Source of the DNA: Antrihabitans stalagmiti
Lineage (GTDB): Bacteria; Actinomycetota; Actinomycetes; Mycobacteriales; Mycobacteriaceae
Length of the DNA stretch: 64,000 bases
NCBI RefSeq assembly: GCF_016482825.1
Contig: NZ_JAEMNV010000002.1
Span: forward strand, 248,001 to 312,000
Direction: 5' to 3'
Part shown: piece by piece, positions 1 to 64,000 of the stretch
Layout: the number at the start of each line of letters is the position of its first letter
Numbering within the stretch: the stretch's first letter is position 1
Translations under genes and position numbers: made by a program
Notes under the pieces: generated by a model
Seen by the model: the letters and a program-made list of their open reading frames with translations, nothing else
What the model was told of the DNA's origin: nothing
The model's database searches: none

Positions 1-1790
1 AGCGGCGAGCCAAAAGCGTTGGTGCTGGAAGGGATAGCCCGGCAGATCCACTCGCTGCGCACCCTGTCCAGCAAAGAACCTGGCCCAGTCCACATGCACG
101 CCATGGCAATGCGCTGTTGTCACCGCCCGCACCAGCGTCTGCACCTGCGACCTGCCTCGACGCTGCGTCGCAACCACCGCATCGGCATCGATCACACCCG
201 ATAGCACCGCATCCGGACCCACCTCAACGAACCGCGAACCACCCACCGCCTGCGCGGCCCTGATCCCGTCAGCGAAGCGGACCGGCTCCCGCACCTGCCG
301 CACCCAATACCCCGGATCAGCGAACAACTCCGTCTCCACCCGACCGGTCACAGTCGACACCAACGCAACACGAGGCAAGTTCCAGGTCAGATTCTGCGCC
401 ACCGCCGCGAACTCCGCCACCATCGGATCCATCAGTGCCGAATGAAACGCATGACTCACCGCCAGTCGTTTCGTGCGCCGACCCGACCAGCGTCGTTCCA
501 GTTCCTCGATCCCCGCCACCGGACCCGACACCGTCACCGACGAACGACTGTTGATCCCCGCAATCGACACCCCGGCAGGAAGCGCACCCACCTCGTCCTC
601 GCCCATTTCCACCGCCAGCATCGCCCCACCCACCGGCAACGCCGCCATCAACGCACCCCGCGCCGTCACCAACCGCACCGCATCCGCCAGCGACAACACC
701 CCCGCCACATGCGCCGCCGCGACCTCCCCGATCGAATGCCCCACCACCACATCCGGAATCACACCCCACGACTCGAGAAGTCGGAACAACCCGACCTCGA
801 CCGCAAACAAGGCGAGCTGCGTGTTGTCCGTGCGATCCAGATCCGTTGCGCTGTCGAACAACCACCCCGGATCACACACCTGTGTGATTGCTTCCGCGAA
901 GACGGGGAACTGTTCGAACAACTCCCGACCCATCCCCCTCGACTGCGCACCCTGCCCCGAAAACACGAACACCGTCTTGCCCGCCACCATCCGAACCGCA
1001 GTGACCGACGCCAGCTCCGACGAATCCAGCACCGCCGCCCGCCACTCCAAATGCGCACGCGCCGTCGCCAACTCGAAACCCACATCCACCGCGCGGTGAC
1101 CATCGACGTCACGCAAACCCTGAAGGGCCGCGTGCAACGCACGTTCGGACCGCGCCGACACCACCCACGGCACCACCGGCAACGACCACGTCGCAGCGCT
1201 CTCCACCTGTGCCGACGCTTCCTCCACGATCACATGCGCATTCGTCCCACTGATCCCGAACGACGACACCCCCGCCCGCCGCGGCCGACCACCCTCAGAC
1301 GGCCACTCCCGCGCCTGCGTCAACACCCGCACCGCACCCGCAGACCAATCCACCTGCGGCGACACCACATCCACATGCAACGACCGCGGCATCACCCCAC
1401 ACCGCATCGCCTGCACCATCTTGATCACACCCGCAATACCCGCCGCACCCACCGTATGACCGATATTCGACTTCACCGACCCCAACCACACCGGACCAGC
1501 CCCATCTCGGTCTTGGCCGTAGGTCGCCAACAACGCACCAGCCTCGATCGGATCCCCCAACCGAGTCCCCGTCCCATGCGCCTCCACCACATCCACATCC
1601 GCCGACACCAAACCCGCCGACGCCAACGCCGACCGCACCACCCGCTCCTGCGACGGACCATTCGGCGCCGTCAACCCATTGCTCGCACCATCCTGATTCA
1701 CCGCAGAACCCCGCACCACACCCAACACCCGATGCCCCCGCGCCACCGCATCCGACAACCGCTCCAACACAACCAAACCCGCACCCTCGG
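1..1790 (-). repeat. KS-AT cassette copy in PKS I module 2
   Basis: Near-identical in DNA to the cassette in module 1 of the same gene (about 4.87 kb away), from the AT end back into the KS. Identity breaks down abruptly around 1790, inside the KS. Third codon positions favour G more than in the flanking KS part, which suggests homogenisation between the copies. Confidence 0.8.
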
Positions 1791-4700
1791 AAAACCCCAC
1801 CCCATCCGCAGCAGCACCGAACGACTTACACCGACCATCCGGCGACAACCCACGCTGCCTCGCAAAATCAACGAACAAATACGGCGAACCCCACACCGAC
1901 ACACCACCGGCGAGTGCGATGGAACAGTCGCCGGCGCGTAAGGACTGAGAGGCGAGGTGCAGAGCGACGAGCGACGACGAACAGGCCGTATCCACCGTCA
2001 TCGCGGGGCCCTCGAAGCCGAACACATAGGCAACCCGGCCCGACAGCACACTCAACGTCGTGCCCGTCAGCCGAAAGCCCTCCAGCTCGCCGGTCACGTG
2101 GGTGTTGTAATCCGAACTACTTGCGCCTGCGAAGACACCGACATCGCTGCCGCGCAACGATTTCGGATCTAGACCGGCATCCTGCAAAGCGTCCCAGGCA
2201 ACCTCGAGCAGCACACGCTGCTGCGGATCCATCGCCGCGGCCTCGCCCGCCCCGATCCCGAAGAACCCCGCATCGAACCCGGCGGCGTCATCGAGGAAGC
2301 CGCCCTCGCGGACATAGACGGTGCCGGGCATCTCCGGGTCGGAGTCGTACAGGCGATCCAGGTCCCAGCCCCGGTCGTCGGGAAAGCCGGACACTGCATC
2401 CGTACCCGCGAATACGAGGTCCCACAGGTCGTTCCGCGAATTGACACCACCCGGAAAACGACAACCGATACCGACGATTGCTATCGGCTCATCGGCTTTG
2501 CTCGCTGTCCGCTTCGTGGTCGGCGCACTAGTGGCGGCACCATTTCCTCTGCTCCCCAACAGGTAACGCGCCATAGCTTCGGGCGTCGGGTAGTCGAATA
2601 CGAGGGTGGATGACAGCCGTGCACCAGTGGCAGACGCAATGCGATTACGTAGTTCGACCGCACCAAGTGAATCCAAGCCGAGATCGGTGAAAGTGCTCGT
2701 TGGATCGACGCCGCCAGGCCTGTTCGTGACCACGCCGACATGCTCGAGGACAAGATCCAGTACAGCAGTGTTGCGTTCGCTCTCGTCGAGTCCGTCGAGG
2801 CGGGCACCGAATCCGGTGTGTCGCCGCGATACCTGCGGCAGCAGTCCACCGAGCAGTTCGTGCACAGCACCGACTCGAGGTTTGTGTTCATCGATTCGCG
2901 CGGGTACCACCACAACCTCGTCGACGCCGATCGCGTTGTCGAACAGGGCAAGTGCAGAGTCCGTATCCAACGGAACAATTCCTGTGCGCACCCACCGCGC
3001 AAGGTCGGTCGCAGCCAACTTGCCTGCCATTCCGGACTCCGCCGCCCACGGTCCCCATGCCAACGACGTCGCCACAAACCCGGCCCGACGACGACTCCGC
3101 GCGACCGCGTCCAACGCAGCATTCGCGGCCGCGTACCCACCCTGCCCCGCAGTACCCAACACCCCTGCAATCGACGAAAACAGCACAAACGCCGACAGAT
3201 TCAGATCCCGCGTCAACTCGTCCAACACCACCGCACCCACAACCTTTGGCGCCCACACCCGGTCCAACTGCGCAGGCGTAGACGACCCGACCGTCGCGTC
3301 CTCCAGTACACCCGCAGCATGAATCACCGCAGTCAGTCGTTCCGGAACCTCTGCCAACACCGCGGCTACCGCCACCCGATCCGTCACATCACACGCCGAT
3401 ACCGTGGCGGCACAACCCAACTCGGAGAGCTCCGCGACCAACTCGGCCGCACCTGGGGCGTCCCCACCGCGACGACTTATCAACACCAGTCGACGCACAC
3501 CGCGTGTCGCTGCGAGATGCCGCGCGACGACCGCTCCCACACCACCGGTGCCGCCCGTGATCAGCACAGTTCCGGCCGCCCACTCGATCGGTGCCGGCGC
3601 CTCCACCGCGGCACGGACCAAACGTGGGACCTCGACGACACCGGAACGGATCCGCACCTGCGAATACCCCGATGCCACAACGGCATCAAGATCCACATCG
3701 TCGGAATCATCGGCATCGACCAACACAAACCGACCCGGATGCTCCGCCTGCGCCGACCGCACCAAACCCCACACACCCGCCGCCACCGGATCGAACTCGA
3801 AACCCGATGTAGTCACCACCAACCGAGAATCCGACTCCCCCGACAACACCCGCTGCACATGCTCCAACACACCCGCCACACCCACGCCACCATCGAACCG
3901 CTCGAACGGCTGCGCATCGCCATCCCTCAGATCGACAGGCACCCAACCCAACTCGAAGAGCGAGCCGACTGTTCCAGATTGCTTCGACCGCTCGCTGCTG
4001 TGTATCTCGAACGTGCGGAAGATAATTCTGTCGATCGACAGCACTGGTCGACCGGTCTCGTCGACTGCCGCGATCGAGAATCCGTCGGCACCGGACGGGG
4101 TCGAGCGCACCCGCAGTCGCGTGGCGCCACGGTTGTAGCTGCGGACGCCTGCCCAACTGAACAGCAACCTGCCCTTTCCGGGCGGCAGGTCCTCGGCGAG
4201 CGCGTACTGCGCGAAGCCTGCGTGCAACGCAAGATCGAACAAGGCGGGATGGAGCGTGTAAGCGTCTGCGTCTCCTGCAAATTCAGCATCGAGCGTGACC
4301 TCGGAGAAGATCTCACCTTTACGACGCCAGACCCCGTCGATGCCGAGAAACGCTGGGCCGTAGACAAGTCCTGACGCCTCGGTGATCCGATCGAGTATCG
4401 ACTCCGCGGCCACGATGTCGGCATCGGCCGGTGGCCACGATGCGTCCGCGTCGAATTGCTGGAGTAGGTCATCCGCGGCGGCCGCGCCCGGATCGCCTGT
4501 GTACGTGCCGCTTCCGGACTGCGTCCACTCGTCGTCCTCACCGAATCGGAATGCGACGGTGAATGCCCGCCGCCCGGTGTCGTCGGCTCCCTCGACAAGC
4601 AGTTGCAACTCGACCGCAACGGCGTCCGGCGGCACGATCGGCGCCTGATGGGTCAGCTCTTCGACAGCGCCGCAACCTATCTCGATTGCCGCGCGCGAAA

Positions 4701-7700
4701 GGAGCTCGATGGTTGCGGTGCCGGGCAGTACGGGTGCGCCGAAGGAGAGGTGGTCGCCGATCCAAGGATGTGTTGCCAGAGCGACGCGGCCGGTGAACAG
4801 CCATTCGCCCTCTCTGGCAAGCGATACAGCCTGATCGAGGACTGGGTGGCCGAGAGGACTGTCGACAGCGGTCGGAGCTGCGTCGAGCCAAAAGCGTTGG
4901 TGCTGGAAGGGATAACCCGGCAGATCCACCCGCTGCGCACCCCGCCCAGCAAAGAACCTGGCCCAATCCACATGCACGCCATAACAATGCGCATCCGCCA
5001 CCGCCCGCACCACCGTCCCCACCTGCGAACGACCCCGCCGCTGCACCGCAACCACAGCATCGGCGTCGATCAGCGCCGACAACTGCGCATCCGGACCCAC
5101 CTCAACGAACCGCGACCCACCCGCGGACTTCGCCGCCCTGATCCCATCAGCGAAGCGGACCGGCTCCCGCACCTGCCGCACCCAATACCCCGGATCGGCG
5201 AACAACTCCGTTTCCAACTGCCCGGTCACAGTCGACACCAACGCAATACGAGGCAGATGCCATGTCAGTGCCTGTGCCACCGCCGCGAACTCCGCCAACA
5301 TCGGATCCATCAACTCCGAATGGAACGCATGACTCACAGTGAGCCGTTTCGTGCGCCGATCCGACCACCGCGCTTCCAGTTCCTCGATCCCCGCCACCGG
5401 CCCCGACACCGTCACCGACGAACGACTGTTGATCCCCGCAATCGACACCCCGGCAGGAAGCGCACCCACCTCGTCCTCGCCCATTTCCACCGCCAGCATC
5501 GCCCCACCCACCGGCAACGCCGCCATCAACGCACCCCGCGCCGTCACCAACGTGACCGCATCCGCCAGATCCAACACCCCCGCCACATGCGCCGCCGCGA
5601 CCTCCCCGATCGAATGCCCCACCACCACATCCGGAATCACACCCCACGACTCGAGAAGTCGGAACAACCCGACCTCGACCGCAAACAAGGCCAGCTGCGT
5701 GTTGTCCGTGCGATTCAGATCCGTTGCGCTGTCGAACAACCACCCCGGATCACACACCTCGCGCACCGCATCTGCGAACACCGGGAACGCGTCGAACAGT
5801 TCTTTGCCCATCCCCGTCGACTGCGCACCCTGCCCCGAAAACACGAACACCGTCTTGCCCGCCACCATCCGAACCGCAGTGACCGACGCCAGCTCCGACG
5901 AATCCAGCACCGCCGCCCGCCACTCCAAATGCGCACGCGCCGTCGCCAACTCGAAACCCACATCCACCGCGCGGTGACCATCGACGTCACGCAAACCCTG
6001 AAGGGCCGCGTGCAACGCACGTTCGGACCGCGCCGACACCACCCACGGCACCACCGGCAACGACCACGTCGCAGCGCTCTCCGCCTGTGCCGGCGCTTCC
6101 TCCACGATCACATGCGCATTCGTCCCACTGATCCCGAACGACGACACCCCCGCCCGCCGCGGCCGACCACCCTCAGACGGCCACTCCCGCGATTCGGTCA
6201 ACACCCGCACCGCACCAACCGACCAATCCACCTGCGGCGACACCACATCCACATGCAACGACCGCGGCATCACCCCACACCGCATCGCCTGCACCATCTT
6301 GATCACACCCGCAATACCCGCCGCACCCACCGTATGACCGATATTCGACTTCACCGACCCCAACCACACCGGAGAATCCCGATCCTGCCCATACGTCGCC
6401 AACAACGCACCAGCCTCGATCGGATCCCCCAACCGAGTCCCCGTCCCATGCGCCTCCACCACATCCACATCAGCCGACACCAACCCAGCACTAGCCAACG
6501 CCGACCGCACCACCCGCTCCTGCGACGGACCATTCGGCGCCGTCAACCCATTGCTCGCACCATCCTGATTCACCGCAGAACCCCGCACCACACCCAACAC
6601 CCGATGCCCCCGCGCCACCGCATCCGACAACCGCTCCAACACAACCAAACCCGCACCCTCGGCCCAGGCGACACCGTCCGCCTCGGCGCTGAAGGACTTG
6701 CACCGCCCATCCGGCGCCAACCCCTGCTGACGGGCGAACTCGACGAAAAGGAAAGGCGACGCCAAGACAGAGACCCCACCGGCCAACGCCGTCGAGCACT
6801 CCCCCGACCGAATTGCCTGACACGCCAAGTGCAACGCCACCAGAGACGACGAACACGCCGTATCCACCGTCATCGCGGGCCCCTCGAACCCGAACACGTA
6901 AGCCAACCGGCCGGAGATCACACTCGAATGACGTCCGGTCAATCGCAGTCCCTCCGCCGCCGAGTTGTTGCCTTGATAGTCGGAATCGCTGGCGCCGACG
7001 AAGGCTCCGATATCACTGCCCCGCAACGATTCCGGGTCGACACCTGCGTCCTGCATCGCGTCCCATGCAACCTCGAGCAGCAGCCGCTGCTGGGGATCCA
7101 TCGCCGCGGCCTCACCCGGTCCGATTCCGAAGAACCCCGCATCGAACCCGGCGACGTCGTCGAGAAAGCCTCCACCGGCCGAATACACAGTCCCCTGCTT
7201 GTCACGGTCCGTATCCAGCAACCGCCCGAGGTCCCAACCCCGGTCGGTCGGCCATCCGGAAACGGCATCGACTTCCCCGAACACCAATTCCCACAAAGCT
7301 TCTCGTGACGCGACACCACCCGGGAATCGACAGCCGACACCAACGATCGCAACGGGCTCGTCGGCATACGTCGCAGCGCGAATGGAAGCCTGACGCGGCA
7401 CAACGCCGTCTGCCAACTCCTGCACGAAGGTCGTGACGGCGGCGAGCGTTGGATGGTCGAACACCAGCGTCGCCGGCAACGTGAGACCTGTTGCATGTGC
7501 GAGCCTGCTCCGGAACTCCATCCCGCCGGCCGAGTCGAGACCGAGATCCCTGAACGAGCGGCGCATATCCAGCTCGTCCGTGTCCGTATACCCGAGCACT
7601 GCGGCGGCCTGCTCGGCTACAACGGCCGCAACATCGACATCGGAGCGCTTGCGCACCACAGTGTTCCGCAACTCCGGCGTTGCACTGTCGGCCGAACGAA

Positions 7701-10302
7701 CACCTGCCGATGCCGCGATGCGAAGGGGCGTGTTCAGCCAATAGCGTGACCGTTGAAATGCGTAGGTCGGCAGGTCGATCGCTCTCGGGTCGTGGGGACG
7801 CCACCAAAGCGACCAGTCGATCGACAGCCCGTGCGCGTGTGCGGTGGCCAGCGCGGTGGTGATCCGGTCGACGCTGCCGTCGTCGCGGCGCAGCGTATCC
7901 AGCACGGCCACAGCAGAACCCTCGGCGAGCTGCTGCAACGCCACGACCAAGCCAGGATTCGGCGAAACCTCCACAAATGCCCCTGCGCCCGTGGCCACCA
8001 GGCCCGCAACAGCATCGGCAAACCTGACCGGCTCGCGCAGACCGCGATACCAGTAGGCGCTGTCCAATCTGCCCGTATCGATGGGCGCCCCGGTCACCGT
8101 CGAGACCATCTCGATTCGGCTCTGCTGCCCAACGATTCCTGCCAGGTCGCCTTCCAACCGGGTTCGCAGGTCGTCTACCTGGGGCGAGTGCGATGCATAG
8201 TCGACCGGTATCCGCCGCGCCCAGATTCCACCTTGCTCGCATTCGTCCACCATGGCCTGCACGTCCGCGGGCGTTCCCGAGATCACCACGGAGCCTGGCG
8301 CATTCACCGCAGCAACGACGACACCCGTACGGAGACGTGACGCGATGTCGTTCTCCCCCATAGCGATAGCGGCCATCGCACCGTGCCCAGCCAGGACCTC
8401 TGCCACCGCGCGCGACCGAAGCACGACGATACGTGCCGCATCGGCAACGGTGAGCGCTCCCGCAACTGTCGCGGCGGCAATCTCGCCCTGCGAATGTCCG
8501 ACCACCGCATCGGGCGTCACACCGAACGATCGCCATACGGCCGCGAGCGACACCATCACCGCCCACAGCGCGGGCTGCACCACATCTACCCGCGCCAGCA
8601 GTGCCTCGTCCGTAAGTGCTTCGCGGAGCGACCAGTCAACCCCGTCGATCGCTTCGAGCGCAGCGGCGCATTCGTCCATCGACCTGCAGAACGCCGGCAA
8701 CGATTCCCATAGTTCGGCACCCATACCGACCCACTGGCCGCCTTGCCCGGGGAACACGAATACGGTTCTGCCGGTCCCTGCTCGGCCGTACACCGGACCC
8801 GGCTCGTTCGCCGCGACAGCGTCCAGTCCCGCGAGCAACGACGCACGATCGTCGGCGAGAACGACAGCCCGGTCGGGCAGCGCATCACGAGTCGTCGCCA
8901 ACGAGAAGCCGATATCTGCAAGCTCTACAGCAGGATTCGCATCGAGCCAGGAATGCAGCCTGGCAGCCTGACCAGCCCTGCCTTCGACACCGACGGCCGA
9001 AAGAACGAAGGGCAGCACCCCTCCGTTCGGCGCCGACGCTTGCCGTGCCGGTGCAACGACGAGAGGCGCCTGCTCCACGATCACATGCACGTTCGAGCCG
9101 CCCATGCCGAACGACGACACCCCGGCACGGCGCATTCCGGCCCTGCCCGACCAGGGTTCGGTTCGATCGACGACCCGAAGACCGAGATCCGCCAAAGGAA
9201 TTCGCGGGTTGGCTGTAACGAAGTTGAGGCTCGGCACCAACAGCCCGCGATCGAGGCAGATCGCGGTCTTCACAAGGCCTGCGATGCCTGCGGCACCTTC
9301 GAGGTGGCCGATGTTCGTCTTTATCGATCCGACGCCGAGCCTAGGGTCATGCCCGCCGTACACGGCGCCGAGCGCCGCGGCCTCCACCGGATCACCGACA
9401 GCTGTACCGGTGCCGTGCAATTCGACATAGTCGATGTCGTCAGGAGCGAGTCCGGATCGGGTCAACGCGCGACGGATGACGTCGGCTTGACTGTCGCTGC
9501 TCGGCGCCGTGAGACCTGACTCCCCGCTGCCGGTGTTGACTGCGGTACCGCGCACGACAGCATAGATTCTGCGTCCGTTGGCAATTGCGTCGTCGAGCCG
9601 CTCGAGGACCACGACCGCGCCGCCTTCGCCGCGCACATGCCCGTTCGCGCGGGAATCGAAGGCGTAACACCGGCCGTCGGGCGACAAGGCACCGAATTCG
9701 GCCGCCATCGAATTGCTGAACTCCGAAAGAATGAGATTGACGCCGCCGACCAATGCCAGCTGCGATTCCCCGCTCGCGAGGCTCTGACAGGCGAGGTGGA
9801 CCGCTGTCAGCGACGACGACTGCCCGCTGTCGACGGCAAGGCTCGGCGCGCTGAAACCGAACGTCTGCGATATCCGGTTCGCGATCACCGACCTCCCGAG
9901 GCCGGCGAAGGTGTGTCTGGTGACGGCGTCCGATCCCTGTCTGGCAACCAGATCGGCGTAGTCGCCGCCCATCACGCCGACGAAGACACCGGTGCGGTCG
10001 GGCGCCGAGGCCGGCGTGATCCGCGCGTCTTCCAAAGCCTCCCAACCCAATTCCAGCGCCAGGCGCTGCTGCGGGTCCATCGCTGTCGCCTCTTTCGGCG
10101 AGATACCGAAAAACGCAGGATCGAAAAGGTCTGCGCCGTCGACGAATCCACCACCGGGCAGACCGGATGGACGATCGGGCGGAACGGGGCCGACGGCCTC
10201 GACACCGTCTCGCAACAGCGAAAACAACGCGTTCGGGCCGTGCGCACCCGGGAAGCGGCAGGCGATGCCGACGATCGCAATCTTGTCGAAGATCTCACCC
10301 AT
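1..10302 (-). CDS. PKS I: loading module plus modules 1 and 2 (3' end outside the window)
   Basis: This modular type I PKS starts polyketide assembly. Its frame is open from the ATG to the window edge with no stop (at least 3434 residues). A strong GGAGGTG ribosome site lies 6 bases before the ATG. The protein begins directly at the KS with no docking coiled coil, as expected of a loading protein. Loading module: KS with Gln161 in place of the active-site Cys (context DSGQSSSL, a KSQ domain), AT with GHSQG (Ser604) and YASH (702-705), ACP Ser924. Module 1: KS Cys1150, AT Ser1564 with HAFH, DH with HxxxGxxxxP (His1851) and HPALFD (Asp2023), KR with an intact NADPH motif, LED and Tyr2390, ACP Ser2545. 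Module 2: KS Cys2774, then AT Ser3190 with HAFH (3284-3287), cut in the AT-to-DH linker. Family knowledge: KSQ decarboxylates malonyl- or methylmalonyl-ACP. Inference: propionate starter, then a malonyl-derived enoyl unit. The reductive domains of module 2 are unseen. Confidence 0.95.
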   Translation of the reverse strand, partial: MGEIFDKIAIVGIACRFPGAHGPNALFSLLRDGVEAVGPVPPDRPSGLPGGGFVDGADLFDPAFFGISPKEATAMDPQQRLALELGWEALEDARITPASAPDRTGVFVGVMGGDYADLVARQGSDAVTRHTFAGLGRSVIANRISQTFGFSAPSLAVDSGQSSSLTAVHLACQSLASGESQLALVGGVNLILSEFSNSMAAEFGALSPDGRCYAFDSRANGHVRGEGGAVVVLERLDDAIANGRRIYAVVRGTAVNTGSGESGLTAPSSDSQADVIRRALTRSGLAPDDIDYVELHGTGTAVGDPVEAAALGAVYGGHDPRLGVGSIKTNIGHLEGAAGIAGLVKTAICLDRGLLVPSLNFVTANPRIPLADLGLRVVDRTEPWSGRAGMRRAGVSSFGMGGSNVHVIVEQAPLVVAPARQASAPNGGVLPFVLSAVGVEGRAGQAARLHSWLDANPAVELADIGFSLATTRDALPDRAVVLADDRASLLAGLDAVAANEPGPVYGRAGTGRTVFVFPGQGGQWVGMGAELWESLPAFCRSMDECAAALEAIDGVDWSLREALTDEALLARVDVVQPALWAVMVSLAAVWRSFGVTPDAVVGHSQGEIAAATVAGALTVADAARIVVLRSRAVAEVLAGHGAMAAIAMGENDIASRLRTGVVVAAVNAPGSVVISGTPADVQAMVDECEQGGIWARRIPVDYASHSPQVDDLRTRLEGDLAGIVGQQSRIEMVSTVTGAPIDTGRLDSAYWYRGLREPVRFADAVAGLVATGAGAFVEVSPNPGLVVALQQLAEGSAVAVLDTLRRDDGSVDRITTALATAHAHGLSIDWSLWWRPHDPRAIDLPTYAFQRSRYWLNTPLRIAASAGVRSADSATPELRNTVVRKRSDVDVAAVVAEQAAAVLGYTDTDELDMRRSFRDLGLDSAGGMEFRSRLAHATGLTLPATLVFDHPTLAAVTTFVQELADGVVPRQASIRAATYADEPVAIVGVGCRFPGGVASREALWELVFGEVDAVSGWPTDRGWDLGRLLDTDRDKQGTVYSAGGGFLDDVAGFDAGFFGIGPGEAAAMDPQQRLLLEVAWDAMQDAGVDPESLRGSDIGAFVGASDSDYQGNNSAAEGLRLTGRHSSVISGRLAYVFGFEGPAMTVDTACSSSLVALHLACQAIRSGECSTALAGGVSVLASPFLFVEFARQQGLAPDGRCKSFSAEADGVAWAEGAGLVVLERLSDAVARGHRVLGVVRGSAVNQDGASNGLTAPNGPSQERVVRSALASAGLVSADVDVVEAHGTGTRLGDPIEAGALLATYGQDRDSPVWLGSVKSNIGHTVGAAGIAGVIKMVQAMRCGVMPRSLHVDVVSPQVDWSVGAVRVLTESREWPSEGGRPRRAGVSSFGISGTNAHVIVEEAPAQAESAATWSLPVVPWVVSARSERALHAALQGLRDVDGHRAVDVGFELATARAHLEWRAAVLDSSELASVTAVRMVAGKTVFVFSGQGAQSTGMGKELFDAFPVFADAVREVCDPGWLFDSATDLNRTDNTQLALFAVEVGLFRLLESWGVIPDVVVGHSIGEVAAAHVAGVLDLADAVTLVTARGALMAALPVGGAMLAVEMGEDEVGALPAGVSIAGINSRSSVTVSGPVAGIEELEARWSDRRTKRLTVSHAFHSELMDPMLAEFAAVAQALTWHLPRIALVSTVTGQLETELFADPGYWVRQVREPVRFADGIRAAKSAGGSRFVEVGPDAQLSALIDADAVVAVQRRGRSQVGTVVRAVADAHCYGVHVDWARFFAGRGAQRVDLPGYPFQHQRFWLDAAPTAVDSPLGHPVLDQAVSLAREGEWLFTGRVALATHPWIGDHLSFGAPVLPGTATIELLSRAAIEIGCGAVEELTHQAPIVPPDAVAVELQLLVEGADDTGRRAFTVAFRFGEDDEWTQSGSGTYTGDPGAAAADDLLQQFDADASWPPADADIVAAESILDRITEASGLVYGPAFLGIDGVWRRKGEIFSEVTLDAEFAGDADAYTLHPALFDLALHAGFAQYALAEDLPPGKGRLLFSWAGVRSYNRGATRLRVRSTPSGADGFSIAAVDETGRPVLSIDRIIFRTFEIHSSERSKQSGTVGSLFELGWVPVDLRDGDAQPFERFDGGVGVAGVLEHVQRVLSGESDSRLVVTTSGFEFDPVAAGVWGLVRSAQAEHPGRFVLVDADDSDDVDLDAVVASGYSQVRIRSGVVEVPRLVRAAVEAPAPIEWAAGTVLITGGTGGVGAVVARHLAATRGVRRLVLISRRGGDAPGAAELVAELSELGCAATVSACDVTDRVAVAAVLAEVPERLTAVIHAAGVLEDATVGSSTPAQLDRVWAPKVVGAVVLDELTRDLNLSAFVLFSSIAGVLGTAGQGGYAAANAALDAVARSRRRAGFVATSLAWGPWAAESGMAGKLAATDLARWVRTGIVPLDTDSALALFDNAIGVDEVVVVPARIDEHKPRVGAVHELLGGLLPQVSRRHTGFGARLDGLDESERNTAVLDLVLEHVGVVTNRPGGVDPTSTFTDLGLDSLGAVELRNRIASATGARLSSTLVFDYPTPEAMARYLLGSRGNGAATSAPTTKRTASKADEPIAIVGIGCRFPGGVNSRNDLWDLVFAGTDAVSGFPDDRGWDLDRLYDSDPEMPGTVYVREGGFLDDAAGFDAGFFGIGAGEAAAMDPQQRVLLEVAWDALQDAGLDPKSLRGSDVGVFAGASSSDYNTHVTGELEGFRLTGTTLSVLSGRVAYVFGFEGPAMTVDTACSSSLVALHLASQSLRAGDCSIALAGGVSVWGSPYLFVDFARQRGLSPDGRCKSFGAAADGVGFSEGAGLVVLERLSDAVARGHRVLGVVRGSAVNQDGASNGLTAPNGPSQERVVRSALASAGLVSADVDVVEAHGTGTRLGDPIEAGALLATYGQDRDGAGPVWLGSVKSNIGHTVGAAGIAGVIKMVQAMRCGVMPRSLHVDVVSPQVDWSAGAVRVLTQAREWPSEGGRPRRAGVSSFGISGTNAHVIVEEASAQVESAATWSLPVVPWVVSARSERALHAALQGLRDVDGHRAVDVGFELATARAHLEWRAAVLDSSELASVTAVRMVAGKTVFVFSGQGAQSRGMGRELFEQFPVFAEAITQVCDPGWLFDSATDLDRTDNTQLALFAVEVGLFRLLESWGVIPDVVVGHSIGEVAAAHVAGVLSLADAVRLVTARGALMAALPVGGAMLAVEMGEDEVGALPAGVSIAGINSRSSVTVSGPVAGIEELERRWSGRRTKRLAVSHAFHSALMDPMVAEFAAVAQNLTWNLPRVALVSTVTGRVETELFADPGYWVRQVREPVRFADGIRAAQAVGGSRFVEVGPDAVLSGVIDADAVVATQRRGRSQVQTLVRAVTTAHCHGVHVDWARFFAGQGAQRVDLPGYPFQHQRFWLAA
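4888..6660 (-). repeat. KS-AT cassette copy in PKS I module 1
   Basis: Partner of the copy in module 2 of this gene. The KS-to-AT linker is identical over hundreds of bases. The main visible length difference is 9 bases near 6370 (about 1500 in the other copy). The AT half also closely matches the cassettes in PKS G, PKS E and module 2 of PKS A. Confidence 0.8.
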
Positions 10303-10308
10303 CGAGCT

Positions 10309-10315
10309 CACCTCC
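10309..10315 (-). promoter_or_regulatory. Ribosome binding site of PKS I
   Basis: The minus strand reads GGAGGTG, a near-perfect Shine-Dalgarno sequence, 6 bases upstream of the ATG of PKS I in the 59-base gap after the thioesterase gene. It fixes the start of the loading protein at the KS itself, with no N-terminal docking region. Confidence 0.8.
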
Positions 10316-10361
10316 AAATCCTCGTCGCTGCAGTGTGTCCGAGTCCGTGCCTGTGCCGCCG

Positions 10362-11171
10362 TCAGCCGACGCCGAGAGTCCGGCGTATCTGTCCGGCAAC
10401 ACGCGGCAGTGCGCTGTGTACGAAGAAGTGATCACCGGGAAGCTGCAGCTCAGCAAACCCACCACGCGTGGTCGTCTGCCAATGTGAAGCCGCCTGTGGT
10501 GGTCCGGCTTTGTCGTGTGTGCCTGCGAACGCTGTCACCGGGATGTGCGACGGCTCGCGTGCGCTCCACGTGTACTCCGCCAACAGCTTGAGGTCCGCGC
10601 GCAGTACGGGGAGAAATCGAGCGAGAAGCTCGGGTTCACTGCGTACCGCTGCCGGTATCGCACCGTAACGGCGTTCGACCTCTGCGATCAGCGTCTCGTT
10701 GTCGTCCGGAGGTCGAAAACGATCCTCGTCCAGGTCGTTCGGTGACCGACTCCCCGACACGAAGAGGTGCGCGACCTCGCGGTTGCCGCGGGCGGTCAGC
10801 TCGTGTGCTGTTTCGTAGGCCACGATCGCGCCGAGGCTGTGCCCGAACAATGCCAAAACCCGGTTGTCGCCGGGACTTTCGAGCGCATCGAGCAGGGCTG
10901 CGACGGCGTCGTCCATAGACGGCGCAAAAGGCTCACGCGCACGATTGGCGCGGCCGGCCAAGGTCACAACGGAGACCTCGATCGTCGGTGCCAACGCCGC
11001 CGACCAGGCGCGAAACGTGCTGGGACCGCCACCCGCATGCGGAAAGCAGACCAAACGCACGGCAGCATCCGGAAGCGGCTTCGGACACCACAACGGATTG
11101 TGAGCTGATGTCTCAGGCAAGTTCTGTCGATCCGGATTCGGTGGCGTTGATGTGCACGGCCATGTTTCCAC
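10362..11171 (-). CDS. Type II thioesterase (editing or release)
   Basis: Discrete alpha/beta-hydrolase of about 269 residues, the usual size for PKS/NRPS type II thioesterases. Visible motifs are FPHAGGG (43-49), the nucleophile elbow GHSLG (110-114, Ser112), GTHD (Asp220) and GDHFF (His248), which together make a complete Ser-Asp-His triad. Such enzymes act in trans in the cytoplasm and clear stalled or wrongly decarboxylated acyl groups from ACPs. Because no integrated thioesterase domain is visible, it could also take part in release, but that is speculation. The start is uncertain. The ATG used here overlaps the end of the CCR gene by 59 bases. In-frame TTG codons at residues 18 (8-base overlap) and 27 are alternatives, and family members usually begin only a few residues before the conserved Trp (residue 28 here). 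The gene lies between the CCR and the loading PKS, probably in the same transcript. Confidence 0.9.
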   Translation of the reverse strand: METWPCTSTPPNPDRQNLPETSAHNPLWCPKPLPDAAVRLVCFPHAGGGPSTFRAWSAALAPTIEVSVVTLAGRANRAREPFAPSMDDAVAALLDALESPGDNRVLALFGHSLGAIVAYETAHELTARGNREVAHLFVSGSRSPNDLDEDRFRPPDDNETLIAEVERRYGAIPAAVRSEPELLARFLPVLRADLKLLAEYTWSAREPSHIPVTAFAGTHDKAGPPQAASHWQTTTRGGFAELQLPGDHFFVHSALPRVAGQIRRTLGVG

Positions 11172-12365
11172 TCGGATGCAGATTCTCGTGCAGCAGTTGG
11201 TGATAGAGCCCGACGTCTTCGATGGTGCCGCACGCCGACAGGCATGGCTGCAGGAGGCCGGCGTCGATCAGCTTGATCACTTCTCGGTACTCGCGGAAGT
11301 TCGACGCGTGCGAGCCTTGTAGGCGTTTGGAGCGCATCCAGAGATGCCGAAGGTCGACGTCGCCGTTGTAGCCCGTCGATCCGCCGCAGATGACGACCAT
11401 GCCGCCGTTGTCGCACACATACATCGAGGTGGGCAGCGTGTCCTGACCACTGTGTTCGAGAACGACTTTCGGCAGTTGCCGGGTGCCGAGGATCTCCCAG
11501 ATCGCCTTCCCGAACGCCCGCGCGCCCTTGTGGAAGTGGTTCATGCCCGCTTCGTCGGTCGTGTCGGGGAGCCTGCCCCAATGATCGAACTTGGTCCGGT
11601 CGACCACACCCTCGGCGCCGAGTTCGAGGCAGAATTTCGCACGTTCGTCCGTCGACGCCACCGCGATCGGGATCGCACCGGCTATCCGCGTCAGCTGGAT
11701 CGCCATCGACCCGAGTCCGCCTGCGCCACCCCAGATGAGGACGACCTCCCCCGGCTTGACCACGTTGCCCGGCCACCCGAAGAGCTGCCGGTAGGCGGTT
11801 GGGCCGGTGACCATAAAGCAGGCCGCCTCGGCCCACGTCAGCCGCTTGGGCTTGGGATGGCACTGGAAGTCGGACACCAGACAGAATTGTGCGAAAGACC
11901 CGTAGTCGTCTCGTATCCCCAGGCTCGCATGCTGGTCGAGATCGGGTGGTCCAGACCCGCGCGCACGTCGTCGGCCTGTTCGTCCCACTGCGCACCCGCA
12001 AGCACAACGTGGTCGCCGACCGCGACGCTGGTGACGCCGTCACCGACAGCCCACACGACGCCCGAACCCTCGGACCCGCCGATATGAAAATCTTCGGGTT
12101 GGCCGGCCTTCTGCCGCGCCGAGATGACGTCGACCGGATAGCCGAGCGATGCCCACACGTTGTTGTAGTTGATGCCTGCTGCCATCACCCACACCAGAAC
12201 CTGACCCCGACCGACGGCGGGCGTCTCGACAACTTCGGTTGCGAAGGCGTGCTTCGGATCGCCGAAGCGCTCGCGTCGGATCACGGAGGCGTACATATAT
12301 TTCGGTACCTCCCCGATCGGAGGAACCTCGCCGATCTCGTAGCGTTCCTGCACTCCTACCTCCAT
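11113..12365 (-). pseudogene. Crotonyl-CoA carboxylase/reductase (CCR), interrupted by a one-base frameshift
   Basis: A CCR reductively carboxylates 2-enoyl-CoA with NADPH and CO2 to give ethyl- or alkylmalonyl-CoA, a PKS extender. The N-terminal part (residues 1-152) and the C-terminal part lie in different frames. The break is at 11908-11909, inside the conserved WGYET-DYGSFAQF motif. One extra base there would restore a continuous protein of about 417 residues, close to family length. Visible features are NYNNVW, WGYE, the NADPH loop GGAGGLGS and GSHASN. The Asn, Glu and His of the known CO2 pocket are present, with Tyr where the reference enzyme has Phe. The ATG lies 23 bases after the stop of PKS H. 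A GGAGGT motif sits within the first codons, so the GTG at codon 5 is another possible start. The position beside PKS H, whose AT looks alkylmalonyl-type, fits precursor supply. As read, the protein is truncated. A sequencing error or a real mutation cannot be told apart here. Confidence 0.85.
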
Positions 12366-12388
12366 TGCCGTTGTTTACACCAGTGCCG

Positions 12389-15300
12389 TCAGTTGGCTTG
12401 TTCGGCAAGCTTTTCCAGCAGGTGACCTGCCAGCTCGACCGGCGTCGGGTGTTCGAGGATCATCCGAATCGGTAGCTCGACACCGGTCGCAGCGGCGAGA
12501 CGTTTGCGAATCTGCAGCCCGGAGATCGAGTCCATACCGAGCTCCAGAAACTGTCCCGTCGGCTCGATGTCGTCCACGGAGTCGTATCTGAGCACACTGG
12601 CGATCTCGTTTCTGATCAACTCGACGAGTGTTCGCTCGCGCTCGTCGGTCGACATGGCAGCGAGTTCGACGAGTAGCGAGCTGTTGTCCTTCTCAGCTTG
12701 ATCATGATGTGAGCGCAGCCGCCGGTACTCGGGCAAGTCGGTGAAAAACGCACCCGCCCGCGTCCGCGTCAGTACGGATTCGGGCTGCTCCCAATCGATG
12801 TCGGCAATCAGCACCTCTGTGGCGCCCGATGTGACCAGCTGCTGTACGGCCGCGACGGCGACGGCAGGGTTCATCGGCTTCATGCCGACGATCACGTCGT
12901 CCCCGGTGTCCCAACCGATCGATGTCGCGACCAGCCCGCGTGCCCGGCGTCGCTGGGCCAACGCGGTGAAGTATGCGTTGATTGCAGCGCCTTTCGACCG
13001 ACCCGCGGCACCCCACACGCCGAACCCCGGCGACATCAGAACGAACGCATCGAGCTCGCGGTCGCCCACGACGTCGTCCAGATTTCTCGCGCCGACGGTC
13101 GTGTCGAGCAGCCCGTTCGAGTCGGAATCCAGCAGTGCTACATACGCTTCCGGCTCGACGATATGCAGTACCGCAGTGAGCGAGAACTTCTCGTCGATGC
13201 CGGTGACAAGTCCGGCGACTGCGTCGGCGTTGCCGAGATCGCACTCGCGCACCGTCACTGCAGCAGGCACATCGGCAATGTCGGTGACATCGGATCCGGC
13301 AAGCACGACCTGATCGGCACCAGCGCCGGCGAGCCAACGGGCAACGTCGACGGCTGCCGAACCTGTTCCCGTGACGAGCACGGTCCCCGTCGGCTGCCAG
13401 GCCTGCGGCGCCTTGGTACCCGCCTGCTGAGCGCGGTGGATTCTGCGCGCGAAGACACCGTCGGCACGGATGGCGACCTGATCGTCGTCGCCCTGACTGA
13501 TGACTGCGCACAACGAGTCGAGCACACTCGTCGTCAAGGCTTCCGGTAGATCGACCAGACCTCCCCACCGCTGCGGAAGTTCGGTTGCGGCGACCCGACC
13601 GACACCCCACAGGAGCGCGTGCTCCGGGTCCGGCGCTGCGTCATCCGGTCCGACGGAGACGGCCGAGGTCGTTGCGCACCAGAGCGGAGCCTCGATACTC
13701 AGGTCGTCGAGTGCCTGCGTGAGAAGGACGGCCGACGGGCCTTCGCCACCGACTCCGAGCAGCGACAGGATTCCTGCAGGTCGACCGCCGGTTGTCGTAT
13801 CACGCAGCTGCGCAACGAGATCGGCTCTTTTCGCGTCGGGCGCAAGGTCGATGATCCGGGCATCGCCGAGATGTTCGCCAACGGCGTCCGCAATCCTGGC
13901 CACCCGTTCGTGGTCCTGACCAGCAGCGACGGCGACGTACCAGATACCTCGTTTCGGGGCGACCGGTCGACGAGCGACGCGGTCGAACGTTGTTCGGTAG
14001 CAACACTTGTCGACAGCAGCCGCACGGGTGGAGCGGTTACGCCACGTAGCAAGCTGCGGCAGCACCACGGCAAGGGATTCGGTGTCGGTACTACCGAGCA
14101 GATTCGCCAACCCACGGGCGTCCCCGCGGTCGACAAGCTGCCAGAACCCACTGTCGCGCGCATCCGGTCGCTGGTCGCCTGCTCCGAATTCGTCTGGCAG
14201 CCAGTACCTTTGATGCTGGAACGGATAGGTCGGCAGATCGGGTCGGTACTTTCCGTCCCCACCCGCGTACGATGCGCGCCAATCGACCTGCACACCTTCG
14301 ACGTACAGTTCGGCGGCGGAGGTGTAGAACCGCGCAAGGTCGCCCTGTTCGCGTTGCAACGTGCCACCGGTCAGCACGCGGATCGACATATCACCTGCAA
14401 TCTGTTCGACGGCCGGCAGCAGCACGGGATGCGGGCCGGGCTCGACGAAAGTCCGCCAGCCGGCGCGAATCGCGGATCGCATCGCCGAATCGAACCGCAC
14501 GGTGTTGCGCATGTTCCGGAACCAGTACGCGGCATCGAGCCCGGTCGTGTCGAGTTCGTCGCCGACCACCGTCGAGAAGAACGGCACCTTCGCCGCCTGC
14601 GGCACCGTCCCCGCGAAGGATTCCAGCACCTGATCGCGGAACTGGTCGATAGCACTCGAATGTCCCGCGCCCGTGGCTCCGCGAACGTAACGAACCTTCC
14701 CGCCGAGCGCGGTGAGATCGGCGGCTGCCTCGGAAAGGAGATCGGGAGGACCCGAAATAGTATGAGATTCAGGGGAATTCATGGCAGCGATCGACACCGT
14801 ACCGTCGAAGTGTGCGATGGCACCCTCGATCTGCTCGCCGGAGAGTCCGAGGACCGACGCCATAGTGCCATTGGTCAGGGTCGCTAGCAGCTTGCTGCGA
14901 ATGCCGACGATCTTCGCCGCATCCTCGAGGGACAAGGCACCGGCAACACACGCGGCAGCCACCTCACCCTGCGAATGGCCTACCACGGCAGCGGGAATCA
15001 CCCCGTACGACTTCCACAATTCGGTGAGCGAAACCATCACCGCGAACAGGGTCGGCTGCACGATGTCGACCGTCTCCAACGCGGGCGCACCGGCATCTTG
15101 GCGCAGCACCGCACCGAGCGACCAGCCGGTCCACGGCTCGAGCGCTTGCTCACAGTCGGCGATCGCACGTGCGAAGACGTCCGACTCGGCGAGCAGTTGC
15201 CTACCCATGCCGACCCATTGGCCGCCCTGCCCGGGAAAGATGAATACCGGAGGTCCTGGATTTCGGGAAACCCCCACCGACACATTCGGATTCGCACCGG

Positions 15301-17035
15301 TACCGCGGATCGCGTCCAAGCCGTCCGACAACTCGTCACTCGTCGTTCCGATCACCACAGCGCGGTGCTTGAACGGCACTCGCGATGCCAGTGAATACCC
15401 GATGTCGACCGGGTCGGCTTTCGTTGCCGACAGCCAATCCTGCAACCGCGTCGCCTGCGCCTCCAGCGCCGACTTCGTTCGCGCCGACACCACCCACGGG
15501 ACAAGTCCGACGCTGCGGCGCGCGCTCTCGGAAACATCCGAAACATCGGCGGGAGGCGGCGACGACACGAGAACGTGAGCGTTCGTTCCGCTGACACCGA
15601 ACGACGAGACACCACCGGTCCGTGCCCGATCCTCGCTCCACGCAACAGGTTTCGTGAGCAATCGCATCGCACCCGACGACCAATCGATCTGCGACGACGG
15701 GACCTCGGCATGCAACGTCTGCGGTAGGACCCCGTTGCGCATCGCCATAACAAGCTTGATCACGCCGGCAACGCCCGCCGCGGGCCCCGAGTGGCCGATG
15801 TTCGACTTGATCGACCCGAGCCAGAGCGGCCGGTTCGCGTCTCGATTCCCACCGTAGGCCGCAAGCAGCGCGCCCGCTTCGATCGGGTCGCCGACCGATG
15901 TTCCTGTCCCGTGCGCTTCGACGACATCGACGTCGGCGCCGGTGAGTTGCGCGCTCGCAAGCGCCGCCCTGACCACCTGCTGCTGTGCAAGGCCGTTCGG
16001 CGCCGCCATACCGTTGGACGCACCGTCCTGATTGATGGCGCTGCCCCGGATCACGGCAGCGACCGGATGGCCGTTGCGACGAGCATCGGACAGGCGCTCG
16101 AGCAGCACGATGCCGACGCCCTCGCCCCACCCGGTGCCATCCGCGGTGTCGGCGAACGCCTTGCAGCGGCCATCGGGTGCAGCCGCAAGCCTCGTCATCC
16201 CGAGCAGCATCGGAGTGGACATGATCATCGTGCCGCCTGCGACAGCAAGATTCGTTTCGCCGCTGCGCAACGATCGGCAGGCTTGATGGATTGCCACCAG
16301 CGATGAAGAGCATGCCGTATCGACAGTAATCGCCGGGCCTTCGAAGCCGAATGCATACGCCAGCCGGCCGGACAGCACGCTCGACATACTGCCGGTCATC
16401 ATGTGCGTCGCATCGCCGTCGTCGGGAATGTAGCGCGGCGCTGCTTCGTCGTCGCCGTGAATATGCGATAGGTCGTCGTCCGGCGCTGGTGCCTCTGCCA
16501 CGTCACTGGTCAGGTACTCGTTGTCCGTCTGCACGATCGACGCCAGGTAGTCCAAGCCCGTCGCTCCCATGAACACACCGGTCGGGGTGCCCCGAAGTGT
16601 GGTCGCAGCGATGCCGGCACGCTCGATCGCCTCCCACGTCACTTCGAGCAGCATGCGTTGCTGAGGGTCCATCAACATCGCCTCGCGCGGCGAGATGCCG
16701 AAGAACTGTGAATCGAAACCCGCGATGTCGGACAGAAAGCCGCCTGCCTGGGCGAAGCCACTCTCCAGGCTGCTGGACTTCGTCGCGATGACCTCTCGCA
16801 TCGAGTCCCACCCTCGATCGCTCGGGTAGGGGCCGATGGCATCGACACCGGAATTGACCAATTCCCACAGGTCTTCCGGGGTCCGAATTCCGCCTGGATA
16901 GCGGCATGCCATCGCCACGATCGCGATCGGCTCGTGAGATCGCTCTTCGAACTCGGCGAGACGCCGACGAGACTCCTGCAGGTCCAGCGTGACTTTCCTG
17001 AGGTAGTGCCGCAGTCGCTCCTCGCTCGCAGTCAT
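12389..17035 (-). CDS. PKS H: KS-AT(alkylmalonyl-type)-inactive KR-ACP, likely the last module
   Basis: Single-module type I PKS of 1548 residues, shorter than its neighbours because no DH is present. Order: N-terminal docking helix (LRHYLRK class), KS with Cys242, AT with GHSQG (Ser688) and GAGH (789-792) where malonyl ATs have HAFH, degenerate KR, ACP with LGMDS (Ser1503). The KR has lost its cofactor loop (GTGSAA near residue 1222), and Gly near 1349 replaces the catalytic Tyr, so the beta-keto group should stay. AGH-type signatures occur in ATs for ethylmalonyl and related extenders, and the CCR lies directly downstream. The KS carries an acidic insert of about 32 residues (roughly 175-213). 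The protein ends shortly after the ACP, without the docking tail seen on A to G and without a thioesterase. AAAGGA lies 5 bases before the ATG. Inference: last condensation, adding an alpha-alkyl beta-ketoacyl end. Confidence 0.95.
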   Translation of the reverse strand: MTASEERLRHYLRKVTLDLQESRRRLAEFEERSHEPIAIVAMACRYPGGIRTPEDLWELVNSGVDAIGPYPSDRGWDSMREVIATKSSSLESGFAQAGGFLSDIAGFDSQFFGISPREAMLMDPQQRMLLEVTWEAIERAGIAATTLRGTPTGVFMGATGLDYLASIVQTDNEYLTSDVAEAPAPDDDLSHIHGDDEAAPRYIPDDGDATHMMTGSMSSVLSGRLAYAFGFEGPAITVDTACSSSLVAIHQACRSLRSGETNLAVAGGTMIMSTPMLLGMTRLAAAPDGRCKAFADTADGTGWGEGVGIVLLERLSDARRNGHPVAAVIRGSAINQDGASNGMAAPNGLAQQQVVRAALASAQLTGADVDVVEAHGTGTSVGDPIEAGALLAAYGGNRDANRPLWLGSIKSNIGHSGPAAGVAGVIKLVMAMRNGVLPQTLHAEVPSSQIDWSSGAMRLLTKPVAWSEDRARTGGVSSFGVSGTNAHVLVSSPPPADVSDVSESARRSVGLVPWVVSARTKSALEAQATRLQDWLSATKADPVDIGYSLASRVPFKHRAVVIGTTSDELSDGLDAIRGTGANPNVSVGVSRNPGPPVFIFPGQGGQWVGMGRQLLAESDVFARAIADCEQALEPWTGWSLGAVLRQDAGAPALETVDIVQPTLFAVMVSLTELWKSYGVIPAAVVGHSQGEVAAACVAGALSLEDAAKIVGIRSKLLATLTNGTMASVLGLSGEQIEGAIAHFDGTVSIAAMNSPESHTISGPPDLLSEAAADLTALGGKVRYVRGATGAGHSSAIDQFRDQVLESFAGTVPQAAKVPFFSTVVGDELDTTGLDAAYWFRNMRNTVRFDSAMRSAIRAGWRTFVEPGPHPVLLPAVEQIAGDMSIRVLTGGTLQREQGDLARFYTSAAELYVEGVQVDWRASYAGGDGKYRPDLPTYPFQHQRYWLPDEFGAGDQRPDARDSGFWQLVDRGDARGLANLLGSTDTESLAVVLPQLATWRNRSTRAAAVDKCCYRTTFDRVARRPVAPKRGIWYVAVAAGQDHERVARIADAVGEHLGDARIIDLAPDAKRADLVAQLRDTTTGGRPAGILSLLGVGGEGPSAVLLTQALDDLSIEAPLWCATTSAVSVGPDDAAPDPEHALLWGVGRVAATELPQRWGGLVDLPEALTTSVLDSLCAVISQGDDDQVAIRADGVFARRIHRAQQAGTKAPQAWQPTGTVLVTGTGSAAVDVARWLAGAGADQVVLAGSDVTDIADVPAAVTVRECDLGNADAVAGLVTGIDEKFSLTAVLHIVEPEAYVALLDSDSNGLLDTTVGARNLDDVVGDRELDAFVLMSPGFGVWGAAGRSKGAAINAYFTALAQRRRARGLVATSIGWDTGDDVIVGMKPMNPAVAVAAVQQLVTSGATEVLIADIDWEQPESVLTRTRAGAFFTDLPEYRRLRSHHDQAEKDNSSLLVELAAMSTDERERTLVELIRNEIASVLRYDSVDDIEPTGQFLELGMDSISGLQIRKRLAAATGVELPIRMILEHPTPVELAGHLLEKLAEQAN

Positions 17036-17162
17036 GATTGTCCTTTCGGTGCACCCGATCGACGGAGCATCCTTTTGAATCTAGGTGATCGTTCCGCCCG
17101 TGTGTTGCGAAGTCTCGAGATAGGACGAGCGGGCAATTCACGCCGTTCGGTTATGCGCAGCA

Positions 17163-20100
17163 TCAGAATTCGTCGCCAGCGTCAGCAAGCCCGAGGTCAC
17201 TGTCGATGAAGTCGAACAGCTCGTCGTCGCTCGACGGCACGATCGCCGAGTGTGAGACATCGAATCGTGATGTCAATTGCCGCAGACGCCGGATCGCCTC
17301 CGTGTGCTCGCGGCTTCCGCCGTCCAGATTGGTCAGTGCGGTTTCGATGTCGTCGATCTGCCGGGCTAGGTTCGAGTCTGGGCCATCGGACGTCGGCAAC
17401 GACAGCTGTATGTGTTTCGCCACCGATATCGGGGTGGGATGGTCGAAGGCGATGGTCGCGGGCAGGGTGATTCCTGTTACTCGCGAGAGTCGGTTCCGTA
17501 GTTCGATCGCAGCCAGCGAATCGAAGCCCAGGTCGAGGAAGGCCGTCTCGGGATCGACAGCATCGGGTCCGGGATGGCCGAGCACACCGGCGACGTGAGT
17601 ACGGACGAGATCCGAAAGGACGCGGAGTTGCTCTTCGTCCGACAGACCTACCAGGCTTGCGGCGAGTTCCGCCGCGGCTTCGGCGGCGTGCGCGCCGTCA
17701 CCAGCCGTGACGGGTGATCGCACCAACCCGCGCAGCATCGGCGGCACGGCGCCGAGGGCAGCCACCTGCGCCTCCATCCCCTGCCGATCCAGTCGTGCCG
17801 CAGCGACGGCAGCTCGACCGCTGCCTATGGCCGCGTCCAACAGTCCAAGCGCTTCGGGCTCCGTCATGGCAACGAGTCCCCCGCGACGCATGCGGGCCCG
17901 ACCTGTGTCGTCGAGTTCCGCGGCCATGCCACCCGCCAGGTCCCACAGACCCCACGCGATCGAACACCCTGACAGTCCGAGCGCCGTGCGGTGATCCGCC
18001 AGCGCATCCAGGAATACGTTGGCCGCCGCGTAACTTGCCTGCCCTGGCGCACCGATGGTGCCCGCGACGGAGGAGAAGAGAACAAAACCAGCCACGTCGA
18101 GGTCCTTCGTCAGATCGTGAAGGTGCCACGCACCCATCACTTTCGGCGCCAACACGGTCGACACACGCTGCGCATCCAGCGAGGCCAGCATGCCGTCGTC
18201 GAGGACACCGGCAGCGTGCACTACGGCGGTCAACGGGTGTGCTGGATCGATACCCGACACCAAGGCTGCCACCGAATCTCGTTCTGCCACATCGCAGGCC
18301 ACCCACCGAACCGTGGCACCGAGTTCGGCAAGTTCCGTGCTGACCTCAGCTGCACCGGCCACCGCACCGCCACGGCGGCCCGCCATCACGACATGTCGGA
18401 TGCCGCACTCGGACACCAGATGTCGCGCGACGACGATGCCCAATGCTCCTGCGCCACCGGTGATCAACACCGTTCCCTCGGCATCCCAACCGAGTTCGTT
18501 TCGTTCGCCGGATACCGCCACCGGCGCGAGCCGCGGTGCCGATATCCGACCTTGTCGGACAGCAAGCTGGGATTCGGCGCCCGCGACCGCCGCCGCCCAT
18601 ATAGCGGACGGTATCGGTCCGCTTTCCGAGTGACCGTCCAGATCCACGAGGACGAATCGCCCTGGATACTCCATCTGCGCGCTACGAACCAAGCCCCACA
18701 GTGGCGCCTGCGCGACACCCTCGACCACATCGCCTGCAGCAGCGGCGATTGCACCCTCGGTCACGACAAGCAATGGAATTTTCGCGACCTCGGCCGTGTG
18801 ACTCCAGGCCTGCAGCAGCTCCAATACCCGGACCGTCAGTTCCTGCGCAGCATCCGGGACCGGACCCGTGGCGAGCCCAGCGCAGGGCAGCACCACAGCA
18901 ACGGGTGGCCGCGCTCCTTCGCCGAGCGCCTCGACCACCCCTGCGATATCGGCGAACCAACGCACACCGATACCCACCTCGGCTGGATCCCCAATTCCCC
19001 ATAGTGGCCCGGATAGTCCCGAACCAACCTGCACCCCAACCCAATTGACGCCATAGAGGGATTGCCGGCCACCAGCCGCAGCCAGCTGCTGCCTGGACAC
19101 GGAGACCAAGACGACTGCATCGACGCTCACGACGGGACGCCCCGCCGGATCGACCGCCGTCAGCTCCAGCCGATCGCCATTGCGCCGCAGGCTAACTCGC
19201 AACCGAGCCGAATCCGCTCCACCGACGGACACGCCTTGGAACGAAAACGGCAACCACACTCTGCCGCCACCGAGGTCCGTATCCGACTGCGGTGCAGCGG
19301 CTTCCGCGACCGCCCACGCGTGCACGGCTGCATCGAACGCGGCCGGATGCACTCCGTACCCGGAGGCTGCGCTGCCATCGGTTTCGATGTCGGCGAACAC
19401 TTCGTCCCCACGTCGCCACAGTTGGCGCACACCTCGGAACGCCGGTCCGTAGCCGTAGCCGATCTCTGCTAGCCGCGTGTAGCCGGCAGCAACGTCGACT
19501 GCAATTGCGTCCTCGGGCGGCCAGACAGTCGATTGCTCGGACATCGGTGCTGATAGCGATGCTGATATCGAGCCGGACGCGTGCCGCACCCACGCCGCCG
19601 AATCTGCCTCGGATGCGTCATCGCTGTCCGGACGGGAGTGCACTGCCACCGGACGATGCCCTGAGTCGCCTGCGCTGACAACCACGCGTACAACCACATC
19701 GTGCTCGGCAAGTACCAGCGGATCCTCGAGTACAAGTTCGTCCACGCGGTCGTAGCCGAGCAATCGGGCTGCTGCAGAAACCAACTCGACGAGGCCGGTG
19801 CCGGGCAGCAACATCGTCCCGAAGACGACGTGATCGGAAAGCCAACGCTGCGACGAGGTCGACAACCGCCCTGTGAACACGACCTCCCCTCCGGGAACTG
19901 CAACCAGCGCGCGAAGCAACGGATGCTCCACTGCGGTCACACCGAGGCTGCCTACATCACCTGCCGACACTGCAGGCGACAGCCAATAGCGTTGGCGTTG
20001 AAACGCATACGACGGCAAATCCACCCGCTGCGCACCCTGCCCCGCAAAGAACTGCACCCAATCCACCGCGACGCCATGGCAATGCGCATCCGCCACCGCC

Positions 20101-22607
20101 CGCACCAGCATCTTCACCTGCGACCGACCCCGACGCTGCACAGCAACCACAGCATCGGCATCGATCACCGCCGACAACTGCGCATCAGGACCGACCTCAA
20201 CGAACCGGCTGCCACCCACCGCCTGCGCCGCACTGATCCCATCAGCGAAGCGGACCGGCTCCCGCACCTGCCGCACCCAATACCCCGGATCAGTGAACAA
20301 CTCCGTTTCCAACTGCCCGGTCACAGTCGACACCAACGCAATACGAGGCAGATGCCAGGTCAGAGCCTGCGCCACCGCCGCGAACTCCGCCACCATCGGA
20401 TCCATCAACTCCGAATGAAACGCATGACTCACCGAGAGGCGTTTCGTGCGCCGACCCGACCACCGCGCTTCCAGTTCCTCGATCCCCGCCACCGGCCCCG
20501 ACACCGTCACCGACGAACGACTGTTGATCCCCGCAATCGACACCCCAGTAGGTAGATCCGTGACATCGGATTCAGCAGCCTCCACCGCGAGCATCGCCCC
20601 ACCCGACGGCAACGCCGCCATCAACGCACCCCGCGCCGTCACCAACCGCACCGCATCCGCCAGAGACAACACCCCCGCCACATGCGCCGCCGCGACCTCC
20701 CCGATCGAATGCCCCACCACCACATCCGGAATCACACCCCACGACTCGAGAAGTCGGAACAACGCCACCTCGACCGCAAACAACGCGAGCTGCGTGTTGT
20801 CCGTCCGATCCACATCCGTTCCACCGTCGAACAACCACCCCGGATCACAAATCTGTGTGATTGCTTCCGCGAACACCGGAAACGCCTCGAACAACTCCCG
20901 ACCCATCCCCGCCGACTGCGCACCCTGCCCCGACAACACGAACACCGTCTTCCCCGCAACAACCTTCACCGGAACCACAGACTCCAGCCCAGCAACGTCC
21001 GTCACCGCCACCCGCCACGGCAACTGCGCCCTACCCGCCAACGACACTCCGACATCCACCGCAGACACGTCAGGATGCACGTCCAGCCACCGCCGCAGCC
21101 GAAGCGACTGTGCAACAACAGCATCCGCCGACCGACCCGACACCACCCACGGCACCACCGGGAGCGAAATCGATTCCCCCACGCCACCATCCGACAGCGC
21201 TACACCCTCGACCGACGGCGCTTCCTCCACAATCACATGCGCATTCGTCCCACTGATCCCGAACGACGACACCCCCGCCCGCCGCGGCCGACCCTTCGAC
21301 TCCCACACCCGCGCCTCACCCAACAACCGCACCGCACCCACCGACCAATCCACATGCGACGACGGCGAATCCACATGCAACGACCTCGGCATCACCCCCC
21401 GCCGCATCGCCTCCACCACCTTGATCACACCCGCCACACCCGCCGCCGCCTGCGTATGACCCATATTCGACTTCACCGACCCCAACCACACCGGACCACA
21501 CTCACCCCGACCCTGCCCATACGTCGCCAACAACGCCTGCGCCTCGATCGGATCCCCCAACGCCGTCCCCGTCCCATGCCCCTCCACCACATCCACATCC
21601 ACCCCAGACAACCCAGCCGACGCCAACGCCGACCGAATCACCCGCTCCTGCGACGGACCATTCGGCGCCGTCAACCCATTCGACGCACCATCCTGATTCA
21701 CCGCAGAACCCCGCACCACACCCAACACCCGATGACCCTTCAACCGCGCATCGGACAACCGCTCCAACACAACCAAACCCGCACCCTCACCCCACCCAAC
21801 CCCATCAGCACTGTCCGAGAACGACTTACACCGACCATCCGGAGCCAAACCCCGCTGCCGACTGAACTCGACAAACGCTGCGGGCGTTGCCAGCACGGTC
21901 ACGCCACCTGCTAGTGCGAGGCTGCATTCCCCCGATCGCAACGACTGCACCGCCTGATGCACCGCGACCAACGACGACGAACATGCGGTATCCACCGACA
22001 CCGCCGGGCCTACCAATCCGAGTGAGTACGCGACGCGACCCGAGACGACGCTCGCCATTCCGCCCGAACTCAGGTAGCCCTCCAATTCGTCTCGGTGTGT
22101 ACTCATCGCTGCCGCGAAGCCGTAGTCGTGGTACATCACACCGGCGAACACGCCGGTTGCGCTGCCGCGCAGCGACGTCGGATCGATCCCTGCGTCCTCC
22201 AGCGCCTCCCATGCGACCTCGAGCAATACCCGCTGCTGCGGATCCGATGCCAAGGCTTCCCGCGGCGATATCCCGAAGAACCCTGCATCGAAATCACCGG
22301 CATCGCTGAGGAACGCACCCCGCCGCGTGTAAGACTTGCCGCGCGCCTCCGGGTCCGGATCGAACAGCCCGTCGACATCCCAGCCACGATCCTCCGGAAA
22401 CTCACCGACGACATCTCGACCTTCGATCAGCATGTCCCAGAACGTATCCCGCGAGGTGACGTCACCCGGGTAGCGGCATCCGACACCCACGATCGCCACC
22501 GGTTCGGAGCGCTCCAACGTGAGTTTCCGGTTCTCCGCGCGTAGGCGTTCCGCTTCGGTGATCGACCGCCGCAGCGCGTCGAGCATCGGATCCTGCGAGT
22601 CAGCCAT
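17163..22607 (-). CDS. PKS G: KS-AT(malonyl)-DH-KR-ACP
   Basis: Single-module type I PKS of 1814 residues. N-terminal coiled-coil docking helix (LDALRRS class), KS Cys209, AT Ser634 in GHSIG with HAFH near 728 (malonyl-CoA), DH with [10 protein letters not shown] near 925 and HPAAFD near 1090, KR with GGAGALG near 1388, the LDD motif and an active-site Tyr near 1526, ACP Ser1697. The C-terminus ends in a DELFDFID-type docking tail. No ER, so it should add a two-carbon unit and leave a double bond. The LDD motif marks a B-type KR, which usually leads to E geometry after dehydration. AAGGGG lies just before the ATG. A gap of 127 bases separates it from PKS H, the largest gap among the PKS genes; no convincing promoter was seen in it. 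The KS-AT part is nearly identical in DNA to those of PKS E and of module 2 of PKS A. Confidence 0.95.
19990..21860 (-). repeat. KS-AT cassette copy in PKS G
   Basis: Spans the AT and the C-terminal two thirds of the KS. Long stretches are identical to the cassettes in PKS E and in module 2 of PKS A. The boundary near 21860 falls in the KS, where the sequence suddenly becomes gene-specific; the other boundary is at the RQRYWL motif that ends the AT. Confidence 0.8.
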
Positions 22608-22658
22608 CGGTTCCCCTTGTCCGCGAATCGATTCGATTCGTCGTCTCGGTCGTGGAGA

Positions 22659-25600
22659 TCATGTGTCGTACCTGGAGGCGAGTTCCATCAGTTGTGCCGC
22701 ATCCATATCGGCGATCGCGTCGGCGCCTGCCGGCGGCGCTTCGTGGGCTGCTCGATTGTCTTCGGCCACTGCGCTCCCTGTCGTCAGCGCGGCGAGCAAC
22801 TCGACGATCCCAGCCTGCCGCATACGTTCCAGCGGAATCGTTTTCAGCGCGTGCCGCAGTTCGTCGTCGGTCATGGTCGCGGCCAGTGGTGCCGGGTCGA
22901 TGATCACCTGCTGCCGGAGGTAGGTCGCGATCGCCGTGGGTGTCGGATAGTCGAATACCGCTGTGGCAGGGAGAGTGACGCCGGTCGCGTGGGCGAGACT
23001 GTTACGGAGTTCGATACCTGCGAGCGAGTCGAAGCCGAGGTCCTGGAATGCCAGATCGGGATCGACTGCGTCGGCGCCGGGATGTCCGAGCGCTGCCGCG
23101 GTACGTGTCCGCACCAGGTCGAGAAGGAAGCTGTCCCGCTGCGCTTCGGTGAGTCCGGCTAGTTCAGTCGCCAACGCTGCCCTCGCGAGTTCGTCGTCCG
23201 CTGCGGTGGTCGACACCCCGATCAGGCTGTGCAGCATGGGATGTAGTCGCCCTGCACGAGCGGTCGCCCTGAGACCGGGAAAGTCCAGCTTGACCGGGAC
23301 GACTACAGAATTTCCGGTGGTCAGCGCGGCGTCGAACATCGCCAGCCCTTCGGACACTGTCAAGGCATGCATACCGAGCCGGTCTTTGATCACCCTCGCG
23401 ATCCGCGTGAACTCCGCCGGATCAGCGGCTCCCGCCATGCCGACCGTGCGGTCCCACAGACCCCATGCCATGGAGACTGCGGGCAGTCCCTGGGTGTGGC
23501 GAGCGCGCGCAAGCTCGTCGAGCACAGCATTCGCGGCCGCGTAATTGCCCTGCCCGGCACCGCCGAGCAACGGCGCCGCCGACGAGAAAAGAACGAATGC
23601 GGAGAGCGCCAAGTGTCGAGTGGCCTCGTGAAGATGAAGAGCCGCATCAACTTTGGGCCTCATGACCCGATCGAGTTGCTCAGGCGTGAGATTGTCGACC
23701 GTGGCGTCGTCGAGGACACCCGCTGTGTGAACGACACCGGTGAGGCCCGGGTGTGCGGCGACGAGGTTGTCGACAGCGCCCCGGTCGGTGACGTCGGCTG
23801 CAACGATATCGACTGTGGCACCGTTCCTTTCGAGATCCGCGCGCAGTTCGGCAGCACCTTCGGCTGCTGCACCGCGTCTCGACACCAGCACCACATCGTC
23901 GACACCACAAGTCGCTACGAGATGTCGCGCCACCAGGGCACCCAATCCGCCCGTACCACCCGTGATCAGCACTGTGCCCGTGCCGAACTCCAGAGTGCTG
24001 GAACCAGCGATGGTCGCCTTCAGTCGTTGGGCATACACCGTGTCACCGCGCACGGCCAACCGCGGCTCGGCGGCGCTCAACAACGCCGCCCAGTCTGGAC
24101 TTTCGCCTCCCGCCAGATCAACGGTCAGTACTTCGCCCGGGCGTTCGGCCTGCGCGCTGCGCAGCAATCCCGACACCGCGGCTCCAACTAGATCGGCCGC
24201 TTCCGTACCGTCGACGCCAACCGCTTCGGACGTCGCCACCACCAGACGTGAACTCTGCGAACGCGGCTCGGCAAACCACTGCTGCAGCAGACCTAACATG
24301 TCTGCTGTTCCGCGGCGCACCGCCGCAGCGTCCGCCTGCAGTTCACCGCGCGCGAGAGCGCACACCGTCACCGCTGGCCATGGCGATCCGGCGTCGACGG
24401 CGGCTGCAAGTTCGGCGGGATCGGCATATCGTCCGCTCACCTCGGCTCCTCCGAGGACGTGCGTAGGCACCTCGCCCAACACGGCGACGATCGGTGATCC
24501 GTTCCCCGGCGTCAGCGAAATCGGCTCCCACACCGTCGTCAACAGTGCATCGCCCGCGCCCGCCGACCGCAATGCGGCCGCATCAGCAGGCCGGGAATCC
24601 AGCGCAGCCATGGACCACACCGGCAGCCCTGCGGCATCGACGGCAAGCAGATCTCGGATGCCGTCGGCATCGATTCGCATCGTTACACGCACCGCTGCTG
24701 CACCGTCGCGGTGCACCTGCACGCCGCGGAATACAAACGGCAACAGCACATGCCCCGGCTCGAACTGATCTCCCGCCGCTGCGATCGCCACATGGAATGC
24801 CGCATCGAACAACGCGGGATGTACGCCGAACCCAGCCGTTTCCACATGCGCGTCACTCGGAAGCTCGACCTCGACGTACACGTCGGCCGCGTAGACCTTG
24901 TCGTCGCCGCGTCGCCATGCCGACCGGACGCCCCGAAACGCGGGACCGTATTCGTAGCCGAGATCACCAAGTCGCGCGTAGAGATCCGCGACCGGCACCG
25001 GTGTCGCATCGACCGGTGGCCACACCGCCTCCGCCACTGCGGCGCTTGGCACGACAGGAGCAACAGTCCCCGCCGCGTGCCGGACCCAGGACGTCACCTC
25101 GCTGTCGATGTTCGGACGCGAGTAGATCGTGATTTCGCAGTGACCCCGGGTGTCCGGCGGCGCAATGCTTACTTGAACGTCGACGGATACGCCTGCGTCG
25201 AAGACCAGAGGCGATTCCAGTATCAACTCCTCGACTCGTGCGCAGTCGACGTAACGTCCTGCTGCTGAGGCAAGTTCGACGAGCCCGGTCCCCGGCAGCA
25301 ACACGGAGCCGAAGACGACGTGGTCGGCAAGCCAGGGCTGCGATGCAACCGATAGCTGCCCGGTGACAACCCGTTCGCCCGACCCCGCCAGTCCGATCGA
25401 CGCCGACAGCAGGGGATGTTCGACGGCGGTCATTCCGAGGCTGCCGACATCCGCGACCGACGCTGCGGGCGACAACCAATACCGCTGGCGCGCAAATGCG
25501 TACGACGGCAGATCGATCCGCCGACCGCCCGCACCAGCGAAGAACTTCGACCAGTCCACCGCAATCCCACAACAGTGCGCGTCGGCAACCGCACGAAGGA

Positions 25601-28091
25601 GAGTCTCCACTTCCGGGCGCCCGCGACGCTGTGTTGCGATCACCGTCTGTGCCCCGATCGCACCCGACAGCACCGCATCCGGACCGATCTCCACAAAGCG
25701 TGTGCCACCCGCCTCGCGCACTGCCGCGACGTCGTCGGCGAAGCGCACCGACTCGCGGACCTGCCGCACCCAGTACCGCGGATCGGTGAACAACTCCGAC
25801 TCGAGCTTCCCGGTGACGTTGGACGCCAACGGGATACGCGGCCTCTTCCACGCGATCTGCTTGGCGACCGCACCGAACTCGGCGAGCATCGGTTCCATCA
25901 GCTCCGAGTGGAAGGCGTGGCTGACGTCCAGACGCTTGGTCCGCCGATCCGTCCAACGCCGTTCGAGTTCCTCGATGCCACTGACCGGTCCCGATACCGT
26001 TACCGAGGTCGGACTGTTGACTCCCGCAATCGACACTCCGACAGGTAGCTCCGCCAACTCGCCCTCTGCTGCTTCGACCGCCAACATCGCTCCACCGGAC
26101 GGCAATGCGGCCATCAACTTTCCCCGCGCCGTGACAAGACGCACCGCATCGTCGAGCGAAAGCACCCCCGCCACATACGCAGCAGTGATCTCGCCGATCG
26201 AATGCCCGACCAGAAGATCCGCTGTCACGCCCCACGACTCCAACAGGCGGAACAGACCGACCTCGACGCTGAACAGGGCTAGCTGGGTGTTGTCCGTCCG
26301 ATTCAAATCCGTTGCCGGATCGAACAACCACTGCGGATCGCAGACCTCGCGGATTGCAGCAGCGAACACGGGAAAGGACTCGAACAGCTCTCTGCCCATA
26401 CCCGGCAATTGCGCACCCTGACCCGAGAACACGAACACCGTCTTGCCTGTGCTCGCCCGAACCGGTACCGCTGCACCCAGGTCCGCCGGATCGAGAACCG
26501 CTATACGCCATGGCAACTGCGCCCGACCCGCCAACGACACAGCAACATCCACCGTCGACACGTCGGGGTCGGCGTCCAACCACCGTTGCAACCGGCGTAC
26601 CTGCGCTCCAACAGCATCCGCAGACCGGCCTGACACCAACCATGGCACCACCGGCAACGACACAGTCGTCAGCGCTGCCGCAACGTCGCGTGGCGGCGCT
26701 TCCTCCACGATCACATGCGCATTCGTACCGCTGATCCCGAACGACGACACGCCCGCCCGCCGCGGCCGACCAGCTTCCGATTCCCACGGCCGCGCCTCCG
26801 TCAGCAGGCGCACCTGTCCCACATTCCAATTCACATGCGAGGACGGCGAATTCACATGCAACGTCGCAGGCATTACCCCGCGGCGCATCGACTCCACCAT
26901 TTTGATCACCCCGGCAACACCGGCAGCAGCCTGGGTGTGACCCATATTCGACTTCACCGAGCCCAGCCACACCGGACCGTTTTCACGATTCTGGCCGTAC
27001 GTGGCCAGCAACGCTTGCGCCTCGATGGGGTCGCCGAGCGGGGTTCCCGTTCCGTGCGCTTCGACGACGTCGACGTCCGCCTCGGTCAAGCCTGCATTCG
27101 CCAATGCCGATCGAATGACCCGCTCCTGCGACGGACCGTTGGGGGCGGTCAAACCGTTCGACGATCCGTCCTGGTTCACCGCCGACCCACGGACGATTCC
27201 GAGAATTCGACGCCCTTTCGCCTGGGCTTCCGACAGCCGTTCGAGCACAAGAATCCCGGCTCCCTCACCCCACGCGACACCATCTGCACTGTCGGAGAAC
27301 GACTTACAACGACCGTCTGGTGCCAGACCGCGCTGCCTACTGAATTCGACGAACATCGCCGGTGTTGCCAAGATCGTGACGCCGCCAGCCAGCGCCATCC
27401 CGCATTCACCCGTGCGTAGTGCCGCACACGCCTGATGCAGCGTCACGAGCGACGACGAACACGCCGTATCGACCGACACCGCAGGGCCGACCAAGCCGAG
27501 CGAATACGAGATCCGCCCCGACACGACGCTCCCACCGCCACCTGCACTGAGGTAGCCCTCCACCTCGTCGCTTCGATCGCTCGTCGCCGCGGCAAAGAGG
27601 TAGTCCTGGTACATCACTCCGGCGAACACACCGGTGTCGCTGCCTCGCAACGACAACGGATCGATGCCCGCATCCTCGAGCGCCTCCCACGCAACCTCGA
27701 GCAGCACCCGCTGCTGCGGATCCATCGCGAGCGCCTCACGTGGTCCGATGCCGAAGAAGCCGGCGTCGAAATCACCGGCCTCGTAGAGGAACCCACCCGA
27801 TTGCGCATACGACTTCCCGCGGGCGTCCGGGTCAGGATCGAACAAGCCAGCGACATCCCAGCCCCGATCGGCCGGAAAGTCTCCGATCACATCGCGTCCA
27901 TCGGCCACCATCTCCCACAACGCATCTCGCGATGTCACACCGCCGGGGAAACGGCACCCCACCCCGACGATCGCGATCGGTTCATGCGCTTGGCTCTCGA
28001 CTTCGTGTAGACGTCTGCGGAGGCTGCGCACCTCCAGGGCCGCCCGCTTGAGGTAGTCGAGGTGCTTGTCGTCGTTCGTGGCGGGCGTCAT
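22659..28091 (-). CDS. PKS F: KS-AT(malonyl)-DH-KR-ACP
   Basis: Single-module type I PKS of 1810 residues. N-terminal docking helix of the LDYLKR class, KS Cys211, AT Ser631 (GHSIG, HAFH near 725: malonyl-CoA), DH with [10 protein letters not shown] near 924 and HPALFD near 1093, KR with GGTGGLG near 1379, LDD and Tyr near 1518, ACP Ser1689. The C-terminus carries an [11 protein letters not shown] docking tail, of the same class as PKS C and D and different from PKS E and G. Predicted output is one double bond. The ATG shares a 4-base ATGA overlap with the stop of PKS E's coding direction neighbour, implying translational coupling, and GGGGA precedes the start. Its DH half resembles that of PKS E, while its KS-AT is less similar to the repeated cassettes, so it appears mosaic. 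Confidence 0.95.
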
Positions 28092-31000
28092 CCGAGTTCC
28101 CCGTCGAGCAGATCGAAGAGTTCGTCCTCGGTCGCCCCTCGGATGTCGTCGTCGTACACGCCACTCCTGTCGGGGTCGCCATCGTCGATCCTGGCGAGGA
28201 TCCGCCGCAGGCGGGTCACTACCTGCCGCGTTTCCTCGACACCGAGAGCACGTGTATCAAGCTGTGCCGCAAGAGCTTCGAGAGCGTTATCGAGAGGATC
28301 AGGACCCTGTTCGGTCGACAGTACCGAAATCAGATGGGTGGCGAGGGCCTTCGGCGTGGGATGGTCGAAAGCCACCGTCGCAGCAAGTGTGACGCCGGTA
28401 GCGTTCGCCAGACGGTTACGGAACTCGACCGCCGCCAAGGAGTCGAAACCCAGATCCTGGAACGCAAGATCAGGATCGACGGCATCCGGGCTCGGATGAC
28501 CGAGTACCGCAGCGACATGACCTCGCACCAGGTCGGACAACACCCCGGACCGCTCGTCTTCCGACAGCCTCGAAAGACGAATTACCAACGCCGCCTTTGC
28601 CGCTGCCGTCTCCTCCCCGTCTGCAGCACGAGCAGACGAACGCACGAACCCGCGTAACATGGGCGGCACCGACCCGAACGCTGTCACCTGCGCCTGCACC
28701 CCGGCACGATCGAATCGAGCCGCAACGACTGTGCTCCGGTCCGACGTCAGCGCCAGCTCGAACAACTCGAGCGCCTCGTTCGACGACATCGCTACCAATC
28801 CGTTTCGATTCATCCGTGCGCGGTCGTTACGGTCGAGGGACCCCGCCATACCTGCCGTCAAATCCCACAGTCCCCACGCCACCGATATCGCCTGCAGCCC
28901 TTGCGAGCGGCGGTACTCGGCGAGGGCGTCGAGATAGGCATTCGCCGCCGCGTAGTTCGCCTGTCCCGGAGCGCCCACCGTACCGGCGACCGAGGAGAAC
29001 AGCACAAAACCCGCGAGGTCAAGGTGGCGAGTGAGTTCATGCAGATGCCAAGCCCCGACAGCTTTCGGTGCCAGCACCTCTCGCATGCGGTCCGGTGTCA
29101 ATGCCGACAGCACACCGTCGTCGAGCACGCCGGCTGTGTGCACGACGGCAGTGAGGGGATGCTCGGGATCGATACCTGCGAGCATCGACGCGACGGACTC
29201 TCGATCGGACACATCACACGCGACCCACCGCACCTGCGCACCGAGTGCTGTCAACTCCGCCGTCAGTTCTTCGGCACCGCGGCGGTAGTCCCCCGTCGCT
29301 CCGGCACCACGCCTACTTGCCAAGACCAGATGCTTGATCCCGTGCTCGGACGCCAGATGCCGAGCTACCACCGCACCCAACGCTCCACCGCCACCGGTGA
29401 TCAGTACCGAACCATCTGCGTCCCAACCCAACCCGGCAGCAGCAGGGACCGGTTCGATAGGCACCAAGCGCGGCGCAGACAACCGCCCGTCCCGCAGCAG
29501 CAGTTGCGACTCGAGCCCCGATACGGCAGTCGGCCAAGTCTTCTCGAAGTCGGCGTCGGCATCTACATCGATCAGGACGAATCGCCCTGGGAACTCCAAC
29601 TGAGCCGAGCGCACCAATCCCCACACCGCAGCCTGCGCCAGCGGCGCTTGAGTGGGGCCGGCTCGCATCGCAACCGCACCATTCGTAACCACAAGAAGTG
29701 GCACCGACATGTCAGCGGCAAGCCAATCCTGCAGTGTCAGCAACGCCGCATTAGTCATTTCGTCTACGTGCGTAGCGATTTCGGCTGAACCCGTATGTCC
29801 GGCGCAGGGCAGCACGACGGCCACAGGTGGCGGCTCGTGCTCCTTCGATGCGGGCAAGTCACGCGCTTCGACCACAGCGGCCACATCCGCGAACCATCGC
29901 ACCACGACACCCAGCTCCACTGGGTCGCCGATCCCCCACACCGGTCCTCCGACGGGCAACTCGGCTGCACCGACGACCGGGAGCCAGTCGACTGCAAACA
30001 ACCTCTCGTCGCTACGTAGCGACTTCGCGGTCACACCTCGCGCGTCGAGTGCGGAAATCGACCAGACCGGCAGGCCTGCGGCGTCAGTTGCCACCACAGC
30101 TCTGACTCCGTCCGCTTCGACCTGCATCGCAACGCGTACCGCTGTCACATCCGGCCGATACACCTGCACTTCCCTGAATACAAAGGGCAGCAACACCTGT
30201 CCCGGCTTCAGTCGATCGCTTGCCGCGGCGGTCGCCGCATGGAAGGCCGCGTCGAGGATCGCGGGATGTATCCCGAAACCTGATGCGCCACCGACGAGTT
30301 CGACCTCCGCCCAGAGTTCGGCGTCGCCACGTCGCCACACTGATCGCGTGCATTGGAATGTGGGGCCGTACTCGTAGCCGAGCTTGTTCAGCTTGGCGTA
30401 GAGATCCGCTGTCGACACCGGTGTCGCGTCGTCGGGTGGCCAAACGTCGCCGTTCATCGATGTGCGGTTGCCGATGTCGTCCGCAGTTGCAGGCGACAAG
30501 GATCCAGCAGCATTTCGAACCCACGCCGCCGGCTCACCGTCGCTCTCGAGGCTCGAGTAGATCACCACAGTGCGATGACCTTTCGCGTCCGGCGCAGCGA
30601 TGCTCACCTGCACTGCAACAGCGTCGCCCGGCTCGAACACCACCGGCGACTCCAGCACCAATTCCTCGATCCTGGCACACCCCGCTAGACCGCCTGCTGC
30701 ACAAGCCAACTCCACCAGGGCAGATCCCGGTAGCAGCACCGAACCGAACACCACGTGATCGGCTAGCCATGGCTGCGACGCCGTCGACAACCGCCCGGTT
30801 ACAACACGTTCGCCGGACGCGGCGAGCGCCACTGCTGCACCGAGGAACGGATGCGTCATGTTCTCGAATCCACGGGGCGTCGGTTCGGCTGAGGGCGCAA
30901 CCTGCCAATAGCGTTGGCGTTGAAACGCATACGACGGCAAATCCACCCGCTGCCCACCCACACCCGCAAAGAAGCGTGCCCACTCCACTGACACACCGTG

Positions 31001-33460
31001 ACAATGCGCATCCGCCACCGCCCGCACCAGCGTCTGCACCTGCGACCGACCACGACGCTGCACAGCAACCACAGCATCGGCATCGATCACCGCCGACAAC
31101 TGCGCATCCGGACCGACCTCAACGAACCGGCTGCCACCCACCGCCTTCGCCGCACTGATCCCATCAGCGAACCGGACCGGCTCCCGCACCTGCCGCACCC
31201 AATACCCCGGATCAATGAACAACTCCGTTTCCAACTGCCCGGTCACAGTCGACACCAACGCAATACGAGGCAGGTTCCAGGTCAGTGTCTGTGCCACCGC
31301 CGCGAACTCCGCCAGCATCGGATCCATCAGTGCCGAGTGGAACGCATGACTGACCGCCAGTCGTTTCGTGCGCCGATCCGACCACCTTGCTTCCAGTTCC
31401 TCGATCCCCGCCACCGGACCCGACACCGTCACCGACGAACGACTGTTGATCCCCGCGATCGACACCCCCACAGGTAGATCCGCAATGTCAGCCTCAGCGA
31501 TTTCCACCGCCAGCATCGCCCCACCCGCAGGCAACGCCGCCATCAACGCACCCCGCGCCGTCACCAACCGCACCGCATCCGCCAGATCCAACACCCCCGC
31601 CACATGCGCCGCCGCGATCTCCCCGATCGAATGCCCCACCACCACATCCGGAATCACACCCCACGACTCGAGAAGGCGACAGAGAGCCACCTCCACCGCA
31701 AACAACGCGAGCTGGGTGTTGTCCGTCCGATCCAGATCCGTTCCACTGTCGAACAACCATCCCGGATCACACACCTGTGTGATTGCATCCGCGAACACCG
31801 GAAACGCCTCGAACAACTCTCTACCCATCGCAGCAGACTGCGCACCCTGCCCCGAGAACACGAACACCGTCTTCCCCGCAACAACCTTCACCGGAACCAC
31901 AGCCTCGAGCCCAGCCGGATCGACCACCGCCGCCCGCCACGGCAACTGCGCCCTACCCGCCAACGACACTCCGACATCCACCGCAGACACGTCAGGATGC
32001 ACGTCCAGCCACCGCCGCAGCCGAAGCGACTGTGCAACAACAGCATCCGCCGACCGACCCGACACCACCCACGGCACCACCGACACAGACGCCGTCACCA
32101 CCGGATCAGCCGCAACCAGCACGGGAGGCGCTTCCTCCACAATCACATGCGCATTCGTCCCACTGATCCCGAACGACGACACCCCCGCCCGCCGCGGCCG
32201 ACCCTTCGACTCCCACACCCGCGCCTCACCCAACAACCGCACCGCACCCACCGACCAATCCACATGCGACGACGGCACACCCCCAAACAACGACGCCGGC
32301 ATCACCCCCCGCCGCATCGCCTCCACCACCTTGATCACACCCGCCACACCCGCCGCCGCCTGCGTATGACCCATATTCGACTTCACCGACCCCAACCACA
32401 CCGGACCGTTTTCCCGATTCTGGCCATACGTCGCCAACAACGCCTGCGCCTCGATCGGATCCCCCAACGCCGTCCCCGTCCCATGCCCCTCCACCACATC
32501 CACATCACCCGACACCAACCCCGCCGACGCCAACGCCGACCGAATCACCCGCTCCTGCGACGGACCATTAGGCGCCGTCAACCCATTCGACGCACCATCC
32601 TGATTCACCGCAGAACCCCGCACCACCCCCAACACCCGACGACCACACGCCACCGCATCCGACAACCGCTCCAACACAACCAAACCCGCACCCTCACCCC
32701 ACCCAACCCCATCAGCCGAATCAGAAAACGACTTACACCGACCGTCTGCGGATAGGGCTCTCTGCCTGGTGAATTCGACGAACAGCCACGGTGTCGCCAG
32801 CACGGTCACACCACCAGCAAGGGCCAAATCGCACTCGCCGGACCGCAACGACTGCACCGCCTGATGCACCGCGACCAACGACGACGAACACGCCGTGTCC
32901 ACCGACACCGCGGGTCCCTCCAGGCCGAAGACATAGGAGATTCGGCCCGACACCAGTGATCCCGTTCCACCGACTCCGGCATAGTCGTGGTGCATGACCC
33001 CGGCGAACACACCGGTTGCGCTGCCGCGCAGCGATGTCGGATCGATACCCGCATCCTCGAGTGCCTCCCACGCCACCTCGAGCAACACCCGCTGCTGCGG
33101 ATCCGACGCCAACGCTTCCCTCGGCGATATTCCGAAGAAGCCCGCATCGAAATCGGCAGCGTCATAGAGGAATCCGCCGGACCGGGTGGAGGACTTGCCG
33201 TCGTCGTTGCTCGGCGAGTTGTAGACCTCCGGGTTCCACCCGCGGTCGTTCGGAAAGGCTCCGACGACGTCACGGTCGTTAGCCACCAAGTCCCAGAACG
33301 ATTCCCGTGAATCGACACCACCGGGGTAGCGGCAACCGACGCCGACGATCGCGATCGGTTCCGAACCCCGCCGGCGCAGCGTGGCAATCTCGTTCTGCAG
33401 GTACGAGTTTTCTTTTGCCGCGACGCGCAGAGCGTTCAGCACCTCATCGGTCGAGGTCAT
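28088..33460 (-). CDS. PKS E: KS-AT(malonyl)-DH-KR-ACP
   Basis: Single-module type I PKS of 1790 residues. N-terminal docking helix (LNALRVA class), KS Cys191, AT Ser611 in GHSIG with HAFH near 706 (malonyl-CoA), DH with [10 protein letters not shown] near 903 and HPAILD near 1067, KR with GGGGALG near 1355, LDD and Tyr near 1501, ACP Ser1674, then a DELFDLLD-type docking tail. No ER, so a double bond is predicted. Start choice: an ATG 4 codons upstream exists, but a GGGAG ribosome site lies inside those codons at the right distance from the ATG used here, which also overlaps the stop of PKS D by one base. The KS-AT cassette is one of the near-identical copies, and the DH resembles that of PKS F. 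Confidence 0.95.
30910..32735 (-). repeat. KS-AT cassette copy in PKS E
   Basis: Near-identical to the copies in PKS G and in module 2 of PKS A. It shares with the latter the rare [10 protein letters not shown] segment in the KS, while the PKS G copy has DSPSSHVDW. This pattern points to segment-wise exchange rather than a single duplication. Confidence 0.8.
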
Positions 33461-36400
33461 CACTGCTCCCATTCCGGTCGTTGCTGCGAGGCGAGGACGT
33501 GCCGGATCAGTTCACTGGAATCCATGTCGTCGATCGTTGGTCCGTTTGTGTTCGGTCCGGCCGCCCCGATTGGATCAGCCACAACCGAATCGTCGTTCGT
33601 TCCGCTTGTAACAGCCAGTCGCAGCAGTGGTTCGAGCATGCCGCTCGTGCGCAGCGCCCCGAGCGGAATACTCGCGAGTCGGCGCCGGAGGTCGGCATCG
33701 GTCGCGCGGTCCGACGTCGACTCGTCGGTATAGCCGAGCCTTTCCAGCAACCAATCGGACAGCTTTGTCACAGTCGGGTAATCGAAGACCACCGCCACAC
33801 CGGCGTTGAGGCCCGTCGCCGACCTGAGCTTGTTGCGCATTTCGATGGCAGCGAGTGAATCGAATCCGAGTTCACTGAAGGCGATGTCAGGTTCGATCTC
33901 CGATGCCGACCCGTGGCCGAGGATCTCAGCGACAATCCGGCGCAGCAGTTCGACTACGTACTCACGGCGTCGATCGCCCGGTAGCGCAGCAAGTTTCGCG
34001 AGGTTCGCCGCAGACTCGTCACCGGCTTCCGCCCGACTCCGTGCGCCGCTCGGCACGAGACCACGCAGCAGCGCAGGCAACTCCCCTCCTGCAGTGCGTA
34101 AGGCGGTGCGATCGATGTGAGCGGGCAGCACGATCGCGTCGGGTCCCGAGATCGCGCTGTCGAACAGCCGCATTGCAGTGGCGGGGTCCAACGGCATGAT
34201 GCCACTGCGCCGAATTCGCTGCATCTGCAAGTCGGTGACTTCCAGGCCCATTCGCGCACCATCCCACGGACCCCAGGCCAATGACGTTGCCGCGAGTCCG
34301 AGTCCGCGTCGATACGCGGCGAGCGCATCGAGGTACACGTTTGCCGCCGCGTACCCGCCCTGGCCGATCGGCAGAACCATTCCGCCGACCGAGGAATACA
34401 GGGCGAACAGTCCGAGCTTGCAATCCATCGTCAGTTCGTGCAGATTCCAGGCGCCGTCGACCTTCGCAGCGAAGACGTTGTCGAGTCGTTCGTCGGTAAG
34501 CGACGCGATGACACCGTCGTCCAGAATGCCGGCCGTGTGCACCACACCCGTGAGTTGACCGGTCTCGGAGATGTCGTTCAGCAAGCGGCGCAATGCCTCT
34601 CGATCGGCGATGTCGCACGCAACGACGTCGACGCGCGCGCCGAGTTCGACTAGACGTGCACGGACGTCGGCAGCACCCGGAGCGTCCGGACCGCGCCTGC
34701 TCGCAAGTACAAGACGGCGCGCGCCGTGTTCACGTACGAGGTGTGCTGCGACATGCGCGCCGAGCACACCCGTGCCACCCGTGACCAATATCGTTCCAGC
34801 GGAACAGTTCGGATCGAGGACATCCGTCCTGCGCGCCTGCTCGACCGGCGCGAGTCGTGGCACGAGATACTGGCCGTTGCGGACGGCGAACTCCGGCTCT
34901 GCGGTCCCGACAAGTACACCGATCTCGAGGGCAGCGGTCGCGTCGACGTCGACGAGGATGATCCGTCCCGGTTGCTCTGCTTGCGCGGCTCGCACGAGTC
35001 CCCAAATCGGCGCTACAGCGAGATCGGATACATCGCTCCCCGGCAGTGCCACCGCACCGCTGGTGACAACAACCAGGTGGCTGTCAGCGAACCGTTCGTC
35101 ACCCAAAAATGCCTGCAAGACAACGAGTATGCGGCTCGTGCTCGCTCGAGCCGCCGTTGGGGAACCGACACCGGAGTGTATGCACCGAGCGACGATGACC
35201 GGCGCCACCTCTCCGCCCGCAGCGATGTCCTCCCACGTGGTCGAGACGACGGCGACAGCGGCAGGCGGTTCGATCGGCTGCCAGTCGATGCGGAACAGCA
35301 AATCATGTTCCGGTGCAGCAATATTCAGCTGCTCCAACGCGACCGGCCTCGCGACGATCCGCTGCGCGGAGAACACGGGGCGACCGGTTCGGTCGCTGAC
35401 CACTACGGATACAGCGTCGGGGCCGGACGGCGTGATGCGGACCCTGACGGCAGTCGCGCCAGTTGCGTGCAGTTCGACGTCCTGCCAGGCGAAAGGTAGT
35501 GCGGCGGTGTCCCTCCGCGAGGCAACCAAACCCGCGTGCAGGATTGCGTCGAGCAGGGCGGGGTGTATGCCGAAGCCGTCGGTGTCGACACCGGACGGCA
35601 CCACGACGTCGGCGAGTACGGCTCCATCAGCCTGCCAGAGTTGCTGCACCCCACGGAAAGCGTTGCCGTACCCGTAGCCGTGATCGGCCAGGTTCTCGTA
35701 GCCCTTCGACACGTCGAGCGAGGTCGCGCCAACGGGAGGCCAGACCGACCGATCGTCCGCGGGCACCGACGTTGCTTCGGCCAGCGTTCCCTCCGCGTGC
35801 AGTGTCCATTCGTGTGCGCGGTCGCCCCGCGAATACACCGCAACAGCGTGCCCGTCACCCTGATCCGACTCGGCGACCACCTGGATCGCAACTCCGCCGG
35901 TTTCAGGCAGCGGCAGTGCTGCGCGAATCGTCATCTCCCGCAGAGCAGTAGCGCCGACCTCGTCGCCGGCGCGCAGTAGAAGTTCGACGAAAGCCGCGCC
36001 TGGAAGCAAAGCGTGGCCGAAGATTCGGTGGTCGGACAGCCAGGGGTGCGATTGCAGCGACAACCGGCCCGTCATGATCACACCACCCGACGTTGGCGAC
36101 TCGACCATGGCTGCGACGAGCGGGTGGCCGGTCGACCCGAGACCGACGTCCGCGACGGCACCGCCTACCTTGGTAAGCCAGAAACGTTGCCGCTGAAATG
36201 GATACAGCGGTAGATCAACCTGACGTGCGCCCGTTCCCGCAAAATATCGAGACCAGTCGACAACACCGCCCGCCGCATGGAAACGTCCGAGCCCGGTGAG
36301 GAGGGCGTCGACTTCGTCACCGTCGCCACGCAGCAGCGGCACCGCAACGGTCGCGCTGTCGTCGTCTGCCGAGAGCATCGTTGCCAGTGCGGTACCTGGA

Positions 36401-38814
36401 CCCACTTCGACGAATCGCGTTGCGCCGTCAGCGATTGCGGCAGCGGCGCCGGCGGCGAACAACACAGGTCTGCGAATGTGATCTCGCCAGTATCGTGGCG
36501 TCCCGAAATCGTCGGCGGCGAGATCGCCCGAGAGATTCGAGACAACAGGGATCCGCTGTGGCAAGACCTCTGTCTCCGCGATCGCCGCCATGAAGTCGTC
36601 GAGGATCGGATCCATCGACGCGGAGTGGAACGCGTGCGAGACGGACAACGTGGTCGACTTCCGTCCTCGCCGACCTACCTCCGCGGCGATCTCTGCCAAC
36701 ATCTCCGATGTCCCGGAGAGCACAACTGCATTCGGGCCGTTCACCGCAGCGATCTCGACGCCGGACGGCAAGAGCGGAGTCAGGTCGGCGACGGAACCGG
36801 CCACCGCCAACATTCCGCCACCGGACGGGAGAGCCTGCATCGAACGAGCACGCGCTGCCACAACCAGCGCAGCGTTGTCGAGCGACAGCACCCCGGCTAC
36901 GTGGGCGGCGGTGATTTCGCCGACCGAATGACCGAACACGAGATCGGGACCGGCGCCCCACGACTCGAGCAACCTGGTGAGCGCAACCTCGACGACGAAC
37001 AAGCCGGTCTGGGCGACCGACGTCTGTGCCAATGCCGGTGCGTCGTCGCCCCAGACCACCGACCGCAACGACGTACCCGTGTGCGCCTCGACGGCGGCAA
37101 GGGCTTCGTCGAAAGCCGTGCGAAACACCGGGAACGTCGCGTGCAGGCGCTGCCCCATCCCGAGGCGCTGGGATCCCTGACCCGGGTACGCGAACACCGT
37201 CTTGCCTGCGAGCGCCTGCCCAATGGCCGAATCCGACAGCGCAGCAAGCAGTTCGTCGCGGTCGGAACCGAATACGACTGTGCGGTGCTGCATGCGGGCA
37301 CGGGCCGCGAGGGAAACACCGATATCCGCTACCGAGGCTTCCCGCGTCGTCGATGCCCAATCTCGCGTTCGAGAAACCTGCGCGAGAACGGCTTCCGGGG
37401 TCTTCCCTGAGAACACCCAGGGCACTGGCGCCGCCGTCGGGGCCTGCTGCGGGGTCTGCTTCTCGGTCGGCACCTGGGCAGGCGGCTCTTCGAGGATGAT
37501 GTGTGCGTTCGTTCCGCTGATCCCGAACGACGAGATACCGGCTCGTCGTGGGCGCCCGGCAGTGTTCCACGGCTGCGCCTCGGTGAGCAGTCGGACAGCC
37601 TCCGCAGGCCAGTCGACATGTGGGCTCGGAGCATCGACATGCAAGGTTGCGGGCATAACTCCGTGGCGCATCGCCATGGCCATCTTGATCACGCCGGTTA
37701 CACCGGCCGCGGCTTGCGTATGACCGATGTTCGACTTGATCGAGCCAAGCCAGATGGGTCGCGAGCGGTCGCTGCCGTAGGTGGCGACGATTGCTCCGGC
37801 CTCGATCGGATCGCCGAGTGTGGTTCCTGTGCCGTGGCCCTCGATGATGTCCACATCGTCCGTGCCGAGCCCCGCGTTTGCCAGTGCCGCACGGATGACT
37901 CGCTCCTGCGCGGGACCGTTCGGCGCCGTCAGGCCGTTGCTTGTGCCGTCCTGATTGACCGCTGAACCACGCATCACCGCCAGTATTCGCCGACCATTCC
38001 GCTTGGCCGCCGAAAGCCGTTCCAGCACAACCATGGCCGCACCTTCGGCCCACCCGACACCGTCTGCCGCTGCGGCAAAGGACTTGCATCGCCCGTCGGG
38101 AGAGAGTCCGCGCTGCCGCGACATCTCGACGAAGACACTCGGCGTCGCCATGACCGACACACCGCCGACGAGTGCAAGACCGCATTCGCCCGCACGCAAC
38201 GCCGCCGCTGCCTGATGCATCGCAACCAACGAGGACGAACACGCTGTGTCGAGAGTGACCGCAGGCCCCGTCAGGCCGAACGAGTACGCGATCCGCCCGG
38301 ACACAACCGAGCCCAACTGGTTCGTGTGCCCGTAGTCGTGGTACATCACGCCTGTGAATACGCCGGTATCGCTGCCGCGCAACGAGACCGGGTCGATCCG
38401 GGCATCTTCGAGCGCTTCCCACGACGTCTCGAGCAGCAGCCGTTGCTGTGGATCGGTGGCAAGCGCGTCGCGTGGACTGATCCCGAAGAATGCGGCGTCG
38501 AAATCGCCTGCGTCGTAGAGGAATCCGCCGTTGCGGACGTACGATCGTCCAGCTCTGCCAGGCTCGGGATCGTAAAGGTCGGCGCTCCAACCCCGATCCG
38601 TCGGGAAACCTCCGATGGCGTCGCGCCCGTCTGCGACCATGTCCCACAACTGATCGCGCGACGCCACACCACCGGGCAACCTGCACGAAGCGCCGACGAT
38701 CGCGATGGGTTCGGTGCGCGCAGTCGCCAATTGTTTGTTCTTCGTGCGCAGTTCGTCGATCTCCAGCACCGATCGCCGGAGGGCTTCGACAAGCCTGTTG
38801 TCCGAGTTGCTCAT
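33460..38814 (-). CDS. PKS D: KS-AT(malonyl)-DH-KR-ACP
   Basis: Single-module type I PKS of 1784 residues. N-terminal docking helix of the LVEALRRS class, KS Cys192, AT Ser630 in GHSVG with HAFH near 729 (malonyl-CoA), DH with [10 protein letters not shown] near 929 and HPALLD near 1087, KR with GGTGVLG near 1347, ILDD and QGGYAAAN near 1489, ACP Ser1653. The C-terminal tail is of the [12 protein letters not shown] type. Predicted output is one double bond. Its AT is preceded by a longer linker ([19 protein letters not shown]) shared in style with PKS B rather than with the repeated cassettes, and its codon use matches that of PKS B and C. An ATGA overlap of 4 bases joins it to PKS C, implying translational coupling. 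Confidence 0.95.
33466..33470 (-). promoter_or_regulatory. Ribosome binding site deciding the start of PKS E
   Basis: The minus strand reads GGGAG, 5 bases before the ATG at 33460. It lies within the codons that follow the alternative ATG at 33472, so it can serve only the downstream start. That start also forms a TGATG overlap with the stop of PKS D. Confidence 0.6.
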
Positions 38815-41800
38815 GACGACCGATCCCGCTCATCGGGGTCGCCGAGTACCAGACGGATCAGGCTTTCCTCGTCCATGTCCCGGATCTCTTCTGCCCGACT
38901 ACCATTCGACGAATCAGGTGCATCGGGTGCATCGCCACCGTCGGCAAGCGCCAGGATCGCGTCGAGCAGACCCGCTCTGCGCAGTCGTTCGGGTGGGATC
39001 GTCGCAAGCAGTGCACGGATCCGGCCGTCGTCGGGCGCTGTCAAATCGGCTTCCGGGTCGGCGAGCCGAGCTGCGATGTAGTTTGCGATCGCGGTCGGTG
39101 TCGGATAGTCGAATACAGCGGTTGCCGGCAGATTTACACCCGTCGCGGACTTGAGCCGGTTGCGAAACTCGACGGCCGCGAGGGAGTCGAATCCTATTTC
39201 CTGGAAGGGCCTGTCCGGCTCGATGGCTGCCGCGCCTGTGTGTCCGAGGACGGCCGCGGCATGCTTGCGAATCAACTCGACGACTACTGCGTGCCGTTTG
39301 CCCGGTGCGAGCGCAGCCAGATCGACTACGACCGCAGACGAGCCGGACACCGCCCCACGGCGACGGCTCGGCGCGACCGCATCGAAGATCGGGGGCAGTA
39401 CAGAGGCGGGATCCACCGAACCGAGTTCCAACCGAACCGGAATCAGCACTGCGTGCGGCGATCCGAGCGCATCGTCCAACGCCGACAGCGCGGCCGCCGG
39501 CGCGATAGTGCGAATACCGCTGCGGGCAGCACGGTTACGGGTGACCTCGTCCGCCCTGCCTGCCATGCCATCCGGTCCAGCCCATGGCCCGTAAGCCAGG
39601 GCCACGGCAGCCTGTCCGCGGGCCCGACGGTAGGACGCGAGACCGTCGAGATACGCGTTGGCTGCGGCATAGTTGCCCTGACCAGCAGAGCCGAGCACAC
39701 CCGCGACCGACGAGACAAGCACAAAGAACGAAAGGTCAAGGCCCTCGGTTGCCTCGTGCAGGTGCCACGCACCCGAGACCTTCGGAGCGGCAACAGTGGA
39801 CAGTCGCTCAGCGGTCAGCGAGGCGATGACACCGTCGTCCAGCACGCCCGCCGCATGGACTACGCCGACCAGCGGACGCTCGGCGACGATCCCGGCTACC
39901 AAGCGCTGCAGCGCGGTGCGATCGGCAACGTCACATTGCTCGGTCTGTACACGCGCGCCTGCCGACCGTAGTTCCTCCGCGATTACACCCGCGTCGCCAC
40001 GCCGGCTCGCCAGCACGACGTCGCGCACTCCATGAACATCGACGAGGTGTCGGGCGAGCGCAGCACCGACGACGCCGGTCCCGCCGGTCACGAGTACTGC
40101 CCCAGCGGCGATGGGAGTCGTCGGTACAGCGCGAACCGACCTGACCAAGCGAGCCGCCCGAATTTCGTTGTCCCGTAACAGCAGCTGCGGTTCTCCGGAC
40201 GCCGACACACGTTCGATGAGCGGCCCGCCGATCTCGGTGTGAGCGTCGACGTCGAGGAGTACGAACCGATCCGGCTCCTCCGCCTGCGCGGAGCGGAGCA
40301 GTCCCCACACGGCGGAGCCTGCCAGGTCGGTGACGTCACCGTCTTCCTTCCCGACTGCACCCGAGGTCACAACCAGAAGGCGCGCGTCGGTGAACCGCGG
40401 ATCACTGATCCACTCTTGCACCGCCGTCAAGGTGTTCAAGCATGCTGTTCCTACATCGTGCGGGTTCGCCTGCGCCAGAACAACTCTCCTGCAATCGACG
40501 ACGACGACACCCGGCACTTGCGATTCACCGGCCGCAACGTCGCGCCACCACGCCCAGTCCACCGGAGGTGTCGCAGACTCGGAAACCGGCACCCAGTCGA
40601 CGACGTAGGACGTTCGGTCGTGCTGCGCGATCGCATCGGTCGATACCGCGCGCATGGTCATCGACCGCACCGACAACACGGGTAGTCCTGCGGCGTCGGC
40701 GATGTCGATCGTTGTGCCGTTGGTGCCGGTTGTTGCGATGCGCGCGCGAACAGCACCGGGGCAGGGTGCGTGGATCGCGATACCCTCCCAGGCGAACGGC
40801 ACCATGGTCTCGAGGTCGTCTGCACCGCGACCAACTGCTTGCGCGTGCAGTACCGAATCGAGCAGCCGGGGATCGAACGCGAATGCGCTTGTGGTGACCT
40901 CGTTCTCGTCGACAACGGCCTCCACCAGCAGCGCGTCGCGGTGTTGCCACACCCGCCGCAACGCGCGGAACGTCGGACCGTATTCGAGCCCGGCGGCGCC
41001 GAGTCGGTGGTACAGGTCGTCGATCGCGAGCTCGACCGCGTCGGCGGGTGGCCACACCGCAACGGTGTCGACCGTGTCACTCGGTCGATGCTCTGCGACA
41101 ACGCTTTCGGCAAGAACACCTTCGGCGTGACAGGTCCAACCGTCGTGCACATCGTCGCGTTTCGAGTAGATCGCGAACGTCCGATCGATGTCCTCCTCGT
41201 CGCCACGCACCGCCACCTGCACCGCCACACCTCCGGTGGCCGGAATCACCAGCGGGGCTCGCAGTGTCAACTCCTGTACGACCGGACGGCCACACGAAGT
41301 GCCGACCGCCAGCGCAAGGTCGACGAATCCCGTTGCCGGAAAGACGATGTGCCCGTGGACCAGATGATCGGACAGCCACGGCTGATCGGCCGACGACAAC
41401 CAGCCGCTCACCCGCACTCCACCCGAATCCGGTTCGTCGAGCCCCGCACGCAGGACCGGATGAGACCATCCGACCAATCCCGAACCCGACACGTCACGAC
41501 GCGCGGACGAGAGCCAATAGTGTTGCCGTTGAAAGGCATAGGTCGGCAGGTCGACCCGGTGCCCACCCGCGCCGGCAAACACCTGTGCCCAGTCCACGTC
41601 GGCTCCCGACGTGAACAACTGCCCGACCCCGGTCAGCAGCGACCGCACTTCAGGCTGCTCCCGTCGCATCGATGCCACAGTCACCACATCGGCGCCGACA
41701 GTCGCCGCGACCATTGCCGACGCCGAACGTCCCGGTCCGACCTCGACGAACCGCGTGCCCCCCGAAGCAACCGCTGCCGCGACGCCGTCCGCAAATCGCA

Positions 41801-44135
41801 CGGTCTCACGCACATGGCGCACCCAGTACTTCGGATCGGTGAACAAATCGGATTCGAGCTGTCCGGTCACATTCGACACCAGAGGAATTCGTGGTGGACG
41901 TAACGTCAACTTCTCCACCAGGGCACCGAAGGAGGCCAGCATCGGCACCATCGACTCGGAGTGAAACGCATGCGATACCGCAAGACGCCGCGTCCGCCGA
42001 TCCGCCGAGCGGCGCTCGAACTCCGCGATGCCGAGCTCCGGACCCGACAGCACTACCGAACCCGGTGCGTTCACCGCCGCAACCGATACACCGATCGGGA
42101 GTACCCCGACTTCGTCCTCGCCAACCTCGACCGCCACCATCGCACCACCCGGCGGTAGTGCAGCCATCAACTCTCCGCGCGCAGTCACCAGTCGCACGGC
42201 ATCGTCGACCGACAACACGCCTGCAACGTGTGCAGCGGTGATTTCGCCGATCGAATGCCCGATCAGCAGATCCGGTACGACGCCCCACGATTCGAGCAGT
42301 CGAGCCAAGGCGACCTCGACGGCGAACAGTCCGCGCTGGGTGTGCTCCGTTTGATCGAGATCGGTCTCCGGATCGAACAACCACGCCGGGTCGCAGATCT
42401 CGCGTACCGCGTTCGCGAATACACCGAACGTGTCGAACAGTTGCTTGCCCATACCTGCCCACTGCGCACCCTGGCCCGGAAAGACGAACACCGTCTCACC
42501 CGAAACACCCCGCACGCCAACCAGTTCAGCCAACCCTGCCATCGACTCTTCCCGATCGGCACCCACCGCCACCGCCCGATACTCGAGGCGTGCCCGAGCC
42601 GCGAGCGATACGCCAACGTCCAACGTCGACGTATGCGGACGACGAGTCAGCCAGCTCCGCAGGCGTTCCGACTGTGCAGCAACGGCTTCCGCCGACCGAC
42701 CGGACACAACCCACGGCACGACAGGAAGTGCTACCTCGGCAGCCACAGTTGCCGCAGCCGGCGGTGCTTGCTCGACGATCACATGTGCATTGGTCCCACT
42801 GATCCCGAAAGACGACACGCCTGCCCGACGAACTCTACCGTCCGGCGACTCCCAGGTCCGCGCCTCGGTCAGCAACCGGACCTCACCTGCGGCCCAATCC
42901 ACATGCGACGAAGGCGAATCCACATGCAACGTCGCGGGCATCTCAGCGTGCCGCATCGCCTCGATCACCTTGATCACGCCGGCAACACCCGCGGCCGCCT
43001 GGGTGTGGGCCATGTTCGACTTCACCGAACCCAACCAGAGGGGACCGGCTCCGTCCCGGTCACGTCCGTAGGTGGCGAGCAACGCCTGTGCCTCGATCGG
43101 ATCGCCGAGCGGTGTGCCGGTGCCGTGCGCTTCGACCAGGTCGACGTCCTGCGTCCGCAACCCCGCACTGGCCAATGCCGAGCGAATGACCCGCTCCTGC
43201 GACGGACCGTTCGGCGCGGTCAGACCGTTACTGGCACCATCCTGATTCACTGCTGAGCCACGGATTACCCCGAGCACCCGGTGGCCGTTCGACTGCGCAT
43301 CCGCCAGCCGTTCGAGCACAAGTATTCCTGCACCCTCACCCCACGCCACACCATCAGCGCTGTCGGAGAACGACTTACACCGACCGTCCGGCGCCAGCCC
43401 ACGCTGCCGACTGAACTCCGTGAACATCGTCGGGATCGTCAGCACAGTGACCCCACCTGCCAGCGCGAGGCCGCATTCAGCGGATCGCAATGCAGCGCAG
43501 GCCTGATGGATCGCGACAAGCGAGGACGAGCACGCGGTGTCCACCGACACGGCTTGGCCGACCAATCCAAGGGAATAGGCAATACGACCGGACACGACAC
43601 TCGCGAGCATGCCACTGACGCGATAGCCGTCGACAGTGTCGTCCTGGTTGTCGACACCGTAGACACATCCACCGACGCCCGCGAATACTCCGGTATCGCT
43701 GCCCCGCAACGACACCGGATCGATGCCCGCGTCTTCCAGCGCCTCCCATGCCACTTCCAGCAGAACCCGCTGCTGTGGATCCATCGCCGTCGCCTCACGC
43801 GGACCTATTCCGAAGAACGCAGCATCGAAATCGGCGGCGCCGTATAGGAATCCGCCGGTTCGCACGTAGGACCTACCGGGCGCGTCCGGATCGGGATCGT
43901 AGAGCGCATCGTCCCAGCCACGATCGGACGGAAAGTCGCTGACAACGTCGCGACCTGTGGAAACCAAGTCCCACAACTCGTTCCGCGACGACACGCCGCC
44001 TGGAAAACGACAGCCGACTCCGACGACGGCGACCGGTCCGTTCAGCGACTCGAACCGCGTGAGACGCTTCCGTGCGCCTTGGAGTTCGAGGGTCAAGCGT
44101 TTGAGGTAGTCGAGTGTCTTCTCGTCGCGGTGCAC
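38811..44135 (-). CDS. PKS C: KS-AT(malonyl)-DH-KR-ACP
   Basis: Single-module type I PKS of 1774 residues. N-terminal docking helix of the LDYLKR class, KS Cys202, AT Ser628 in GHSIG with HAFH near 723 (malonyl-CoA), DH with [10 protein letters not shown] near 924 and DPRLLD near 1092 (Asp replaces the usual His before Pro; the catalytic Asp is kept), KR with GGTGVVG near 1352, LDD and QGNYAAAN near 1487, ACP Ser1651. The C-terminal tail is of the [12 protein letters not shown] type. Predicted output is one double bond, the first of the conjugated set if the order A to H is right. Translation starts at GTG, supported by GAGGAG 8 bases upstream and a one-base TAGTG overlap with the stop of PKS B. 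Confidence 0.95.
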
Positions 44136-47100
44136 TATTTCAGCTCCTCGTCGATGAGGTCGAACATCTCGTCGAGGTCGGCCTGGGCGATCGAATCGGC
44201 TGTAACCGCAGGGACTCCACTCTCGCGCACAACGCCGCCGTCCAGTTCGGTCAGTGCGCGCAGCAGCTTCGTCGAGATCGCTTTGCGTACGTCGGCATCG
44301 GCGGGGCTCTGATTCACCATGGCCAATGCGCGATCGAGCATCGTCAGAACGTCCAGCTCACCCTCCGCGGCGGAGGGACCGAGCCGCTGCAGCAGATAGG
44401 CGGCGATGGCTGCCGGTGTGGGGTGGTCGAAAACGGTCGTCGCCGGAAGTTGTAGACCTGTGACTGCTTTGAGTCGGTTGCGTAGTTCGACCGAGGTCAG
44501 TGAGTCGAAGCCGAGATCGTGAAAGTTCGCTTCCGGGTCGACCTGCTCAGGCTTGCGGTGACCGAGCACAGTGGCGATCTGGGACCGGACTGTCTCCAAC
44601 AGTCGTTTCGCTTGCTGCTCGGCGGTCAAGCCGTCCAGTTGCAGAGCAGCGTCGGCGGGTCGCCCGTTCGCTGCCTCGGGGCGACCACCGACGATTTCGC
44701 GCAAGATCGGCGGTACGGGCGACTCCCGCGCTGCTGAACGGAGACCCGCGATATCGAAGCGCGCCGCGACCACGGCGGGGGCAACGTGTGCAACGGCGGC
44801 ATCGAAGAGGCCCAACCCGGCCTCGGTCGCCAATGGATACATTCCACCCCGCGCCATCCGAGTCGTATCGGAGCTGTCGAGCGTTCCGCCCATGCCGACC
44901 TCGGCCGACCACAGACCCCAGTCGATCGAGACGGCCGTTAGGCCCATCGATCGCCGATGCTCGGCCAAATCGTCCAGAAACGCATTCGCCGCAGCGTAAT
45001 TGGCTTGCCCCGGCGCCCCGAAGACACCCGCGACCGAGGAGAACAGCACGAACCACGCAAGTGCACGATCGGCGGTCGACTCGTGCAGGTACCACGCTGC
45101 ATCGGCTTTCGGTGCCAACGCGGTTCGCATCCGCTGCGGTGTCAACGCCGCGACAGTCCCATCGTCCAGTACACCGGCAGCATGGATCACCGCGGTCAGC
45201 GGATGCTGCTCGGATATTCCGGCGACGAGTGCCGCACATTCCGCGCGATCGGATACGTCACAAGCGACCAACTCGACGCTAGCGCCCAGTTCGTCGAGCT
45301 CCTCGTACAGTCGATCCGCACCTGGTGCCGCAGGACCACTTCGACTCGCCAACACCAGGTGTCGCACGCCGTGCTCGATCACGAGATGTCGCGCCAGTTC
45401 GGAGCCGAGTCCACCCGTCCCGCCGGTGATCAGAACCGTGCCGTTCGGATTCAGCTGCTGCGGCACGGTGAGCACGATCTTGCCGACATGGCGCGCCTGG
45501 CCGAAGTAGCGGAAAGCGTCGGGTGCTTGCCGGACATCCCATCCCGACACCGGAAGGGGCGCCAACTTTCCAGCGTCGAACAGAGCAGTCAGGTCACTGA
45601 GCATCGCGCCGATCCGGTCCCGATCCACGTCGGCGAGATCGATTGCGCGATAACGCACGCCGCCGTGGCTGCTCCCGATCTCAGTCGAGTCGCGGATATC
45701 GGTCTTGCCCATCTCGACGAACCAACCGCCGCGCGGCAGCAACCGCAGACCCGCATCGACAAAGTCGCCCGCCAGCGAATCGAGCACCACGTCCATTCCC
45801 GCACCGTCGGTCGCGGCGAGGAACTGCTCCTCGAACTCGAGTGTGCGTGAATCGGCGATGCGGTCAGCGGCAATGCCCAAACCTTCTACGGTGGACCACT
45901 TTCCGCGACTTGCCGTGGCATAGACCTCCAGGCCCCACAGCCGCGCCAACGCAACCGCTGCCATGCCGACCCCGCCTGCTGCGGCATGCACGAGCAATCG
46001 TTGCCCAGCGGTGACTCCCGCGGTATCCGCCAACGCGAACAATGCAGTGAGGTATACCGTCGGCACACCAGCCGCCTGCGCGAAGGACCAGCCCGCCGGT
46101 AGGCGCGTGAGCAGGCGGTGATCGGTCACCACAGCCGAACCACCCTCGGGCGCAAGGCCCATCACCGAGTCACCGACGGCAAGGTCGGTCACACCCGGAC
46201 CCGTCGCCGTCACGACGCCCGAGATGTCGGAAACCACCGTCACCCGGTCGGGCGCAACGACGCCCAAACACACCATCACATCCTTGAAGTTCACACCCAT
46301 CGCCCGGACGTCGACCCTGACCATCCCAGGCTCGAGGTCGCTGATCTCGGCTGAAATGGGCACGATCCCAACACCGTCCAGCATGCCGCGGTTGACAACC
46401 TCCAGCCGCCAACCACTCTCGGGCAGGTCGGCAGCGGTGTCCGCGGTGACGAGTCGAGGCACCGAGAGGACATCGTTTCGCACGGCAATTTCTGGCTCGC
46501 CCAATGTCGGCAGCCCGGCGTAGGTCACCTCCTGATGGTCGCCGTCCCTGACCACCAACGTGATTCGACCAGGGTCCTCGGCCTGAGCCGATCGCACCAG
46601 ACCCCGCACAGCACCGCCGACGACGCCGCGCTCTACCACCACGACCAGATGCGAACCGCTGAGGGGCTCGCTTGCCATGAACCCCTGGAGCAGCGTCAGC
46701 ACCAGCTCCGTTACCGCAGATACTCTCGCCGGTAGGCCGCGATGATCCTCCGCTGCAGCACAATCGACAACCAGAACATCGGGAACAGCAGCGGCACCGT
46801 CGAGCGCATCGGCCCATTGGGTCACACGAGTCGTCAGGACGGTGCCGACTTCGCCGTCGTGGCGCCAGTCGCCCAGTTCGGACCAGCGCACCTGGTGCAA
46901 GACCGGCGTTTCTCGGAAACCGCTGTCGGCCAATTGATCCGCAGTCAGAGCGCGCGCGATCATTCGCCGAACCGAGACCACAACACGCCCGGCATCGTCG
47001 AAGGCAACCAACCCACCCGCCAACCCGCCCTCGTTGTCGCCCGACATCGTCGTCCGAACACGCAGGCGGTGGGCGCCCGACGCGGACAACACCGCGCCCT

Positions 47101-50100
47101 CCCATACGTACGGCACCACCAAGCCTGCGCCGTCGCCGTCGGCGCCGAGCAATCCGACGTGCAACACCGCGTCGAGCAACGCTGGATGAATACCGAATCC
47201 CGCACTGTCGACCGAGTCCGGCAAGGCCACCTCGGCGAACAAGTCCTCGCCTGCCCGCCATAGTCGTTGTACGCCAACGAACGACGAGCCGTACCCGTAG
47301 CCCAGGTCGGCCAACTTCTCGTACCGATCGGCCACAGCTATCTCGACAGCATCTTCGGGCGGCCACACAGCCGACCCCACGCCGCTTTCCGACACAGACG
47401 CTCGCTCGATGGCACCATCGGCGTGCAGCACCCAATCGGTAGCGCCTTGCGTGCCGTAGTCGACTCGCGAGTAGATCGCAACCGACCGAACTCCCGAATC
47501 GGCATCCGCGCCGACCACGACCTGGACTGCGACGCCGCCGGAGTCCGGTACGAGCAGCGGCGCATGCAACGTCAGCTCACGCAGTACTGGACAACCGATC
47601 TCGTCGCCAGCGTGCAAAGCGAACTCGACGAAACCTGTGGCGGGGAACAGCATCCGTCCGAGAATGCGGTGATCGGCTAGCCATGGCTGCGCTGCCGACG
47701 AGAGGCGTCCCGTGTACACGGTGTCACCACCAGGTACCCGAACAACTGCCCGCAGCACGGCATGATCGACCTGATCCAAGCCCAAGCTGCCCACGTCCCT
47801 GACAATTTCCCCGGACGGCAGCCAATAGTGTTGGCGCTGGAACGCATACGTCGGTAGATCGGCGCGCTGTCCACCCGCGCCGGCGAACACTCTCGGCCAG
47901 TCGACATCGGCTCCGGCAGTGCACAACCGACCGACACCGGTCAGCAACGACCGCACCTCGGGCTGTTCCCGCCGGATCAGCGCCACAGTCACTGCGTCTG
48001 GATCCGCGGTCTCGGCAATCATCGCCGACGACGAACTTCCCGGACCCAATTCGACGAAGCGAACTCCACCTGCAGCGACCGCTGCGTCGACCCCATCGGC
48101 GAAACGTACTGTCTCGCGAACGTGCCTCACCCAGTACTCGACCGTGCCGTAGCCGGGACCCGCAAGCGCCCCTGTCACATTCGACACCAAGGGAATACGT
48201 GGTGCACTCGGCTCGATGCCGGCAATCTCCGCGGCGAAATCGGCAAGCATGGGTGCCATCGACATCGAGTGGAAAGAGTGCGACACCCGAAGCCTGCGGA
48301 AACTACGGTCCGCCCACCGTTTCTCGCACTCCGCTATTCCTGCCTCCGGCCCCGAGACCACAACCGAGCCTGGCGAATTCACCGCAGCGATCGAGACACC
48401 GTCCGGCAGTTCGCCGCTCTCGTCGACCGTGCCGGCGATCGACGCCATTGCGCCCCCGGCCGGCAGCGCCGCCATCAATCGGGCACGGACGCCGACCACC
48501 CGTGCGGCGTCGGCCAGTGACAACACGCCCGCGACGTGAGCGGCGACGATCTCACCTACCGAGTGCCCGATGGCAACGTCGGGCACCACGCCCCAGGACT
48601 CCAGCAGGCGGCTCAACCCCACACCTACCGCGAACAGTCCGCACTGCGCGACTATCGTCGCAGCAACTGCCTTCTCATCGTTGTCCCACAGCACGTTCCG
48701 CACATCGACAGCGCCGACGAAAGGCTCGGCCGCCGCCAACGCCTCGTCGAACCCGGCCGAGAACACCGGAAACGTCTCCGCGAGTTGTCGTCCCATACCG
48801 GCCCACTGCGAGCCCTGGCCGGGGAAGACGAAGACGGTCTCACCGGACACACCACGCATCCCGATCGGATCGGCCAGACCAGCCAACAACTCCTCCCGAT
48901 CGGCACCGATTGCGATCGCGCGGTGTTCGAAGCTCGTCCGGCGGGCCAGCGAGACACCGACGTCCAACGGTGTCGCGGTCGGATGCGCTGCGGTCCAGTC
49001 GCGCAGTCGATCGATCTGTGCCGCAACCGCTTCCGCAGTGCGACCGGACACAACCCAAGGAACGACGGGAAGCACGGACGTCGCTGCCGCCACGGCGTCC
49101 TGCGCCGGCGCTTCCTCGACAATCACATGCGCATTCGTTCCACTGATCCCGAACGACGACACCCCTGCCCGCCGTGGTCTACCCGCCTTCGATTCCCATG
49201 CTCTCGACTCCGTCAGCAACCGAACGTCGCCGGACGTCCAATTCACATGCGACGACGGCTCATTCACATGCAAGGTTGCCGGCATCACGCCGCGACGCAT
49301 CGCCTCGACGACCTTGATAACCCCTGCGACACCGGCCGCTGCCTGGGTATGGGCCATATTCGACTTCACCGAACCCAGCCACACCGGACCGACGCGATCG
49401 CGGCCGTAGGTTGCGAGCAACGCCTGCGCCTCGATCGGATCGCCCAGTCGAGTCCCCGTCCCATGGGCTTCGATCACATCCACATCCGCCGCCGACAGCC
49501 CGGCATGTGCCAACGCCGACCTGATCACCCGTTCCTGCGACGGTCCGTTCGGCGCCGTCAGTCCGTTGCTCGCCCCGTCCTGATTGACCGCAGAACCACG
49601 GATCACACCGAGAATTCGATGACCCTTCGCCTGAGCGTCGGAAATACGCTCCAGCACAAGCAGACCCGCGCCCTCACCCCACGCGACCCCATCGGCACTG
49701 TCCGAGAACGACTTACATCGCCCATCGGCAGAAAGCGCGCCCTGCCTGCTGAACTCGACGAACATCGGTTCGGCCATGGCCATCACCGTGACGCCACCGG
49801 CCAACGCCAGGTCGCAGTCGCCGGAACGAAGTGCCTGACCCGCTTGATGCAGTGCGACAAGCGATGACGAGCACGCAGTGTCCACCGATACTGCCGGGCC
49901 GACGAGCCCGAGCGCGTAGGCGACCCGACCGGACACAACACTCGCCGTTGCCCCGACTGTCAAATATCCTTCGACCTCGTCACGGCGTTCGCTCTGCAGC
50001 GCTGCGAAACCGTAGTCGTGCTGCATCACGCCTGCGAACACCCCGGTTGCGCTGCCTCGCAACGACACCGGATCGATGCCTGCGTCCTCGAGCGCCTCCC

Positions 50101-50491
50101 ATGCCACTTCGAGCAGCACCCGCTGCTGCGGGTCCATTGCGGCCGCCTCGCGTGGACTGATGCCGAAGAACGCGGCATCGAACTCGGCCGCACCGTAGAG
50201 AAACCCGCCGGTCCGCGTGTACGACTTGCCGCGTGCCTCCGGATCGGCGTCGTAAAGCCCCTCGTCCCAGCCACGATCGAGCGGGAACTCACCCACTACG
50301 TCACGGCCCTCGGACACCATGTCCCACAACTCGTTCCGCGACGTCACGCCGCCGGGAAAGCGACATCCGACACCGACGATGGCGATCGGCTCACGGGCAG
50401 CGTCGAGCAGCTCCCGCTCCCGCTGGCGAGACTTCCTCAGCTCGGCTGTAACCCAGCGGAGGTTGTCGAGGAGTTCCTTGTCGTCGGCCAT
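44135..50491 (-). CDS. PKS B: KS-AT(malonyl)-DH-ER-KR-ACP
   Basis: Single fully reducing module of 2118 residues. N-terminal docking helix ([12 protein letters not shown]), KS Cys207, AT Ser644 in GHSVG with HSFH near 740, DH with [10 protein letters not shown] (His941) and HPALLD near 1103, ER from about 1370 to 1660 with the cofactor loop [10 protein letters not shown] near 1506, KR with GGTGGLG near 1690, LDD and Tyr near 1831, ACP Ser1997, then a [13 protein letters not shown] docking tail. HSFH differs from the malonyl signature HAFH by one residue. Malonyl-CoA is still the likeliest substrate, but this is less certain than for the other modules. Predicted output is a saturated two-carbon unit. 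The ER-KR part closely resembles that of module 2 of PKS A, suggesting a duplication. GGGGAG lies 9 bases upstream of the ATG, and 43 bases separate it from PKS A. Confidence 0.95.
44144..44149 (-). promoter_or_regulatory. Ribosome binding site of PKS C (GTG start)
   Basis: The minus strand reads GAGGAG, 8 bases upstream of the GTG at 44135 and inside the last codons of PKS B. It supports a GTG start directly overlapping the upstream stop codon (TAGTG). Confidence 0.65.
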
Positions 50492-50534
50492 TACAGGTAG
50501 CTCCCCTTCCTCGTCCTGGTCCTCGCTGGCACGA

Positions 50535-53500
50535 TCATGACTTTCCGAATTCGCGTTGGATCATGTCGAGCAGTTCATCGGCACTCGCCGACTCCAGATC
50601 GCCGCTGTCGACCGGTGTCTGCTCGCGCCGCGCGCCGATGTCTCGGACGGTCCGGACAAGCGCCTCCAACCGATCCGAGACCTGTGTCAGCACGGCCCCT
50701 CCCGGCTCCAGCTGAGTGAGCGCGCGCTCGAGCCGATCCAGCTCACCGAGGACACCGTCGGCGGCATCACCAAGAACCTGCTGCTGCAGGTATGTTGCAA
50801 TCGCGAGCGGGGTCGGATGATCGAATACCGTTGTCGCCGAGAGCTGCAGTCCGGTAACAGTATTGAGTCGGTTGCGGAGCTCCACCGCGGTGAGCGAGTC
50901 GAAGCCGAGGTCGCGGAAGTTCGCTTCCGGATCTACCTGCTCGCCCCGACGGTGTCCGAGTACGATCGCGATCTGCGCGCGGACCGTATCCAGCAACCGC
51001 TTGGCCTGCTGCTCCGCGGACAACCCGCCGAGATCCAGTGCCGCAGTTGCGATCGGCGCAGGATCGACTGTACGTCGGCCGCCGACGAGGTCGTGGAGGA
51101 TCGGCGGCCTGTGCGCCGCCGCACGGAGCGCGGCCAGATCGAAGTCGGCAGCGATCACAACGGCTCCGGGCTGAGCTACCGCGTCGTCGAACAACCTGAC
51201 CCCGACGTCGGTTACCAAGGGGCGCAGGCCGCCCCGACCGATTCGCGCGGTGTTCGCTGTGCCGAGTGTCGCTCCCATGCCCGCGTCGGCTGCCCACAGA
51301 CCCCAGTCGATCGCCACAGCCGGCAAGCCGAGCGCCCGTCGATGCACCGCAAGCTCGTCGAGAAAGCCGTTGGCCGCTGCATAGTTCGCCTGCCCGGGAG
51401 ATCCGAAAACACCTGCAACAGAGGAGAACATGACGAACCACGCGAGGTCGTGATCGCGCGTCAGTTCGTGCAGGTGCCATGCAGCATCGACCTTCGGTGC
51501 CAGTACGGCACGCAGTCGCTTCGGGTTCAGCGCGGCGAGAACGCCATCGTCAAGCACGCCCGCCGTATGGACGATGCCGGTGAGCGGGTGTTCCTTCGGC
51601 AGTTGCTCGACAAGGTCACGGCATGCAGCACGGTCGGCAACATCACATTCCGCGATCCGTACCTGTGCACCGAGGTCGGTGAGCGAGGCGAGCAACAGCT
51701 CGGCGCCAGGCGCCGAAAGTCCACGCCGACTTGCCAGGACAAGATGCCGAACGCCGTGCTCGACGACAAGGTGCCGCGCAAGTACCGCGCCGAGTCCACC
51801 TGTCCCACCGGTGATCAGCACGGTGCCGTTCGGATCGAGCGGCTGCGGGACGGTCAGGACGATCTTTCCGACATGGCGCGCCTGGCCGAAGTATCGAAAC
51901 GCGTCCGGTGCGTTGCGGACATCCCACGCCGATATCGGTAGCGGGGCAAGCCTGCCCGACTCGAACAGTGTCGACAACTCGCCGAGTAGTCGGCCGATGT
52001 GGTCGCTATCGACCTTGGTCAGGTCGACGGCGCGGTACCGCACTCCGTCGTGAACGCTCGCGACCTGTGCCGGATCGCGGATGTCGGTCTTGCCCATCTC
52101 GATGAACCAACCGCCGCGTGGCAGCAGTCGCAGGCCTGCGTCGACGAATTCGCCTGCCAGGGAATCCAAGACGACGTCCATACCTGCGTCGTCTGTCGCG
52201 GCCGAGAAGAACTTCTCGAATTCGAGGGTCCGCGAATCTGCGATCCGATCCGGCGCGACACCCAAACCGCGCACTGTCGACCATTTTCCGCGGCTGGCCG
52301 TCGCGTACACCTCGACGCCCCACAACCGAGCGAGCGCCACGGCCGCCATACCGACGCCACCGGCAGCTGCATGGACAAGCAACCGCTGGCCTGCCCTGAT
52401 GTCGGCGATGTCCGACAACGCCAGCCATGCGGTCAGGTAGACCGTCGGGACACCCGCGGCCTCCCCGAACGACCAGCCCGCCGGAATCCTTGTCACCAGT
52501 TGCTGATTCGTCACAACCGTCGACCCGCCACCCGGCGCGAGTCCCATCACCCGGTCACCTACCGCAAACTCGCGCACGTCCGGACCGACCTCGACCACAA
52601 CCCCGGCTACGTCGGACACCACACCGACCGCATCGGCCGATACGACACCCAGGCACACCAGCACGTCCCGGAAGTTGACGCCCATCGCCCGCACCGCGAT
52701 TCGAAGCATGCCCTCGCCGAGTGTCGGTTGGCGATCCGAAGCCTCGACGATCCCGACGCCGTCCAGCACACCTGGATTCACCACGGCCAGCTTCCAGTCG
52801 GCCGCAGGCAGGGTATGCGGATCGACAGGGGCCACGCGCGGTGCGGAGACCGCACCGTCGCGAAGCGCCAATTCCGGCTCTCCCAGCATCGGTAGATGCG
52901 CGAAGTCGACGTCGGTTGCAGCACCCTCGATGTCCACCAGGGTGATTCGCCCCGGCTCTTCGGCCTGCGCGGAACGCAGCAGACCCCGGACAGCACCCCC
53001 CGAGAGACCGCGTGTGATGGCCACCAGATGTGAATCGGCGTACCGTCGATCGCCGAGGAAGGCCTGGACAAGCGCGAGTGTGTGGTCGAGTCCGCCGTGC
53101 ACGCCTGGCACACTCGACGGCTCCGAAGGGGATGAATCGTCGACTGCAGCAACACATTCGACGACGATGACGTCGGGAGCAGGATCAGCCCCTGTGACGA
53201 GGGCGATCGCCTCTGCCACACTCAGGAGCCGACCCGCAACGCCGGAACGTGCGGGCTTCTGCAGCTCTGTCCACTGCACCTCGTGCAAGACGAGAGAATT
53301 GCGTACCGCTGCTCGTGGCTGCCAATTCACTGGCAAGGGTCGTGCGGCTATTCGATCCACCGAAACGACAGCACGCCCAGCGTCATCGAATGCTTCGAAC
53401 GAGCCTGCGGCACCGCCGCTCACCACGATCCGTGCGCGGAGTCGACGCGCGCCGGTGGCAAGCAACGAGACGCCCTGCCACACGAACGGCACCAGAACCG

Positions 53501-56500
53501 CGTTGTCGGTGCCCGGTTCGAACGACCCGAGTACTCCAGCATGAACAAGCGCGTCGAGCAACGCGGGATGGATTCCGAATGCTGCGTTGTCCGCCGCATC
53601 GTTGGTCACCGCATCCGGCAGCGCGACGTCAGCGAAGAGCACGTCTGCGTCGCGCCACAGCCGTTGCACGCCGATAAATGTGGGTCCGTAGCCGTACCCG
53701 GCCTCGGCCAGGCGGGCATATCTTTCGGCGACGTCGAGCTCGGTCGCACGCTCGGGTGGCCACGGGCCGGAATAGACCTGCACGCCTGATGGATCGGCCG
53801 CACTCACGACCGCCTCGGCGTGCAGTACCCACTCTGCGTCCGGCTGGTCACCTCGTGAATAGACCGACACAGCCGAGTCGCGCATCGCGACCTGAACCGC
53901 AACACCACCTGAATCGGGCAGCACCAACGGCTCTCGCAACATCAGTTCCTCGATATGACCGCATTCGACTTCGCTGCCCGCGCGAATCACCAACTCCGCC
54001 AACGCCGCTGCGGGCACCAAGACCGAACCAAGGACCGTGTGGTCTGCCAACCAGGGCAGTGAGCCGATCGACATCCGGCCGGTGAACACCAGGTCGCCAC
54101 CGGGCACACCAACCATTGTTCGTAGGACCGGATGATCGACGCGTGTCTGACCAAGGCTGCTCGACTCGGCTGGAGAATCGGCATGCAGCCAATAGCGTTG
54201 GCGTTGAAACGCATACGACGGCAAATCCACCCGCTGCGCACCCTGCCCCGCAAAGAACTGCACCCAATCCACCGCGACGCCATGGCAATGCGCATCCGCC
54301 ACCGCCCGCACCAGCATCTGCACCTGCGGACGCCCCCGCCGCTGCGTCGCAACCACAGCATCGGCACCGATCACCGCCGACAACTGCGCATCCGGACCGA
54401 CCTCAACGAACCGGCTGCCACCCGCAACCTTCGCCGCACTGATCCCATCAGCGAAGCGGACCGGCTCCCGCACCTGCCGCACCCAATACCCCGGATCAGT
54501 GAACAACTCCGACTCCAGTTGCCCGGTCACGTTCGACACCAACGCAACACGCGGCAGATGCCACGTGAGTTGCTGTGCCACCGCCGCGAACTCCGCCACC
54601 ATCGGATCCATCAACTCCGAATGAAACGCATGACTCACAGTGAGCCGTTTCGTGCGCCGACCCGACCACCGCGCTTCCAGTTCCTCGATCGCCGCCACCG
54701 GACCCGACACCGTCACCGACGAACGACTGTTGATCCCCGCGATCGACACCCCCACAGGTAGATCCGCAATGTCAGCCTCAGCGATTTCCACCGCCAGCAT
54801 CGCCCCACCCGCAGGCAACGCCGCCATCAACGCACCCCGCGCCGTCACCAACCGCACCGCATCCGCCAGATCCAACACCCCCGCCACATGCGCCGCCGCG
54901 ATCTCCCCGATCGAATGCCCCACCACCACATCCGGAATCACACCCCACGACTCGAGAAGGCGACAGAGAGCCACCTCGACCGCAAACAAGGCCAGCTGGG
55001 TGTTGTCCGTCCGATCCAGATCCGTTCCACTGTCGAACAACCACCCCGGATCACACACCTGTGTGATTGCTTCCGCGAACACCGGAAACGCCTCGAACAA
55101 CTCCCGACCCATCCCCGACGACTGCGCACCCTGCCCCGAGAACACGAACACCGTCTTCCCCGCAACAACCTTCACCGGAACCACAGCCTCGAGCCCAGCC
55201 GGATCAACCACCGCCACCCGCCACGGCAACTGCGCCCTACCCGCCAACGACACTCCGACATCCACCGCGGACACGTCTGGATGCACGTCCAGCCACCGCC
55301 GCAGCCGAAGCGACTGTGCAACAACAGCATCCGCCGACCGACCCGACACCACCCACGGCACCACCGGGAGCGAAATCGATTTCCCCACGCCACCATCCGA
55401 CAGCGCCACACCCTCGACCGACGGGGCTTCCTCCACAATCACATGCGCATTCGTCCCACTGATCCCGAACGACGACACCCCCGCCCGCCGCGGCCGACCC
55501 TTCGACTCCCACACCCGCGCCTCACTCAAAAGACGCACCGCACCCACCGACCAATCCACATGCGACGACGGCACACCCCCAAACAACGACGCCGGCATCA
55601 CCCCCCGCCGCATCGCCTCCACCACCTTGATCACACCCGCGACACCCGCCGCCGCCTGCGTATGACCCATATTCGACTTCACCGACCCCAACCACACCGG
55701 ACCGTTTTCCCGATTCTGGCCATACGTCGCCAACAACGCCTGCGCCTCGATCGGATCCCCCAACGCCGTCCCCGTCCCATGCCCCTCCACCACATCCACA
55801 TCAGCCGACACCAACCCCGCCGACGCCAACGCCGACCGAATCACCCGCTCCTGCGACGGACCATTCGGCGCCGTCAACCCATTCGACGCACCATCCTGAT
55901 TCACCGCAGAACCCCGCACCACCCCCAACACCCGATGACCCTTCAACCGCGCATCCGACAACCGCTCCAACACAACCAAACCCGCACCCTCACCCCACCC
56001 AACCCCATCAGCCGAATCAGAAAACGACTTACACCGACCATCCGGAGCCAAACCCCGCTGCCGACTGAAGTCGACGAAGACGGTCGGTGTTCCCATCACC
56101 GTCACACCGCCGGCCAACGCCAGACTGCACTCCCCCGATCGCAATGCCGCAGAAGCTTGATGCATTGCAACCAAGGACGACGAACACGCCGTGTCCACCG
56201 AGACAGCCGGGCCCAACAACCCGAGCGAGTACGCAACTCGACCCGTTACCAGCGAACCGCCGGGTGTATGCGATCCGTAGTCGTGATACATCACGCCTGC
56301 GAACACTCCGGTGTCGGTGCCGCGCAACGACACCGGATCGATCCCTGCGTCTTCGAGCGCCTCCCACGCCACCTCGAGCAGTATGCGTTGCTGCGGGTTG
56401 GTTGCTAGTGCTTCACGCGGCGAGATGCCGAAGAACGCCGCATCGAAATCGCCTGCGTCGTAGAGAAACCCACCGGAGTTCGTATATGACTTACCCTCCG

Positions 56501-59500
56501 CGTCGGGATCCGGATCGTAAAGATTGTCGTCCCATCCGCGGTCGTCGGGAAACTCGCCGATGACATCCAAACCGTCGGATACCAACTGCCACAGATCGTC
56601 TCGGGATCCAACTCCCCCCGGATATCGACAGCCCACACCCACGATGGCAATAGGCTCTGCCGACTCGGCGATACGCGCCGGTTGAGCTGACACGCGCGAT
56701 GCGCCGCTCGACTGTTCGACCAGGTAGGCGGCGAGCGCCGTCGGCGTAGGGTAATCGAAGACCGCGGTTGCAGGAAGCGGCAGTCCCGTAGCTGCTTTCA
56801 GACGGTTGCGGACTTCCAGCGCCAGCAGTGAGTCGAAGCCGAGATCCTGGAAATTTCTGTCCGGGTCGATGGCGTCCGGGGCGGTGTGCCCGAGTGCCAC
56901 CGCTATCTCCGCGCGCACAGTGTCGAGCACCACTGAAAGCTGTTCTTGTGGAGCGATATTCGCCATTCGATCGACAAAAGTATGCGATCGTCCGACAGTG
57001 TGCGCCGACGGGCGCGGCTTCGGCGCAATGACACCCCACATCGGCGTACCCAGCCCGGCACGTGCCCGCAAGGTTCGCGAGTCGACTGTCGCGGCAACCA
57101 CGTCCGGGCGCAGGGAACGAATTGCCTCGTCGAAGAGCGTCAGCGCGTCCTCGGTCGGCAGCGGGGTCAATCCGGCGCGACCGAGCCTGGCAGTGTCGGT
57201 GTCGCTCAGTACGGCCGTCATACCGCCATCCGCCCTCCACGGACCCCAGGCGATCGAGGTCGCGACGGAACCGGCCGCGTGCCGCTCCCGCGCGAGCGCG
57301 TCCAAAAATGCGTTCGCTGCCGCGTAGTTCGCCTGTGCAGGTGACCCGACAACCCCTGCGGCAGAAGAGAACAACACGAACATCGACAGATCGTGGTCAA
57401 CCGTGGCGGTGTGGAGGTACCACGCGCCGTCGACCTTGGGCCGCAGTACTCTCCTCAGTCGGTCCGGATCGAGCGTGCAGAGCACGCCGTCCTCGACGAC
57501 ACCCGCGGCATGCACAACACCGACGAGCGGAACCTCCGCGTCGATCGACGCTACGAGTTCACGCACTGCGCCGAGATCGGCGACGTCGCAGGCGACAACC
57601 CGCACGTCGGCACCCTGTTCCACCAGTTCCGCCCGCAGTTGCTCCGCCCCCGGTGTCGACGCACCACGGCGACTCACGAGGAGCAAATGCCGAACTCCAT
57701 ATCGGCGGACCAGATGTCGAGCGAGAATCGCCCCGAGCCCACCGGTTCCACCCGTGATCAACACGGTTCCGGCCGACAGCTCGGGCGGCGGTGTCAGCGT
57801 CGGCGCAGCACCGCGTACCAATCGTGGGACGAACACCTGCGCTCCACGCAGCGCAAGTTGTGGCTCGGTGGATGCTGATGTCGCAGAGAGGATCTCAGCC
57901 ACGTCGACATGGACACCGTCAATATCAACCAGCCGCACCCGGTCCGGTTCCTCTACCTGAATCGACCGGACCAATCCCCAGACAGCGCCCGCACCGAGGT
58001 CGACCGTGTCGTTTTCGTGGACCGTCACGCCACCCCGGGTGAGCACGGTGAGGGTGCTCGCATCGAACCTCGCGTCTTGCAGAAACTGCTGCAGCACAGC
58101 CACAACCGTCTGAGACATCGTGTGCACGTTGGCAACCACATCGGTCCGCGCGTGGGCCGAGCGCACATCCACAACGACATCGGCAGGCACAACTGCTACG
58201 GCTGAGTCGACGACAGCGCTCCACTCGGCGTACGACACCGACGCGGGCGGGCAGTGCACCGGTTGCCACTCGACTCGGAGCAACGACGAGGTGTCGGACT
58301 CGTTGTCGTCGACCGCGATCGCACGCGCTGTCACTTCGGCAACCGATAGGACCGGGCGGCCTTGCGAATCCACAACGACCAATGCCATCGTGTCTGGCGC
58401 AGTCACCGTGATCCGCGCACGGACCGCTGTTGCACCCGATGCCTGCAGCGTCACGCCTTCCCACACGAACGGCAGGAGGACACCGTCCGCGGAGCGCATC
58501 GCCAACTGTGCGTGCAGAATCGAATCGAGCAGAGCGGGATGCAACCCGAAACCGCTTGCGTCCGTCGAATCCGGCAGTGCAGCTTCGACGAACAGTTCGT
58601 CGCCACGGCGCCACAGCGCGGTCAGACCACGGAAGGCGCTGCCGTAGTGATAGCCGCTCGTCGCGAGGCGACCGTAGAGATCACCTAGCTCGACCGCGTC
58701 GGACCCGAGAGGAGGCCAGGCAGCAAGATCGACAGCGGGCGTATCAATTGCGGGCGAGAGCTTGCCACTCGCGTGCAGGGTCCATTCGTCCACGCTCGAA
58801 CCAGCGGATACCGTCTCGTCCCGCGCGTATATGGACACGGTTCGCGTACCCGATTCGTCTGCTCCACCGACAATCACGTGCACGACCGCAGCGCCGTCAG
58901 CGGAGAGTCGCATCGGTGCGGTGATCGACAGTTCGCGAATCGAACGGCAACCCACTTCGTCGCCGGCACGGACGGCAAGTTCGACGAAAACCGTTCCGGC
59001 AACGACGATGCTGTTGCCGATCCGGTGGTCCGCCAGCCACGGCTGCGCCATCGGGGACAGCACGCCGGTAACTACGACACCACCCGAATCCGGGTTCGCG
59101 ACAATAGCATTCACCAGCGGATGGCCAGTCGCCCGCAATCCGGCTGCGTCGACGGCAGCGGCTCCTGCGCTCGCCCAGTACCGAACGGGGGCAAAGGCAT
59201 ACGGAGGCAGGGGCACGTACGTCGCGCCTTTTCCGCCGAGCATCGCACGCAATGTCACCGCGATACCACTACAAGCCAGGGTTGCTGCCGCGGTGATCGT
59301 CGAAACCACACCACCGCGATCCTTACGCAGCAGCGGGACCGCGCAGACATCGTCGATCGAAATCGACTCGTGCAGCAGGTTCGTCAGGCCTCCGTCCGGG
59401 CCGAGTACGACGAAACGGACCACTCCTGCCTCGTCGAGCGAACGGATCGCATCGGCGAATCCGACCGGCTCACGCACCTGACGAACCCAGTACTCCGCTG

Positions 59501-61874
59501 TCGCCAGGTCGAGGTCGGCCGCAACGGTGGAAATCATCGGGATCGATGGTGTTGTGTAGGAGATGCTTTCGGCAACCTGTGCGAACTCGGCCAACATCGG
59601 CTCGACAAGCGCGGAATGGAACGCGTGCGACACCGGCAGGCGGCTGCACCGGTAGCCGCTCTGCTCGAGCACATCGACCAGAGCGGCGACGGGATCGGCA
59701 GCGCCGGAAACCACTACCGATGTGGGTCCGTTGACTGCGGCAATTTCGGTACCCGCGACAAGCGCCGACCTGACCTGCGCCTCGGATGCCTGCACGGCGA
59801 CCATCGCGCCGCCGCCGGGGAGCGCCGCCATCAATTTCCCACGTGCTGCCACGAGGCGGGCGGCGTCAGCGAGGGACAACACGCCGGCGACGTGAGCGGC
59901 GGCAATTTCTCCGATCGAATGTCCGGCGACGAATTCCGGTGTTATACCCCAGGATTCGACAAGCCGGTACGAGGCGACACCGATCGCGAACAGTGCGGCC
60001 TGTGCAAAGTCGGTGCGGTCGAGCAACTCCCGGTCACGTCCCCATACGACGTCCCGCAGCGGTTGGGCGGACTCCAGGTCGAGAACGGCTGCCGCCGCAT
60101 CGAATGCCGCTGCGAAAACCGGGAACTCGGTGTACAGGTCCTGACCCATTCCGACGAACTGCGCACCCTGGCCGGGAAAGACGAATGCGGTTCGCCCGGC
60201 GATCGCGCTGCCACCGATCACAGTCGGCGAGGTGCGGCGCGCCGCGATCGCGTCCAGTCCGGCGAGCAGATCCGTGCGGTCGGTAGCCACCACAACCGCA
60301 CTGCACCCGTGGCTCGACCGATTTGCGAGCGACCAGGCGACGTCCAGTGTGGAAAGGTCGTTCCTGGTGTGCAGCCACCGCGCCAGACGAGCCGCCTGAC
60401 GTACCAGACCGTCGTCGTCACGAGCCGTAAGCACCCACGGCACAACCGGATTCCCGGGCTCGACGCCCTGGACAGACGGCTGCGGTGTCGGCGCGGCTTC
60501 GAGAACGAGATGCGCATTGGTTCCGCTGATGCCGAACGACGAGACTGCCGCACGCCGTGGCCGATCGCCGACCTCCCACGGTCGGGCCGAGTCGAGGAGG
60601 TCGAGTGTGCCTGCCGTCCAGTCGATCTGGTGACTCGGCTCGTCGATGTGCAGCGACCTCGGCACCACACCATGCTCCATGGCGACAATCATTTTGATCA
60701 CTCCGGCGACGCCTGCCGCGGCCTGTGTGTGGCCGATGTTCGATTTGAGTGATCCGAGCAGCACCGGTCGGTCGGTTTCGCGTTGCCCGTACGTGGCGAG
60801 CAGCGCGTGGGCCTCGATCGGATCGCCGAGTGGTGTACCGGTGCCGTGCGCCTCGACGACGTCGATGTCGTCGACCCCCAACCCGGCCGCGTCCAGCGCG
60901 GCTCGAATCACCCGCTGCTGCGACAGTCCGTTCGGAGCGGTGAGTCCGTTGCTCGCGCCGTCGTGGTTGATCGCACTTCCGCGAACGACTGCCAAGATGT
61001 TGCGTCCGTTGCGCTGCGCATCCGACAACCGTTCGAGCAGGAGGACGCCGACCCCTTCGGACCAGCCGACACCGTCCGCCGCGTCGGAGAAAGACTTGCA
61101 GCGCCCGTCTGCTGCGAGTCCGCGCTGGCGCGAGAAGTACTGAAACATTCCCGGTGTCGCCATGATCGTCACACCGCCGGCGAGCGCGAGGTCGCACTCA
61201 CGTGACCGCAAGGACTGGGCGGCCTCGTGCAGCGCCACGAGCGACGACGAGCACGCCGTGTCGATGGAGAGCGCCGGACCGTGCAGGCCGAGGTGATAGG
61301 CGATGCGGCCGGATACGACGCTGATCGTGTTTCCCGTCAGCGAATGGCCCTCGATTTGGGCCCAGCCTTCGGTGTTGAGCAGTCGCGCTCCGTAATCGTT
61401 TGCACTCGCGCCGGCGAAGACACCGGTTCGGCTGCCGCGCAACGACCTCGGATCGATGTCCGCGTGTTCGACGGCCTCCCAGGAGGTCTCGAGCAGGAGC
61501 CGCTGCTGCGGGTCCATGGCCATTGCCTCACGGGGCGAGATGCCGAAGAACTCGGCGTCGAATTCGGTAGCCCCGTCGAGAAACCCACCCTCGCGGACGT
61601 ACGTGCGTCCTGCCGCGTCGGGGTCGGAATCGAAAAGCGCGTCGGTATCCCAATCCCGATCGCGAGCGAACGCACCGATGGCATCACGTTCGTCCGCAAC
61701 CAGCTCCCACAGCTCGTCCGGCGTCGTCACACCACCTGGCAAGCGGCAGGCCATCCCGATCACCGCGATCGGCTCCGTGCGCTCGGCACGCAGCCGACCG
61801 ACCTCGCTGCGCGCCTCGCGAGCCTCACCAAGCGTCCGCTTCAGGTATTCCCTGAGCTTGTCCTCGTTAGACAT
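50535..61874 (-). CDS. PKS A: two modules, KS-AT-DH*-KR-ACP and KS-AT-DH-ER-KR-ACP
   Basis: Bimodular type I PKS of 3779 residues. N-terminal docking helix LREYLKR. Module 1: KS Cys208, AT Ser653 with HAFH near 750 (malonyl), DH with His950 but [10 protein letters not shown] where HxxxGxxxxP is expected, HPALLD near 1114, KR near 1375 with VED and Tyr near 1516, ACP Ser1682. Module 2: KS Cys1897, AT Ser2321 with HAFH near 2415 (malonyl), DH with [10 protein letters not shown] near 2612 and HPALLD near 2768, ER with [10 protein letters not shown] near 3175, KR near 3355 with LDD and Tyr near 3498, ACP Ser3660, then an [12 protein letters not shown] docking tail. Module 1 may leave a hydroxyl because its DH motif is degenerate; module 2 should give a saturated unit. 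An ATG 29 codons upstream is in frame, but the one used here puts the docking helix at the usual distance from the protein start. Neither has a clear ribosome site. Confidence 0.95.
54190..56065 (-). repeat. KS-AT cassette copy in PKS A module 2
   Basis: Near-identical over about 1.85 kb to the copies in PKS E and PKS G, with the same AT-side boundary (RQRYWL) and a KS-side boundary matching that of PKS G. G-ending codons are frequent, unlike the surrounding DH, ER and KR coding sequence. Confidence 0.8.
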
Positions 61875-62267
61875 GCCGTCATTCGCCGTTCGTCGGAACG
61901 TGTCGACATGACTCGGGTCCGCAGCTTGCGTCACGACGCGACCGAGTCGTACGTCCCACATCAGGCAGGGTGATCGACCTCCATCGTCCGGGCTGCAATT
62001 GCGCGTCGACGACGATCGCCGACCAACCCGGAAGCGTTGCTTGCCGTGCTGTCGCCCGCAGACGTCGCCCCCAATCGGATCATATCCACACAGATGGCTA
62101 TCCGTGCCAGGACGGTGAAACCGGAGCGATCCGATACCCGACCAGCCGGCCGCAGTATCACGAAAATGATTGCAGCAAGCGCCTTTTCACTAGACAGCCG
62201 ACACTGATTCGGGCCGGCGAGACTTTCGGATTGGTTCGACCGTACCGCTACTGCAGGCCGTTCAAGA
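61875..62267 (-). other. Intergenic region upstream of the PKS genes
   Basis: Gap of 393 bases between the permease stop and PKS A. No convincing gene is seen in it. A minus-strand frame of about 105 codons crosses the gap and the permease end, but it lacks a ribosome site, recognisable motifs and PKS- or permease-like codon use. The stretch around 62150-62210 is richer in A and T than its surroundings and is the best place to look for a promoter of the PKS operon. No confident -35/-10 pair or terminator hairpin could be assigned by eye. Confidence 0.4.
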
Positions 62268-64000
62268 TCAGTCGACACTCACCGCGTCGATGACGTTCAG
62301 CCGAGCCGCATGTAGACCAGGCGGAATTGCACCGAGGAGACTCAACAGCAACGCGGCGAGGCCGAACACCACGGTCGGCGGCGTCAGCTGGAACGCGATG
62401 TCCAATCCGAGCACATGCGAAAACGCAATGGTGTTCACGTACTGGTTGAGCACACCGACGACAAGCCCACAAAGTCCACCGACAATCCCGATCGCCGCTG
62501 CCTCCACGAGGACCGTACGCATCGTGAACCTGCGCGAAGACCCCATCGCACGCAGTACACCAAGCTCGCGACGTCGTTCCAGCACCGACAACATCATCGT
62601 GTTCACCAGGGCAACGGCTGCGACGAACACCACGATCCACGTGATCGCGCTGATCAGAACCGTGGCCTGCTGCAGGCTGGCGGTCATTCCGTCGAGCACT
62701 TCTCGTCCCGAATACACGTTGACCGACGACGGCACTACGCCCTCGATCGCCGCCTGCACCGCGGCGCGATCTGCCCCCGAATCGACCGTCACCTCGAGCA
62801 GCGTCGAACCGGGTCGATCGAACCACTGCTGCATCAGCGGCAAACTCATCCCGACGAAACCGGTGAGGGCCGAGAAGTACGGAAATACCTCCAGCACCTG
62901 GACGTTTTCGAACCCGTTCGGCGTCGGCACCGTCAGAGTGCTACCCGCCTCGACGTCGAGCACCCGAGCGATGTCACGCGAGACGACCACACCTTCGCCC
63001 GCCAGCACTTTCACACGTGACGGCTCGCTGATCGCCTCGTACAGGGGGTGCTGCGTACCCGACGCAAGTCCCTGCACGACCACTTTCGATCCACCGATGG
63101 AGGCATACGCCAACTGGCCTGGCACCACGGCGGCCACGCCAGGCAGTGCCCCGATCGTCTGCTCGATATCGCGCGGCAGCAGCGGACCGGTGGGAAAAAC
63201 CTGACTCGACGTCGGTTGCACCCAGATGTCCACGGCTGCGGCGGGGCTGAACGCGGCCGCCGCCGAGTCGACGCCGTTCGTGTTCGAGCCGGTGATCGAC
63301 ACCATCATGGACACGGCGATGAGGACCGAGATCACGGTCACCCAGATCCGCCGCGGCGCGCGCGCGATCGTTGCCGCCGCGACCGCACCCGGCGTTCCGA
63401 ACAGCCGCGCCACCGCGGCTGTTGCCGCGACCAATTCGTGAAAGAAGGCGAAACAGACAAATACAGCGCCGTTGAGAAACATGGCCACCGACACGATCGA
63501 CCACAAGCCGAGGTCGATCCACGCCGCAGCGATCGACAGCACGATCGCAGCCGCACCCAATACTCCCGCGACAAGGCGCAACGGCAGGCCGACCTTGTCT
63601 GCGGACGAGACACCGACGGGTGCCAGGGCCTCGATCGGGGCCACCTTGTACACCGCTCGCGCCGCGACGGCCGCGGCACCGACGCCCGAAACAACACACG
63701 CTGCGACGACGACCGGGACTGTGAACCAGGGCAGCGAGTAGGCGATGTCCATCTGCAGCGACTGCATGAACGTCGCGGGTAGCAATCCGATCGTCCAGCG
63801 GCCCATCAACATTCCGATGCCGACGCCGATCACGGCACCGATCGCGCTGAGGATCGCGGCCTCTGCGAGCAGGTCACGGAAGATCGCCCGCTTGTTTCCG
63901 CCGATCGCCCGGACTATGGAGATCACGTTGCGGCGCTGGTTGATTGCCATGCTCATGGCGTTGTAGATCAGGAAGCCCGCGACGACGAGACCCAACGCCG
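62268..64000 (-). CDS. ABC-transporter permease, FtsX/MacB type (N-terminus outside the window)
   Basis: Membrane component of an ABC transporter. The frame stays open to the window edge, so the true start is missing; the first possible start inside is a TTG at 63995. Visible are the end of one FtsX-like core domain (NQRRNVISIVRAIGGNKRAI followed by hydrophobic helices), a central set of helices, a large extracytoplasmic part of about 200 residues (roughly 235-440 of the visible protein), and a second FtsX-like core (ERRRELGVLRAMGSSRR followed by two helices) ending in NVIDAVSVD. This two-core layout, about 850 residues in full, is typical of actinobacterial exporters of the MacB/LolE/DevC group, which work with a separate ATPase. 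It is transcribed in the same direction as the PKS genes but 393 bases away. Export of the polyketide is possible; a cell-envelope role is equally possible. Confidence 0.85.
   Translation of the reverse strand, partial: ALGLVVAGFLIYNAMSMAINQRRNVISIVRAIGGNKRAIFRDLLAEAAILSAIGAVIGVGIGMLMGRWTIGLLPATFMQSLQMDIAYSLPWFTVPVVVAACVVSGVGAAAVAARAVYKVAPIEALAPVGVSSADKVGLPLRLVAGVLGAAAIVLSIAAAWIDLGLWSIVSVAMFLNGAVFVCFAFFHELVAATAAVARLFGTPGAVAAATIARAPRRIWVTVISVLIAVSMMVSITGSNTNGVDSAAAAFSPAAAVDIWVQPTSSQVFPTGPLLPRDIEQTIGALPGVAAVVPGQLAYASIGGSKVVVQGLASGTQHPLYEAISEPSRVKVLAGEGVVVSRDIARVLDVEAGSTLTVPTPNGFENVQVLEVFPYFSALTGFVGMSLPLMQQWFDRPGSTLLEVTVDSGADRAAVQAAIEGVVPSSVNVYSGREVLDGMTASLQQATVLISAITWIVVFVAAVALVNTMMLSVLERRRELGVLRAMGSSRRFTMRTVLVEAAAIGIVGGLCGLVVGVLNQYVNTIAFSHVLGLDIAFQLTPPTVVFGLAALLLSLLGAIPPGLHAARLNVIDAVSVD

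Follow-up and report, generated by a model that had tools for sequence, protein, structure and literature searches.

The docking ends analysed here have their closest described counterparts in two kinds of class 1 docking domain. In type 1a (DEBS2/DEBS3; 1PZQ, 1PZR), a YLKR-type head helix goes with a DELFD-type tail helix, and both are common to the assembly line described below. Type 1b (PikAIII/PikAIV; 3F5H) shares with this line a VDALRASLKE-type head and a short IDDLDAEALIRMAL-type tail, while its usual Asp/Lys pair is missing from two junctions here, C-D and F-G. The sections of Thattai 2007 (PMC1994986) that deal with pairing describe a two-layer code, with mutually incompatible classes first and residue pairs second, and they treat class as necessary but insufficient (TP 0.97, FP 0.52). 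The same scheme is seen here.

The window is the whole stretch of DNA analysed, 64,000 nucleotides from Antrihabitans stalagmiti. Eight PKS genes (A to H) lie on its minus strand at 12389-61874, as the original prediction had placed them. With PKS I and two genes between H and I, the locus reads as follows (domains of A to H from Pfam):

50535..61874, minus strand: PKS A, KS-AT-DH-KR-ACP and KS-AT-DH-ER-KR-ACP
44135..50491, minus strand: PKS B, KS-AT-DH-ER-KR-ACP
38811..44135, minus strand: PKS C, KS-AT-DH-KR-ACP
33460..38814, minus strand: PKS D, KS-AT-DH-KR-ACP
28088..33472, minus strand: PKS E, KS-AT-DH-KR-ACP
22659..28091, minus strand: PKS F, KS-AT-DH-KR-ACP
17163..22607, minus strand: PKS G, KS-AT-DH-KR-ACP
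12389..17035, minus strand: PKS H, KS-AT-KR (degenerate)-ACP, without tail or TE
11113..12365, minus strand: crotonyl-CoA carboxylase/reductase, split over two frames, with the break near 11905-11930
10362..11138, minus strand: type II thioesterase, start provisional (PF00975, E 6e-43)
1..10302, minus strand: 5' part of PKS I, a KSQ-AT-ACP loading module and then two KS-AT-DH-KR-ACP modules, without head

PKS A most likely starts at 61874, at MSNEDKL. KS, AT and ACP are present in every module, as expected of a type I modular cis-AT PKS, and the KSQ-AT-ACP of PKS I supplies the loading module. B to H are seven single-module proteins among the nine of the line. The KR of PKS H has none of the motifs sought in a motif scan, a narrow one that also missed the KR domains of D and F and the first KR of A; in the motif scan, the first DH of PKS A lacks HxxxGxxxxP. 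Both pieces of the crotonyl-CoA carboxylase/reductase match TIGR01751, each alone falling below the curated cut-off. We read the locus, with a probability of about 87%, as a cis-AT line of nine proteins that is ordered through docking domains of two class 1 kinds, with I acting first, followed by A-B-C-D-E-F-G-H.

The heads and tails on which this reading draws were assigned by profile match and with hidden Markov models (HMMs) from external genomes (class 1a residues in 1PZQ numbering):

61773..61874, minus strand: A head, class 1a (R94, R99)
50538..50759, minus strand: A tail, class 1a (A63, Q71)
50387..50491, minus strand: B head, class 1a (L94, W99), opposite Q71 of A
44138..44365, minus strand: B tail, class 1a (L63, D71)
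44034..44135, minus strand: C head, class 1a (L94, R99)
38814..39047, minus strand: C tail, class 1b (R in IRDMD core)
38707..38814, minus strand: D head, class 1b (L; K in most)
33463..33720, minus strand: D tail, class 1b (D in IDDMD core)
33356..33472, minus strand: E head, class 1b (K at the co-varying position)
28091..28303, minus strand: E tail, class 1a (E63, L70, D71)
27981..28091, minus strand: F head, class 1a (L94, R99, A100)
22662..22889, minus strand: F tail, class 1b, divergent (A in IADMD core)
22500..22607, minus strand: G head, class 1b (T; K in most)
17166..17381, minus strand: G tail, class 1a (D63, D71)
16928..17035, minus strand: H head, class 1a (R94, K99)

By both methods, the heads of A, B, C, F and H and the tails of I, A, B, E and G are class 1a (DEBS type), and the heads of D, E and G and the tails of C, D and F are class 1b (PikAIII/PikAIV type). 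The two compatibility classes of the original prediction are thereby borne out, with tails C, D and F in a different class from A, B, E and G. The E head, described as LxALRR-like, actually reads LNALRV. As one profile, the class 1a heads gave two beta-ketoacyl-ACP synthase I chains (8i4y, 7wvz) as the top matches (E 1e-8), followed by DEBS and Lsd14 chains (E 1e-7 to 0.02; 1PZR at 6e-4); Pik chains were absent from the 20 hits at E≤1. The profile of heads D, E and G matched 3F5H (E 7e-7), and its remaining five hits were non-PKS. For tails A, B, E and G, Lsd14 and EryA2 chains were matched at E 7e-13 to 4e-5, EryAI more weakly, and 1PZR and 1PZQ at only 0.2. The profile of tails C, D and F matched 3F5H weakly (E 0.08).

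Since these profiles were built on the grouping originally predicted, the external HMMs are the stronger test. They were trained on 57 junctions, all from other genomes, and with them the class 1b tails are clear, F being the weakest (13.7 versus 0.1 bits). Regions were picked by PF08990 or by an alignment of class 1b heads, five of which come from this genome. An external junction had to have a recognised head and an upstream gene ending in a recognisable ACP; heads lacking an adjacent tail were left out, which removed 33 of the 100 heads of the first scan (counting those of this genome) and 12 of the 33 of the second. Junction I-A and the loader junctions were entered by hand because their genes are not adjacent.

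With the external HMMs, all 12 junctions of this genome (eight from this line and four from a second line) are class-matched, each by a margin above 8 bits. Every adjacent pair from A-B to G-H had been claimed to match, and by class they do (7/7). The chance of eight matches in eight is 1/56, given five class 1a and three class 1b ends on each side, and that of the seven originally claimed is 1/35 (by hand). A second external set, which includes close relatives of some first-set junctions, is likewise class-matched throughout (21/21 junctions). Unsupervised clustering recovered the classes with an agreement of 68/69 (Ward) and 69/69 (spectral). Average linkage was rejected; it split off three outlying tails instead of the classes, with a best agreement of 57/69. 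Class matching between adjacent subunits is a general rule, and from their sequences the docking domains are expected to pair physically. Matching that is nearly universal between adjacent genes could also mean that junctions are inherited as units and not selected for order, with module chemistry setting the true order. We consider this unlikely. Identity among the KS domains of B to G and of the second module of A is 68-86%, while heads within one class show just 24-42% identity to the first aligned head, so the modules give little basis for choice.

On top of class comes a second layer, a set of co-varying residues derived for the most part from other genomes, and all eight junctions of the line conform to it. 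The co-varying class 1a positions are 63/94, 70/100 and 71/99. In pairs of other genomes, the 63/94 rule holds in 48/49 and 3/3, and a non-acidic residue 71 is never found opposite R or K99 (8/8 cases). The 71/99 pair, which enters the order counts, was first noticed in a scan including this genome's pairs; with external pairs only, the top ranks go to 63/94 and to the class 1b pair. Thinning left 20 class 1b pairs and 33 of class 1a, of which 32 follow 63/94. The D/K rule of class 1b holds in 25/26 pairs of other genomes, one row of which (L027, dropped by the pattern) was counted by eye and breaks the strict rule with Asn opposite Lys. As the alternative state occurs in just 3 of the 25 counted pairs, this rule rests on few events. 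In the present line, Asp/Lys is found at D-E only; C-D has R with L, and F-G has A with T. Changed on both sides at these two junctions, the pair is a candidate specificity position. The 73/105 charge pair, which the review PMC9113145 names for type 1a, was rejected as decisive, because it is E or D versus R or Q at all five class 1a junctions and does not discriminate. Random sets of true pairs from other genomes kept their own order in 278/300 draws, so any line of this kind would be expected to conform to the rules.

The claim that docking classes give a complete order did not hold, since class matching alone permits 96 of 5040 orders. The residue layer is required, and class and residue rules together still leave two: I-A-B-C-D-E-F-G-H and its C/F swap, I-A-B-F-D-E-C-G-H, in which B would pass to F and E to C. 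In the graded pair model, the swapped and native orders are about equal (4.95 versus 4.89; native rank 2 of 120). The swap departs, however, from gene order within A to H, and the native E-F junction sets L70 against A100, the commonest partner of L70 in other genomes (10/13). We regard the swap as most improbable. The pair model was not taken as decisive, with its native rank of only 2/120 and an AUC of 0.83 (leave-one-out, 49 external pairs) obtained with positions chosen in part on the same data; nor was the KS tree, which does not separate C and F. Class switching had also been proposed to limit skipping. By itself it blocks 15 of 28 forward skips and 26 of 49 non-native pairings; with the residue layer, these counts rise to 25/28 and 42/49. 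Such blocked pairings may limit skipping in the cell.

For the head of A, a DELFD-type tail at the end of PKS I had been predicted. PKS I extends beyond the window, and inspection of its C-terminus at G000:C12:245448 revealed just such a class 1a tail, DELFDLVDEEFG. External HMMs detected no docking head in PKS I. Its first KS reads VDSGQSSSL, indicating a KSQ loading module, and in the KS tree this KS joins the second line's KSQ loader (support 100/99; both branches long). The second line has the same design, with a headless KSQ loader encoded last and a matching tail; this tail escaped the class 1b tail profile. Over the genome, the class 1a tail profile found A, B, E, G, I and two proteins of another line. 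PKS I has the sole unpartnered class 1a tail found, and hence the sole one free for A.

PKS I might instead belong to another pathway, or pass its chain to the PKS-NRPS protein T (C1:485276), which has a class 1a head, with A primed otherwise. Among the heads and tails found, that of T is the only class 1a head without a tail, and in the graded pair model I-A comes out below I-T and I-H (0.32, against 0.61 and 1.03). This is very unlikely, as PKS I is part of the same cluster, following H at a distance of 2.1 kb, and A would be left partnerless among the tails found. It is extremely doubtful that PKS I is a shared starter whose tail serves both A and the orphan class 1a head of T on another contig; if true, one trimodular protein would prime two pathways.

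We prefer the reading in which PKS I, although encoded last, likely acts first; the docking ends indicate that the last gene yields the first protein. That the proteins act in gene order is thus likely for A to H and does not apply strictly. Judged by domains, classes and residues, the nine separate proteins probably make one polyketide in the order I-A-B-C-D-E-F-G-H. The KSQ loading module of PKS I would decarboxylate an acyl unit, its two further modules would extend the chain, and its class 1a tail would dock with A's class 1a head for transfer of the chain. Transfer would then continue along A-B-C-D-E-F-G-H. PKS H, for which the external tail HMMs give no tail score, is likely the end of the line. 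Run in this order, the line would yield a KSQ-derived starter followed by three DH-KR units, two fully reduced ones, five further DH-KR units forming a conjugated stretch, and a terminal beta-keto unit; the double bond expected from the first DH of A is uncertain, given the missing HxxxGxxxxP motif. The two orthogonal docking kinds would keep the order, and contact residues (63/94 and 71/99 in class 1a, Asp/Lys in class 1b) may narrow partner choice within a class.

A search with PKS A returned two loci, with best segments 54% and 48% identical (records nearest this genome are possibly omitted). Of the PKS H matches listed from 60 other genomes, the best that is nearly full-length has 48% identity over residues 210-1547. 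Neither the locus search nor these listed matches revealed a close orthologue of the line. The stambomycin PKS, in the sections of PMC8792006 that describe its subunits, likewise has nine subunits, a 1a/1b mix at eight junctions and an inactive last KR. Its junctions are six 1a and two 1b, and those of the present line five and three. Unlike it, the line consists mostly of single-module proteins, its starter is encoded last, and no TE was found on its last protein. The spacing of 63/94, 70/100 and 69/100 is that of {6,5}, {13,11} and {12,11} in Thattai 2007 (PMC1994986), which suggests that they are the same sites. The pairing sections of that study give significant pairs in one class only; here there is a class 1b candidate pair as well. 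Seq2PKS, as outlined in PMC11199612, and DDAP and antiSMASH, which are named there, make the same docking inference where gene order differs from working order; here the rules came from other genomes and were applied manually. Docking tags convert near-identical modules into a testable subunit order for an uncharacterised polyketide. The docking classes, the residue code and the inference of order are already published, and the line is a clean new example of them, not a new mechanism. Its eight junctions in two classes, between modules whose KS domains reach 86% identity, offer a compact natural system in which to test the two-layer docking code.

The eight polyketide synthase (PKS) genes A to H lie on the minus strand of the window (G000:C12:248001-312000), with A at the highest coordinates, in an assembly of 6.4 Mb in 44 contigs. 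Their domain make-up (Pfam) and the other loci considered are as follows.

Features (window coordinates unless a contig is named)
A, minus: two modules, KS-AT-DH-KR-ACP and KS-AT-DH-ER-KR-ACP
B, minus: single module, with ER
C to G, minus: single module each, KS-AT-DH-KR-ACP
H, 12389-17035, minus: single module, KS-AT-KR-ACP
11113-12365: crotonyl-CoA carboxylase/reductase gene, split over two reading frames
PKS I, from 10302 out of the window to C12:245448, minus: trimodular, KS-AT-ACP, then KS-AT-DH-KR-ACP twice
Second modular PKS line, G000:C1:891719-936559 (L003-L005, L011-L013): five proteins
T, G000:C1:485276-498964 (L014): PKS-NRPS protein, TE at its end, class 1a head

The N-terminal docking helices (heads) and C-terminal docking regions (tails) had been predicted to fall into two classes, every adjacent pair matching. 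Four profiles built on the groups of that original prediction were searched against the PDB sequences. For the heads of A, B, C, F and H, the first matches were two chains named as beta-ketoacyl-ACP synthase I, followed by chains of DEBS and Lsd14 together with 1PZR; Pik chains were absent. The heads of D, E and G retrieved 3F5H (PikAIII/PikAIV) and no further PKS. The tails of A, B, E and G retrieved Lsd14 and EryA2, next EryAI, with 1PZR and 1PZQ weak, and those of C, D and F retrieved 3F5H weakly (E 0.08). These profiles depended on the predicted grouping, and an independent test was therefore made from other genomes. We took 57 adjacent tail/head junctions from 80 same-order genome stretches and two named loci, and clustered tails and heads separately together with the 12 junctions of this genome. 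Tail and head clusters agreed in 69/69 junctions by spectral clustering and in 68/69 by the Ward method; average linkage, at 57/69, failed to reproduce the classes among the tails. HMMs built on the 57 external junctions only then matched the class at 12/12 junctions here (eight in the I and A to H line, bearing out the prediction, and four in the second line) and at 21/21 junctions from 40 further genome stretches. Thus, class matching at these junctions is real, and it is a rule among such genes and no oddity. Class 1a (DEBS type) holds the heads of A, B, C, F and H and the tails of I, A, B, E and G; class 1b (PikAIII/PikAIV type) holds the other heads and the tails of C, D and F. By the external models H has no docking tail, and by Pfam it has no TE.

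The head of A was expected to receive a DELFD-type tail from outside the window or from the end of PKS I. The upstream neighbor of A, truncated at the edge of the window, encodes an ABC-type permease and no PKS. The C-terminus of I, which reads ...SVTDDELFDLVDEEFGSF, does carry a class 1a tail (30.2 vs -1.0 bits), and the external models find no head on this protein. Genome-wide, matches to the class 1a tail profile were A, B, E, G, two second-line proteins and I (E 0.006), so among the tails found only that of I is free to serve A; three weaker matches (E 0.06 to 0.5) lie away from KS genes. The class 1a head of T is an orphan, with none of the class 1a tails found in the genome left over. 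KSQ domains are decarboxylating KS domains. The first KS of I has VDSGQSSSL in place of the TACSSSL of the extension KS domains; its Gln is the mark of a KSQ, which PMC8792006 defines as a KS with Gln at that place. In the KS tree this domain groups with the second-line KSQ loader (support 100/99), both on long branches. That loader is the last-encoded protein of its line and headless. Its tail, the weakest of the 12 calls (8.0 vs -0.6 bits), is class 1b, as is the head of the first extension protein; the remaining three junctions are class-matched as well. A loader encoded last with a matching docking pair as the bridge is thus found twice in the genome.

Two relatives of A were returned from named genomes, an Amycolatopsis MAG (54% identity in the best segment) and Streptomyces corynorhini (48%), which points to an actinobacterial source. 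From the related line of the latter (L027, 1321-34221), three junctions were extracted (class 1b, 1a, 1a), all matched, and one further junction was left out. The first tail of that line (46 aa) and the second-line loader tail (41 aa) are far shorter than the others.

Residue rules within each class were derived from related genomes. For the 49 external class 1a pairs, 580 position pairs were compared; 63/94 (1PZQ numbering) came out strongest, followed by 70/100, 70/101 and 69/100. Asp63 with Arg94, or other residues with Leu/Val94, held in 48/49 pairs (shuffled mean 26.5) and in 3/3 later pairs. Where residue 71 was non-acidic, position 99 was never Arg/Lys (8/8). The 25 external class 1b pairs gave 345 position pairs, led by the first Asp in IDDMD and the Lys in SLKE; this rule is kept in 25/25 counted pairs, or 25/26 with a pattern-dropped row that breaks it. 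These two residues change together, and the alternative state occurs in only 3/25 external pairs and here at C-D and F-G. After thinning, 32/33 class 1a and 20/20 counted class 1b pairs obey. All eight native junctions of the line obey every rule.

Paired residues at the junctions (class 1b: IDDMD position / SLKE position)
I-A: class 1a, D63 / R94
A-B: class 1a, A63, Q71 / L94, W99
B-C: class 1a, L63 / L94
E-F: class 1a, E63 / L94
G-H: class 1a, D63 / R94
C-D: class 1b, R / L
D-E: class 1b, D / K
F-G: class 1b, A / T

The docking code had been said to give a complete order. Class does match the gene order A to H, but with I fixed first, H fixed last and A to G permuted, 96/5040 arrangements pass by class alone. 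Adding 63/94 reduces these to 8, and all rules together leave two, I-A-B-C-D-E-F-G-H and I-A-B-F-D-E-C-G-H. Random sets of true pairs, five class 1a and three class 1b, were drawn 300 times from other genomes: 278 kept their own order, with a median of 6 orders remaining and two or fewer in 22%. This line falls toward the sharp end without being unique. A graded model on five position pairs (leave-one-out AUC 0.83 on external pairs) ranked the native class 1a matching only 2nd of 120, on a par with the C/F swap, and favored I-A over neither I-H nor I-T. The KS tree did not separate B, C and F.

Class bars 26 of 49 non-native, non-self pairings, and all rules bar 42. For the 28 forward skips the numbers are 15 and 25. 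In the cell, class switching would limit skipping. Identity among the KS domains of B to G and that of the second module of A is 68-86%. Few parts besides the docking domains could therefore distinguish these modules, and the docking domains would do so in the cell. A non-cognate docking domain lowered titer greatly and did not abolish production, according to a review (PMC9113145).

We take the YASH motif in the loading AT of I to mark a methylmalonyl type, and the HAFH of its remaining ATs and of the ATs in A to G (HSFH in B) a malonyl type. The AT of H has an unusual motif, GAGH, and a motif scan of its KR found neither NADPH nor active-site motifs. The carboxylase/reductase gene, whose two frames reflect a genuine break or an assembly error, lies with a type II TE between H and I. 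Together with the adjoining gene, the GAGH AT and degenerate KR of H suggest that the last extender is unusual and that the chain ends in a beta-keto unit. A polyene-like chain with such an extender is a plausible product.

The two docking types 1a and 1b are already published, as are the orthogonality between them and lines that combine both (PMC8792006, PMC12284057); so is order inference from docking domains (PMC11199612). Thattai et al. (2007, PMC1994986) reported class to be necessary and not sufficient (TP 0.97, FP 0.52), with residue pairs refining one class, though their own subclass predictions were only marginally better than random. The spacings of 63/94, 70/100 and 69/100 equal their {6,5}, {13,11} and {12,11}, and we therefore regard the positions as identical to theirs. 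No description of the class 1b Asp/Lys pair as a site that sets specificity was found in the portions of the docking-domain literature searched. Buchholz 2009 is reported to have found one charge reversal enough for specificity at such interfaces (reviewed in PMC9113145). We claim no newness for the pair, since it could well be the contact already known; the sequences of PikAIII/PikAIV themselves carry it.
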